Assembly: GCA_021442155.1 (NCBI GenBank)
Contig: CM038214.1
Coordinates: 50,164,703-50,228,702 of the forward strand
Length of the DNA stretch: 64,000 nucleotides
From: Cymbidium sinense
Taxonomy: Eukaryota; Streptophyta; Magnoliopsida; Asparagales; Orchidaceae
Reading direction: 5' to 3'
The notes beneath the pieces are model-generated. The model searched no databases. It was not told the DNA's origin and was given only the letters and a program-made list of their open reading frames with translations. Shown in pieces: positions 1 to 64,000 of the stretch. Position 1 is the first letter of the stretch. Each line of letters starts with the position of its first letter. Position numbers and translations under genes: made by a program.

Positions 1-15
1 ATTAATTATTATTTA

Positions 16-52
<37 letters not shown>

Positions 53-1925
53 TATTATTATTATTATTATTTTATTATTATATTTTATTAGTTTAGTTAT
101 TGTTAGTTAGTTTTTTTTGTTATTATTAGTTTATTTATTAAGTTTATTAGTTTTGTTATTTAGTTAATTTTGCTTTATTTAGTTATTAGTTTATTAGTTT
201 ATTATTAGTTATTATTATTTTTTTTTTTTAGTTTGGTTTTTTTATTTTTTAGTTTATTATTAGTTATTAGCTAGTTTATTTAGTTTAGTTTATTATGTTT
301 ATTTATTATTTATTAGCCTAGGTTTAGGTTCTCAATTTTAGTTAGTTTTAGTTATTTATTATTAGTTATCATTATTAGCTATTATACTTAGTTTTAGTTT
401 ATTATTTAATGTATTTTAGGCTTTATTTATTAATTAATTTAGTTTTATTTGTTAGTTTTTTTTTCATTAGTTAGTTTATTAGTTTATTTGTTTATTAGTT
501 ATTGGTTTTAGTTATTAGTTATTAGTTATTAGTTTTAGTTTTATTAATTTTATTTAGTTTATTATTAATTTTAGCTTTTGATTAATTATTATTAGGTTTT
601 TAGTTCAGTAGTTTTATTAGTTTATTATTTATTAGTTTATTAGGTTTTATTAGTTAGTTATTAGTTAGTTTAAGTTTAGTTTTATTATTAGTTTATTAGT
701 TTTTTTTATTATTGTTTAGTTATTAGTTATTTTAGTTTAGTTTAGTTTGCTATTATTAGTTTTATTATTATTAGCTTTATTACTTTAGGTTCAAAGGGTT
801 TAGTGTTTAGTTTATTTAGTTTTTTTATTATTATTATTTTTATTATTAGTTTTAGTTATTATTATTATTAGTTTATTAATTTTAGTTAGTTTAGTTATTA
901 ATTATTTTTTTGTTAGTTTAGTTATTATTAGTCTATTATTATTAGTTCATTATTTTTAATTTTATTAGTTAATTTTTATTTAGTTTATTATTATTTATTA
1001 TTTTAGTTAGTTTAATGTTTAGTTTAGTTATAGTAATTTATTATTTAGTTTATTATTATTAGTTTAGTTTAGTTAGTTTTTATGTTATTAGGTTTTATTG
1101 TTATTCAGTGTTTTTTAGTTATTATTAGCTTTTAGTTTAGTTTATTTTTTTATTATTAGTTATTTGCTTATTAGTTTAGTTAGTTTTATTTAGTTTATTT
1201 TTATTATTAGTTTATTAGGTTTGTTTATTATTATTAGGTTTAGTTTATTTATTTAGGTTTTATTTATTATTTAGTTTATTATTAGTTTAGTTTTTTTATT
1301 ATTAATTTAGTTATTAGTTTTATTTTGCTTAGTTATTATTAGTTTAATAGTTTGGTGTTAGTTATTATTAGTTATTTAGTTTTAGCTTATTAGTTTTTAG
1401 TTTATTATTATTTTTTAGCTATTATTATTTAGTTAGTTTATTATTAGGTTTAGTTAGTTTATTTTATTATTTAGTTATTAGTTTAGTTATTAGTTTAGTT
1501 ATTTGTTAGTTATTAGTTTAGTTTATTTTTAGTTATTATTAGTTTAGTTATTGGGTTTAGTTTTATTAATAGTTATTTATTTATTAGGTTAGTTATGTTT
1601 AGGTTTAGGTATTAGTAGTTATTTATAATTAGTTAGTTATTTATATTTTAGTTTTGTTAGTATTTAGTTTAGTTAGTTATTATTTTAGTTTATTTTTAGT
1701 TAGTTTATTAGTGGGGTTTTTGTTTATGTTTAATTTAGTTATTAGTTTATTTATTAGTTTAGTTAGTTTTATTATTATTAGTTTATTAGATTCTTAGTTA
1801 TTATTTAGTTAGTTTAGTTTAGTTTGTTCTATTAGTTTTTTGTTTTTGTTTATTATTAGTTTTTATTTATTATAAGTTAATTAGTTTTAGTTTTAGTTAG
1901 TTTAGTTTATTATTTTCTTAGTTTA
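1..1925 (+). repeat. TTA/TTTAG-rich low-complexity array
   Basis: Almost the whole stretch is built from TTA, TTTAG, TTAGTTAT and GTTTATTA words, with very few C on the + strand and almost no GGG triplets. It differs from the TTTTA-rich modules further right: the main word here is TTA/TTAG rather than TTTTA. It merges into TTTAGGG repeats near 1926. I see no gene, anchor motif or gene fragment in it. It is probably a strongly degraded derivative of the telomere-like satellite, but a simple-sequence expansion or consensus error cannot be excluded. Confidence 0.75.
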
Positions 1926-2074
1926 TTATTAAGGTTTAAGGTTTAAGGTTTAGGGTTTAGGGTTAGTTTTAGGGTTTAGGGTTCAGTGTTAGGTCTTTTT
2001 TATTTTTTTATTTTTGTTATTTATAGGGTTTAGGGTTTAAGTTTTAATTTAGGGTTAAGGTTTTTGGGTTTTTT
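1926..2074 (+). repeat. Degenerate TTTAGGG block
   Basis: Imperfect plant telomere repeats (TTTAGGG, TTTAAGG, GTTTAGG) with the G-rich strand on +. The block leads directly into the first glycine-rich protein fragment. Confidence 0.85.
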
Positions 2075-2554
2075 TTACAAAGAACAAATTCAAATTCAAC
2101 ATTTCTTCTTTTTGATTTCATCAACCAAGTAACACACCAAGTTCTTTAAGACACAAGTGACGACATAGATAAAAAATGAGCACACATCAAGCTAATCAAA
2201 AACCTTAGATAACTAGAACCATCTCAACTATAAAGACATAATTACAAAAGTAGTAGATTGGATCGGCCATTTTTCTATTTCTCTAGTTCCCATCAAAACC
2301 ACGCCTTTCGAGTAGCATGGTCCACCATCATATCCATAATATCTCCCTCCACCACCACCACAGCTTTAACCTTCGTCGGTCCTCCTTCCTCCATAACCAC
2401 CACTACTTTGATCACCATCTTTATATCCACCAACACCTCCAGATCCCCCACCACCACTGTGATAACCCCTGCCATCGCCTTCACCTCCACCGCCATATCT
2501 AGACTGAGCCTGGTTGATGATGATGTTCATGTCATCAAGGTTCTTCCCATTCTT
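2075..2554 (-). pseudogene. Glycine-rich RNA-binding protein 3' fragment, copy 1
   Basis: On - the copy opens NGKNLDDMNIIINQAQSR, which is the end of a plant GR-RBP RRM domain (usual form NGxxLDGRxITVNEAQSR). A Gly-rich tail follows (GGYHSGGGGSGGVGGY type, then GGYGGRR), and then a 3'UTR whose last bases complement the T-rich stretch near 2075. The reading frame holds one internal stop after GRRTDEG, and the terminal GNWRN is shifted out of frame. Everything upstream of NG is missing, so the RNP1 and RNP2 RNA-contact motifs are absent and no binding protein can be made. Both edges are fused to telomere-like repeats. Family assignment is firm; the donor gene is unknown. Confidence 0.8.
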
Positions 2555-5196
2555 GGGGTTTAGGTTTAAGTTTAAGTTTATAAGGTTTTAGGGTTTAGGT
2601 TAATTTTTTAATTTTTTTAGTTACTTTAAGTTTAGGTTTAGGGTTTAGGGTTTAGGTTTAAAGTTTATGGTTTAGGGTTTAGGGTTTAGGGTTTAGGATT
2701 TAGGATTTAGGGTTTAGGGTTAGGGATTTAGGGTTTATATTTTATTTGGGTTAGGTTTAAGTTTAGGTTTAGGAGAGTTTAGTTTAGGTTTTGGTTTAGG
2801 TTTTTTTGGGTTTAGTTTAGAGCAGTAGGTTAGTTTAAGGTTGTTTAGGGTTTATGATTTAGGCTTTAGTCTTTAGGATTTAGGCTTTTAGGTTTAAGGT
2901 TTTTAGGATTTAGGGTTTAGCGTTTAATGTTAGTTTAGAGTTTGGGGGTTTAATTTGAATTTAGGGTTTAGGATTTCAGAGTTTAGGATTAGGGTTTTAG
3001 GTAGGGTTTAGGTTAATAGGGTAGGGTTTAGAATAGGATTTAGGTTTTAGGGTTTATGGCAGTGTTTTAAATAACCCGACAGTTTAGGTTTATTTAGTTT
3101 ATTTTATTATTTTAATTTAATTATTTATTATAGTTTAGTTTATTTTAGTTTATTTTAGATTTGTGTTTAGGTTTATGTTTATTTTTAGTTTATTTTTTAG
3201 GTTTTTTATTTTATTTTTTAGTTTAGGTTTTATATTATTTTTAGCTTTAAGTTTTGGGTTTTATTTTAGGCTTTATTTCTAGGTTTTATTTTTTAGTTAG
3301 GTATATTTTAGTTTATTTTATTTTATTTATTTAGGTTTAAGTTTAGGTTGGGTTATCATTTTAGTTTTGTTTAGTTTATTTAGGTTAATTTTATTTTGGT
3401 TATTTAAGGTTTATGTTTTGTTTTTAGTGGTTTAGGTTTTATTTTATTTATTTTAAGTTTTATTTAGTTTTATTTTATATAGGTTTATTTTAATTTTATT
3501 TTAGTTTGTATTTTATTTTATTTAGATTTATTTTTTAGTTTAATTTTATTTTATTTAGTTTAGGTTTTTTATTTATTTTATTATGGTTTAGTTTTATTTT
3601 TATTTATTTTATTTAGGTTTAGGTTTAGGTTTAGTTTTTAAGTTTTAATTTTATTTAATTTTATTTAGGTTAGGTTTTATTTTTTTTATTTTTTTATTTA
3701 GTTTAGGTTTAGGTTTTAGGTTTAGGGTTTAGGGTTTATGGTTTTAGGGTTTGAGGTTAGGTTTAGGGTTATAATTTGGGTTTAGGTTTAGTTTAGTTTT
3801 TTAGGGTTTAGTAGGTTTAGGGTTTAGTGTTTTAGTATTTAGTTTTTAGTTTAGTTTATTTTAGGGTTTAGAGTTTAGGGTTTAGATTTAGATTTAGGAT
3901 TTTTTTAGGTTTGTGGTTTAGTTTTATTTTAATTAAGTAAACCGATTGGTTTTAGTTTATTTATTTTAGTTAGTTTATTTTATTTCATTTAATTTATTAT
4001 ATATTTTATTTAAGTTTATTTTTTTATTTTTATTTAGTTTTATTTATTTTAGTTTTTTATTTTAGTTTATTTTTTTTATGTTTAGGTTTATGTTTATTTT
4101 ATGTTAATTTTATTTTATTTAGGATTTAGGATTTTAGGTTTAGTTTAGGTTTTATGGTTAGGTTTAGTTTATAATGGTTCAAGGTTTAGGGTTTAGATGG
4201 TTTAGGTTTTTTTTATTTTAATTTTTAAATTAAGTAAATGGTATGTTTAGGTTTTTAGTTTATTTTATTTATTTTAATTTATTTATTTTTTATTTTATTA
4301 AGTTTTTTTTTTTTATTTTTTATTTAGTTTAGTTTATTTAGTTTTATTTTATTTTAGTTTAGTTTTTATTTTAATTTTTTTTTAGATTTAGGTTTATTTT
4401 TAGTGTAGTTTTATTTATTATATTTTAGGTTTATGTTTTATTTTAATTTTAGGTTTAGGTTTAGGTTCTTATTTTATTTGTTTAGGTTTTTAGTTTTATT
4501 TTAAGATTTTTAGGTCTTATTTTTTTAGTTTAGGTTTAGATTTATGTTTATTTTATTTAGGTTTACTTTAGGTTTTATTTATTTTAGTTTAGTTTATTTT
4601 AGTTTAGGTTTAGGTTTAGGTTTATTTTATTTTATTTTAGGTTTAGCCTTTTTTTAATTTAGGGTTTAGGTTTTATTTTATTTATTTTGATTTTACTTTT
4701 GGTTTATTTTTTAGTTTAGGTTTTATATTTTATTTTATTTTTAGGTTTATTTTATTTTATATTTTATTCATTTTATTTTTTTTTTAGTTTAATTAGATTT
4801 TATTTATTTTATTTTAATTTAGTTTATTTTTTTTATTTTATTTTTTTTTCTTAAGTTTAGGTTTAGGTTTAGGTTTAGTTTATTTTTTTATTTTATTTTA
4901 TTTTGGTTTAGGTTTTATTTATTTTATTTTAGGTTTTATTTAGTTTAGGTTTTAGATTTTTAGGGTTTAGGTTTGTTTAGGGTTATTAGGGTTTAGGGTT
5001 TATTGTTTAAGGTTTGGGGTTTAGGGTTTAGGGTTTAGGTTATGGTTTATTTTAGGGTCTAGGGTGGTTTTAGGTTTAATGTTTAGGGTTTTAGGTTTTA
5101 GGGTTTAGGTTTAGGTTTGGGGTTTAGGGTTTAGGGTTTAGTTTTTTAAGTTTAGGTTTAGGGTTTAGTTTTAGTTTAGGGTTTAGGGTTATTGGT
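2555..5196 (+). repeat. Telomere-like array segment with T-rich modules
   Basis: TTTAGGG-type blocks lie at about 2555-3060, 3701-3905, 4131-4215 and 4951-5196. T-rich modules (TTTTA, TTTAGG and TTTATTT words) lie at about 3061-3700, 3931-4130 and 4227-4950. Two modules begin with the anchor (AATTAAGTAAACCGATTGG at 3931; TTAAATTAAGTAAATGG near 4225). The 3061 module has only a decayed version. The sequence just right of copy 1 includes TTATTTAG/TTACTTTAGG-like words that recur right of copies 2, 4, 8 and 9. No gene is seen. Confidence 0.8.
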
Positions 5197-5679
5197 TTTT
5201 CTTTTTTTTTCTTTTTTAATAGAGAACAAATATTGAACATTTTTCTTCTTTTCGATTTCATCAACCAAGTAACACACCATGTTTTCTAAGACACAAGTGA
5301 TGACATAGATAAAAAATGAACACGCATAGAGCAAATAAAAAACCCTAGATAACTAGAGCCATCTCTATTGTAAAGACACAGTTCTATAAGCAGTAGATCG
5401 GATCGATCGTTCTTCAGTTTCTCCAATTCCCAATAAAACCACCCCGGCCTCTTTAGTAGTAGTTCCACCATCATATCCTTGATCTCTTCCTCCGCCACCA
5501 TCATGACTGTAATCTCCGTCACTGCTCTAGCCTCCATAACCATGAATTTTTCGACCACCACTTCCATATCCCGGACCACCACAATGATAACTGCTGCCTC
5601 CGCTTTTACCTCCACTGCAAGATCTAGATTGAGCCTGGTTTACAGTGATGTTCTTGTCTTCAAGGTTCTGCCCATTCTT
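5197..5679 (-). pseudogene. Glycine-rich RNA-binding protein 3' fragment, copy 2
   Basis: Same module as copy 1. The - strand reads NGQNLED, then NQAQSRS, a Gly-rich tail and the 3'UTR. The 3' edge is an A-rich run on - (T-rich at 5197-5218), in the position of a poly(A) tail. Small indels shift the Gly-rich frame, so the longest open stretch over it on - is out of frame and has no biological meaning. Flanked on both sides by TTTAGGG blocks. Confidence 0.8.
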
Positions 5680-6000
5680 AGGGTTTAGATTTAGATTTAG
5701 GTTTAGGTTTATTAGGTTTTAGGGTTAGGTTTATTTTTTAATTTATTTAGTTACTTTAGGTTTAGGTTTAGGGATTAGGGATTTGGGATATGGTTTATGG
5801 TTTAGGGATTAGGATTTAGCATTTAGGGTTTAGGGTTTTAAGGTTTATGCTTTTAGGGTTTAAAGTTTAGGGTTAGGGTTTAGGGTTTAGGGTTTAGGGT
5901 TTTTCAATGTGTAAGGATTAGGGTTTAGGGTTTAGGGTGTTGTCTTTAGGATTTAGGGTTTAGGGTGTTGGTTTTAGGATTTAGGGTTTAGGGTTTAGGG
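5680..6000 (+). repeat. Degenerate TTTAGGG block between copies 2 and 3
   Basis: It contains the shared right flank of the module (TTTATTAGG, then a TTTTTAATTTATTTAG element and TTACTTTAGG) followed by TTTAGGG variants. Copies 2 and 3 are only about 320 bp apart and no T-rich module separates them, so this is a shortened version of the repeating unit. Confidence 0.8.
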
Positions 6001-6440
6001 TTTTTGTTTTTTTTTTAAATTGAACAAATTTAGATTCAACATTCTTCATTTCGATTTCATCAGCCAGGTAACACACCAAATTTTATAAGGCACAAGTGAC
6101 AACATAGACTAAAAATGAGCACACATAGAGCAAATCAAAAATACTAGATAACTAGAACCTTCTCTAATGTAAAGAGATAGTTCCATAAGTGACAGATCTG
6201 ATGGGCCGTTATTCAATTTCTCTAGTTCCCATCAGAACCTCCCTAGCCTCTCTCGTAGTGGGGTCCACCATCAAATATCTCTCTCCCCACTACCACTTGT
6301 AACCTCCTCACTCCTCGCCCATAACCACCACTCACTGAATATCACCTCTCCATATCCATAACCTCCCCTACCTCCTTCAATTCCAGCCAAATCTAGATTG
6401 ATCTGGTTGGATGTTCCCCCACAAGGTTTTGCCCACTCTT
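6001..6440 (-). pseudogene. Glycine-rich RNA-binding protein 3' fragment, copy 3
   Basis: It has the 3'UTR and the 5' edge (- strand GAGTGGGCAAAACCTTG, matching NGQNL) of the same module. The Gly-rich part is scrambled by several deletions and is shorter than in the other copies. It ends directly at a telomere repeat and then the L1 tail. It is one of the most decayed copies. Confidence 0.75.
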
Positions 6441-6442
6441 AG

Positions 6443-8977
6443 GGTTTACATTTTTTAGGGAAAGTTAAAATTTTTTTACCTTAAAAATAAAGGATACAAT
6501 GTCTTTAAAAGGGGTAAAGCTCAAATTTCTACTGCTCACAGAGCTACAAGAAACCTAAAGAGCTAAACCCCTATCTAAGTGCAATGGAAAAAAGAAAATA
6601 AAAGAGCAAAAGCAATGTCATAAAAGCAAATCAAAAAGTACACAAAAAGTACTAATAAAACTTAAGAAAATAGTAAAAGGACTAGTTAACAGTAGTTCTT
6701 GATCCCTTTGAGAAGGAAAGATAACCAAGATTCACATCAATAATACTTGAGTTGGCTGAGTAAAGATCATTCAATCTGTGAAGTTACAACCTAGAAAAGA
6801 AATATGCAAAACACTACAAAGGAAATGGCCATAGCTCAAGGAAAAATGATAAAGTAAACAATTTAGAAAGAGCTGAGAAAGAAAAGGCAGCTCTAAAGAT
6901 CATCTCGGGGCAATACATATAAGCATCCAAAATTCATGAGAAGAGTTACAATTATATGCATGCTACCAACTAGAGAGAAGATATAGGGAAACATCAAGGC
7001 CATCAAAGCTAGTATACCTAATATAATCAACCATCCAAGGAAAAATAGTCCATAGTGATCTAATTCCTAAACCAAAAAATCAAGAAAAATAGCTAGCTAG
7101 CAACCAACTAGCAGCCAACCCACTAACTAAAACCCATAATAGACCAAACACATAAAGACAACATCTCAGAAGTTACAGCAGGGTTAGTGGCTGAGAACAA
7201 CCCACAACTATCTCCAGAGCACTGGCAATCCAAATCCAAGAGAAAAACCAATGTCCAAATAGCAAAATAGTAGAAGATAAGCAGCACCAGAGAGAGGAAA
7301 GTCATATAATAGAGAGACCAAGAGGGCATCTAGAAGTTACCATCAAAACCACCACCAAGGCAGCCAAATGGAAAGCAAATCCACCATCACCAACCAAGAG
7401 GCAAATATCAAGAAACAAAGAGAGCCAACTAAACCGAAGGGAGTCAATACCAACAGCCAACATAAAGCCCAAAACAACCACTAAACAAGCATCCAAGATA
7501 GTAGACATAAAAACCCTCAAGCTTAACCCCTAACAAGTCCTAAAATAAGACCAAAAAAACCATAAGAGCTCATATCCTCCGCCAACAAAATAGCCAATAA
7601 AACCACCCAGGCCACCAGCCAATAGGATGAGTAGTAGGAGAAGTCAGAGCTGCAGGAAAATTGACACACAAACTGGGAAACAAAAATAAAGGAAAAATAG
7701 CTGCACCCAAGAGAGGATAACCAACCCAAGAGCATACCAGAAACCCAACCAAAAGAACCCAACCAAAAGCACCTAAACCAACCATCAAGCATAGGCAACA
7801 CATCCACCCAGCCAACCAACCCAGATAGCCAAAATAGCCAACCAACCTACTTAGCCAACAAAACCAATTAGCAAACATAGCTAATACAAAGCCCAAAAAG
7901 AGGGAAAAGAACAATAACAGACAAAGCCAAAACCCACCTTGAGATCTCTAAATTAACCAAGAAATAAAAATTGTAGTCACCCAACCAAACCAGAAAAGGC
8001 CAAGGAGGACCACCCAACCACAAGCAGCAAAACTATAAAGAAAGGAATAAGGCCAAAGGCAAACAAAACCCCATCCAAATTTTGAAGAGCAGATATTCAC
8101 TACAAGGAGAAAATAGGGAGACAACAAGCACAGAACAACTAACTCCAATTCATAAGGTAGATAGAACCAACCAATAGAAACCTCCAAGTCAAATCATGAA
8201 AGGAGAACCAAGCTAGAAGAAGCCAATAGTATTCATGAAAAAATAAGCGCCCAAAATAGCTAAGCAGATGAGAGAAGAAAATAGCAGCAACTAGCAGAAC
8301 CAACCATAGCATTCACAAATCCCATTCCAAAAAGGCCATAGCCAGCCAAAACTAGAGGAAAACCCAAAATTCATTGGTAAAAAGGGTAGGCCAAAATTCT
8401 ATAGAACCACAACCCAACAGGAGACACAAAGCATAAGCCATAGAAAGAAAACCACCAAGCACAGAGGATAGGAAAACTAATTAAAAATAGCACCACTGAG
8501 ACCCAAAAAATGGATAGGAAAGTATAAAATGGGGTAAAGTTGAAGGGAGCTTAATTATCGAAATAAACTCACCAAAAACAAGTTCTTAGTGAGGGGAGCA
8601 AAAAGTACAACAAAAAATATACTGAATAAAACTACCATAGCAAAAGATTAATAGAAGAACAAAATGTTAAAATTTAAGGTAAGGCAGTTTAGTGTTATCT
8701 GATTGAAGACCATTCAGATGGTATGCTATGTCAAATAGCTAGGAAATCAGCACAAGCATTACTTTCAAAGAATGTGAGAATTTTGTAGCAAACTTGAGAA
8801 AGAAGCTTTTAGTGTGATTAAGAAGATAATAAGTCGATTTCCATTTTATTATTATTATGCATATCAAAAGAAGAGCATCAACTTTAATCCAAATATTATA
8901 TAGGCCTTTGCTTAAATAAATATTAATAGCTTTGTTAACAATAATGAGTTCAGCATAAATAACAAAATAAGCTTTAA
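6443..8977 (-). mobile_element. 5'-truncated L1 LINE (L1-A): RNase H end and 3'UTR
   Basis: The region matches the 3' part of the larger L1 at 49552-58583. Both share an AAGGGGTAAAGCT word near the 3' end, AAACCTAAAGAGCTAAACCCC just inside it, and the end of the RNase H coding region. Orientation is -, with the 3' terminus at about 6457 next to a short T run on +. The 2.2 kb A/C-rich 3' region gives several open frames rich in L, V and W on -; they have no recognisable domain. The 5' end is cut inside RNase H at about 8977. A weak candidate target duplication (GGTTTAcATTTTTTA at 6443, GGTTTAgATTTTTTA at 8978) flanks it, but the background makes chance matches easy. It separates two gene-fragment copies that were otherwise almost adjacent. 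Confidence 0.7.
8668..8977 (-). pseudogene. L1-A RNase H C-terminal remnant
   Basis: The - strand translation shows YAELIIVNKAIN and IWIKVDALLL, the second and third blocks of a plant L1 RNase H (catalytic Glu and Asp). It then shows YYLLNHT and ends LPYLKF-stop, with the stop at 8668-8670. The first Asp block (VNTDGS) is lost to the 5' truncation. The same text is found in L1-B and L1-C. Frameshifts are present and no activity is expected. Confidence 0.65.
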
Positions 8978-8992
8978 GGTTTAGATTTTTTA

Positions 8993-9460
8993 TTTTTTGG
9001 TTTTTTTTTAATAGAAAACAAATTCAGATTCAATATTTCTTCTTTTTGATTTTATCAACCAAGTAACACACCAAGTTTTCTAAGACACAATCGATAATAT
9101 AGATAAAAAAAGAGCACGCATAGAGCAAATCAAAAACCTTAGATAACTAGAACTGTCTCTACTGTAAAAACACCGTTCCATATGAAGTAGATTAGTTTGG
9201 CCATTCTTCACTTTCTCTAGTTCCCATCAGAACCACCTCGGCCTCTTGAGTAGCAGGATCCACCATCATATCCCCGATCTCTCACTCCACCACCACCATG
9301 GTGTAACCTCCATCTCTTTTACCTCCATAACTACCAGTATTAACCACCTCCATATCCACCAGATCCATCCCCTTATGATAATTTCCACCTCTACCTTCAC
9401 CTCCAGGATCAAGACTTAAGTGGTGATGTTTATGTTGCCATCATGGTTTGCCCATCCTGG
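8993..9460 (-). pseudogene. Glycine-rich RNA-binding protein 3' fragment, copy 4
   Basis: Complete-length module on -. The 3'UTR starts after an A-rich edge (T-rich on + to about 9010), and the copy carries the Gly-rich tail and the GNWR-like end. The NGQTM start corresponds to NGQNL. A deletion of part of the NQAQSR segment and several indels break the frame. The right edge is fused to GGGGGTTTAG. Confidence 0.75.
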
Positions 9461-12400
9461 GGGTTTAGTTTATTAGGTTTTAGTTGGTTTATTTTTTAAT
9501 TTATTTAGTTACTTTAGGTTTAGATTTAGGTTTGGGGTTGAGGGTTTAGGTTTAGTGCTTATGGTTTAGGGTTTAGGTGGGTTTTTAAGGGTTTATGCTT
9601 TAGGGTTTAGGTTTATGTAGGGGTTTTAGGTTGGTTTTTTAGGGTTTAGGGTTTAGGGTTTAAGGTTATTTTTTTAAAATTAAGTAAACCGATAAGTTTA
9701 GGTTTATTTACTACATTGAGTTTATTTTTATTCCTTTTAATTTATTTTCTTATTTATTTTTATTTAGGTTTATTTTTTTATTTTTATTTAGTTTAGTTTT
9801 TTTATTTTAAGTTTATTTATTTTTAATTTAGGGTTTTAATTTTAGTTTATTTTTTTAGGTTTAGGTTTAGGTTTAGGTTTATTTTTAAGTTCAATTTTAT
9901 TTTTATTTTATTTTTTAGGTTTAGGTCTTTTTTCTTGTTTTAGGTATATGTTTAGGTTTTAATTTTATTTTTTTAGGTTTTGGTTTGAGGTTTTTATTTT
10001 AGGTTTATTATAGATTTTATTTTTTAGTTTAGGTTTAGGATAATTTTTAGTTTATTTTATTTTATTTAGTTTAGGTTTATGTTTATGTTTAATTTATTTT
10101 AGGTTTAAGTTTAGGTTTTATTTATTTTAGTTTAAGTTTGGTTTATTTTATTTTTATTTTAAGTTTTGGTTTTTTTTAGTTCAAGGTTTAGGTTTTATTC
10201 TTTATTTATGTTTTAGGTTTAGGTTTTTATATAGTTTTTATTTAATTTTATTTTAGGTTTATTTTATTTTTCATTTAATTTCAGTCTTTATTTATTTTAT
10301 TTTTATTTATTTTTACTTTTTTATTTTATTTTATTTTTAGGTTTAGGTTTAGGTTTTAGTTTAGGTCTTTATTTTATTTTATTTTATTATTTTATTTAGG
10401 TTTTGGTTTATTTATTTTTTTATTTTTTTATTTTTTTTAGGTTTTATTTTAGGTTATTTGGGTTTAGGGTTTTAGGGTTTAGGGTTTAGGGTTGAAGATT
10501 AAGGGGTTTAGTATTTTAGGTTTTAGGGTTTAGGGTTTATTTTAGGGTTTAGGTTTAGGGTTTTAGGTTTAGGTTTAGGGTTTAAGGGTTTAGTTTTAGT
10601 TTTAGGTTTAGGTTTAGTTTAGGAGTTTAGGAGTTTAGGTTAGGTTTTAAGTTTAGGGTTAGTTTAAAGTTTAGGAGTTTAGTTTTAGGTTTAGGTTTAT
10701 GGTTTAGAGTTTAAGGTTTAGGTTTAGGTTTAGAGTTTAAGTTAAGGTTTATGATTTAGGGTTTAGGGTTTAGGGTATAAGTTTAATTTAGGCATTAGGA
10801 TTTAGGGTTTTTATAGTTTAGGGTTTAGGTTTAAGGGTTAGTTTAGAGTTTAGGGTTTAGAGATTTAGGGTTTAGGGTATTAGGTTTTGGGTTCTGGGTT
10901 AGAGTTAGGGTTTAGGGTTTAAGGTTTATGGTTTAGTGTTTATGGGGTTTAGGGTTTAAGGTTTAGGGTTGTAGCTTTAGGGTTGTAGGTTTACGGATAG
11001 TTTTAAGGTTTAGGGGTATTTTTTTTAAATTAAGTAAACCAATATGTTTAGGTTTATTTAGTTTACATTGTATATCTTTTATTTATTTAAGTTAATTTTA
11101 TTTTTTATTTTTATTAGGTTTAGTTTATTTATTTTAGGTTTATTTATGTTATTTAGGTTTTTATTTTAGTTTTTTTTAGGTTTCGTTTTAGGTTTAGGTT
11201 TATGTTTATTTTTTTTAGTTTAGTATTATTTTTATTTATATTTTTTGGTTTAGGTTTTATTTTTTATTTTAGATTTAGTTTTAGATTTTTATTTTATTTT
11301 TTTACGTTTAGGTTTTAGGTTTTTATTTAAGGTTTTTTTTAGGTTATTTTTTAGTTTAGGTTTAGGTTTATCTTTGGTTTATTTTATTTTATTTAGTTCA
11401 GGTTTAGGTTTAAGGTTAGTTTATTTTAGGTTTAGGTTTATGTTTAGGTAATATTTATTTTAGATAATGTTTATTTTAGTTTAGGTTTAGGTTTATTTTT
11501 TTATTTTTAGGTTTAGGATTTACTTATAATTTAGGATTTAGGTTTTATTTTGTACTTATTTTTAGGTTTTATTATTAGGTTTATTATTTAGGTTTATGTT
11601 TTTATTTTATTCTATTGTAAGTTTATCTTATTTTTATTTTAAGTTTAATTTATATTTTACTTAAGTTTTTTATTTTTTTTAGTTTAGTTTAGGTTTTTAT
11701 TTATTCTATTTTTAGTTTAATTTTTATTTTTTATTTTATTTTCTTTTTAGGTTTATGTTTAGGTTTAGGTTTAGGTTTAGGTTTTAGTTCATGTTTTTAT
11801 TTTATTTTATTTTATTTATTTTAGTTTGGATTTGATTTTTTGATTTATTTTACTTTTAGGTTTTAACTAGTTTAGGTTTAAGTTTTCAGCTTTTTAGGCT
11901 TTAGGGTTTAGGGTTTAGGGTTTTGGGTTTGTGGTTTGGGGTTTAGGGTTTAAGGTTTATGTTTTTTTTTGTGCTTTAGGGTTTATGGGTTAGGGTTTGG
12001 GGTTTAGGGTTTAGGCTTTAGGGTTTAGGAATTAAGGATTGGGGTTTTATGGTTTAGGTTTAGGGTTTAGTTTTTAGGGTTTAGGGTTTAGGGTTTAGGG
12101 TTTATGGTTTAGGTTTTAGGTTTAGGGTTCAGGTTTTAGTTTAGGACTTAGGGTTTTAACACATTTTATTTTATTTATTTATTTTATTTTTATTTTATTT
12201 ATTTATTTATTTTTTTTATTTTTTTATTTATTTTTTTTTATTTTATTTTTTTAGTTTAGGTTTTATTTTATTTTTAGGGTTAGGTTTAGGTTTTTATTTT
12301 ATTTTTTCTAGATTAGGTTTTAGGTTTTTATTTTAGGTTTAATTTTAGGTTTTATTTTTTAGCTTAGATTTATGTTTATTTTTAGTTTATTTTATTTTAT

Positions 12401-14072
12401 TTAGTTTAGGGTTTAGGTTTAGGTTTTATTTATTTTAGTTTAGTTTATTTTTTTTAGTTTAGTTTATTTTATTTTTTGATTTTTTATTTTTTATTTTAGG
12501 TTTAGGTTTTTTTTAGTTTAGGGTTTAGGTTTTCTTTTTTATTTTTTTAAGTTTTATTATTAGGCTTAATTTTTAGGTTAGGTTTTTTATTTAGTTTATA
12601 TTTTGTTTTTTAGGTTTATTTTATTTTTATTTTACATTTAGTTGTTCTTTTATGTAGGTATGTTATTCTTAAGTTTATTTTATTCTTTAGTTTAGTTTGG
12701 GATTTTATTTATTTTATTTTACTACTTTATTTTATTTTATTTTTAGGTTTAGGTTTAGGTTTTACTTTAGGTTTTCATTCTATTTTATTTTTTTATTTTA
12801 CTTAAGTTTAGGTTTGTTTAACTATTTTATTTTTACATTTTAATTAGTTTAGGTTTAGGTTTCTAGGTTTTTATGATTTTGGGTTTAGGGTTTAGGGTTT
12901 AGGGTTAGCTTATGGTTTAGGGTTAGTTTAGAATTTAGGGTTTATGGTTTAGGGTTTAGGGTTTAGGGTTAGTTTAGCGTTTGGATTTAGGGTTAAGTTT
13001 TAGGGTTTAGGGTTTAGGGTTTAGGGTTTAGGGTTTATGGTTTAAGGTTTAGGGTTTAGGGTTTAGGGTTTAAAGTTTAGGGTTTAGGGTTTAGGGTTTA
13101 GAGTTTAAGGTTTAGGGTTAGTTTTAGGGTTTAGGGTTAGGGTTTTTTTAATTTTTTTTTTAATTTTTTTTAAATGAAGTAAACTGGTAGGTTTATTTTT
13201 ATTTAGTTTATTTTTTATTTATTTTAGTTTATTTTTTTATTTTGATTTCTTTTTTTTTTATTTAGTTTAGTTTATTTAATTTAGGCTTATTTATTTTAGT
13301 TTAGGTTTTTTATTTTAGTTTATTTTTTAGGTTTAGGTTTAGCTTTATTTTTAGTTTAGCTTTATTTTTATTTTATTATTTAGGTTTATGTTTTATTTTT
13401 TACTTTTTGGTTTAAGTTTATGTTTTTATTTTATTTTTTTAGGTTTAAGTTTTAGATTTTTATTTTACGTTTTATAATTTAGTTTAGGTTTAGGTTTATT
13501 TTAGCTTATTTTATTTTATTTAGTTTAGGTTTGGGTTTAGGTTTAGTTTATTTTTGGACTAGGTTTAGGTTTTTTTTAGTTTAGGTTTAGGTTTATTTTA
13601 TTTTTATTTTAGGATTATATATATATATTTTAGTTTAGGGTTTAGGTTTCTTTTATTTAATTTTATGTTTAATTTTTAGGTTTTGGTTTTTATTTAGTTT
13701 TTATTTTATTCTATTTTATTTTATTTTTGGTTTATTTATTTTTATTTTAGGTTTACTTTTTATTATATTTAGGTTTTTTATTTTTTAGTTTAGTTTAGGT
13801 TTTTATTAATTTTATTTTAGTTAATTTTTTTAATTTTTTAATATTTTTTTTTAAGTTTAGGTTTAGGTTTAGGTTTTAATTTATGTTTTCATTTTTTTAT
13901 TTTTTTATTTTATTTTGATCTTAGTTTTTTAATTTATTTTATTTTTTGGTTTTATCTAGTTGAGGTTTAGGTTTTTAGCTTTTTAGGGTTTAGGGTAAGT
14001 TTAGTGTTTAGGATTTTAGGTTTAGGGTTTCGATTTTGGGTTTAGGGTTCAGAATTTATTTTAGCGTTTATA
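9461..14072 (+). repeat. Telomere-like array segment with four T-rich modules
   Basis: TTTAGGG blocks lie at about 9461-9665, 10451-11010, 11901-12155, 12871-13150 and 13986-14072. T-rich modules lie at 9666-10450, 11011-11900, 12156-12870 and 13151-13985. Anchors: TTAAGTAAACCGATAAG (about 9680), TTAAGTAAACCAATATG (about 11030) and GAAGTAAACTGGTAGG (about 13176). The 12156 module has no anchor; instead it follows GGGTTCAGGTTTTAGTTTAG at about 12127, a sequence that elsewhere lies directly left of the gene fragment. The longest perfect TTTAGGG run I see is about five to six units (near 13006-13045). No gene is seen. Confidence 0.8.
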
Positions 14073-14293
14073 GTTTTTATTTTTTTTAAATAGAGAACAA
14101 ATTTAGATTCAACATTTCTTCTTTTTGATTTCATCAACCAAGTAACACACCATGTTTTGTAAGACACAAACGATGACATAGATAAAAATTGAGCATGCAT
14201 AGAGCACATCAAAAACCCTAGATAACTAAAACTGTCTCTACTGTAAAAACACAAGTCCATAAGCAGTTCATCAGGTCAGCCATTCTTCAATTT
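14073..14293 (-). pseudogene. Glycine-rich RNA-binding protein fragment, copy 5 (3'UTR only)
   Basis: Only the 3'UTR part of the module is present. It begins at the usual A-rich edge and stops at about 14293, right where the coding part (GNWRN) should begin, and joins the last third of a T-rich module. An open frame of 72 codons on - here is read through the UTR and should not be taken as a protein. Confidence 0.75.
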
Positions 14294-15617
14294 TTATTTA
14301 TTTAGTTTTTTTATTCTTTGGATAGTTTTATTTTTTAGTTTAGTTTAGGTTTATATTTATTTTATTTGAGTTTATTTTTTTTTTGTTTATTTTATTTTAT
14401 TTTTAGGTTATAGTTTACATTTTTATATTATATTATTTTTTCTAATTTTATTTTTATTTATGTTTCTTTACATGTTTTACTTTTAGGTTTTATTTAGTTT
14501 AGGTTTAGGTTTTTAGGTATTTAGGGTTTAGGGTTTAGGGTTTTAGGGTTTATGGTTTAGGGTAAATGTTTAGGGTTTAGGGTTTAGGGTTTAGTGTTTA
14601 GGCTTTAGGGTTTAAGATTTTTAGGTTTTAGGGTTTTGGGTTTAGGGTTGGCTTAGGGTTTAGGGTTTGTTTAAAAAAAATAAGTAAACCAATCGGTTTA
14701 GGTTTATTTAGTTTATTTAGTGTATTTTTAATTTATTATAATTTATTTTATTTTTAAATTTTATTTATGTTTACATTTTATTTTTATTTAGTTTTGTTTA
14801 TTTACTTTAGGTTTATTTATTTTAGTTTATTTTTTAGGTTTAGGTTTAGGTTTAGGTTTAGGTTTAATTCAGTTTTATTTTTAATTTATTTTTTAGGTTT
14901 AGGTTTTATTTTTTATTTTTATGTTTAGGTTTAGGTTTTTATTTTATTATTTTAGGTTTAGGTTTTAGGTTTTTATTTTAGGTTTATTTTTAGGTTTACT
15001 TTTTGTTTATTTTTATTTTATATAGTCTAGGTTTAGGTTTAGGTTTAGTTTACTTTAAGTTTACGTTTAGGTTTTATTTAAATTAGTTTATTTTAGTTTA
15101 GGTCTAAGTTTATTTTATTTTTATTTGAGGTTTAGATTTTTTTAGTTTAGGATTTAGGTTTTATTTTTTATTTATTTTTAGGTTTTTTTTTTAGGTTTAT
15201 TTTTTAGGTTTAGATTTTTATTTAGTTTTTATTTTATTATATTTTAGGTTTATTTTATTTTTTTATTTTAGGTTTTGTTTTTATTTTATTTATGTTTTAG
15301 TTTAATTTAGGTTTTTATTTATTTTATTTTAGTTTAGTTTTTATTTTTTACTTTATTTTCTTTTCAGGTTTAGGTTTAGGTTCAACTTTAGGTTTACATT
15401 TTAGTTTATGTTTTTATTTTATTTATTTTTCTATTATATTTTATCTTAGGATATTTTTTTATTTTATTTTTTAGGTTTTATTTAGTTTAGGTTTAGGTTT
15501 TTAGCCTTTTAGGGTTTAGGGTTTAGGGTTTAGGTTTTTTTGGGGGGTTTAAGGTTTAGGGTTAGGTTTAGGGTTTAGGGTTTAGGGCTAGTTTAGGGTT
15601 TAGTTCTTAGGGTTTAG

Positions 15618-15917
15618 GGTTTATGGTTTAGGGTCTAAGATTTTTTAGGGTTTATGGTTTAGGATTTACAGTTTAGGGTTGTAGATTTAAGGTTTAAGGT
15701 TTATGGTTTAGGATTTAGGGTTTAAGATTTAGGGTTCTTTTTTTTTAATTTAAGTAAACTACTAGGTTTAGGGTTTAGTTCTTAGGGTTTAGGGTTTAGG
15801 GTTTAGGGTTTATGGTTTAGGATTTACAGTTTAGGTTTGTAAGTTTAGGGATGTAGAATTAAGGTTTAGGGTTTAGGATTTATGGTTCTTTTTTTTAATT
15901 TAAGTAAACTACTAGGT
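15618..15917 (+). repeat. 150 bp local tandem duplication ending in the anchor
   Basis: Two near-copies, about 15618-15767 and 15768-15917, each run from TTTAGTTCTTAGGG-like words through TTTATGGTTTAGGATTTACAG to TTAAGTAAACTACTAGG. The anchors are exactly 150 bp apart. This shows that short blocks as well as whole units are duplicated, probably by unequal exchange or replication slippage. Confidence 0.7.
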
Positions 15918-16123
15918 TTAAGTTTATTTAGTATATTTTTTCTTTATTTCATTTCATTTTATTTATTTTAGTTTATTTTATTTTTTAATTTTATTTTGGT
16001 TTATTTTTATCTTATTTAGTTTAGTTTATTTATTTTAGGTTTATTTAAGTTTGTTTAGGTTTTTTATTTTTGTTTATTTTTTTGGTTTAGATTTAGGTTT
16101 ATGTTTATTTTTTTAGTTTAGTT

Positions 16124-16138
16124 TATTATTATTATTAT

Positions 16139-16211
<73 letters not shown>
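16124..16211. repeat. TAT/TA microsatellite
   Basis: A short TTA run passes into an uninterrupted TA repeat of roughly 33 units. It sits inside a T-rich module, where other copies have TTTTA words. It is likely to be polymorphic. Confidence 0.9.
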
Positions 16212-16213
<2 letters not shown>

Positions 16214-17526
16214 AGTTAAGTTTTTTATTTTATTTTCTTTGGTTTAGGTTTTAGGTTTTTATTTGAGGTTTATTTTTAGGTTTTATTTTTTAGTTTAGAT
16301 TTAGGTTTATTTTTAGTTTATTTTATTCTATTTAGTTAAGGGTTTAGGTTTAGTTTATTTTATGTTTAGGTTTAGGTTTAGGTTTTATTTATTTTAGTTT
16401 AGTTTATTTTAGTTTAAGTTTAGGTTTATTTTATTATTTATTTTAGGTTTAAGTTTTTTTTTTAGTTTATGGTTTAGGGTTCAGGGTTAGTTTTAGGGTG
16501 TAGAGTTTATGGTTTATGGCTTTTTTCTAATTAAGTAAACTAGTAGGTTTAGGTTTATTTAGTTTTTTTTAGTTTATTTTTATTTATTTTAGTTTAGTTT
16601 ATTTTTTATTTTTATTTATGTTTACTTTTTATTTTTATTTAGTTTAGTTTATTTATTTTAGGTTCATTTATTTTAGTTTAGGTTTTATTTTAGTTTATTT
16701 TTAGGTTTAGGTTTAGGTTTAGGTTTTATTTTATTTTTTTAGGTTTAGGTTTAGGTTTTATTTTAGGTTTATTTTTAGGTTTAATTTTTTAGTTCAGGTT
16801 TAGGTTTTATATATTTTAGTTTAGTTTATTGTAGTTTAGGTTTAGTTTTATTTTATTTTTATTTTAGGTTTAGATTTTTTTTAGTTTTGGGTTTAGGTTT
16901 TATTTTTTATTTATTTTTAGGTTTATTTTTTAAATTTAAGTTTTTATTTTATTTTATTATAGGTTTATTTTATTTTTATTTTAGGTTTAGTTTATATTTT
17001 ATTTATGTTTTTTATTTTTTACTTTAGCCTAGGTTTTTATTTATTTTATTTTAGTTTGGTTTTTATTTTTTTTATTTTATTTTCCTTTTAGGTTTAGGTT
17101 TAGGTTTAGGTTTGGTTTAGGTTTCAGTTTATGTTTTTATTTTATTTTGCTTTTCTATTTTATTTTGGTTTAGGTTTTATTTTTTTTATTTATTTTTAGG
17201 TTTATTTTTTAGATTTAGGTTTTTATTTAGTTTTTATTTTATTTTACATTTTGTTTTTATTTTGTTTAGATTTTTTATTTTTTTGATTATTTTATTTTTT
17301 AGTTTAGTTTAGGTTTTTATTTATTTTATTTAACTTTAGTTTTTATTTTCTATTTTATTTTAGTTTTATGTGTAGGTTTAGGTTTAGGTTTTAGTTTAGG
17401 TTTTTATTTTATTTTATTTTATTTAGGTTTAGGTTCTTATTTTATTTTATTTTTAGGTTTTATTTAGTTTAGGTTTAGGTTTTTATGTTTTTAGGCTTTA
17501 GGGTTTAAGGTTTAATCTTTTAGGGT

Positions 17527-17695
17527 TTCTTCAGCTCAGCCTAGGCTTTCAGCCTTGTGGCCTGGGTTGCCTATGCCTAAGTAGTGCTCTAAAGCTCATG
17601 GCTTTGTAAGTGTTAGGTTCTGGGGGGCTCAGGCTCTTTTTATGGTCAGGTGCTTGGTTGGCCTAGGTTTCTTGTGGGTTGCGCTTTTTTAGAAG
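17527..17695 (+). repeat. C-bearing patch in the array
   Basis: Words such as CTCAGCCTAGGCTTTCAGCC occur where the array normally has T. Reading each C as T returns ordinary array text (TTTAGTTTAGG...). Similar patches lie at 40212-40410, 47790-48120 and 49190-49290. See findings for the two explanations. Confidence 0.6.
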
Positions 17696-17741
17696 TAGTT
17701 TAGGTTTAGAGTTCAGGTTTTAGTTTATGGTTTAGGGTTTT

Positions 17742-17804
17742 TGGTTTTTTTTAACAGAGAACAAATTTAGATTAAATATTTCTTCTTTTCGATTTCATCA
17801 ACCA
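17742..17804 (-). pseudogene. Glycine-rich RNA-binding protein fragment, copy 6 (interrupted)
   Basis: Only the outer end of the 3'UTR remains. From the A-rich edge it reads as the other copies do up to TTTCATCAACCA on +, and then breaks abruptly into TGTCACAAATTAGGG, the start of the gypsy block. The missing remainder (which would continue AGTAACACACC) is not found on the far side of that block. Confidence 0.75.
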
Positions 17805-18660
17805 TGTCACAAATTAGGGAGGTAATCAAATGACCTCCTTGAGGCTAACTAAAGCCTCATGTTCCCGGGATGTCCAGACTATATACCCATTACCATTCAA
17901 TCTTATATAAATCAACACATGAATAGAGGAAAGAGAACTCAACATTCATACACTTAAGCTATAAGCACATGCATTTCTTATGTATTTATGACTAGCATCA
18001 TAACACATTATTTTTCATTTATAAGCTTTTGAAAAATACATTTAGATTTAATAGTGATAATAGCCACACATATATTAAATTAAATCAACACCAATCCATT
18101 TTATTTTACTTGATTTTGAAAACATTGATATATGAATTCAAATTACATACCAAATTTAACAAGATTAGAAAGAGGACAATCAAATATAAGCATGTGATTC
18201 ATTCAACCAAACTAGTTCTTAAGGATAATCATCTCAAATAAGATTATTTAAAGTAAACCAAAGCTTCTTTATTAATTAAGTTTTGGATTTGATTTGATTT
18301 AAAAAGGAGAAGAGAAATCATCACTTGTTTTAAACCCAGTCCCACATTAGTAATTTGATTTAATTTAAGGAAATGTAATTAAGTTAATTTTATCGATTAA
18401 GTAAGTTGAACTTTTAATTAGATGAATTAATTAGCCTTACCTATGTCACCTTAAAGTAATTAACTAAATAATTATGATATAACATGATATGCATAGAAAA
18501 TAACTTGCAATGATCCTTGAAAATAAAAGGGGCATAATGCAATTGGCTCATGATTAATATTTAATTAGATTAAGGGACTTAAATAATTACTCTTATATTT
18601 TTCCCACATATGTGGACTAACCATAAGTTCATTAAACTCTTTTAGGTGCGTGATCTAACG
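17805..18660 (+). repeat. Candidate 5' LTR of the gypsy element
   Basis: It begins TGTCACAAATTAGGG at the exact point where the gene-fragment copy is broken, as expected of a retroviral-type TG start. The AT-rich body continues to about 18660, where the base composition changes to balanced, coding-like DNA. No partner LTR is visible in the window, so neither the end nor the identity as an LTR is proven. An open frame of 70 codons (18029-18241) in it is AT-rich noise. Confidence 0.35.
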
Positions 18661-18678
18661 TCACTCGAGTGAGGGAGA

Positions 18679-19375
18679 ATGGCATCCGTTTGCCATTGCT
18701 CACTTGATACGAGCTTACCCGAGCTCAGATCAACTCCAAAAGGATCCCACACCTTCACGACATCGATTGGATGGGATCAAACAGCCAAGATCACACAAGA
18801 TGCAAGTTTTCTTCAAAAAGATCCAACCCATTTTTTCCTAAGGATTGGTTTTGAAAGCATACCACGCCGTAGCTCAAGACTGGCAGCTCGAATGATTAAG
18901 GAAGCTTCATCTAGTGTAGACAAAGGGCTGTTGAGTAACAATTGGAATCATTATGATGATTTGGAGCTGGACTTTGATCGAAGTCTCACCTTTGGTACTC
19001 GGGAAGCTCGTGAGATGATTCATTCTTGCTCAACGAGGCCTAAGGAAGGTACATGCAAAGTTAATTTGAGTTTGATGGAGAAATAGGGAAGCTAGGTCAG
19101 AAATGGGAGTGCCCTATTTTTTGATAGACGTGAATGGGATTTTCCAATCGAGGAACAAGCTTGGGAGCTTAGGGAATGGCTCTAGCGGGTTGTTTTGGGT
19201 AGCTAGGGCTCCACGGAATGATTTTTGTGTGTGTTTGAGTGGAAATAAGGGGGTGTATACCCCCTTTCATCTTGATCGGATGGTGGGATCAGATTTGGCT
19301 TCTAGTGACCGATTGGCATCTCAAAGAGTCTTGGGTAGTAGGGAGCAGGTGAGTTGGCTCAACTTGGTTGGTTGA
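18679..19375 (+). pseudogene. Unassigned ORF remnants 5' of gypsy pol
   Basis: Two open stretches lie in the gag position. The first, 135 codons from ATG at 18679, contains IPRRSSRLAARMIKEASS and is charged and soluble in character. The second region gives, in another frame from about 19110, FDRREWDFPIEEQAWELREW followed by stops; the open frame at 19103-19375 may be a shifted reading of the same sequence. I do not recognise a family. GC content is clearly higher than in the flanks. It could be a decayed gag or a captured host sequence. Confidence 0.35.
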
Positions 19376-20619
19376 AGGTGTGGAGGTGGCTGCCAAGGAT
19401 GAATCATGGGTGTTCTATGGGTTTCAAAATCTCCAATGGGGAAGGTAAGGTGATTTTACCTCCCATGGGTCATAACCGATCCAACCACCCCTTAGGTCAG
19501 GTTGGGCAGTGTCCTAGTTGCTAGGTGGACCATTGGGAGAGTACCAAGTGGCTCAATGAAGATGACCACTTACATGGTGATTTGTATGTGAAGCCCTTGA
19601 CCAAGGGTAGAATGATTATTTGGCATTGGATTTGATTTCATTTGAAATACATATGGGTGGGACAACTGACCTCCACTAGGTAGAGGAAGAGTCTGAGGTC
19701 CTGTGGGTGAAAATCTCATTATTGGCCACCCAATAGAAGATATGTCCCAACTAAAAGGAGTACACCTGCTATCCATATAAACTTAAAACCTAGTTTATAG
19801 GATGAGTCTTATATGGTTAGCATAATAGCCAAGAGTAGATTCCCTTGGAGGTGCACTTGAGATAGATGAAGATCCAAAGCAAAGCATAAGTGTGTCCATG
19901 TCTATATGTGAAATAGTTATGCGTCAATTGAGAATCTTAGCTCTAACCCCACTGTCCTCTCAAAAAGCTGATGATTTGGTAGTTAAGGAAGCCCCTAAGT
20001 CATCCATAGGTGTGAAGACTCAGAGGTTCGTTTAGGGAGAATCATCCTCAAGTTAAGAAGTTGATGTAGAACTTGAGAATGATTCATATAAAGATTTAAT
20101 AGAATTAATTTTCTATTGGTACTTTGCTTGTGTACAGAATTTAACAAAGAAAGGGCTAATCCCACATACTTGGTCAAAGCACAAGTCAGACTACTTCAAA
20201 ATAATATGGAAGAACAAATGCAAAAGCTCTCAATCAAGACTAGGACTAGGATTTGGCACAATGGGTCCAGTCAATGATGATGATTACTACTTAGTCCTCA
20301 TTAATTATTTGGAATTTGATATGTTTTTTCAAATCATATTAACTCATATGAGGAGTTGTGCTTTGAAACTTAGATGATCCTATGATTTTGAAGTCAAAGC
20401 CCACTAAAGAAGAGAAAACATAAAACCATCGACGAGCTCAAGAAATCAACAATCAAGAAGATCCACTCACATACATCAATTTTGTTGAATGAAATTGAAA
20501 CCAATGACTTAGTTAGCTATTCATTAAGGACTGCTGGAGTTAAGAGATGGCTGATTGGCTCCTTATATAGTGGTCCATAAACTAGTAATAGAGCATACTG
20601 CTGACCTTATCAAGTAAGC

Positions 20620-21270
20620 TCCTAGATGCATGCGATTAGACATAGAACAACGGGTCATTTATGAAGTCAAAAAATTGATCGATGTTGACATCATAAGAAA
20701 AAATACCCTACAGTTAGTTAGCATCATCAGCTAAGAAAAAAGAATGGCCAAATTCACATATGCGTTGATTTTATAGATTTAAATAAGCATGTCCAAAAGA
20801 TGAATTTCTACTAATCTTGAGATGTGGACATTGCGCTCAAACAACCTTCTATTTCATGGATGGCTTATTTAGATATAAACAAATAAAGATGACCCCTAAA
20901 GATGAAAGAAACATTGATTTTAGAACCATGATCAGAATCTATTGCTATAAGGTCATGCCTTTCAGCCTTAAAAAAGCCGGTGCTACATACCAGCGAGCTA
21001 TGACTCGAATCTTCGATGAACTCATTCATCAGCAAGTCAAGTGCAATGTCGATGAACTCATGGTAAAAAGTACAAAAAAAGGAAGACCATCTCTTTAACT
21101 TGAGAGTAGTTTTTGAGCAGTTAAGACAATTTAACCTCAAAATGAACTCCCTGAAGTGTTCATTCGGAGAAGCTTCAAAGAAAATTCCTTGTGTTTTTGT
21201 TCGACACCAGGGAATCAAAATCGATTTGGAGAAGATCAATGCGATATTAAAAATGCCACCCCCTAAAGTT
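20620..21270 (+). pseudogene. Gypsy reverse transcriptase remnant
   Basis: The reading frames give KKNGQIHICVDFIDLNK, then MDGLFRYKQIKMTPKDERN, then CYKVMPFSLKKAGATYQRAM and CNVDELMVKSTK, the conserved blocks of Ty3/gypsy RT in the right order. The catalytic YVDD box reads NVDE, so both the first position and the second Asp are changed. Stops interrupt the sequence between blocks, for example around 20815. The function in a live element would be minus- and plus-strand cDNA synthesis in virus-like particles; this copy is dead. Confidence 0.75.
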
Positions 21271-21364
21271 TAACTCAACTCAAATCATTCCAAGGGTAAT
21301 TGGCATATCTAAGATGCTTTATATCCAACCATAGGAAGATTTTCATTCTAGCACTTGTAAAGGA

Positions 21365-22290
21365 TAAAGTTCAAGTGGGATGACAAGTATCAGCATGCCT
21401 TTGAAGACATCAAGCAGATGATGTCGCCATTCTAGTAAGCATCTTGGGCAAGCACCATACTTTACACTCATGCCAGATCACTCCCTTGGTGCTTTGTTAT
21501 CCCAAAACATTAAAGGGAAGGAAAATGAACTCTACTACCTCGCCATCCTCTAATCCATGCTAACACTAATTATCCACCATCAGAGGCATTCCCTAGCTTT
21601 AATTTGCATCCCAAAGCACAAAGATTACATGCTTCCTCATAAGGTGAACTTAATCTCTAGGATGAATGCACTATAATATCTGATCACCAACACTATTAGT
21701 TTCACCAGTCCATGATCATCTCACAATTTGGCATTACCTTTGTACCCTTTCATGCGTGAAAGGACAAGCTAGTGGATTTCTTAGCAAGCACTAATTCCTA
21801 CCCACTTTCCTCTTAGATGGTCTCCCATGAATAAATCATGAACTTAGGGAATACTAGCATTAATGGGAGATGTACTTTGATGGTGCTTTTTCAAAGAGGA
21901 GAAGAACCATCCTATTACTCTAGAAAGTGTAGGAATAGTTCTCTTAACCCGTGATAATGATGTGATGAGATTCTCATCATCATCCAACTTGCACCAATAT
22001 GAAGTCAATATAAGGTTCTTCCTTTAGAGTTGGTTACTCTAAGCATCCATAATATCAACAACTTTTCTGATTCTTGTAGTTATCAACCAAATCTCAGGTC
22101 CTATAAGGTTATAAAGCCCAAGCTCCATCAGACCACAAGTACACCATGGAGTTATTGGCTCAAATCCTAGAGGTTACCATTTATAAGATTCCTCGAGGAG
22201 AGAACATCATAGCATATGCTTTAGCCAAGCTTGCTAAAGAGTTGGCATGTCTAGAGGATGAGATGATATCAACAAAGGTTCAAAATAGAT
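21365..22290 (+). pseudogene. Gypsy RNase H region remnant
   Basis: The region starts FKWDDKYQHAFEDIKQMM, the usual link from RT to RNase H in plant gypsy elements. It later shows KDKLVDFLAS and IPRGENIIAYALAKLAKELA (compare IPRxENxxADALAxLA). The frame changes several times and stops are frequent. It lies in line between RT and integrase. Confidence 0.6.
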
Positions 22291-22329
22291 AAGTCTTATA
22301 TCTTATTGATATTGAACTCATTGAAAAGT

Positions 22330-23590
22330 ACACTCTTGAAGGGGAGGTTGCCATTTCTAAGAAGGACGAGGAGTTAGATTGGAGGCAACCATTCATGGAT
22401 TACCTAAATAAAGCAAAACTACCTCAAGAGAAGTCCCAAGCCCATAAGATGAAGTAGAAAGCACTTTCCTACACTTTTGTGGATGGTGTCTTGTACCAAC
22501 GATCTTTCAATTATATGTTGTTACATTGTTTAGACAAGCACAAATCACATAAGATTATGACTGAGGTATACTCAGGATTATGTGGAGCCAACCAATCTGA
22601 TCTGAAGATGAAAGCCAAGATGAAGAGACTAGATACTACCTCGATTAAAGATTGCATGGATATGGCTAAACATGCCACTAATGTCAAATACATGTGGTCC
22701 TACACCAACCACCCAACATTCTACATCCTACATTTCATGGCCATTCAGTGGTACTAATATAGTTGTGATCCTCATTCTTCCAAGGGTCATCGCCATCTTA
22801 TCTACCATAATTACTTTTCCAAATGGGTGATAGCAATTTCACTAGAGGTCATAGTTCAACATGTACTATAATTTAGGAACCATATCATATATAGGTTGAG
22901 TGCCTCATGAATTATATCATTATTCACTCAAGAGCATCGAGATCAACAACTTTGCATAGAGACATAACATATATTGAGATATTCTACCATCAACTAGAGG
23001 GTAAACATCCCGTAAGCCTTCAACAAAACTCTCATAGAAATACTAAAGAAGATACTTGACAATAACATTTATAGTCATGAGCTTTGAAGCCTATTCATCG
23101 CACACATATAGAACTCCAACTTAGTCTACTCCTTTCTTCTTAGTCTATGGGTCCAAAGCCATTCTACCATTAGAATTTCAACTCATATCACTAAGGATAA
23201 TTATGGGTAGCCATATCACAACAGAGCAAAATGCCAAGTTACAGTTAGAAGAGCTCAAAGGATTGATGGAGAGATGCTTGAGCACATGCTAAAACCTCAA
23301 GTTTTACAAAGCTAAAATGATTCAAGATCATAACAAGTTGGTCTGTCCTAAAGCTTTTTAAGTAGGAGAGCTTATTTTAGTTTTAAGGAAACTAATTATT
23401 ACCTGTCGTAAGATGGGAGGCAAGTTTGAACCTACTTGGGAAGACCCTTTTGCCATAGAGAAGGCATACCAAGGAGAATCTTATCAGCTTATTAGTCATA
23501 AGGGAGAGCACCCAATTCTTTCGATCAATGGGCTCTACTTAAATAAATATTATAAATCATGTTTCCATATAATTATCATCAATGAAAATT
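22330..23590 (+). pseudogene. Gypsy integrase remnant
   Basis: It opens with the pre-integrase stretch (DWRQPFMDYLNKAKLP, then YTFVDGVLYQRSFNY) and the zinc-binding region (EVYSGLCGANQ, then IKDCMDMAKHATNVKYMW). There, the first Cys of the HHCC finger reads as Ala and the second as Val, so the finger is destroyed. The catalytic core is badly decayed. The C-terminal part GGKFEPTWEDPFAIEKAY and NGLYLNKYY at 23413-23570 is well preserved. It lies 3' of RNase H, as in Ty3/gypsy and unlike Ty1/copia. Confidence 0.7.
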
Positions 23591-23769
23591 CCATTTTGAA
23601 TTCAATCTCTTCCATGTTGAAAGAATTCTTGTTTATGAATCCACCACAATATGTTTATGGTAGTTGTAAGGAACCAGAGCAGTGTCCTACCCTTCATCGG
23701 TACAATGCAAACATAAACTACACATAAACATATAAAATAAATACATATCTTTTATCTCGCTACTGAATT

Positions 23770-25400
23770 AAAATGCCCCAGAAGCACTCATCAAGAGCTA
23801 TTTCAGTCGATGTTACCCCAATTAGTGTGTCACCCCAGTGGTCTTCTTGCTTCAGAGGATGTAAGTATGCTATGCTTTCAATCCTTGCTTGGCCACTACA
23901 CACCAATGAGCACCTTGTTGGTTTGGTAAGCTTTACTACGTGGTCAGTAAGGTACCTCATGTTGGCTTCATTTAAGAGGATGTGAGTCTACTATGCTTTC
24001 TTCTTAGATTAGCCATCATGCATATCAATATATTTATGGATAAGTATTAAATTCTTCCCTCATGACTACTTATGTATCACCCTTCCTGTCTCGCTAGTAG
24101 TATAAATCTATCACAATGAAAATCTATGATCAATTCTTGGAAAGTTGTAAACCTACATGCTTTCTTTCCAAATTGATCGCAAAATAGCACCTTATGGTTC
24201 ACTATTTTACACCACTCATAACAAATACTCCTTAGGTTGTTTGTCTACCTTGGATACACCACTCATGGATGTAAGTTACTATGCTTTTTTTGTGTTAGCC
24301 ATATACCTAGGCTTTCTTTCTGGCTTGATAATGCTAAAATTCCCTATATGAGCCTTATATTTGGATCACATCTTTGACCCCATTTAGACTGAGTTACTTA
24401 TTGGATTAGACGGTTCCCCATTCTAGTAACCACCCTTGTGGTTGGAGAATCATCTTGTGGATGTGTAGATTCTCCTTTGGTCCGATAAATGCGAGATAGG
24501 TTAAGGCGACATAGCCCCTTCTGTTGGTCCCTACACCAGGGGTCCACACAAACATATAAAAAATATATATATTCACTTGGGGATTAGGAGGACACCCCTA
24601 GCAGTACTTTTTTTTAAGCAAATATCCTATCTTTAGGGTAATATTAGCAAAACTCCCTATAAGAATCATCTGACTACTCTTGAGTTGATATAAGTCCCCA
24701 GCGGCATTCACTCAGTAGTTGCTCCTAAGTCGGGTTTAAGTCACCCTAATGGTTATTCTCTGCTTTAGAAGATGTAAGTTTTCTATGCCTTTTTTCTAAG
24801 ACAAATATTGCACACCGAAAGGAAACCCCTTAGGTTGGCTAGCTCTACCCCGTGGCCAATAGACTATTCCTTTGGATTTGTTATTCTAAGATAGGGCAAG
24901 TTCGATATATCCCCTTCTTAGTGGGTCCATCACACACCATCATGGTCCATAAATTAAATCTATCAAATTTGATCAAGCTCACATCTCTAATGGATAAGCC
25001 CATAATTTAAAATCAAACTTAGCCAAACAAACTATATCAAATCACATGAAATTAAGATAAAAATAATCCGGACTACTTTTGAGTTGACATAAGTCCCCAA
25101 CGATATTCACTCAGTAGTTGCCCTAGGTCAGGTTTAATTTGTTACACATCCAACAAGTCACCCCAGTGGTTTTTCCTCACTTTAGAAGATGTAAGTCTGC
25201 TACACCTTCTTCTTAGCACAATTGTTGTACATCGAAAGGTAACCCCTTAGGTTGGCTAGGTCTACCCCATAATTGGTAGACTATCCCTTTGGATTTGTAA
25301 ACCTGAGGTAGGTCAAGGTTGATATAGCCCTTCTTAGTGGGTACATCATACACTGATAGTGTCCATACATTAACTTAGATTAAATTAAACTCAAACTAAC
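23770..25400 (+). repeat. About 400 bp diverged tandem repeats 3' of gypsy pol
   Basis: A unit with TTGAGTTGATATAAGTCCCC, TTCACTCAGTAGTTGC, GTCACCCCAGTGGT, AGAAGATGTAAGT, CCCCTTAGGTTGGCTAG and TAGCCCCTTCTTAGTGGG occurs at about 24670-24950 and again at about 25070-25365 (period about 399 bp). More diverged partial copies lie at 23820-24010 and 24060-24530. I see no coding frame of note. Tandem repeats at this position fit the 3' untranslated region of a Tat-like element. Confidence 0.65.
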
Positions 25401-25409
25401 TTTTCCTAG

Positions 25410-25930
25410 AGGAGTTAAATCACACCCTTCTCCCTAGTGGAGTCCCAAATCATATATAAACAAGTCAAGCAAACAAATCAAATTCAAAACCAACCTCCCC
25501 AGTAGAGCCAAATTAAACTAACTCCCCTAGTAGAGTCTAAATTAAAGAAATCCAACAAAACTCTTATCCGAAGCGAATAAATCCCCAATCAAATATATGA
25601 AGTCAAACTCAAATCCCAATCCCAGTGGATAGTCAGATCCCCAGTGGAAGGTTCATATACATCCCCAACTTCGAGCCCTCTCTAGCATTTCTCATCAATT
25701 AAAATAAAATAAATTAAAGTTGATTCAATCTTAATCCCTAGAGGATTATAGATTCTTATCCCCAGTGGATCTTCTTTCCATAAATCATATGATCAAATTA
25801 AATTCAAACCTTATCCCCAATAGATTTTCTTCTTCTATGCCCTCGACATAGACCCCTCACATGTCGTGCCCAATGCATGTGTGATCCCTAGAGGATCTCC
25901 CTCCATGTCCTTGACATGAAATTCTCATCA
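25410..25930 (+). repeat. Short-motif region (CCCAGTGGA repeats)
   Basis: Variants of TCCCCAGTGGAT or CCCTAGTGGAGTC recur every 25-60 bases (for example near 25430, 25500, 25525, 25620, 25640, 25760 and 25820). Related words occur in the larger tandem repeats to the left. It is probably part of the 3' non-coding part of the gypsy element. Confidence 0.55.
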
Positions 25931-25979
25931 AATCTTATTTATTCTCTTATGCACACCTTTAATACTTCAACCAAAATCC

Positions 25980-27410
25980 TAACAATGTATTTGTTCAAAT
26001 TACATCATCTTAACATTGTAATCAACATTTTATGATTTATGATGGTACAAGCTCAAACTAACTATACAATATCATCTTAAATATATTATAATGTGAATTA
26101 ACACATTATATTATATTATAATATATAATGTTATATTATAATTTGCCATAATATAATATATTATCTAACATTACACCTTAATAGAATCACTTAAAATTAA
26201 CAAATATTAAAATTTTCTCAAAATATGATTAATGTTCACTTTAAATGAAAATTTATTATTTTTCTATTAGAAATGGTACAAAATAACATAATTTTGGTGT
26301 TGCTTCTTGGTGTGTGACATGAATTTGGCCAAATCCTTCCATGTCAACTTTCAAACTAACATTTTTGTGAGTTTTGACCCAATGTATTATAATAAAAGTA
26401 AAACATACTAAAATGTAACATTTAGTAACACACCACCACATTCATATATATGTGAAGGTATATTGTTATGTACATTATATATTAATATGATTTCATATAA
26501 CATATTATCTTACATTACACCTTAAAATGAATCAGTTTAAACAAAAAATTATAAATTTTGGTTGAAAATTGAACATTTCTTTTGGATGCAAAATTCCATT
26601 CTTTTGATTAAATGACACACCACACATGATGTTCCCTAAAGCTTACTCTAAATTTGGCCAAATCCCATCATCTCGACCTATAAATCGATTTTATAAATTA
26701 TATAGTACAAACTCTACTACATCATACTATAATAAACTAAAATATGCTAAACACAAGTAGTAATACACAATAATATGCTATAATGCATGATGCTACACTA
26801 TGTTATGGCATCCTATATTATAATACACTATAACATATTATGTTATATTATATTGCATATCACATCACAAGGGATTGCTTAAGATAAAAAATCATAAAAT
26901 TAGTCTAAATAATAAAAACTCTATATTTTAGTCATATCACTTACATATTTTAAATTTAAATAATATATTATGATTCCATGCTCTACCTATTATGAATTTG
27001 GCCAAATTCCACCATTTAAAGTCTAAATCAACATTTTATAAATAATGCTAGTGTAGGCATGATTATAAAATACTAAAAAGAATTTAAAATGCATAGAATA
27101 ATATGTTATGATATATGATGTTATAATGTGCTATAACATATAATATTTATTTTGAACATAAAATCTTACTTTTTAGACTGCAAGTGACATAGCATAGCTT
27201 TGGAACTACAACCTAATTCCCACTTCAAAAAAATTTTATCTTCTGATTTATTAAATCAATTTTTTATGTTTTATATTAATATAGACTACAGGGCACAATA
27301 CCATAATATTCTAAAACATTTCAAAATATCTTATAACATCCAAAAACACATCAATACATGCTTAAATATATAATGCTACATTATACTATAATATATGGTA
27401 TCATAATATG
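25980..27410. repeat. AT-rich diverged repeat block, about 300-350 bp period
   Basis: The words GAATTTGGCCAAATCC plus AACATTTTATAA, followed by AT-rich TATAATATGTTAT strings, recur near 26320, 26650, 26995 and (weakly) 27210. Each is preceded by a TTAAAATTT...TCATTC-like segment. Composition is far more AT-rich than the gypsy part, with no coding potential. It may be the outermost 3' end of the gypsy element or an unrelated satellite. Its right edge meets telomere-like repeats at about 27411. Confidence 0.5.
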
Positions 27411-27854
27411 ATTTAAGGTTACGGTTTAGGGTATTCAAATCTCTAATAGTCAAGGGAAAGTCTCTTGAAGACATATTCTTTAGCTACCATAAGTATGTTA
27501 GGATTAGGTCATTCTTTAGATCTACTCCTAACGACATCTTTATTTAAGGTTTAGGGTTTAGGGTTTAGGGTATAGGGTTATGGTTAAAGATTATTTTATG
27601 ATTTGGAGTTTAGGGTTTTGGGTTTTGGGTTTATGGCTTAGGGTTTAGGGTTGTATGTTTTAGGATTTAGGGTTTATGGTTTTAGGGTTTAGGGTTTATG
27701 GTTTAGAGTTTAGGGTTTTAGGGTTTTGTGTTTAGGGTTTAGGGTTTAGGGTTTAAGCTTTAAGCTTTAGGGTGTTTAGGGTTTAGGGTTTAAGGTTTAA
27801 GGTTTAGGTTTTAGGTTTAGGGCTTAAGTTTTAGTTTAAGGTTTAGGGTTTAAG
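27411..27854 (+). repeat. TTTAGGG block with a 110 bp non-array insert
   Basis: TTTAGGG variants are interrupted at about 27438-27546 by ordinary-looking sequence (from TTCAAATCTCTAATAGTC to CTCCTAACGACATC) that I do not find elsewhere in the window. The block then continues into copy 7. Confidence 0.7.
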
Positions 27855-28345
27855 GTTTTTTTAAATAGAGGACAAATTCATATTCAACATTTCTTCTTTT
27901 CAATTTCTTCAACCAAGTAGCTCACCTAGTTTTCTAGGACACAAGCAATGACATAGAAAAAATGAGCACCCATAGAGCAAATCAGAAACCCTAGATAAGT
28001 AGAACCATCTTTACTATAAAGACACTATTCCATAAGAAGCAAATCGGATCTGCTATTCTTCAATTTCTCCAGTTCCCAATAGAACCACCCTCGCTTCTCG
28101 TATTGCAGGATCCTCCATCATATCCCCGATCTCTCCCTCTGCAACCACCACGGTTGTAACCTTCATCACTCCTTCTGCCTTCATAACCACCACTGCTCCG
28201 ACCACCACCTCCATATCCACCAGCACCTCCAAATCCCCCACCACCACTGTGATAACAGCTACCACCACCTTCGCCTCCACTATCAGATCTAGACTGAGCC
28301 TAGTTGATGATGATGTTCTTGCCATCAAGGTTCTTCCCATTCTTA
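27855..28345 (-). pseudogene. Glycine-rich RNA-binding protein 3' fragment, copy 7 (best kept)
   Basis: The clearest copy. On - it reads NGKNLDGKNIIIN, then a stop, then AQSRSDSGGEGGGS. The Gly-rich tail follows (GGGGFGGAGGYGGGGRSSGG, YEGRRSDEGYN, DRGYDGGS), and it ends in frame with GGSIGNWRN-stop, followed by the 3'UTR. Apart from the single TAG in place of the Glu/Gln codon before AQSR, the frame is open for about 95 codons from the truncated start. It has no RRM core, no start codon in frame and no visible promoter, so it is a fossil. It gives the best reference for the module. Confidence 0.85.
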
Positions 28346-29069
28346 GGGTTTAGGGTTAATTTAGGGTTAGTTTAGGGTTTAGGGTTTGGGGTTTAAGATT
28401 TATGGTTGTAAGTTTTAGGGTTTAGGGTTGAAGGTTTAGAGTTTAGAGTTTAGGGTTTAGGGTTTTAGGGTTTAGAGTTTAGGGTTTTGTATTTTAGGGT
28501 TTAGGGTTTAGGGTTTAGGGTTTAATGTTTAGGGTTTAGGGTTTAGGGTTTTGGGTTTAGAGTTTTAGTGTATAGGGTTTAGGGTTAATTTTAGGGTTTA
28601 GGATTTAAAATTTAGGGTTTAGAATTTTTGGTTTAAGTTTTTTTAATTAAGTAAACGAGTAGGTTTAGGGTTATTTAGTTTATTTTTTATTTATTTGAGT
28701 TTATTCTATTTTTTATTTATTTTGTTTAGTTTATTTATTTTGGTTTAGGTTTTTTTAGTTTATTTTTTAGGTTTAGGTTTATTTTTTAGTTGAGTTTTAT
28801 TTTTATTTTATATTTTAGGTTTAGGTTTTATTTTTTATTTTTAGGTTTAGGTTTAGGTTTTTATTTTATATTATTAAGTTTAGGTTTTTCGTTTTTATTT
28901 TAGGTTTGTTTTTTAATTTTGGGTTTAATCTTATTTTAGGTTTTTGGTTTAGGGTTTAGGGTTTAGGGTTTAGGGTTTTAGTGTTTAAGGTTTATGGTTT
29001 TTAGGGTTTAGGATTTAGGGTTTAGGTTTTAGGTCTATGGTTCAAGTTTTACTTTAATCTTTAAGGTTT
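28346..29069 (+). repeat. TTTAGGG blocks with one short T-rich module
   Basis: A TTTAGGG block (28346-28630) is followed by the anchor TTAATTAAGTAAACGAGTAGG at about 28642. A T-rich module cut short at about 28940 and another TTTAGGG block follow. The stretch before copy 8 carries the shared left flank (GGTTCAAGTTTTACTTTAAT). Confidence 0.8.
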
Positions 29070-29435
29070 TTATTTTTTTTAATAGAGAATAAATTCAAAT
29101 TCAACATTTCTTTTTTGATTTATTTAATACACCCAATTTTTTTAAAAAGGATAGATAAAAAATGAGCACACATGGAGATCGGTAAATATAACCATTTTAC
29201 TATAAAGACATAGTTCCATAAGCGAATTGGATCGAGTTCTTTAGTTTCTCCAGTTAGATAGCCTCTCGAGCGGATCCACCATCATATCCTCAATCTCTCT
29301 ACCACCATAGTTTTTTTTAATCATTTTCCATATCCACTTTAGATCCCCACCACCACTATGATAGCCTCATTTGCCTCCACCATCTAGCTTTGGTTGATGG
29401 TGATGTTCTATTTGTCAAGGTTCTTCCCATTGTTA
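29070..29435 (-). pseudogene. Glycine-rich RNA-binding protein 3' fragment, copy 8 (deleted)
   Basis: About 365 bp instead of about 480. Many small deletions affect both the UTR (ACACACC and ACAAG words lost) and the Gly-rich part. Edges are as usual: A-rich on - at 29070, and the NG(Q/K)NL start fused to TTAGGG at 29435. Confidence 0.7.
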
Positions 29436-31137
29436 GGGTTTAGGTTTTGGTTTAGGTTAGGTTTTATTTAGGTTTTAATTTATTTAGTTACTTTAGGTTT
29501 AGGTTTATGGTTTGAGGTTTAGGGTTTATGGTTTAGGGTAAGAGTTTAGCGTTTAGGGTTTAGGGTTTAGGGTGTATGGTTTGGGATTTTAGGTTTAGGG
29601 TTTTATGGTATATGCTTTTAAAGTTTAGGGTTTAGAATCAGGGTTTAGGGTTTAGGGTTTTTTAAGGTTTAGCATTTAGGGTTTGGGGTTTAGGGTTTAG
29701 GGTTGTAAGTTTAAGGTTTATGTTTTGGGGTTTAGGGTTTTAGGGTTTATGCTTTTAAGGTTTAGGGTTAGGGTTTAGGGTTTACGGTTTAGGGTTTAGG
29801 GTTTACGATTCAGGGTTTTTTTAATTAAGTAAATCGATAGATTTAGGCTTACTTAGTTTATTTTTTATTTATTTAAGTTTAATTTATTTTTATTTAGGTT
29901 TATTTTTTATTTTTATTTAGTTTAGTTTATTTATTTTAGGTTTATTTCTTTTAGTTGAGGTTTTTTATTTTAGTTTATTTTTTAGGTTTAGGTTTAGGCT
30001 TACGTTCATTTTTTAGTTTAGTTTATTTTTAATTTTTTTTAGGTGTAGGTTTTATTTTTTATTTTTAGGTTTAGGTTTAGGTTTTTATTTTGTTTTCTTA
30101 GGTTTTTATTTTAGGTTTATTTTTAGGTTTTATTTTTCAATTTAGGTTTATGTTTATTTTTAGTTTATTTTATTTTATTTAGTTTAGGTTTAGGTTTAGT
30201 TTGTTTTAAGTTTAGGCTTAGGTTTTATTTATTTTAGTTTAGGTATAGGTTTATTTTTTTTATTTTAGGTTTAGATTTTTTTTTAGGGTTTTGGTTTTAT
30301 TTTTTTTATTAATTTATAAATTCATTTTTAGGTTTAAGTTTAGATTTTATTTAATTTTAAGTTTTATTTATTTAAGTTTATGCTTAGGTTTATTTATTTT
30401 ATGTTTATTTTATTTTTAGTTTAGTTTAGGTTTTTTGTTTAATTTATTTTAGTTTAGTTTTATTTTTTATTTTATTTTATTTTAGGTTTAAGTTTAAGTT
30501 TAGGTGTTTAGGTTTTATTTTATTTTATTTAGGTTTAGGTTTCTTTATTTATTTTATTTTTAGGTTTTAATTAGGTTAGGTTTAGGAAATTAGGTTTTTA
30601 GGGTTTAGGTTTGGGGTTTATGGCTTAGGGTTGTAGGTTTTAGGGTATATAGTTTGTTTTAGGGTTTAAGGCTTAGCGTTTAGTGTTTACGGTTTAGGGA
30701 TTTAAGGTTTATTTTTTTGGTTTAGGGTTAGTTTTAGGGTTTAGGGCTTAGGGTTTGTGTTTTTTTAATTTTTTATTTAGGATTTAGGGTTTAGGACTGA
30801 GGTTTAGGCTTTAGGTTAGTTTTAGTTTAGTGTTTAGGGTTTTTTTTATTTTTTTAGGTTTAGGATTTAGGGTTTTTTCTTTTTAGGTTTTATTTAGTTT
30901 AGGTTTTGGTATTTAGCTTTTTAGGGTTTAGGGTTTAGGGTTTAGGGATTTTTTTTAGGTTTAGGGTTTAGGGTTTAGGATTTAGGTTTAGGGTTTAGGG
31001 TTTAGGTTTTAGGGTTTGGGGTTTAGGGTTTATGGTTAGGGTTTAGGGTTTAGGGTTTTTAGGGTTTAGTGTTTATGGTTTAGGGTTTATATTTTAAGTT
31101 TACTATTCAAGTTTTAGTTTAGGGTTTAGAGTTTTTA
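29436..31137 (+). repeat. Telomere-like array segment with one T-rich module
   Basis: TTTAGGG block 29436-29815 begins with the right flank of the gene fragment (TTTAATTTATTTAGTTACTT). The anchor TTAATTAAGTAAATCGATAG at 29821 opens a T-rich module to about 30590, followed by TTTAGGG variants to 31137. The module follows the same order of TTTTA and TTTAGG words as those at 9666 and 14666. No gene is seen. Confidence 0.8.
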
Positions 31138-31608
31138 GTTTTTTTAACAGATAACAAATTCAGAGTCAACATTTCTTCTTTTCGATTTCATCAACCAAGT
31201 AACACACCAAGTTTTCTCAGACATAAGCAATGACATAGATAAAAAATGAGCACGCATAGAGCAAATAAAAAACCCTAGATAACTAGAACCATCTCTACGA
31301 TAAAGACATAATTCCATAAGCAGTAGATTGGATCGGTCATTCTTCAATTTCTCTAGTTACCATCAGAACCACCCTGACCTCTCGAGTAGTGGGTTCCACC
31401 ATCATATCCCCAATCTCTCCCTCCGCCACCACCATGGCTATTACCTTTATCGCTCCTCCTGCCTTCATAACCACCACTACTATGACCACCACCTCCATAT
31501 CCACCAGCACCTCCTGATCCCCCGCCACCTCTGCGATAACTACCTATACCACCATTTAGACTGAGCCTGGTTGACGATGAGGTTCCTGTCAGGTTCTTCC
31601 CATTCTTA
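31138..31608 (-). pseudogene. Glycine-rich RNA-binding protein 3' fragment, copy 9
   Basis: On - it opens NGKNLTGTSS (frame lost by a small deletion after NGKNL). It regains GGGGSGGAGGYGGGGHSSGG and YEGRRSDKGN, and ends GGSDGN-stop-RN, with the Trp codon of GNWRN changed to TAG. The 3'UTR and A-rich edge are well kept. Two open frames on - and + over this copy are out-of-frame readings. Confidence 0.8.
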
Positions 31609-31888
31609 GGGTTTAGCTTTAGGTTTTATGGTTTAGGTTTATTTTTTTATTTTTTTAATTACATTAAGTTCATGTTTAGGGTTTGGCGTTTAGGGATTTT
31701 AGGGTTTAGGGTTTAGGGTTTTAGATTTAGGGTTTAGGGTAAATTTTATGGTTTAGGGTTTAGAGTTTAGGATTTAGTTTTTAGGGTTTAGGGTTTAGTG
31801 TTTAGGGTTTTTAGGGTTTGGGGTTTAGGTTTAATTTAGAGTTTAGGGTTTTAGGATTTAGGGTTTAAGGTTTAGGCTTTAGGGTTAG
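31609..31888 (+). repeat. Degenerate TTTAGGG block
   Basis: TTTAGGG variants follow the usual right flank of the gene fragment (TTTAATTACATTAAG near 31655). The block ends where A/C-rich L1 sequence begins (GTTAGTTGTTAGATATATG). Confidence 0.75.
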
Positions 31889-33380
31889 TTGTTAGATATA
31901 TGAAACTTTAGTAGATAGAGGTAACCCATCAAGAAAGCATTAGACAGGAGCACCAACAAAGCCAAGAATTGCTAACACATTTTAGGAGCAAACCTCACAA
32001 TATGGGAAAAAAGGAATAAATAGAGACCAAACAAAGGCAAAAGGAGGACCATAATTGATAAGGCATTCATTAAACGAACCTGCAAATAACCAAAAATAAT
32101 ACTATCTAGAGGAACAATAAGGGTAACATCAAGAATGTAAGGAAGCAAGGCAACCATCAAAATAGGAAAGGGAAGAGGTTCATCCACAATCTAGAAATGA
32201 AAATCCTAGTAGGTAGAAACCAGAAGACAAGAATGGGAAAGTAAGTAGTCGGTTCCAAACAAAGACTCAAAAAGATCAGGAAAATTATAACAAAGTAAAT
32301 ACTCTTTTGACCAATCTAGCTAGTTAGAGCACCCAATCCAAGCAGCCAACAAGGTAGTCCACCCTGCAAGCCACCAAGACCTCCAAGAATTCAAATCAAT
32401 AGACTTACAACCATCAGAATGAAAGATAGAAAGAGTCATCTAGTCACAAACATTGAAAAAATCCCAACGGAAAGCCGTAGATAGCAGCCACCAATGTAAA
32501 TCTAAGGACAGGAGAATCCAATTTAAACAACTAGATACAATAGCCAAAAATAGAAAAAGTAAGAGCCCTTTAGGATCACAAATAATCCAACAACCAAAGA
32601 TAACCATAAAGAAGAACCCCAATAGAGTCATCATCAGCCAAGTCCTAAAAACGTCCAACCAGTAGTTTGCAGCCTTCCAGTTCATAACACAAATTAAAAA
32701 TAGAACCTGAGTATTACCAAAGGCACACCCAATATTCAGAAGCATCCAACCTTACACTCATCGAGAACAACACTAAAGAAAAGATATATAGCCGCAGGAA
32801 AATAGTTCTCCAAGCTATAACCAAAAAACAAAGCACCCTCAAGGTCACACAACTCCTCTTAGTAGTAGGAGCAAAACTAAGAGAGAAAGGACAACAAAAA
32901 GCAACTGGAAAAACCATCCTGATCGGCAAACAATAAGTTGACAAAATAGCCATCCATAGCAGGAAGGTCATAAAAATAACATGAGCAACACCTAGAAAGG
33001 GAGAAAACCTATAGCCAAGCAACACCAGCAAACAACCAACCATAAAATCCAAAGCAATTAAAAAAGGCTACAGAGAGAACCAACAAACAAAGAGAACCAC
33101 ACCAACTAGAAGACAAGCAAAAATCAATAGCCTCCACTTGTTGTAAACACCTCTACTAGGTTGGGAGAGAAAAAAAACTAGAAAATAAATATAATAGCAA
33201 AAATCTAAAAAATTGAAAGACAACCCAAACCCATCCAAAGAATGGGAAGTAACGAAACTAGAAAATAATAGTAGGTTGATGAGAAGAAAAAAATCAAGAC
33301 CAAATCAGTAAAAGATAAAACTAGAAATATTCAAAAATAATAACAAAGGGAAAGCCAAAGCCCCACAGGAGGAAAAAAGG

Positions 33381-36300
33381 CTAAAAGTTTCTAACATAAG
33401 GAAAACCAATTTTATCAAGATTCACAAGACCCCTTAATAGGAAAGGGATGTCATCATTAGAAAACATATGCAAAGAAGAAGACTTGGCCACCAAATTGGC
33501 AGGAAAGTTAGCACAAGAGTTAGCTTCCCTATAAATATGAGAAATTTGAAAATCTAGGTTAGCAAGAAGCCTCCTAGTATGATTAAGTAAATAATACACT
33601 TCAGCATTACCATGAGCATCAGATTTGAGTAAATCTAAAAGAAGGAGAGCATAAACATCAAACCAGATCTTATGAAAAACTTGTTGTAAACAAATAGAAA
33701 TGCCATGATGAAAGCCTTTGAGCTCAAGAAATAACACATAACAAGGCTCTAAAGGGGCAGCAAAAGTAGAGATAACCTTGCCACTATGATCTCTCAAAAT
33801 CCCAACATAGCCATAATAACCATTAGAAAATGATCAATCAGTGTTAACCTTAATCTAGTGATAATTAGGTTTAATCTAGTATATAATTTTCTAGGTTGGA
33901 GAGACATTACCTGGGGGAAGGATAATCCAAAAATTCAAGGGCACAGACTTGCACCCTTTAAAACTAAAGTGAGTAAGAGGATTAGATTTGAAAAGAGACA
34001 AAATTTTATATTTGGCTCTAGAAATAATACAATGATAATTCATAGGAATATTATGATGCTTACCATCATTTCTATCCATCCAAATATACCAAATAATAGT
34101 AATAGCTAAAATAATTTTAACATGGCCCTTAAAAGTATGGGAGAAACATGCTTCAAGAAGTTGCATAATAGAAAATGACCATTAAAAAATGGAAAGTAAA
34201 AAAATATTATCATACAATTCCACATTTTAGCAAAATAGGCCATTCACAAAAACATGATCCACACTTTCAATGTGATAGCAACATTGACATTTAGAGGCGA
34301 TGGAAACCTTTTTTCGGAAGAGTAGCATCCGTGGATATATAATGCTTCGTGAATGCCAAGTTAAAACGAGAACAAAGTAGGGACACTAATATTCCAGATT
34401 TCAATAAAAATCAAGGACTCTTGATATTTAAATATGATGAAATGTTAAACATCCTTTAAAACAAAATCTCTAGAAGAAGAATTATTGAAGCAAATTCGGT
34501 CAGGTTCATTAGGGAAAGGACAAATTTTAAGGATTTTGTCAACGATCACATTAGGGACAAGGATATTCAATTAATCCACATCCCACTTATTATGAGTAAT
34601 TAACTGATTAATCTTATGCATCATAGTGGAATGAGTATTGAGCAGGGAATCAATAGATCCCTGCCCCAGCTAATTGTCTTTCCAAAAGAAAGAGGAACTA
34701 GAATTTACACCCCAAGAAATTAAGTTATCAGCATTCCATTTGATACTACAAAGTCTTCTCGACACAGAAGAATCCCTAGATTTGAAAGAACAAATGAGGG
34801 GATGTTTGCCCTGACAATATTTAGCATGCATAAACTTTGACCTATAACTATGTTTATTTCTAAAATCCACCACATTTTATAAGAAAAATGGTTGATAAAA
34901 TCCTCTAAAGTAACCTAAACCACCTTCATTATTAGGACCACAGCTTTTCCAACTAGCCCAATGTAATCTTTTGATAGAAGAGTTAGATCCCCAAAAAATT
35001 AATTAAAGAGTCTATTGATCCTTTTAATAATAGAACGGGTAGGAACAATAGTAGACAGGAGATAGAGAGGCAAAGAACAAAGGGTACTTTTGATCAAGAT
35101 AAGTCTAGCACCAAAGGAAAGTAAATGAAACTCCTAAGAGGAGGTTTTCTTATTTATTTTATGAATAACTTCATCAAATATAGAAGATCTTTTCGTTCCT
35201 ATATATAAGGGAGTCCTCATATACTTGCCAGGGAGATTTTGATGCGAAAAACCCATAATATTATTGATAGCATTGATCTTAGATAAGGAAATAGAAGAGC
35301 TAGTAATAAAATAACTTTTATCAGGATTAATATTCAAGCCACTCCTTACCAAAAATAGTTAAGAACTTACACAATTTTTTAATATAAAGAGTAGAGGCAT
35401 TGCAAAATATAATGAAATCTTCAACAAAACTAAGGTGAGAAATGGGATACCAACCAATGGTTCTCTAGTACATGTTAGGCATTCTACTAAACATCTGTTG
35501 AATACATCTAAAAAGATATTCCACAGTAATAATGAAAAGGGTAGGAGAGAGAGGGTCCCCTTGCCTTAGCTCATGAGAAGAAGAGAAGAAACCATGCACT
35601 TCACCATTGAGGAGCAAAGAAAACCAAGAATTCTCAATCCCATTCTTAATTAAAGCAATAAATTGGTTAGAGAATAAATAAATAAAGCCAAAATTTTATA
35701 TAGGAAAACCCAACCAATATTATCATGAGCTTTGGAAATGTCAAGCTTAAAAGTAGGTTTCCACTGAACATTGGCATTTAAATCATGGATCATCTCTTGG
35801 GCTAAAAAACATTATCGAAAATGGATCTCCTTTAACAAAACTAGTTTGATTGGGGGAGATAATTTTAGGAAGTAAGATACTCAAGATTTTAGCTAAAATC
35901 TTAGAAAAAAGTTTATTAAAAAAAACACAAAGGCCAATTGACCTAAAATCACTCCAAACTTCAAGATTGTCTTTTTTAGGAATTAAAATAATAGAGGTTC
36001 TAGCAAAATATTTGGGAAGGGTACTACCGTTAAAGAAATTAAGAATAGCTTTAACTAAGTCCTCTTTAATGATAATCCAACATTTTTTTGGAAAAAGAGG
36101 GTAGTATAACCATCAGGACTAGCCATAGAGTCTTTATTCATACTCTACAATGTATCAACAATTTTAGACTTAGAAGGTAAGGAAGAAAGCATAATGTTAT
36201 CATCATCAGAAATAAGATTAAGAATAACTTCAGGTCAAGAAATATCACCATAAGTAACATTTTTATTTAGAAGCTCTTTATAAAAAGAAACAACAAAATC

Positions 36301-37456
36301 AGTAAGCTCCTTTTTATTTGAACACCAAACTCCATCATTAATTTTCATTTTGTGAATGTATTTTATAGCCTTTTTCTTTTTAACCATGCCATGAAAATAT
36401 TTAGTATTATGATCACCATCAGAGATCCATTTCATATAAGCATTTTGCCACCAATAGGTCTCCTCCATATCTTGAAAACATGTTAACCTATCTTTAGCTT
36501 TAGCCAACAAATGAATTTTAGAATGATCATTAACAACATCTTCCTAAACTATAACCTCATTCTCCATATCTTTAATATTGATAAAAAGGTTCTTGAAATA
36601 ATGTTAATTCCACCAAGTAAGGCATTTTTTAAGCCTTTTTAATTTGAACCACAATCTCCTCGTCATAAAAACAAAATGATCAAGATGAAGAGGTTCACCC
36701 TAATTAGTAGCAACAACATCCAAAAATTTATCATCCACGAGCCACATATTTTGGAAGCGAAAAGGGATGGGGAGAGGAGGACTTACTAGCAATAAAATTC
36801 AAAGTGATAAGCAAGGGAGAATGGTCCAAAGGGTTATGCTTCTCCACAGAAGTACTAGGAGAAGATTAATCCACAAATGATTAAAAGATCGATCTAGCCT
36901 TTGCCAGAGTCTATAATTATTCTAAGTAAATTGAGACCCACTAAAACCAATATGAATAAGATGACAATCAAAGATCATGTTATCAAAATTTTCCATAGAA
37001 AATAAGTTCAGAGCATTACCACCAACCCATTTAGAGGAAGAAGAGATAGTATTAAAGTCCACACCCACAAACCATGGAGCATCAACAGAAGAAGAAAAAC
37101 TAATAAGATCCTTCCAAAGAAGTCATCCACCATTTCTATTACAAGAAGCATAAACAAATGTGCCAAAACAACACCAATTATCATAAGTAATCTTAACATT
37201 CACAACTTGGGATAAATCATCCAAAAACTGTAGAAAATAGGGGTTATTCCAAAAAAATCCAAATTTTATTGCTCGAGTTAGCAAAAAAATTAGCAAAACC
37301 AATCTTTCTCACAACAAAAAAAATATTAGAAGGAAGAATAAAAGGTTCCAGAATAGTCAAAAAGGAAATGTTATGAGAACAAACTAAATATCTAATTTTA
37401 TTTCAAACAGAGAGGGTACCAATCCCTCTCACATTCCAAATTAAGAAAGAAACCAT
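33381..37456 (-). pseudogene. L1-B ORF2 (endonuclease, RT, zf-RVT, RNase H)
   Basis: It starts MVSFLIWNVRGIGT, the usual beginning of the L1 apurinic-type endonuclease. That domain continues with APWFVGVDFNTIS, FSMENFDNMIFDC and LWQRLDRSFN. The RT region shows MEETYWWQNAYMKWISDGDH and TKYFHGMVKKKKAIKYI. Its catalytic box reads HLSFVEDFIIFCNAST, where FADD is usual, so the first Asp is Glu. SGLNINPDKSYFI and LPGKYMRTPLYIG follow. The zf-RVT-type motif is SKCQCCYHIESVDHVF at about 34280. RNase H shows IKVNTD, ILRDHSGKVISTF, FLELKGF and WFDVYALLLL (the D, E and D blocks). The span is about 1,350 codons, normal for the family, and is broken by many stops. Confidence 0.75.
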
Positions 37457-37569
37457 TTTTTTTTGGGCAGAAGAGCCAGATCTAGTAACTTTGGCAAAAT
37501 TAGGAAATTTAGTTTTAAGAGTTTTATTTTTTTCTTTTTGAAAATTGTTTGAAATTTATTAGTCATATT

Positions 37570-38957
37570 CACAACATCACCTTCTTAGAGATTATAGTGG
37601 TATGTTTGGAATAAGGTTGCACATTTAAACCATCATTGCAGGCCACTTCACCTTCTTCCAAATCATTATTATGTTGAAGTATCAGATTTGAAATCACTTT
37701 AAAATTAGATGAAGAAGCAAGAGAAGGATTAGATCCATTTAAAGCACAGGCGACCAATCAGGATTAGAAACTTTATCCTTAGTTTGCTCACCATTCAAGT
37801 ACTCATAAAGGATCACATTTTCTTCAATTAAAGGTGGTAAAGAAGCAGGAATGGAATCATTTGAGATAGAATCATCATCCATAAGTTTAAAAAACATATT
37901 ATTGTCCATATTATTACCAATATCTGTGGGATTCAAATGTATAGGCCCATTACAAGGTAATGCATCCTTATTACCATGACTAACATCCAAAAGATGATCA
38001 GGCTTAAGAACCACAACATTGTCTGAAGGAGTAGTGGGAGGATCAAGGCAATGACCCTCATCTTCAGGTAAAGAGTTATCTATTAGAACAGCTTTCTGTA
38101 GTTTAATCGAGGGTGCCTTAATTTTAGGATCCAAGTTATTATGAATGGGTTTGGGTTTCTTAAGGTAAGGATGAACCATAAAGCAATCTAAAAATCCATG
38201 ACCATGAATTTTGCAATGGGAAGAAAAATTAGAAAAATTCTCAAAATCCACTTTTTGCAAATATCCATATTTTTATGATCCTAGCCAAATTTCCTTTGGA
38301 AATTTTTTAGTTATATCCAACTCGACTAGAATCGAGCAATGAGATGGGTATTAGCCATCGGATCAACTTGAGGAGGACGACCAAACACCACACCCATAGC
38401 AAAAAGAAACTCATGATTAATGAAATGGACATGCAATTTGGGAAGAGTGATCCATATTAGAAAAATAAGATATTCCTCCTTAATATCAAAATGGGGTATC
38501 CATTTCAACAATTGCATCTGACAAATGAAAATAAAAAATGAGCGTTGAGAGAAATCTCGAGAATAATCTAAGTCATTTGAAAGTAGAATCAAGACATGAT
38601 GGGAATCAATCAATCTGACAAAAAAGGTACTAGAGAGTTTCAAGCTATGGAAAAATGATCAAATATTCTCCAAAGTGGGACAATGCAAAGCAAATTTACC
38701 CGCCAATGTGAATACAAAAGGTTTCACAAGCCTTTCCATAATCGAATCAGAACACATATCGTGGGTACACCCTAGAAGGAGATAGAGTTAAGCTCAAGAG
38801 ACACTCCAACATAATTGGCCTTACCAGCAAGAACATCCTTAAAAGATTTTAAAGACAATGATGGATTTAATCTAGAGACCCCTAAGGAGTCAGAAACCTT
38901 AACGGGAGCAGCCGAAAACTTAGAATTTCACCATGGGGAAGAAGAAACCACAGCCAT
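37570..38957 (-). pseudogene. L1-B ORF1 (DUF4283-like, RNA-binding)
   Basis: The chosen start is the ATG at 38957 (MAVVSSSPW, then SKFSAAPVKVSDSLGVSRLN and LKSFKDVLAGKANYVGVSLE). The DUF4283-like domain follows in 38326-38700: LHCPTLEN, FFVRLIDSHHVLILLSNDLD, QLLKWIPHFD, then WITLPKLHVHF and the AMGVVFGRPPQVDP block. A knuckle-like CKIHGHGFLDC lies at about 38205. The tail is acidic and low in structure to about 37570. In live elements this protein binds the element RNA and accompanies it to the target. At least three internal stops or shifts are visible (after SSPW, after NSISF and near LVELDITK). Confidence 0.7.
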
Positions 38958-39135
38958 GGTCAACCGTGACACATGCTAGGAGAAGCTGAAAGCTGAGCAA
39001 AGCCATCAAAATGGAATCCCCACTTAAAATGTACACAGGAAAAGCCAAAAGGAGATGCGCCTCCACACAAGAATTGGAATTTGCCAGAGCAACCAAAAAA
39101 ATGGAGGAGAGAGAAGATGCTCAAACAATTTGAAT

Positions 39136-42100
39136 TGTGGTTTAAGTTCAGTTCGTGTTCAAGTTTAGGTTTTAGTTTAGTGTTTAGAGTTTTTGGTTTT
39201 AGGGTTTAGGGCTTAGGGTTAGTTAGGATTTAGGTTTTAGGGTTAGTTTAGGGTTTAGGGTTTAGGGTTTTTTTTTAATTAAGTAAACTTGTAGGTTTTA
39301 CTTTATTTAGTTTATTTAGTTTATTATTTATTTATTTATTTTAGTTTATTTTATTTTTTATTTTTATTCAGGTTTATGTTTTATTTTTATTTAGTTTAGT
39401 TTATTTATTTTAGTTTAAATATTTTATTTTAGTTTATTTTTTGGGTTAAGGTTTAGTTATGTTTATTTTTATTTTAGTTTTAGTTTTATTTATTTCTTTT
39501 AGGTTTTGTTTTTATTTTAGGTTTATTTTAGGTTTTATTTTTTAGTTTATTTTATTTTATTTATTTTAGGGTTTTAGGTTTAGTTTATTTTAGGTTTTAT
39601 TTATTTTAGTTTAGTTTATTTTATTTTTTTAGTATAGGTTTATGTTTATTTTATATAGTTTATTAGGTTTAGAATTTTATTTAGTTTAGGGTTTTTTATT
39701 TTTAGGTTTATTTTTAGGTTTAGGTTTTATTTAGTTCTTATTTTTTTATTTTAGGTATCATTTATTTTATTTTACATTTAGGTTTTATTTTATTTAGGTT
39801 TTATTTTTATTTTATTTAATTTAATTTAGTTTATTTTTATTTTAGTTTAGTTTTATTTTATTTAATTTAATTTAGGTTTAGGTTTAGGTTTTAGTTTAGC
39901 TTTTATTTTATTTTAGTTTTAATTTTATATAGGTCATTATTTATTTATTTTATTTTTTATATTTAGTTTAGTTTATGTTAAGTTTTAGTTTTTGTGGTAA
40001 GTTTTTGGTTCAAGGTAGGGTAGGTTTAGGATTTAGGGTTTAGGGTTTAGGGTTTAGGTCATGGGTTTATGGTTTAGTGGTTTGTGATTTAGATTTAGGG
40101 TTTAGGGTTATAGGTTTAGGGTTTAGGGTTAGTTTTAGTGTTTAGGATTTAGGGTTAGGGTTTTTTTTATTTTTAATTAGGATTTAAGGTTTAGGGTTTA
40201 AGATTTTTTAGGGTTTAGGATTTGGGGGCCCAGTGATCTAGGCCTTCAGGGCCCAGGGCCTAGGGCCCAGGCTCGCATCATTATGGCCCAAAGCTCCAAC
40301 CTTTTAATCACAAAACATGCATGCCTAGGCTCATTTAGTATCTTTATATCCATCTTTATTTTATCTTTTTATCTTCCTAGGCTTATTTATCTTCCAGTCA
40401 GGATTTTATCTTGCCTATTACCTTTATTTTATTTTAATCTTTTTTTCAGTTTAGGTTTATGCTTTATATTTCTTTAATTTAATCTGATTTTATTTTATTT
40501 TTTTAGATTAGTTTTATTTTTTATTTTTTTAGCTTAGGTTTATTTATTTTATGTTTTTTGTGCTTTTTATTATTATAGTTTTATTTTTAGGTTTTATTTT
40601 TTAGTTTAGGTTTAGGTTTATTTTTAGTTTATTTTATTTTATCTAGTTTAGATTTAGGTTTAGTTTACTTTAGGTTTAGTTCTATGTTTTATTTATTTTA
40701 GTTTAGTTCATTTTAGTTTAGGTTTAGGTTTATTTTATTATTATTTTAGGTTTAGTTTTTTTTTAAGTTTTGGGTTTATTTTTTCTTTTTTCTTTTTTAT
40801 TTCTTATTTTTTAGTTTTATTTTAATATTTATTTATTAGGTTTAGGTTTTTATTTAGTTTTCATTTTATTTTATTTTAGGTTTAATTTATTTTTATAATA
40901 GGTTTAGTTTTTGTTTTATTTAGTTTTTTTTTATTTTTAGGCTTATTTTATTTTTTTAGTTTAGTTTAGGTTTTATTTATTTTATTTTAGTTTAGTTTTT
41001 ATTTTTTTTATTTTATTTTTAGGTTTAGGTTAAGATTATTATTTTATTTTTTTAGGTTTAGGTATTAGGTTTATATTTTAGCTTTATTTTTAGGTTTTAT
41101 TTTTTAGTTTAGGTTTAGGTTTATTTTTAGTTTATTTTATATTTTTTAGTTTAGAGTTCAGGTTTAGTTTATTTTAGGTTAAGGTTTAGGTTATATTTAT
41201 TTTAGTTTAGGTTTAGGTTTCTGTTAGTTTAGGGTTTAGGTTTTATTTATTTTTTATTTTAAGGTTTTATTTTAAGTTTATTGTTTAGGTTTAAGTTTTT
41301 ATTTAATTTTTAATTTATTTTATTTTAGGTTTATATTTTTTTAGGGTTTAGGGTTTAGGGTTTGTTTATGGTTTAGGGTTTAGGGGATAAGGTTTAGGGT
41401 TTAGGGTTGTAGGTTTAAGGTTTAAGTTTTAGGGTTTGTTTTAGAGTTTAGGGTATAAAGTTTTATTTTAAAAAAGAAAATAAAGTAAACAGATATGTTT
41501 AGGTTTTGTAATTAATTTAGTTTATTTTTTCTTTATTTTAGTTTACTTTATTTTTTATTTTTTATTTTTATTTAGATTTATTTTTTACTTTTATTTAATT
41601 TAGTTTATTTATTTTAAGTTTATTTATTTAATTTAGGTTTTTTCTTTTAGTTTATTTTTTAGGTTTAGGTTTAGGTTTAAGTTTATCTTTTATTTTTAGT
41701 TTTATTTTTATTTTCTTTTTTTAGGTTTAGGTTTTATTTTTTTATTTCTATGTTTAGGTTTAGGTTTTATTTATTTTGGTTTAGTTTATTTTAGTATACA
41801 TTTAGGTTTATTTTATTTTATTTATTTTAGGTTTAGTTTTTTTTTAATTTAGAGTTTAGATTTTATTTGTAGGTTTATTCTATTCTTATTTTACATTAAC
41901 GTTTTATTTTATTTAGGTTTTTTAATTTTTAGATTTATTTTATTTTTTAGTTTAGATTAGGTTTTTATTTATTTTATTTTATTTTAGTTTTTAATATTTA
42001 TTTTATTTTATTTTTAGTTTTAGTTTTATGTTTAGGTTTTTATTTTATTTAGATTTAAGTTTATTTATTTATTTTATTTTTATGTTTTATTTAATTTAGG

Positions 42101-43349
42101 TTTAGGTTTTAAGAGTTTAAGGTTAAGGGTTTAGGGTTTAGGGTTAGGGATAAGGTTTAGGGTTTAGGGGTTAGGGGTTAGGGTTTAGGGCTTAGATGTC
42201 AGGGCTTAGGGTTTAGGGTTTTGGGGTTTAGGGTTTAGGGTTTAGGGTTTAGGGTTAGAATTTTTTTATTATTTCATTATTTTTTAAAAATTAAGTAAAC
42301 TAGTTGGTTCAGTTTTATTTAGTTTTTTTTATCTATTTTAGTTTAGTTTATTTTTTATTTTGATTTAGGTTCATTTTTATTTTTTATTAAGTTTAGTTTA
42401 TTTATTTTAGATTTATTTATTCTAGATTAGGTTTTTTATTTTCTATTATTTTTTAGGTCAACCTTTAGGTTTATGTTTAATTTTTAGTTTAGTTTTACTT
42501 TTATCTTATTTTTTAAGTTAGGATTTATTTTTGATCTTTAGGTTTAGGTTTAGGTTTTTATTTTATTTTTTGGGTTAAGGTTTTAGGTTTTTATTTTAGT
42601 TTTTATTTTTAGTTTAGGTTTAGGTTTAGGTTTATTTTTATTTTCTTTTATTTTATTTAGTTTAGGTTTAGGTTTATGTTTAGTTTATTTTAGGTTTAGG
42701 TTTAGGTTTTATTTATTTTAATTTAGTTTATTTAAGTTTAGGTTTATTTTTATTTTTTTGTTATTTTAGGTTTAGTTTTTTTTTTTACTTTAGCGTTTAA
42801 GTTTTATTATTTATTTATTTTTAGGTTTATTATTTAGATTAAGGTTTTTATTTAGTTTTTAATTTTTTTTATTTTAGGTTTATTTTTTTATTATATTTAA
42901 GTTTTTTATTTTTTAATTTAGTTTAGGTTTTTATTTATTTTATTTTTGTTTAGTTTTTGTTTTGTTTTTTATTTTTTTTGTAGGTTTAGGTTTAGGTTTA
43001 GGTTTTGGTTTTGGCTTTAGTTTATGTTTTTATTTTATTTTATTTTTTAATTTTTTTTCTTATTTTGGCTTTTATTTATTTTAATTTAAGGTTTTATTTA
43101 GTTTATGTTTAGGTTTTTAACTTTGTAGGGTTTAGGGTTTAGGGTTTAGCATTTAGTGTTAGTTTAGGGTTAAGGGTTTACAGTTTATGGTTTAGGGTTT
43201 AGGGTTTAGGGTATAGGGTTTACGGTTTAGGGTTTAGGTTTTAAGGTTTAGGATTTAGGATTTAGGGTTTTAGGGTTTAGGGTTTCGGGTTTAGGGATTA
43301 GGGTTTAAGTTTTAGGTTTAGGGTTCAGGTTTTAGTGTAGGGTTTAGGG
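39136..43349 (+). repeat. Telomere-like array segment with T-rich modules
   Basis: TTTAGGG blocks lie at about 39136-39270, 39991-40210, 41341-41460, 42111-42270 and 43121-43349. T-rich modules lie at 39271-39990, 40411-41340 (no anchor), 41461-42110 and 42271-43120. Anchors: TTAATTAAGTAAACTTGTAGG (about 39277), TAAAGTAAACAGATATG (41481) and TTAAGTAAACTAGTTGG (42291). The end carries the left flank of the gene fragment (GGTTCAGGTTTTAGTGTAGG). No gene is seen. An open frame of 64 codons at 40283-40477 lies in the C-bearing patch and is low-complexity. Confidence 0.8.
40212..40410 (+). repeat. C-bearing patch: GGGCCCAGG-type variant of the array
   Basis: GGGCCCAGGGCCTAGGGCCC stands where TTTAGGG would be expected. 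C-bearing T-rich text follows (TTATCTTCCTAGGCTTATTT) and matches the T-rich module if C is read as T. The change is in the direction T to C on + (A to G on the C-rich strand). Confidence 0.65.
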
Positions 43350-43834
43350 TTTTTTTTAGTAAAGAACAAATTCAGAATCATTATTTCTTCTTTTTGATTT
43401 CATCAACCAAGTAAAACACCAAGTATTCTAAGACACAAACGATGACATAGATAAAAAATAAGCACGCATAGAGCAAATCAAAATCCCTAGATAACTAGAA
43501 CCATCTCTATTATAAAGACACAGTTCCATAAGGAGTAGATCAGATCAGCTGTTCTTCAGTTTCTCCAATTCCCATCAAAAGGCCTCTCAAATAGCGGGAT
43601 CCATCATCATATCCTAGATCTCTACCTCAGACACCACCAAGGCTATAACCTCTGTCGCTCCTCCCGCTTCCATAATTACCACTACTCCGAGCACCACCTC
43701 CATATCCACGAGCGCCTCTAGATTCACCATCACCACTAGGATAACTGCCGCCTCCGCCTTTGCCTCCATCGCCAGATCTAGACTGAGCCTACTTGACAGT
43801 GATGTTCTTGCCATCAATGTTCTACCCAATCTTA
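43350..43834 (-). pseudogene. Glycine-rich RNA-binding protein 3' fragment, copy 10
   Basis: On - it reads NIDGKNITVK, then a TAG stop before AQSRSGDGGKGGGGSY. GARGYGGGARSSGNYGSGRR follows, then a shift and a stop. About ten bases are missing just before the GNWRN end. The stop sits at the same codon as in copies 7 and 13. The right flank jumps directly into the second half of a T-rich module (type B junction). Confidence 0.8.
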
Positions 43835-45642
43835 GGGTTTAGGTTTAGGTCTATTAGGTTTTATGGTTTAGGTTTTATTTTGTATTTTTATTTTTAGGTT
43901 TTATTTTTAGGTTTATTTTTTAGGTTTAAGTTCTTATTTAGTTTTTATTTTATTTTATTTTAAGTTTATTTTAGGTATATTTTATTTAAGTTTTTATTCT
44001 TAGGTTTATATTATTTTTTATTTTAGGTATATTTTATTTAAGTTTTTATTCTTAGGTTTTTAATTATTTTATTTTAGTTTATTTTATTTTATTTTTAGGT
44101 TTAGATTTACGCTTTAGTTTATGTTTTTATTTAAATTTACTTCTTATTTTATTTAGGTTTAGGTTTCTTTATTTATTTTATTTATTGGTTTTATTTAGTT
44201 TAAGTTTAGGTTTTTAGGCTTTAGGCTTTGGGGTTTAGTGGAGAGTGGGTTTAGGGTTTTAGGTGTGTAGGTTAGGGCTTAGGGTTTAGGGTTTAGAATT
44301 TATTATTTAGCTTTAGGTCAGGGTTTGGGTGGGAGAAAGGTTACTGAGGTCAGAGTTTAGAGGTTTAGGAGTTTAGGAGTTTAGGTTTAGGGTTTAGGAT
44401 TTAGGGTCTTTCTGGGTTTAGGCCATGGGTTAGGAGTTTAGGGTTAGGGTTTAAGTGGGTTAGAGGGAGTTTAAGGGTTAGGTTTAGGGTTTAGTTTAGG
44501 TTTAGGTTTAGGTTTAGGGTTTAGGGTTTAGGTTTAGGTTTAGGTTTAGGGTTTAGGGTTTAAGGTTTAGGTTTAGGTTAGGGTTTTTTTATTTGTTTAT
44601 TTTTATTTTTTTATTTTTTTAAAATTGAGTAAACTTGTACATTTAGAATTATTTAGTTTTTTTTACTTTAGTTTATTTTATCTTTTATTTTTATTTAGGT
44701 TTATTTTTTTATTTAGTTTAGTTTATTTATTTTAGGTTTATTTATTTTAGATTAGGTTTTTATTTCAGTTTATTTTTCTAGGTTTAGGTTTAGGTTGATG
44801 TTTATTTTTTTAATTTAGTATTATTTTTTTAATTTTTTAGGTTTTGGTTTTATTTTTTATTTTTAGGTTTAAGTTTAGATTTTATTTTATTTTTTTAGGT
44901 TCAGGTTTTTGTTTTGATTTTTTAGTTTAGGTTTTTATTAATTTTCTATTTATTTTATTTTTTTTAGTTTAGTTTTATGTTTAGGTTTAGGTTTAGCTTA
45001 TTTTAGGTTTATGTTTAGGTTTTCTTTATTTTAATTTAGTTTATTTTAGTTTAGGTTTTGGTTTATTTTATTTTTTTAGGTTTAGGTTTTTTGTTAGTTT
45101 AGGTTTTATTTTTTATTTATTTTTAGGTTCATTTTTTAGGTTTAGGTTTTTATTTAGTTATTATTTTATTTTATTTCAGGTTTATTTTAATTTTATTTTA
45201 GATTTAGTTTTTATTTTATTTAGGTTTTTATTTTTTTGGTTTAGTTTAGGCTTTTATTTATTTTATTTTATTTTAGTTATAATTTTTTATTTTATTTTCT
45301 TTTTAGGTTTTGGTTTAGGTTTTGGTTTTTGTTTATATTTTTATTTTATTTTATTTTTTATTTTATTCTACTTTAGGTTATTTATTTATTTTATTTTAAG
45401 GTTTTATTTAGTTTATGTTTAGGTTTGTGGTTTAGAGTTTCGAGATAGTTTAGGGTGTAGGGTTAGGATTTATGGTTTATGGTTTAGGGTTTAGGGTTTA
45501 AGGTTTAGGGTTTAAGGTTTAGGTTTTAAGTTTTAGGGTTTAGGGTTTAGGGTTTTAGTGTTTAGGGTTTAGGATTTAGGGTTTAGGGTTTAGGTTTTAC
45601 GTTTAAGGTTCAGGTTTTAGTTTAAGGTTTTTTGTTTTTGGT
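43835..45642 (+). repeat. Array segment with type B junction and mixed block
   Basis: T-rich sequence from the second half of the module (43860-44210) follows copy 10. A direct repeat of about 60 bp, TTATTTAAGTTTTTATTCTTAG and neighbours, is duplicated at about 43975-44060. Mixed TTTAGGG and TTTAGGAG text (44221-44590) follows, then a full T-rich module (44591-45425, anchor AAAATTGAGTAAACTTGTAC at 44621) and TTTAGGG to 45642. Confidence 0.75.
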
Positions 45643-46131
45643 TTCTTTAACAAAGAACAAATTCAGATTCAATATTTCTTCTTTTTGATTTCATCAACCA
45701 AGTAAAATACTAAGTTTTCTAAGACACAAGCGACGACGTAGATATAAAATGACCACACATAGAGCAAATCAAAATCCCTAGATAACTAGAATCGTCTCTA
45801 TTATAAAGACACAGTTCCATAAGCAGCATATCAGATCAGTCGTTCTTCAGTTTCTCCAATTCCCATCAGAACCACCCCGGATAGTCGAGTAACAGAATCC
45901 ACAATCATATCCCAGATCTCTCCCTCTGCCACTACCATGGTTGTAACCTCCGTCGCTCCTACCACTTCCATAACCACCACTGCTCTGACTACCACCTCCA
46001 TATCCATCATCACATCTAGATCCCCCACCACCACTACGATAACCATAGCCTCCACCTTTGCCTCCACTGCAAGATCTAGACTGAGCCTTGTTGATGGTGA
46101 TGTTGCTGCCATCAAGCTTCTACCCATTCTT
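45643..46131 (-). pseudogene. Glycine-rich RNA-binding protein 3' fragment, copy 11
   Basis: On - it reads KLDGSNITINKAQSRSCSGG, KGGGYGYRSGGGGSRCDDGY, GGGSQSSGGYGSGRSDGGYN and HGSGRGRSGI. A one- or two-base shift follows, after which the alternate frame gives RGGSDGNWRN-stop. The terminal peptide is intact in sequence but out of frame. The UTR and edges are complete. It shares the type B right junction with copies 10, 12 and 13. Confidence 0.85.
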
Positions 46132-46927
46132 AGGGTTTAGGTTTATTAGGTTTTTGGGTTTAGGTTTTTTAATTTATTTATTTTTAGCTTCTATTTTTAG
46201 GTTTATTTTTTAGGTTTATATTTTTATTTAGTTTTTATTTTATTTTACTTTTGGTTTTTTAGGTTTATTTAATTTTTATTTTACATTTTATGTTTATTTT
46301 ATTTAGGTTTTCTTATTCTTGGGTTTTCTTTTAATTTTTTAGTTTAGTTTAGGTTATTATTTATTTTATTATTATTTATTTTTATTAATTTAATTTATTT
46401 TATTTTTTGGTTTACTTTTAGGTTTTATTTTATGTTATTATTTTATTTTATATTTTTATTTATTTAGGTTTATGTTTTTTTATTTATTTTTTAGGTTTTA
46501 TTTAGTTTAGGTTTAGGTTTTTTAGGGTTTAGGGTTTAGGGTTTATAGTTTATGGATTAGGGTTTTAGGGTTTAAGATTATAGGGTTTAGTGTTTAAGGT
46601 TAGGGTTTAGGGTTTAGGGTTTAATGTTTAGGCTTTAAGGTTTAGGGTTTTAGGATTTAGGGTTTATGGTTTAGGGTCAACTTAGGGTGTAGGGTTAGTT
46701 TAGGATTTAGGGTTTAAAGTTTAAGGTTTAGGGTTTTTAGGGTTTAGAGTTTAGGGTTTAGGGTTAGGGTTAGGGGTTTGTGGTTAGGGTTTATGGTTTA
46801 GGGTTTTGGGTTTTAGGTTTAGGGTTTAGGTATTAGGGTTTTAAGGTTTAGGGTTTAGGGTTTTTATGGTTTAGGGTATAGGTTTTATGTTTAGGGTTCA
46901 AGTTTTAGTTCAGGGTTTAGGGTTTTT
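46132..46927 (+). repeat. Type B T-rich piece and TTTAGGG block
   Basis: The second half of a T-rich module (46132-46510) is followed by dense TTTAGGG variants (46511-46927). The block ends in the conserved left flank GGTTCAAGTTTTAGTTCAGG. No gene is seen. Confidence 0.8.
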
Positions 46928-47412
46928 GGTTTTTTTTTTAACAGAGAAAAAAATTCAAATTTAAAATTTCTTCTTTCAATTTCACCAACTATGTAACACA
47001 CCAAGTTTTCAATGACACAAGTGATGACATAAATAAAAAATGAGCATGCTTAGAGAAAATCAAAAACCTAGATAAAAAGAACAATCTCTACTATAAAGAC
47101 ACAATTCCATAAGCAACGGATCGAATCAACCATTCTTCACTTTCTCTAGTTCCCATCAGAACCACCCTGACCTCTCGAGTAGTGGGATCCACCATCATAT
47201 CTCGATCTCTCCTCCGCCACCACCACGACTATATCCTCAGTCACTCCTCCTGCTTCCATAACCACCACTACTCTGACCACTACGTCCATATCCATTAGCA
47301 ACTTTAGATCCCCCACCACCACTGCGATAACTGCCACCTCTGCATCCACCGCTAGATCTAGACTGAGCTTGGTTGACGGTGTTGTTTTTACAGTCAAGGT
47401 TCTGCCCATTCA
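46928..47412 (-). pseudogene. Glycine-rich RNA-binding protein 3' fragment, copy 12
   Basis: Full-length module. On - the start reads MNGQNLDC and keeps the ATG that is lost in other copies, because TTCATAGGG follows at the junction. NQAQSR-like text follows (CAA in place of the stop codon of copies 7, 10 and 13). The tail is frameshifted, and GGSDGN is seen near the end. The 3'UTR is well preserved, with an A-rich edge at 46928-46945. Confidence 0.8.
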
Positions 47413-48431
47413 TAGGGTTTAGGTTTAGGTTTTGGTTTATTAGGCTTTTGGGTTTTGATTTTATTTTTTATTTATTTTTAGGTTAGTTTTTTAGGTTTAA
47501 GCTTTTATTTAATTTTTATTTTATTTTATTTTAAGATTATTTTATTTTCAGTTTACATTTAGTTTTTATTTTATTTAGGTAATTTATTCTTACATTTATT
47601 TTATTTATTTAGTTCACTTTAGGCTTTTATTTATTTTATTTTAGTTTATTTTATTTTAATTTTAGGGTTAGGTTTAGGTTTTAATTTATGTTTTTATTTT
47701 ATTTTATTATTTTATTTTATTTAGGTTTACATTTTTTTATTTTATTTTAGGTTATATTTAGATTAGGAGTATATGTAGGTTTAAAGCGATTTAGGGTTTA
47801 GGGTTTAGGGTGAGGGTGGGGTTCAGGTTTAGGGCCCAGTTTAATGTTTAGGCCTGTGGGTTTAGGTCAACAGGGTGCAAACTTAGTTTAGGTTTAGCAT
47901 TTAAGTTTAAGGTTTTTGTGGTCCCAGTTCAGTGGGAGTCAGTGGCCCAGGATCAGGGTTTGCACAGGGCGCAGGGTTTAGGGTCAGGTGCCATGATTTA
48001 GGTTTAGGGCACAGGTTTGAGCCCTGGTGGGGTCAGGGCCCAGGTGTTTAGGGTTTATAGTCATGGTTAGTATAGTCACTAAAGTGACAGTGGTAGAGGG
48101 TCAAGAGGCCCAGTTTAGGTTTAGGTTTAGGGTAGGTTTAGTTTAGGGTTATGATTAGTATCATGAGTGGTTAAGGGCCTGGAGGTTTAGTTAGGTTTAA
48201 GATAGGAGTGAGAGGTTAGGAAGTTTAGGGAGGGTTTAAAGAAGGATTAAAGGTTTAGTGGTTTAGTTTAGTTTTGGGGTAGGTTTAGGTTAGGAGGGTT
48301 TAGGGTTTAGGGTTTTGGATTTAGGGTTTAGGGTTTAGGTTTTAGGGTTTAGGATTTAGGGTTTAGGGTTTTTAGGGTTTAGGGTTTAGGTTTTAAGTTT
48401 TGGGTTCAGGTTTACTTTAGGGTTTAGGGTT
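47413..48431 (+). repeat. Type B T-rich piece, C-bearing patch and TTTAGGG block
   Basis: The T-rich second half-module (47430-47760) is followed by a patch with GGGCCCAG, CAGTGGGAGTCAGTGGCCCAG and AGGGCCCAGG words (about 47790-48120). AGGAGTTTAGG-type text and TTTAGGG repeats follow, then the left flank of copy 13 (GGGTTCAGGTTTACTTTAGG). Confidence 0.75.
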
Positions 48432-48926
48432 TTTTAGTTTTTTTAATAAAAAATAAATTTAGATTCAATGTTTCATCTTTTGGATTTCATCAACCAAGTA
48501 ACACCTCAAGTTTTTAAAGACACATGCAATGACATAGATAAAAAATGAGCACGCATAGAACAAATCAAAAACCATAGATAACTAGAACCGTCTTTACTAT
48601 AAAGACAGTTCCATATGCAGCAGATCAGATTGATTGTTCTTCAGCTTCTCCAGTTCCCATCAGAACCACCTCAGCTTCTCAAGCAGTGGGATCCACCATC
48701 ATATCCCCGATCTCTCCCTTCGCCACCACCATGGTTGTAAGCTTCGTTGCTCCACCTACTTCCATAGCCACCACAGCTCCAACCATCGCCTCCATATCCA
48801 TAAGCACCTCAAGATTCCCCACCACTACTGTGATAACTGTGGCCTCCGCCTTCGCCTCCACCGCTTGATCTAGACTGAGCCTAGTTGACGATGATGTTCC
48901 TATAGTGAAGGTTCTGCCCATTATTA
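48432..48926 (-). pseudogene. Glycine-rich RNA-binding protein 3' fragment, copy 13
   Basis: On - it reads NGQNLHYRNIIVN, a TAG stop, then AQSRSSGGGEGGGHSYHSSG. Two further stops interrupt the Gly-rich part, and it ends in frame GGSDGNWRS-stop. Frame is kept over almost the whole length (few indels), so this copy and copy 7 are the best templates for aligning the others. Right junction is type B. Confidence 0.85.
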
Positions 48927-49551
48927 AGGTTTATGTTTAGGTTTAGGTTTATTAGGTTTTAGGGTTTAGGCTTTATTTTTTATTTATTTTTATGTTTATT
49001 TTTTTGGGTTTAGTTTTATATTTAGTTTTTATTTTATTTTATTTTAGGTTTATTTTATTTTTATTTTACATTTAGTTTTTATTTTATCTAGGTTTTTTAT
49101 TCTTAGGTTTATTTTATTTAAGGGTTTAGGGTTTTTTTAGGCTTTAGGGTTTAGAGTGGGTTTAGGGTGGGTTTAGTTAGTAGGATCAGTTTAGATTTAG
49201 GGTGGGGGGAGGTTTAGGGCCCAGGTTTAAGTTAGTTTAGGTCCAGGGCCCAGGTTTTAAGGTTTAAGGCCCAGGGTTAGGTAGAGGGTTAGAGATTTAG
49301 TTTAGGAGTTTAGGTTTAGGAGGGTTTAGTTAGTCAGAGTTTAGGTTTATTTAGGGTTTAGGGTTAGTAGGGTTTTGGGGTTCGTAGGGTTTAAGTTATG
49401 GTTAGTTTTAGGTTTAGGGTTGTGGTTCAGGTTTAGGGTTAGGCTTTAGGGTTTAGGGTTTAGGTTAGTTTAGGATTTATGGTTTAGGTTTATTTAGGGT
49501 TTAGGGTTTAGGGTTTCTGAGGTTTTAGGGTTTAGTGTTTAGGGTTTAGGG
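48927..49551 (+). repeat. Last array segment before the L1/RTE block
   Basis: A T-rich half-module (48927-49130) is followed by C-bearing words (CCCAGG near 49220-49275) and TTTAGGG variants up to 49551. It meets a run of 14 T that is the poly(A) tail of L1-C. It is the right-hand limit of telomere-like DNA in the window. Confidence 0.8.
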
Positions 49552-51033
49552 TTTTTTTTTTTTTTGAAAAAAGTTCAAATTTTATTTCCATAAAAGGAAA
49601 AAATATAATGTTCTTAAAAGGGGTAAAGCTAAGAATTCTACCGGTCATAGAGGTACAAGAAACCTAAAGAGCTAAACCCCCATCTAAGTACATTTGTAGA
49701 AGAAAAGAAAACAAATGGGCAAAAACAACAACTATAAAGCATGAGAGAAAAATGACACAGAGTAAAATAAAGCAAAGCATGAAAGTAGAAAAAGGATGAG
49801 TCAGTAGCAGTTCATGATATATTTAAGAAAGAAAAATAAGCAAGCTCCACAGCAACAATAGTAGGGATGACTGATAAATGGCCAGGCCTTCGATAGAGTT
49901 CCAACCTATGAAAGAATTTTGCAAAAAATACTACCAAGGAAAAAGTCATAGCTAAAAGGATAAGGATAAAGGGAGCAAAAGGAGAGAGCTGAGAATGAAA
50001 AGGCTCAGGCTCCGTTAAGATCATCTTAAGGGGCAACAATACATATTAGCATCCAAACTTCATAAGAAGGGTGAGTAACATCATAGCCATCATAGCGAGC
50101 ATACCTGATACCTGCAGCCATCCAAGGCAAGTAGTCCATAGTGATGCAGTCATGCACTAAACAAACATAGAAAACAACCAGCTAGTAGCCATTAAGCAAG
50201 CAACCCACCAACTAAAACCCACAATAGGCCAATCACATAAAGCCAACAACCTAGAAGTTATTACAATATCATTGGCCAAGCTAATGGAACCAAGCAGTAA
50301 CACCACGAAAACCACCACCAGCATACATGAACAAGCCAACAACCAAGACCAGCACACACATAAGGTAGCCAATGGCAGCCACCAATCACCAAAAACCAAA
50401 AATCCCAATTTAGAAGGATCAGTAAAGGTTCGGCCAACATAGAAAAAGGCTGCAACAAATTGGCCAAGAAGAAGAAGGAAAATAACTAATAAAGAGAAAG
50501 GTAGCCAACTAAGATTCTAATGATAACTAAAAGTCCTCCCACCAAAGCAGCCAAAATAAAACATCCATAAGGCAGCCACCAGAGAACAACACATCATTAG
50601 TAACCAACAAAGGAAAGATCCCCATCAGCCAAGGAAAAGCCAAAAAAACCAGCAAAACACCACACAATAAAGAAACAACCAACCAATCCAACTAGCCAAC
50701 ATTGCCTTTTAGCCAACCACCACAGCAGCAGAAAACCCAAGTCAATGTAAAGGCCTATAGTAGGCATCAAGCCGAAACCACCCAAGATAGCCAAGGAAAT
50801 GACAGCCACCAAAAAGCCCACAACTAGCCAACCTAGAACAATAACCAAACCCAAAGTCACTGCAGCCAAGAGAAGAAGGCTAAAATAGGAGGACGATAAA
50901 ACCAAAACCAAAAGAAACAAAATAGAATCAACAAAACTTACCAAGGCCTAGTCAACAAGACAAAGAAAGTAATAGCCAAACAAAAACCTCCACCATTCCA
51001 AAATGAAGCCCGAGCTAAACTGCCAATAGTCCC

Positions 51034-51050
51034 CCATATATGTCACCAAC
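51034..51050. repeat. Target-site duplication of the RTE, left copy
   Basis: CCATATATGTCACCAAC, next to the CAA-repeat tail of the element. The last CAAC may be partly tail, so the true duplication could be 13-17 bp. Confidence 0.8.
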
Positions 51051-54000
51051 AACAATAACAACAACAACAACAACAACAAGACTTAATCCCACTAGGTGGG
51101 GTCGGCTACATGAATCCTTCGTCTCCATTGTGTCCTATTATTTGTCAAATTCTCATTTAATTCAAGTATACAAAGATAATTTTTTATACATCTTAACCAA
51201 GTCTTTTTAGGTCTAACTCTACCTTTCTTAACATAAGGTAAATCTAATGCATCTACTCTCCAAATCATCGGACCCGACGCTTTATGTGGCCAAACCATCT
51301 AAGGCAACTCTCCTAATCTTATCTTGAGCTACTACAACTTTTTCCCAACATACTCATTTTGCATTCTATCTCTAGGGTAAAGCCACTCATCCACTGAGCA
51401 TCCTCATCTCGTAACACTTAACTTAGTTTTATGTTTCTCTTTTATTGGCCAACATTCTACACCATAAGTCATTGCAGGTCTTACCACCATCTTATAAAAT
51501 TTTCCCTTAAGTTTAAGTGGAACTTTTCTATCACATAATAGGCCAGATGCATTCCTCCACTTCAACCATCCAACATGAATTCTACTTATAACATCTCCAT
51601 CTATTTCACCATCATTTGAACAGTAGAGCCTAAATATCTGAATCACTCACTCTTATTAATGACTTGATCACCTAAAGTCACAACACTACCACTAAAACTT
51701 CTATAACTAAAATTACACTCCATATATTAAGTTTTAGATCTACTTAAACAAAAATCTTTAGACTCTAAAGTTGACCTCCATAATTCAAGTTTTTGTTGGA
51801 CTCCCTCTTTAGTCTTATCAACAAGAAGAATGTCATCGAAAAGCATACACCAAGGTACATCTTCTTATAAATGCCTTAAGTACATCCATAAACTAAAGTA
51901 AAAAAGATAAGGGCTTAATGTTGATCCTTGATGTAATCCAACAAATAGGAAAATATCCTCCTTTTTGGACACAAGTAATGCTCTAGTATACATATCCTTA
52001 ATGACTTGAATATAACCAATATTAACTTCTTTCGTTCTAGAACTCTCCAAAGAACATCTCTTGAGACTTTATCATAAGCTTTCTCTAAATCAATAAATAT
52101 CATATGTAGATCCTTCTTATTTTCTCTACGCTTCTCCATCAAACCTCTTAACAAATGTATAGCATCCATGGTAGATCTACCTGGCATGAAACCAAACTGA
52201 TTGTGAGAAACTTCTGTATCACATCGTAACCTATGCTCAATTACTCTCTCCCATAATTTTAATGTATGGCACATTAACTTAATTCCTCTATAATTTTGCA
52301 CACTCTTGTGCATCACCTTTATTCTTAAATATAGGAACCAACAAACTCTTTCTCCACTCATCTGGCATCTTTTTAGTTTTTAAAATAACATTAAAAAGAT
52401 TTATAAGCCAAGAAATTCCATAATCTCCTAAACATTTCCACACATTTATTGGAATATTATCCAGTCCTACTGCTTTTCCACATTTCATTTTCTTTAAAGC
52501 TTCACTAACTTCAGATTTACTAATACGACGATAAAAATGAAATTCTCTATTTTGTTTAGGGTATTAAGGTTGCTAAAATCAATCGTACTTTCAGATCCTT
52601 CATTGAAAAGTTTATTAAAATACCTCATCCACCTATTTTCAATATCTTTTTCTAAGAAAAGCACTTTATTATTTTTATCTTTAATACCCCTCGCTTGAAC
52701 TATGTCATTACTTCTCCTATCTCTTTGGTTGGCTAACTTATACATACATCTTTCACCTTCTTTGGTATCTAATCTATTGTATAAATCATTAAAAGCAAAA
52801 TTTTTTGCATCATATATTGCTTTCTTAGAATCTGTACAAGCCATTTTATATCTTTCCCAATTCTTTGAGTTTTTACATCTAAATCAAGTTTTATAATAAT
52901 GCTTCTTATTTCTTATCTTTTTTTGCACACTCTGACTCCACCACCAACTATTCTTGTTAAAAGAAGCTTTTCCTTTTGATTCGCCAAACACATCTTTAGC
53001 AACTTGCTTAATTTCACTTGATATTTTTTCCCACATAACGTTAGCTTCCTTATAAACATCCCAAACTCTAATTTCTTGTAGCTTGCTCTTAAAAATATTT
53101 TTATTTGTGTTCTTTAAGTGTCCCCATCTAATCCTAGGACAATCATTTAGTTTTTTTTTTTCTCTTACAACCTTTCAACTTAAAATCTAAAACTAAAAGT
53201 TGATGTTGGGTACTTAAAATTTTACTTGGAATGACCTTACAATCTTTACAATCTAAACGATCTATTTTTCTTATCAAAAAATAATCAATCTGTGTTTTAC
53301 TAGATCCATTTTTATAAGTAATAATATGTTCATCTCTTTTCTTAAATAAAGTATTAGCAACTATAAAATCATAAGCTAAGGAAAAATCTAATATAGTCCT
53401 ATCTTCTTCATTAGTCACTCCAAATCCATAACCACCATGAATACTTTTAAAATCTTCTACCACTATACCAACATCTCCATTTAAATCTCCCCCAATAAAT
53501 ACTTTTTCTTCAAGTGGTATCTTTTGTATTAATCCCTCTAATTTATTCCAAAATTTTTCTTTTGAGCTTACCTCCAAACCTACTTGAGGCGCATAGACAC
53601 TTCTAACATTGATAATCTTAGTATCAACAATAATCTTTAAAGCTATAATTCTATCACCACATCTATTAATACTTATAACATTATCCTTCAAACTTTTATC
53701 TATAATCACACCTACACAATTTCTAGTTCGACTTTTACCAAAATACCAAAGTTTAAAACCTAAACTATCAATCTCCTTGGCCTTCTCACCAACCCATTTA
53801 GTTTCTTGAACACATAAAATATTTATCTTTCTATGAACCATAATATCTATTAATTCCATTAATTTACCTGTAAGAGTACTTATATTCCAAGATCCTAACC
53901 TAATTCTAGATTCATGGACTAACTTCTTTGCCCGCATCCATCCATAATGTGGGAACCCTTGCTTATTTAACATCGCACTGGGCTATGCAGCTCTAGTATT

Positions 54001-54131
54001 TTTTCACTGTATTCAAGCCATACAGCGAGTCGCTTCTAGGGAACGCCCTAGCATTAACACAATAATTTAAATGATTCATGTCATGATTATTTCAATAAAT
54101 TTTACACTGGCTGTCGACTACCTAACGCAAC
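51051..54131 (-). mobile_element. Full-length RTE-clade LINE
   Basis: Minus-strand element of about 3.1 kb, the usual size for plant RTE. The 5' leader starts GTTGCGTTAGGTAGTCGAC. A single ORF encodes endonuclease and RT, and the 3' end is HVADPT-stop, GTGGGGTCGGCTACATG-type text and a TTG-repeat tail (CAA repeat on + at 51048-51080). A 17 bp target duplication flanks it. It is inserted in the 3' region of L1-C and is therefore younger than that element. It carries stops and frameshifts in the RT half. Confidence 0.9.
51092..53973 (-). pseudogene. RTE ORF (endonuclease and reverse transcriptase)
   Basis: ATG at 53973 opens a 276-codon intact endonuclease. It shows RLGSWNISTLTGK, CVQETKWVGEKA (catalytic Glu), SVYAPQVGLE, FIGGDLNGDVG (Asp/Asn), KTQIDYFLIR and STQHQLLVLD (where the catalytic His is preceded by Gln, not Asp). 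The RT half (about 52900-51640) reads [55 protein letters not shown] and [11 protein letters not shown] over several frames. The catalytic box reads [10 protein letters not shown] where MLFADDILLVD is usual, so one codon is missing. The C-terminal part is LPYVKKGRVRPKKTWLRCIK and ends HVADPT. Its first half is far better kept than its second. Confidence 0.85.
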
Positions 54132-54148
54132 CCATATATTTCACCAAC
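54132..54148. repeat. Target-site duplication of the RTE, right copy
   Basis: CCATATATTTCACCAAC, differing from the left copy at one base, directly next to the 5' end of the element. It marks a normal target-primed insertion with a complete 5' end. Confidence 0.8.
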
Positions 54149-54588
54149 AAAAAAGGAAAATATAGCCAAAATAACCAACTAGCTAGCGAATCTAACTAGC
54201 AAACACTGTCAGTCAACCCAACTAGCAAACAAAACCACCCATTCAACCACTACAACAGGAGATCCAAAACAAGTAAGTGTGCAATTAGCCTCAAAATGAG
54301 GAAAAACTCATACAGGAGGAAAAACAAATAGCAGACAAAGCCACAACCCAATAGGAGGTTATCAAAAATAGCCAAGGAAAAAATGTTGTAAAAACCAAGC
54401 CAGACAGACAAAACCACCAGGGAGTAAATAACAGGCAAAACCAAAAGTAAAAGGTCAAAAGTCACAACCAGCTTTAGCCAAAGAGTGAAAAATAAACAAA
54501 TAACCACAACCCAAAGACGATTTAACAAAGGGAAAACAAAAAGCAAATGCTCATAAAAAACCAACACAAAAGAAACCAAGCCAAGAAA

Positions 54589-57075
54589 TTATAATCTAAG
54601 ATAAGGCAATCTAGTATTATTTAGATTAACTAAGCCTCTTAATAGTTTAGGAATTGTTTGATTGTCAAATAAAGTGAACTCAGTTAAGTTGGCACCAAAA
54701 TTAACAAATAAATTAGCACAAGCATTACCTTCACGAAGGATGTGGGAAATTTTAAAACAAACTTGAGAAATAAGATTTTATGTATGATTAAGGAGATAAA
54801 ATAATTCAGGATTCCCATTTCTATTGGAATTAAGCATGTATAGAAGCAAGAGAGAATCAACTTCAATCCAGATATTGAGAAAACCTCTATTCAAACAAGT
54901 TTCAATAGCTTTATTAACAACCATAAGCTCAGCAAAAATAACAGAACAGGCTTTGAGAGGATATGAAAAAGCAAAAATGACAATACCTTTAGAATCCCTA
55001 AGGATACCACCACAGACAAATTTATTGGAAGCTATAGAACCATCAGTATTCACTTTCATCAAGTTATTTTTAGGTTTGATCCAATGGATAATCCTAGCAC
55101 CTTTATATAGGTCCAAGTCAAGCAAAATGATACCCAATTTTTTAGCCACAAATTTATAGCCTCTAAAATGAATGTTACTAATAAGATTAGCATTAAGCGA
55201 GCATGGATTTTTTTTCTTTAGTTATAGCCAGAATCCTTTTGTGGTTCATAGGAGTGCCACGATATTTAGCATCATTTATATCCATCCAGATGAACCAGAG
55301 AAGGGTAATCACAATTAAAACTTTTATATGACCTTTCACAGTTTTTTTGAAACAAACTTCAAGAAGTTGATATAAACAAAGAGAACCATTAAAATAGTTG
55401 GTATTAAAGAAATCATCATACCAAATCATAATTTAGAAGTAATAGTACCATTGACAAAAACATGATTTATATTTTCAATATGAAAGCAATAATAGCATTT
55501 TGATGGTAAATATAACCCTTTAGTCCAGAGAAAAGAGTCCACGGGAATAAAGTTATTCAAAATCCTCCAAGAAAAAAATTGAATAGGAAATGGGAATGAT
55601 ATTGTTCCAAAGTTTAATAAAGACCTTGGAGGTGTTCTTCTTAACTCTAATAAAATTCCAAACCTCTTTAAGAACAAAATCACCATTATAAGAAAGCATA
55701 AAAAGAATTTGATTAGGTATGTTAGATGAAATGGGAATATTTCTAAAATTGTCAAAAAGAGAAATTGGGATATAATTCTCAAGTTTACTTTCATTCGAAT
55801 TATTATTAAGCCAAAAAGAGTTAACTTTGATAATGAAGTATAGTGGGTAGATAAAAGGGTGTCAATGAGCTGTTGCCAGTCCAGTTTTCTTGCCAAAAGA
55901 AAGAAGTACCTGAATGAATACACCAAGATATTAAGGATTCGACAAACCATTTAATGGAGGAAAGCCTTTTCCAAACTGGAGAGTCACCAACTTTATAAGC
56001 ACAGATAAGAGGGTGTTTACCTTGGCAATATTTTTCCATCATAAAATTAGCCCAAAGGCTATCATTCTTTCTAAAATTCCACCCGAGCTTATGATAGAAT
56101 GTGGTGATAGCTTCATGAATAGGGTTGCAACCTAGAGCACCTTCGCCCAAAAGACCACAACATTTATGCCAAGATGTCCAATGCATTCTTTAGGTAGAGT
56201 TATTGGAGCCCCAAAAAATTTATTAAGCAAGAGATCAATTCTGATGAGAGTAGCATTAGTGGGGATAATAGTTTGAATCAAATAAAGAGGCATTGAATTG
56301 AGAGTGCTTTTAAGAATGGTGAGCCTGCCACCAAAAGAAAGTGAATGGAATTCCCAAATTGAAATTTTATTTAATTTTTTTTAAATTAACTCATCAAAGA
56401 GATGGGATCATTTTTGGCTTTTAAAGAAAGGAGCACCAAAGTACTATAGAGGCAAGTGTTGATGCTTAAATTAGTGATATGCAAAATTTGATTGATTTAA
56501 TTATTAGAGATTTGAGAGGAAGTGATCAAATAGCTTTTGTTACCATTGATAGAAAGGCCACTTTTTCTACCAAATTTATTTATAAAATACTTGAGATGCT
56601 TGATATGATGAATAAAAGCATTGCAAAAGATAATGAAATCATCTACAATGCTTAAATGGGAAACATGAAGACCACCAAGAGTTCTCTAGTACATACTAGG
56701 ATTGTTAAAGAATAAATCATCGATGATCCTAGATAGGTAGTCAACAACAATAATAAATAAAGCAAGAGATAATGGATCCCCTTGTCTTAAGCCATGTGAA
56801 GAGGGAAAGAAACCCAAGGCTTTCCCATTAAGCAAAATCAAAAACCAGGAATTATTAATATAATTTTTAATAAGAAAAATAAATTTATCAGAAACCCCAA
56901 ATAAATTTAGAGTATGGAAAAGAAAGTCCCAAGAATGGTTATCAAAGTCTTTGGTAATATCTAACTTGAAAAGAATGTTGCCACCTCTAATCTTGGCATC
57001 AAGATCATGAATTAATTCTTGGGCTAGTAAAATATTATCAAAAATAGGACATCTTGGTGTGCTATAGTGACTCAC
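54589..57075 (-). pseudogene. L1-C ORF2, 3' part (RT, zf-RVT, RNase H)
   Basis: It begins near STPRCPIFDNILLAQELIHD (RT, after the point where GFVPGR is usual). ILFKLDITKDFDNHSWDFL and HGLRQGDPLSLALFII follow. The catalytic box HLSIVDDFIIFCNAF keeps both Asp. The zf-RVT-type motif reads SKCYYCFHIENINHVFVNG at about 55480. RNase H reads LMKVNTDGSIASNKFVCGGI, then AELMVVNKAIETC and IWIEVDSLLLLYML, with all three acidic residues present. The end is LPYLRL-stop at 54589-54591. Several stops and shifts lie between domains, but this is the least decayed L1 coding stretch here. Confidence 0.75.
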
Positions 57076-57077
57076 AT

Positions 57078-58583
57078 TCTGGAGCCTCTTATTCATATTA
57101 ATAAAATTAACGATGTTGCTAGAATGATTGACTTCAATAAACTTTTCTATAATGTTAGTAATAAGATTTGGTGTTTTTGGATAATTTCTTTGAGGATTTT
57201 ATTATTGATGATTTTCAACAAGTTGTCAATGCTCAAATCTCTTATGGCGACTACTGCATTTTAGGCTCTTTTTTTTATGCATCTTGTTATAGATCTGGTA
57301 GAAATGTTCTTTGGGATAGTTTGAGGAATTTTACTACCTCGGTCAAAAACTTGGTTTGTGGGTGGTGATTTTAACACTATTTTATTCTATTCTAAATAAA
57401 GTAGTGGTTGCTCTCCCAATATTCATTCTATGGAAAATTTTCCCAATATGATCCTTGATTGTAATTTGATTGTAATTTAATTGAAACTGGCTTTAAGGGT
57501 TCTAATTATACTTGGTAAAACACTATACTTTGGGAAAGGTTGGATCAGATTCTTTTTAATACTCATTGGTTTACTCAATGGCCTATTACTTCTATTGATG
57601 ATTTAAGCATATCCTTGTCTGATCATGCTCTTCTTTTAGTTTCTATTAAAGATACTTCTAAGAAATTACATAAATCCTCTCCTCTTAGATATCAGTACAT
57701 GTGGATTCAATATATTGATTTTTTTGATGTTGTGGCTAATAATTGGAAAGCCCTTTACATCCTGATAATTCCATTATGGGGAATGAATAGATTTTGGTTT
57801 AAACTTTAAATACTTATACAAAATTTGGGTTCATGGAGCAAGCATTGTTTTAAAAACCATTTTGCTAATATTTTAAGATATGGAAAAATTGGTTTGTGAT
57901 CTTGAAGTCTCTTTTATGTCTGATCCTTCTAAGATTAAGGACTTGACTGAGGCGAAAGAAGAACTTGTTAACTTCCAAAATATGGAAGAGACTTACTTGC
58001 ACCAAAAAGCTGCTAGTAAGCATATTGCGGATGGTGATAGGAATACTAGGAATTTTCATGCTTTAGTTAATAAAAAGAGAGCTTTAAATAATATTTAACA
58101 AATTAAAGATGACAATGGTGTTTGGATTATGGAGAATAATGATATTAAGGAATCAATTATTAATTAATTTTGAAATATGCTTAATAAGAGTTGCTCTTAT
58201 GAAGCTACTTCAAAATTGCATTTGATTCCTTATATTATTAATAATGATGATAATGATTTTCTTACCATCGAGCCTAATAAAGATAAAATTTTTAAAGTCC
58301 TTAATAGCATGAATATAGATTCTGTTGCTGGTCCGAAGGGTTTCACTACTCAGTTTTTTTAAAAATGTTGGTTTATCATTAAAAATGATTTAATTGAGAT
58401 AGTGGTTTATTTTTTTATTGGTAATTTTTTTCCTAGATATTTTTCTAGTACTTCTATTATTCTCATACCTAAGAAAGATAATCCAAACTATTGGAGTGAT
58501 TTTAGACCTATTAGTCTTTACACCTTTTTCAATAACTTGATTTCAAAAATTCTAACCAACGGGCTTAGTCCAAAAATTAATAA
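57078..58583 (+). pseudogene. L1-C ORF2, inverted 5' part (endonuclease and start of RT)
   Basis: On + it starts EPLIHINKINDVARMIDFNK, then NKIWCFW, and VGGDFNTIL with SMENFPNMILDCNL (endonuclease). MEETYLHQKAASKHIADGDR follows, then NSMNIDSVAGPKGF and ILIPKKDNPNYWSDFRPISL, ending ISKILTNGLSPKINN. These are the blocks that come before the - strand part in a normal ORF2. The first 30-40 residues of the endonuclease (MVSFLIWNVRG in L1-B) are missing. Stops are frequent. Confidence 0.75.
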
Positions 58584-58838
58584 TGTAACTTGGCTAGGCG
58601 ATAATAAAAATTTTAAAACTTAAATCTTAAACTTTAAGTTTTAGTAGAAAATTAATTTTTGATTTTATAATGACAAGATATAATTCTTAATGCAACAAAA
58701 AAAAATACAGTAAAGTAAAGAGAGACAATAGATGCATAATTTTTATGTGGTTCAACTAAACCCCAAAATTGGCCTACATCCATGCCTAGCCACCCCTGGC
58801 TAGGAATCCACTAAATGCAAAAATAGCATACAAATAAT

Positions 58839-58912
58839 ACTCTCCTATAATGGGGCTAGTACAACCCCTACAATAATATGTACTCTCCTACAAAGGGGCG
58901 AGTACAACCCCA
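58839..58912. repeat. 44 bp-spaced direct repeat in the copia LTR
   Basis: CTCTCCTATAATGGGGCTAG and CTCTCCTACAAAGGGGCGAG, each followed by TACAACCCC, lie 44 bases apart. The region next to it (GTGGTTCAACTAAACCCC) resembles words common in long plant copia LTRs. Function unknown. Confidence 0.7.
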
Positions 58913-59850
58913 ATATAAATTTTACAGACAAAAAAGAAAAAATACAAAATAATAAGTTTTGATAAAATAAATCTCTCACAAATATACCAAGCTATCCAAT
59001 TCAAAAATTGATCTCACAACTTACAAATGATCACTTAAAGAATTTTGGCAAGATAAAATGCTCACTTAATATTGATAAGAAATAATAAAATAAATATCTT
59101 AAAGTGATCTTGCTAAGATGTTTATATTATTACAATTTGTAGACTAATATAAAAAATATTTCAAAATAAATTCACAATATTCTTTTGCACAATAAAATAA
59201 ATTTCAGCAAGGAATAATTTGTTTTATTTTAACCAAAAATATTCTTTCAATTAAAGCTAATGATCACAAAATACTTAAATAAAATGAGTATATGATATAT
59301 CTAAGTAGGTTAGTAAGCTTTTAATCAAAAAGAGAGATCTAGCAAATATGAAAATAATTTCAGCATAATAATTTAATTTAAAATGCTTAAAATATACTTC
59401 TAAAATAGATCTAAGAATAAATGATCTTTCAAAAAGAGATTAATGAAGAAATATTTCAAGAAAGTAAAAGAAATTAGTAGGAAGTTAAAAATTTTGACAA
59501 GTTAAAATAGATCCTACAAACTATCACAAAAGTTTTTCACAAAAAGATGATTGAGAAACTTTGATGTGAAAAACAATGTCCAAAGACTAATCCACCAAAA
59601 ATATAAATTGGAAAGAATAAATAGATGGTGAAAATAGCATGAACAACTAAAAAGGATTAAGATCAAGAAAATAAACTCAAGTAATTTGAGAAACCTTGCT
59701 TAGTTGAAGATGTTGAAGCTTCCAAACCAAGGATTTGATCTTGCAATATTTGGAGAACACTTGGAAGGAAAATGTAAGAAATTTTCTCTTAGATTTACTA
59801 GAGGGATTTTGAATTTTGAATGATGAATGCTTTCATGAAGAGAATGAGGG

Positions 59851-59860
59851 CTATTTATAG
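59851..59860 (-). promoter_or_regulatory. TATA box of the copia LTR promoter
   Basis: CTATAAATAG on -, followed by GCCCTCATTCTCTTCATG. A start site about 30 bases downstream (near 59820-59828) would give a U3 of about 0.9 kb and an R-U5 of about 1.2 kb. The match is strong but predicted from sequence only. Confidence 0.6.
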
Positions 59861-60750
59861 GCAAGAAGGTCATTTTGAATTATTTCAAAAAAATATATTA
59901 TTCTAACCTCATGCTATCATGTGATAATTTAATATTCAATAAAAATATAATTTATATTAAATAAATATTAAATTAAAGCTGGCAAATTTCAGCTATTCAC
60001 ATGGGAAAGTAAAAAATAATCAAATATGGCTTTTAATATATTCAAAGCATGTAGCATACATTCATTATTAAAATCAGCTAATGTTTGAAAAGTCATAATA
60101 AATTCAATTTTAATCAAATGTGGGTCATGTGACCTATCAAATTAAAGGAAAAAAAATCCAAGGAATCCATTGGAGATGAAATTAGATATAAATTCCATGA
60201 TTATAAAATGACTTTGGATACAATACAAAATTTCATATATTTTTGTTAATTTTGAAATGTGACATTTAAATAGTAGGATATAATTTATATATAATCATAC
60301 ATATGTTAGTTATCATATAACCATCAAATTAAATTAAAATATTTAGTTATATTAACTAAATAAAATAATTACACTTAATAGTCATTATCATTTATTATTT
60401 TGACAATTCAAATGCTATGTATGAATCATATAATTGAATGTTAATTCGATAGAGATTTATATAAATTAACCTCATTAAAATAATATGTTAAGTTGTGAGC
60501 AAATTGATTCATGCTAATGAATAAATGCATATTACCTAAAATACTATATTTTGAGCTTCATTTATCCAATTTGATCTATCTTTCATTCTTCTATTCTTAC
60601 AATTTTCTCAAACATATTATGAGATGTATTGGATATGTAATTAGTAATTGATATATCTGAAACACATAAAAACATTCATTAGAACATCCAAGCATTCTTT
60701 TGTTATCATCAAAATTGATCGGATTGAACATAAGGCTCATTAAGCCAACA

Positions 60751-60765
60751 ATCTTCCCCTTTTTG
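60751..60765 (-). promoter_or_regulatory. Polypurine tract of the copia element
   Basis: CAAAAAGGGGAAGAT on -, ending directly at the TGTTGG start of the LTR. Such a tract primes plus-strand cDNA synthesis, and its position fixes the LTR boundary and the element's orientation. Confidence 0.8.
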
Positions 60766-61014
60766 ATGATGAAAAATTAATGTTGGGTATTGATTTTGAT
60801 GATGGTGAAAATTGACCTTTCATCATAGTTTTTGAAAAAAAAAATTCTCTTCTAAAAAAAATTATGCACAAGAGATGAATAATGTTGCTCCCCCTAAATG
60901 TATGCATAAAATAGACTTAATACTGAACAACATTTTACTTTTCTCCCCCTTTTGACAACACCAAAAAGTGAGAACAACCTACATACAATTTTAAATATTA
61001 GGATCTAACATTCC

Positions 61015-61500
61015 AAGCATGCATCTTAAAGTACAAAAACATTCTTCTTGTAAGACTTTTATAAAAATATATGCAATTTGTAAATCAATACTAATGAAAT
61101 TAATATTAACATCACCTTTCAAAACATGATCCCTAATAAAATGATGTATAATTTCTATATGCTTGGTTCATGAGTGCTGGATAGGATTTTTGGTCAAACT
61201 AATAGCACTAGTATTGTCACACTGAACTAGAATGTGATCTTGCTTAATACCAACATCTTCTAATTGTTACTTTAACCAAAAGACCTGAGCAACATAACTA
61301 CTGGCAGCTATGTACTCTGCCTCAGTAGTGGATAAAGCTACAAAATTTTGTTTCCTAGATGACCAAGACACAAGTGATGATCCTAAAAAATGACATGTGC
61401 TTGATGTGCTTTTTCTATCTACTTTGTATCCCACAAAATTAGCATCAGAATAAGCAACCAAATCACATGATAAAGAATTTTTAGGATACCGTAAACTTAA
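61015..61500 (-). pseudogene. Copia RNase H
   Basis: YSDANFVGYKVDRKSTSSTC, then FLGSSLVSWSSRKQNFVALS and TTEAEYIAASSYVAQVFWLK are the family blocks, with the Asp and Glu positions present. A stop follows shortly, and the rest (QCDNTSAISL, TKHIEIIHHFIRDHV) reads in another frame to about 61015. It degrades the RNA of the RNA-cDNA hybrid in live elements. Confidence 0.8.
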
Positions 61501-61559
61501 CCTAGTAGTGCCTATTAAATACCAAAAGATACGCTTGACTGCTATTAAATGAGATTCTT

Positions 61560-62480
61560 TTGATTTGGCCTAAAAACGAGCACACAAACAAACAACAAAC
61601 ATAATATTAGGCCTACTAGCAGCAAGGTATAAAAGTGAACCTATCATACTCCTATAAAGTTTTTGATCAACAGATTTTCCTAATTCATCTAAATCCAATT
61701 TTGTAGATGGGATCATAAGAGTTTTACTAGATTTAAATCCTTTCATGTCAAACCTCTCAAGCAATTCATTTGTGTACTTGGTTTGATAGATGAATGTGCC
61801 ATTTTCTTGTTGCTTCACTTGAAGACCTAAGAAAAAATTAAGTTCTCCCATCATACTCATTTCAAACTCTTTAGACATCAAAGAAGAGAACTCATGACAT
61901 AAGGATTCATTTGTACTTTCAAATAATATATCATATACATACACTTGTACCATAACCAAATCATCAACTATGCTCTTAAGGAATAAGGTGGTATCTACTC
62001 TACCCTTTCTAAATCCATGATATATCAAAAAGTTACTTAACCTATCATACCAAAAATGAGGAGCCTATTTTAAACCATATAAGGCTTTCTTTAATTTATA
62101 CACATGATTTGGACAATCAAGGCTCTCAAATCCAGGTGGTTGCTCTAAAAATACATTTTGGTCAATAAATCCATTCAAAAATGCACTTTTGACATCCATT
62201 TGAAAAAGTTTAAAATTTCTAAAACAAGCATAAGCAAGGAGTAACCTGATAGCTTCTAGTCTTGCTACCGGTGCAAAAGATTCTTCAAAATCTACACCTT
62301 CAACTTGTGTGTACCCTTGTGCAACTAACATAGCTTTATTTCTAACAATACAACCTGAATCATCTAGCTTATTCCTAAAGACCCATTTTGTTCCAATGAC
62401 ATTTTGATCTTGGGGTCTTGGGACTAATTCCCAAACATCATTTCTTACAAATTGATTCAACTCCTCTTCCATAGCAATAA
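61560..62480 (-). pseudogene. Copia reverse transcriptase
   Basis: It begins with WELVPRPQDQNVIGTKWVFR and continues VEGVDFEESFAPVARLEAIR, FQMDVKSAFLNGFIDQNVFL and EQPPGFESLDCPNHVYKLKK. A stop after ALYGLK splits the two open parts. The second part has QVYVYDILFEST, where YVDD is the conserved catalytic box, so the first Asp is Tyr. It then has MMGELNFFLGLQVKQ and LYRSMIGSLLYLAASRPNIM. The Asp loss and the stop mean this copy cannot make active enzyme. Confidence 0.85.
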
Positions 62481-62506
62481 TCCAAAATTATCATTTAATG
62501 CTTCTT

Positions 62507-62734
62507 CTAAATTTTAGGTTCAACCTCAGATAAAAATGTTGAATGATCTACAACCTCTCTACTATGTCTTGTGGTCATAACTCCTTTTGAAGGATCTCCT
62601 ATAATTAGTTCCTTTGGATGATTTTTATTATATTTCCATTCTTTAGGCAATGAATCATCCACATTATCTTCTAAAGATATTTTCTTAAAATTATCAATCT
62701 CTTCATCAACCACATCATTTTTTAATAGGATCAA
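62507..62734 (-). pseudogene. Copia linker between integrase and RT
   Basis: An open stretch with DDSLPKEWKYNKNHPKELII and MTTRHSREVVDHSTFLSEVE, the usual acidic linker before RT in plant copia elements. It overlaps the end of the integrase frame by a frameshift, which separates what was one polyprotein. Confidence 0.7.
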
Positions 62735-63600
62735 TTAAATTTTCATCAGAAATAACATGTATTGATTCTTCTACAATCATTTTTCTCTTATTGAAAACTT
62801 TATAAGCTCTACTAAAAAGAGAGTATCCTAAGAAAATACCATCATCTGATTTGCAATCAAACTTACCTAAATGCTCTTTTCCATTATTCAAAATAAAGCA
62901 TTTACATCCAAATACATGAAAGTGTTCAATCTTAGGCTTCTTTCCAAAAAATAATTCATAGGGTGTCTTCTTCAAAATTGGTCTAAAATAGATCATATTC
63001 ATCACATAACATGCAGTATTTACTTCTTCTGCCCAAAAATATTTTGGCAATTTATACTCATCAAGCATAGATCTACTTAATTCAATTAAAGTTCTATTTT
63101 TTCTCTCTACTACTTAATTTTGTTGGGGAGTTCTAGGTGCAAAAAAATTATGTCTAATCCCATGTTCATCACAATAATCCTCAAATAATTTATTTTCAAA
63201 TTCGCCACCATGATCAGTTTGAACCCTATACCCTATTAATCAAAAGGCCTTGTTCTCTTTGAATATATTTAGAAAACTTTCTAAACTCACCAAAAACATC
63301 ATCCTTGTAAGTTACAAATAAAACCCAAATATATCTAGAGAAATCATCAACAATCACAAAACCATAACTTTTTTCACCTAAGCTAGTGGTGCTAATAGGA
63401 CCAAATAAATCCATGTGCAATAATTCTAGAGGTCTAGAAGTAGAAACAATATTTTTACTTTTAAATGAGCTTCTAGAATGCTTACCATGAATACATGCAT
63501 CACAAAAATAGTTTGAATAAAAATTTAATTTAGGCAATCCAAGTTCTAAATCAAGTTTGACAATTTTATTAAGTGTGTGCATGTTAATATGACATAGTCT
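62715..63600 (-). pseudogene. Copia integrase
   Basis: The zinc-binding part is incomplete, with FCDACIHGKHSRSSFKS giving the C-x2-C half. The catalytic core starts LELLHMDLFGPISTTS (first Asp), then FVIVDDFSRYIWVLFVTY. The conserved PQQNGVVERKNRT block reads PQQN-stop-VVERKNRT at about 63110. SMLDEYKLPKYFWAEEVNTA and FHVFGCKCFILNNGKEHLGK follow. The stop in the Glu block and a frameshift near 63226 inactivate it. Confidence 0.8.
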
Positions 63601-63999
63601 CCTATGCCATAACCATTATCATTATGAGTGCTTTTAAAACAAAGTAAATTCAAATTCACATCATGAAAGTTATCTAAATCAATGACATAAATATTTTTAT
63701 ATCTTTTTCCTACTAACAAAACATTTTTCATTATTTTTAATAATGCAATATGATGCATGGAATACTACATTCAAACCTTTATCATATAATTGACTAATAG
63801 AAATTAAATTATGTTTTAATCCTTCTACTAGAAAAACTTTATCTAAAGTGATAGAATTCCTACAAATAGAACCAATGCCAATGATCTTTCCCATTACATT
63901 ATCTCCATATGTAACAAATCCTCCATAACTTAATTCTAAAGTTATGAATTTATATCTATCTCCTGTCATATGTCTTGAACATCCACTATCTAAGTACCA
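63546..63999 (-). pseudogene. Copia protease end and gag-pre-integrase domain (window edge)
   Basis: The first bases on - give WYLDSGCSRHMTGDRYKF, the plant copia protease active-site region (DSG), with the protein start outside the window. GGFVTYGDNVMGKIIGIGSI and VEGLKHNLISISQLYDKGLN follow, typical of the pre-integrase region. A frameshift after SRKKI (near 63700) moves the reading to the frame giving YKNIYVIDLDNF. Confidence 0.8.
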
Positions 64000-64000
64000 C

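What the first reader, a model, noticed from the sequence alone, without database searches (positions are those of the whole stretch)
2075..48926. A 5'-truncated glycine-rich RNA-binding protein mRNA end is a repeating unit of a telomere-like satellite
Thirteen copies of the same roughly 480 bp segment (2075, 5197, 6001, 8993, 14073, 17742, 27855, 29070, 31138, 43350, 45643, 46928, 48432) are embedded in TTTAGGG-type DNA. All are on -, and those reaching the coding part start at the same point of the gene (NGxNLDG). The - strand shows the end of the RRM, the Gly-rich tail, GNWRN-stop, the 3'UTR and an A-rich edge. Flanks are shared: GGTTCAGGTTTTAGTTTAGG on the left of at least eight copies, including one place (12127) where the fragment itself is absent. 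One capture followed by amplification explains this better than repeated insertion. I know of no described satellite of this composition, but I cannot search for one.
Basis: partly seen in the sequence, partly recalled or inferred. Interest (0 to 1): 0.88.

Follow-up and report, generated by a model that had tools for sequence, protein, structure and literature searches.

The report
mRNA fossil amplified inside telomere-like DNA
In a plant genome, probably an orchid's, the tail end of a messenger RNA for a glycine-rich RNA-binding protein was apparently copied once into telomere-like repeat DNA, multiplied together with its surroundings, and has since decayed as silent DNA.

Summary
Thirteen pieces of one ~480-bp segment lie in T/G-rich, TTTAGGG-like DNA, all coding on the minus strand. 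The segment runs from the end of the RRM through the Gly-rich tail, GNWRN-stop and a ~200-nt 3'UTR to an A-run beside telomere-like repeat. All 11 copies that reach the coding part share one 5' breakpoint; all 11 carry stop codons. Codon positions changed equally (0.151/0.154/0.154, p = 0.97), so the copies diverged neutrally from one ancestor rather than from several genes. C-to-T changes follow CG and CHG over CHH on both strands, as in methylated plant heterochromatin. Flanks are co-amplified, right flanks clearly, left ones less so. Spacing is irregular: a module of a complex array, not a regular satellite monomer. The donor groups with orchid GR-RBPs among those fetched (98/92). The intron test is uninformative, since the fragment probably lies in one exon. 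Best account: one 5'-truncated retrocopy in telomere-like DNA, amplified in a short burst. A new composite of known ingredients, moderately interesting.

The parts
2066..2571 (-). GR-RBP 3' fragment, copy 1 (right flank type A, typed by eye); hit runs slightly into the flank
   Evidence: E 6.5e-93
5212..5693 (-). GR-RBP 3' fragment, copy 2 (type A)
   Evidence: E 1.2e-80
6011..6448 (-). GR-RBP 3' fragment, copy 3; right flank cut by an L1-type insertion at about 6456
9001..9468 (-). GR-RBP 3' fragment, copy 4 (type A); left flank cut by the same insertion
14082..14293 (-). copy 5, 3'UTR part only; joined to T-rich DNA
17743..17810 (-). copy 6, last ~65 nt only; interrupted by a large insertion
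27853..28361 (-). copy 7 (query copy); right flank is plain telomere-like array
29074..29446 (-). copy 8, many internal deletions (type A)
31139..31622 (-). copy 9 (type A, degenerate)
43348..43848 (-). copy 10 (right flank type B, T-rich)
45641..46145 (-). copy 11 (type B)
46932..47429 (-). copy 12 (type B)
48438..48940 (-). copy 13 (type B)
12126..12165 (+). left-flank motif with ~10 nt of module end, rest missing: probable deletion remnant (by eye)
39157..39215 (+). left flank joined directly to telomere-like repeat (GGTTTT|AGGG): candidate empty or deleted site (by eye)
41902..43357 (+). example of T-rich DNA plus an AAGTAAAC block plus telomere-like array, aligning end to end with 14292-15742 (77%, 1098 bits)
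1930..6440 (+). telomere-like array segment 1 (TTTAGGG-type, C-poor + strand)
8985..17790 (+). telomere-like array segment 2
27420..31900 (+). telomere-like array segment 3
39111..49553 (+). telomere-like array segment 4

Best explanation
A polyadenylated GR-RBP mRNA of the host lineage was reverse-transcribed once into a TTTAGGG-like tract. A ...TTT-3' end on the G-rich strand would have primed on the poly(A) tail; copying stopped within the RRM codons, and the cDNA end was joined to AGGG. This gives the order seen on the + strand: telomere-like DNA, T-run, antisense 3'UTR and tail, then AGGGTTTAGG. The retrocopy, with neighbouring telomere-like and T-rich DNA, was then multiplied in a short burst by ordinary satellite processes (unequal exchange, or circle-based reinsertion). 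Since then the copies have decayed independently as methylated, unselected DNA with little homogenisation. Shown: one 5' breakpoint, the A-run at the 3' boundary, one orientation, neutral decay, shared flanks, a methylation-like spectrum, a star-like tree. Inferred: the RNA intermediate, L1-type machinery, methylation itself, the route of amplification, and a burst rather than steady spread.
For: One 5' end in 11 of 11 and an A-rich end next to telomere-like repeat in 13 of 13. Codon-position changes 144/955, 147/952, 147/953 over 11 copies. C>T on the two strands: CG 0.31/0.27, CHG 0.25/0.26, CHH 0.105/0.087. End branches 0.09-0.25 against inner branches of 0.03 or less. Right flanks alike in 9 of 10 copies tested, 8 beyond 300/300 background. 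Left flanks collinear beyond order-6 Markov controls in two pairs of copies: 43348 with 14082, 1696 bits over 4434 columns against a best of 1194 in 12 controls; 45641 with 5212, 691 against 475. Array DNA 41902-43357 against 14292-15742: 1098 bits against 542, best of 20 controls. The orientation is what priming from TTT on the G-strand predicts, and the 3' parts of the three L1-type insertions in the array lie on the same strand (two by Pfam domains; one by similarity).
Against: No target-site duplication can be recognised for the fragment in a repetitive target. The A-run is short (about 6-10, interrupted in one copy). Intron loss cannot be tested, so DNA-level capture of an exon piece is not excluded. 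Left flanks are only modestly shared over 62 nt: 5 of 13 at or below 1/300 background, seven at 3-26/300, copy 9001 not at all (L1 lies there); for some copies this window also takes in part of the T-run. The right flank of the 27853 copy is not shared (199/300). In the third pair (832 against 649 bits) the best match lay about 2 kb away from copy 17743, so it shows repeated array DNA, not a shared flank. The UTR changed less (256/2132, 0.120) than the coding part, probably for its base make-up; not tested. No donor gene or second locus was available.
Confidence: 0.8

Rival explanations
1. Repeated independent retropositions of the same mRNA into telomere-like DNA, with a preferred reverse-transcription stop giving the same 5' end.
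For: Same orientation; L1-type elements do insert here in the same orientation.
Against: Sequence outside the module is shared. No third-position excess, which copies taken over time from a selected gene should show. Exact shared breakpoint in 11 of 11.
Confidence: 0.06
2. DNA-level capture: a last-exon fragment with its 3'UTR was moved by break repair into telomere-like DNA, without an RNA step, and then amplified.
For: The fragment probably lies in one exon, so lack of introns proves nothing; no target-site duplication is visible.
Against: The 3' boundary is an A-run exactly at the switch to telomere-like DNA, 198 nt after the stop, as a poly(A) tail would be.
Confidence: 0.15
3. Capture happened at a chromosome end: the telomeric G-overhang itself primed on the mRNA poly(A), telomerase then re-seeded TTTAGGG on the cDNA end, and the tract later became interstitial.
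For: Polarity (A-run proximal, 5' end distal along the G-strand) is that expected; the 5' junction CCCATTCTT|AGGGTTTAGG runs straight into TTTAGG repeats. RNA-derived sequence beside interstitial telomeric repeats has precedent as TERC-ITS loci in mouse and horse (PMC7215372, passages).
Against: Internal nick priming gives the same anatomy; a candidate internal empty site exists near 39,157; no evidence that this locus was ever terminal.
Confidence: 0.12
4. Assembly or base-calling artefact of telomere-like DNA.
For: Nanopore base-callers are known to miscall telomeric repeats (recalled); a C-rich island at 40290-40560 differs from its relatives mainly by C for T.
Against: The 11 longer copies differ by K2P 0.17-0.38 with a cytosine-context signature on both strands, not a pattern of random error or duplicated contigs.
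Confidence: 0.02

Closest known systems
Interstitial telomeric-like repeats (ITRs) of plants, including Mb-sized pericentromeric blocks in Cycas (PMC9827991: abstract, passages, first parts of Results and Discussion; PMC8621592: passages and section '9. Origin of ITRs')
   Same: Long, degenerate TTTAGGG-type DNA, methylated in Cycas; eccDNA/rolling-circle amplification is proposed in the review
   Different: The parts read describe heptamer variants (TTCAGGG etc.); here TTCAGGG is rare (4 against 406 TTTAGGG), and a gene-derived module and a T-rich block are part of the array
[quoted passage not shown] 2005; only its reference entry in PMC8621592 was seen)
   Same: By its title, AT-rich repeat DNA with telomere motifs
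   Different: Unknown; paper not read
5'-truncated processed retropseudogenes made by L1-type machinery (general knowledge)
   Same: 3'-end-biased, A-run at the 3' end, 5' truncation
   Different: Sits in telomere-like DNA and was amplified as a module of the array
TERC-ITS loci of mouse and horse (PMC7215372, passages)
   Same: RNA-derived sequence retrotranscribed next to interstitial telomeric repeats
   Different: There the RNA is telomerase RNA and the loci are single insertions; here an mRNA, and the product was amplified

Membership tests
Processed retropseudogene (L1-type) | poly(A)-like run at the 3' boundary | tested here: met
   13 of 13 copies end in an A-rich run beside telomere-like DNA
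Processed retropseudogene (L1-type) | 5' truncation, 3'-end-biased copy | tested here: met
   11 of 11 begin within the RRM, one breakpoint
Processed retropseudogene (L1-type) | absence of donor introns | tested here: inconclusive
   fragment probably lies wholly downstream of the intron
Processed retropseudogene (L1-type) | target-site duplication | tested here: inconclusive
   repetitive target hides it (looked for by eye)
Interstitial telomeric-like repeat | TTTAGGG-type repeat arrays | tested here: met
   406 TTTAGGG and 505 TTTAGGT heptamers in the four array segments
Interstitial telomeric-like repeat | non-terminal chromosome position | not testable with these tools
   no chromosome context; the own-genome search did not complete (six requests)
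Satellite DNA with a regular monomer | head-to-tail monomers of constant length | tested here: not met
   module starts 799-5081 bp apart in nine adjacent pairs (coordinates); right flanks of two types
Functional GR-RBP gene | intact RRM and reading frame | tested here: not met
   11 of 11 lack most of the RRM and carry in-frame stops when translated, several with frameshifts
GR-RBP (as origin of the sequence) | sequence kinship to plant GR-RBPs | tested here: met
   43 hits at E<=1e-3; 77 of 93 residues identical to a Dendrobium GR-RBP, best of 144 fetched; clade with Dendrobium and Phalaenopsis 98/92 among 30 chosen rows. Pfam found no family in the 93-aa piece

The most novel reading that the evidence does not exclude
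A cellular mRNA was reverse-transcribed directly onto a telomeric G-strand end, telomerase resumed on the cDNA, and the resulting chimaera seeded an amplified interstitial array: a mirror of Drosophila-type telomere retrotransposition (recalled), using an ordinary host mRNA in a plant.
Probability: 0.12. Interest if true: 0.8.

Novelty: new variant of a known kind. Interest (0 to 1): 0.48.

Why it matters
Telomere-like arrays are hard to date or trace because every unit looks alike. A gene-derived module with a recognisable ancestral reading frame is a built-in marker: it points to one capture, lets the later mutation spectrum be read directly (cytosine-context-dependent, alike on both strands), and could time the amplification once host and rate are known. 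It also makes testable whether retroposition into telomere-like DNA is locked to one strand, as this module and the three L1-type insertions suggest.

Tried and rejected
Independent captures from several genes: rejected, no codon-position bias and shared flanks. Congruent flank and module trees: undecided; no branch starred, bootstrap not settled, flank types no better sorted than shuffled labels (type A 356 of 500 shuffles as low, type B 242 of 500), AU test for type B as one clade p = 0.19. Strand-specific C-to-T conversion as the cause of the C-poor + strand: not acting on the modules since insertion, as C>T is alike on both strands. Gymnosperm or Cycas origin: considered because of the Cycas paper, dropped because TTCAGGG is rare, the donor groups with orchids, and the three best hits of the RTE endonuclease are Apostasia, an orchid, at 67-70%. 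Host identity remains inference: the protein searches listed only part of their hits (120 of 3859, 120 of 430), and I chose the tree rows. Pfam gave no family for the 93-aa piece; the PDB search gave one weak match, 18 residues of a GR-RBP RRM, E 0.21. Two ORFs of the insertion at 17811-27420 and one of L1ii had no Pfam hit. Literature: none of 5.39 million papers held all four terms glycine-rich RNA-binding + telomeric repeat + satellite DNA + retrotransposon. The other nine searches showed no title or abstract start of this composition, but several lists were capped (20 of 40, 10 of 12, 10 of 14, 8 of 492, 15 of 395). Absence from that library is not absence in print. The window's own genome could not be searched: six identical requests did not complete.
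Full report
What is there. The window is plant nuclear DNA by its content, read in full. Four stretches (about 1930-6440, 8985-17790, 27420-31900, 39111-49553) are T/G-rich with 4-10% C on the + strand and hold 406 TTTAGGG and 505 TTTAGGT heptamers. Within them lie 13 copies of a GR-RBP fragment, all coding on the minus strand. A second recurrent part is a T-rich block that begins AATTAAGTAAAC and runs, by eye, for about 0.8 kb: 15 such sites lie in the array (up to 2 mismatches), of which the first ~420 nt of 14 were aligned (the site at 15747 was left out). Other DNA interrupts the array: L1-type LINEs at about 6456-8978, 31890-39110 and from 49553 (RT or RNase H domains on the minus strand in the last two; the first by similarity to the third); an RTE-type LINE inside the third (endonuclease match just under Pfam's cut-off, RT above it; the type name is recalled); a large insertion at about 17811-27420 that looks gypsy-like by eye but whose two tested ORFs had no Pfam hit; and copia-like DNA at the right end (RVT_2).

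The fragment. The 13-row alignment shows one 5' end, CCCTAA|GAATGGG, in 11 of 11 copies that reach it. The consensus reads NGQNLDDKNITINQAQSRS...GSDGNWRN-stop, then 198 nt of 3'UTR, then an A-run that meets telomere-like sequence. All 11 longer copies carry stops. Their mean pairwise K2P is 0.278 (0.17-0.38).

One ancestor. Against the consensus of these 11, the three codon positions changed at 0.151, 0.154 and 0.154 (144/955, 147/952, 147/953; chi-square p = 0.97) and the UTR at 0.120 (256/2132). Copies taken repeatedly from a selected gene family should show a third-position excess. The lower UTR rate is not explained by selection on codons; base make-up is the likely cause, untested. The truncated copies (14082, 17743) were left out of these counts and of the tree. 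The tree is star-like: end branches 0.09-0.25, inner branches 0.03 or less, none strongly supported, bootstrap not settled. A few shared states, such as an AAG/CAG site shared by the copies at 2066, 27853, 29074 and 31139, hint at sub-families.

Flanks. The 75 nt to the right are alike in 9 of 10 copies tested: 8 beat all 300 background windows, one was matched by 7 of 300, and the 27853 copy was not alike (199/300). Copies 6011, 14082 and 17743 were left out because their right side is cut. Left flanks (62 nt) are weaker: 5 of 13 at or below 1/300, seven at 3 to 26 of 300, and copy 9001 at 290/300 because an L1 lies there; for some copies that window includes part of the T-run. Longer left flanks were compared for three chosen pairs, with 12 order-6 Markov controls each. 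Two run close to the module on both sides: 43348 with 14082 (1696 against a best of 1194 bits, 4434 columns) and 45641 with 5212 (691 against 475). The third (832 against 649) matched array DNA about 2 kb away from copy 17743 and so shows only that the array DNA is itself repeated, as does 41902-43357 against 14292-15742 (1098 against 542 bits, 20 controls). Flank types A (five copies) and B (four), assigned by eye, do not sort on the copy tree, and holding B together is not rejected (AU p = 0.19). The motif GTTCA[AG]GTTT lies near 6 of 13 copies, but 8 of its 14 occurrences are elsewhere.

Decay. C>T changes at CG, CHG and CHH sites are 44/141, 53/213, 39/371 on the mRNA strand and 38/140, 64/249, 110/1266 on the other: the pattern expected of CG and CHG methylation, alike on both strands. 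So the strong C shortage of the array's + strand was not produced by strand-biased C loss after the modules arrived.

Host and donor. No organism is given. Among 144 fetched GR-RBPs compared over the fragment, the best is Dendrobium chrysotoxum (77 of 93 identical), second Phalaenopsis equestris (74). In a tree with these two and 27 other relatives chosen by me, the consensus groups with the two orchids, 98/92 (simpler model than the tool's default, and the consensus has an unusual letter make-up). The RTE endonuclease ORF has Apostasia, also an orchid, as its three best hits at 67-70%. An orchid host is therefore likely but inferred.

Mechanism. The array's G-strand offers ...TTT ends that can prime on poly(A); the C-strand does not. 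That predicts the orientation seen. The three L1-type insertions have their 3' parts on the same strand. The first shows, by eye and without a chance control, a 14/15 duplication GGTTTA(C/G)ATTTTTTA; the third has a 14-T run at its left edge and an inverted part (57076-58554) like twin priming; the second shows no clear A-run. Three of three in one orientation is suggestive only. The intron test fails as evidence: 6 of 147 GR-RBP sequences were flagged for unusual residues before INDRETGRSRG, of which P0019, P0030, P0033 and P0036 look like models that miss or read into an intron edge there, upstream of the fragment; P0018 looks frameshifted and P0257 is normal.

Known relatives. The plant ITR papers describe heptamer variants and propose eccDNA-type amplification (PMC9827991 and PMC8621592, parts read as listed). 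Passages of a loblolly pine survey (PMC3762812) report TTTAGGG arrays and mention telomere-like blocks, with no gene module in the passages shown. RNA-derived DNA beside interstitial telomeric repeats is known as TERC-ITS (PMC7215372, passages). I found no paper describing a GR-RBP module in such an array (other listings as told under tried and rejected).

Verdict. The feature is real, and single capture plus co-amplification is the best account (0.8). It combines known processes in a form I have not seen described; it is a useful marker rather than a new kind of system. No date is given, because neither host nor rate is known.

Noticed in passing
49553-58554: Third L1-type element: T14 run on the left, an RTE-type element nested at about 51040-54130, and a part (57076-58554) inverted relative to the L1 at 31890-39110, like twin priming.
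   Followed up: partly
6456-8978: L1-type piece inserted between two fragment copies with a 14/15 duplication GGTTTA(C/G)ATTTTTTA (by eye, no chance control); without it the two copies would lie about 30 bp apart (junctions).
   Followed up: partly
40290-40560: C-rich island aligning to the T-rich block whose mismatches are mostly C for T (24 of at least 51), unlike a neighbouring stretch (2 of at least 42; only the eight commonest types were printed). Similar GC-rich patches by eye at 17520-17700 and 47810-48240. An older, less C-depleted version, or base-calling error?
   Followed up: partly
3930-45420: T-rich blocks beginning TTTTTTAATTAAGTAAAC: on the minus strand their 3' end also looks like an A-run abutting telomere-like repeat, so they may be a second retroposed module.
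   Followed up: no
1-1930: Almost C-free (1.5%) TTA/TTAG-type simple repeat DNA left of the telomere-like array.
   Followed up: no
53146-53982: RTE-type LINE endonuclease ORF (279 aa), 67-70% identical to Apostasia proteins, with an unnamed 83% relative (P0063) over 67% of its length.
   Followed up: no
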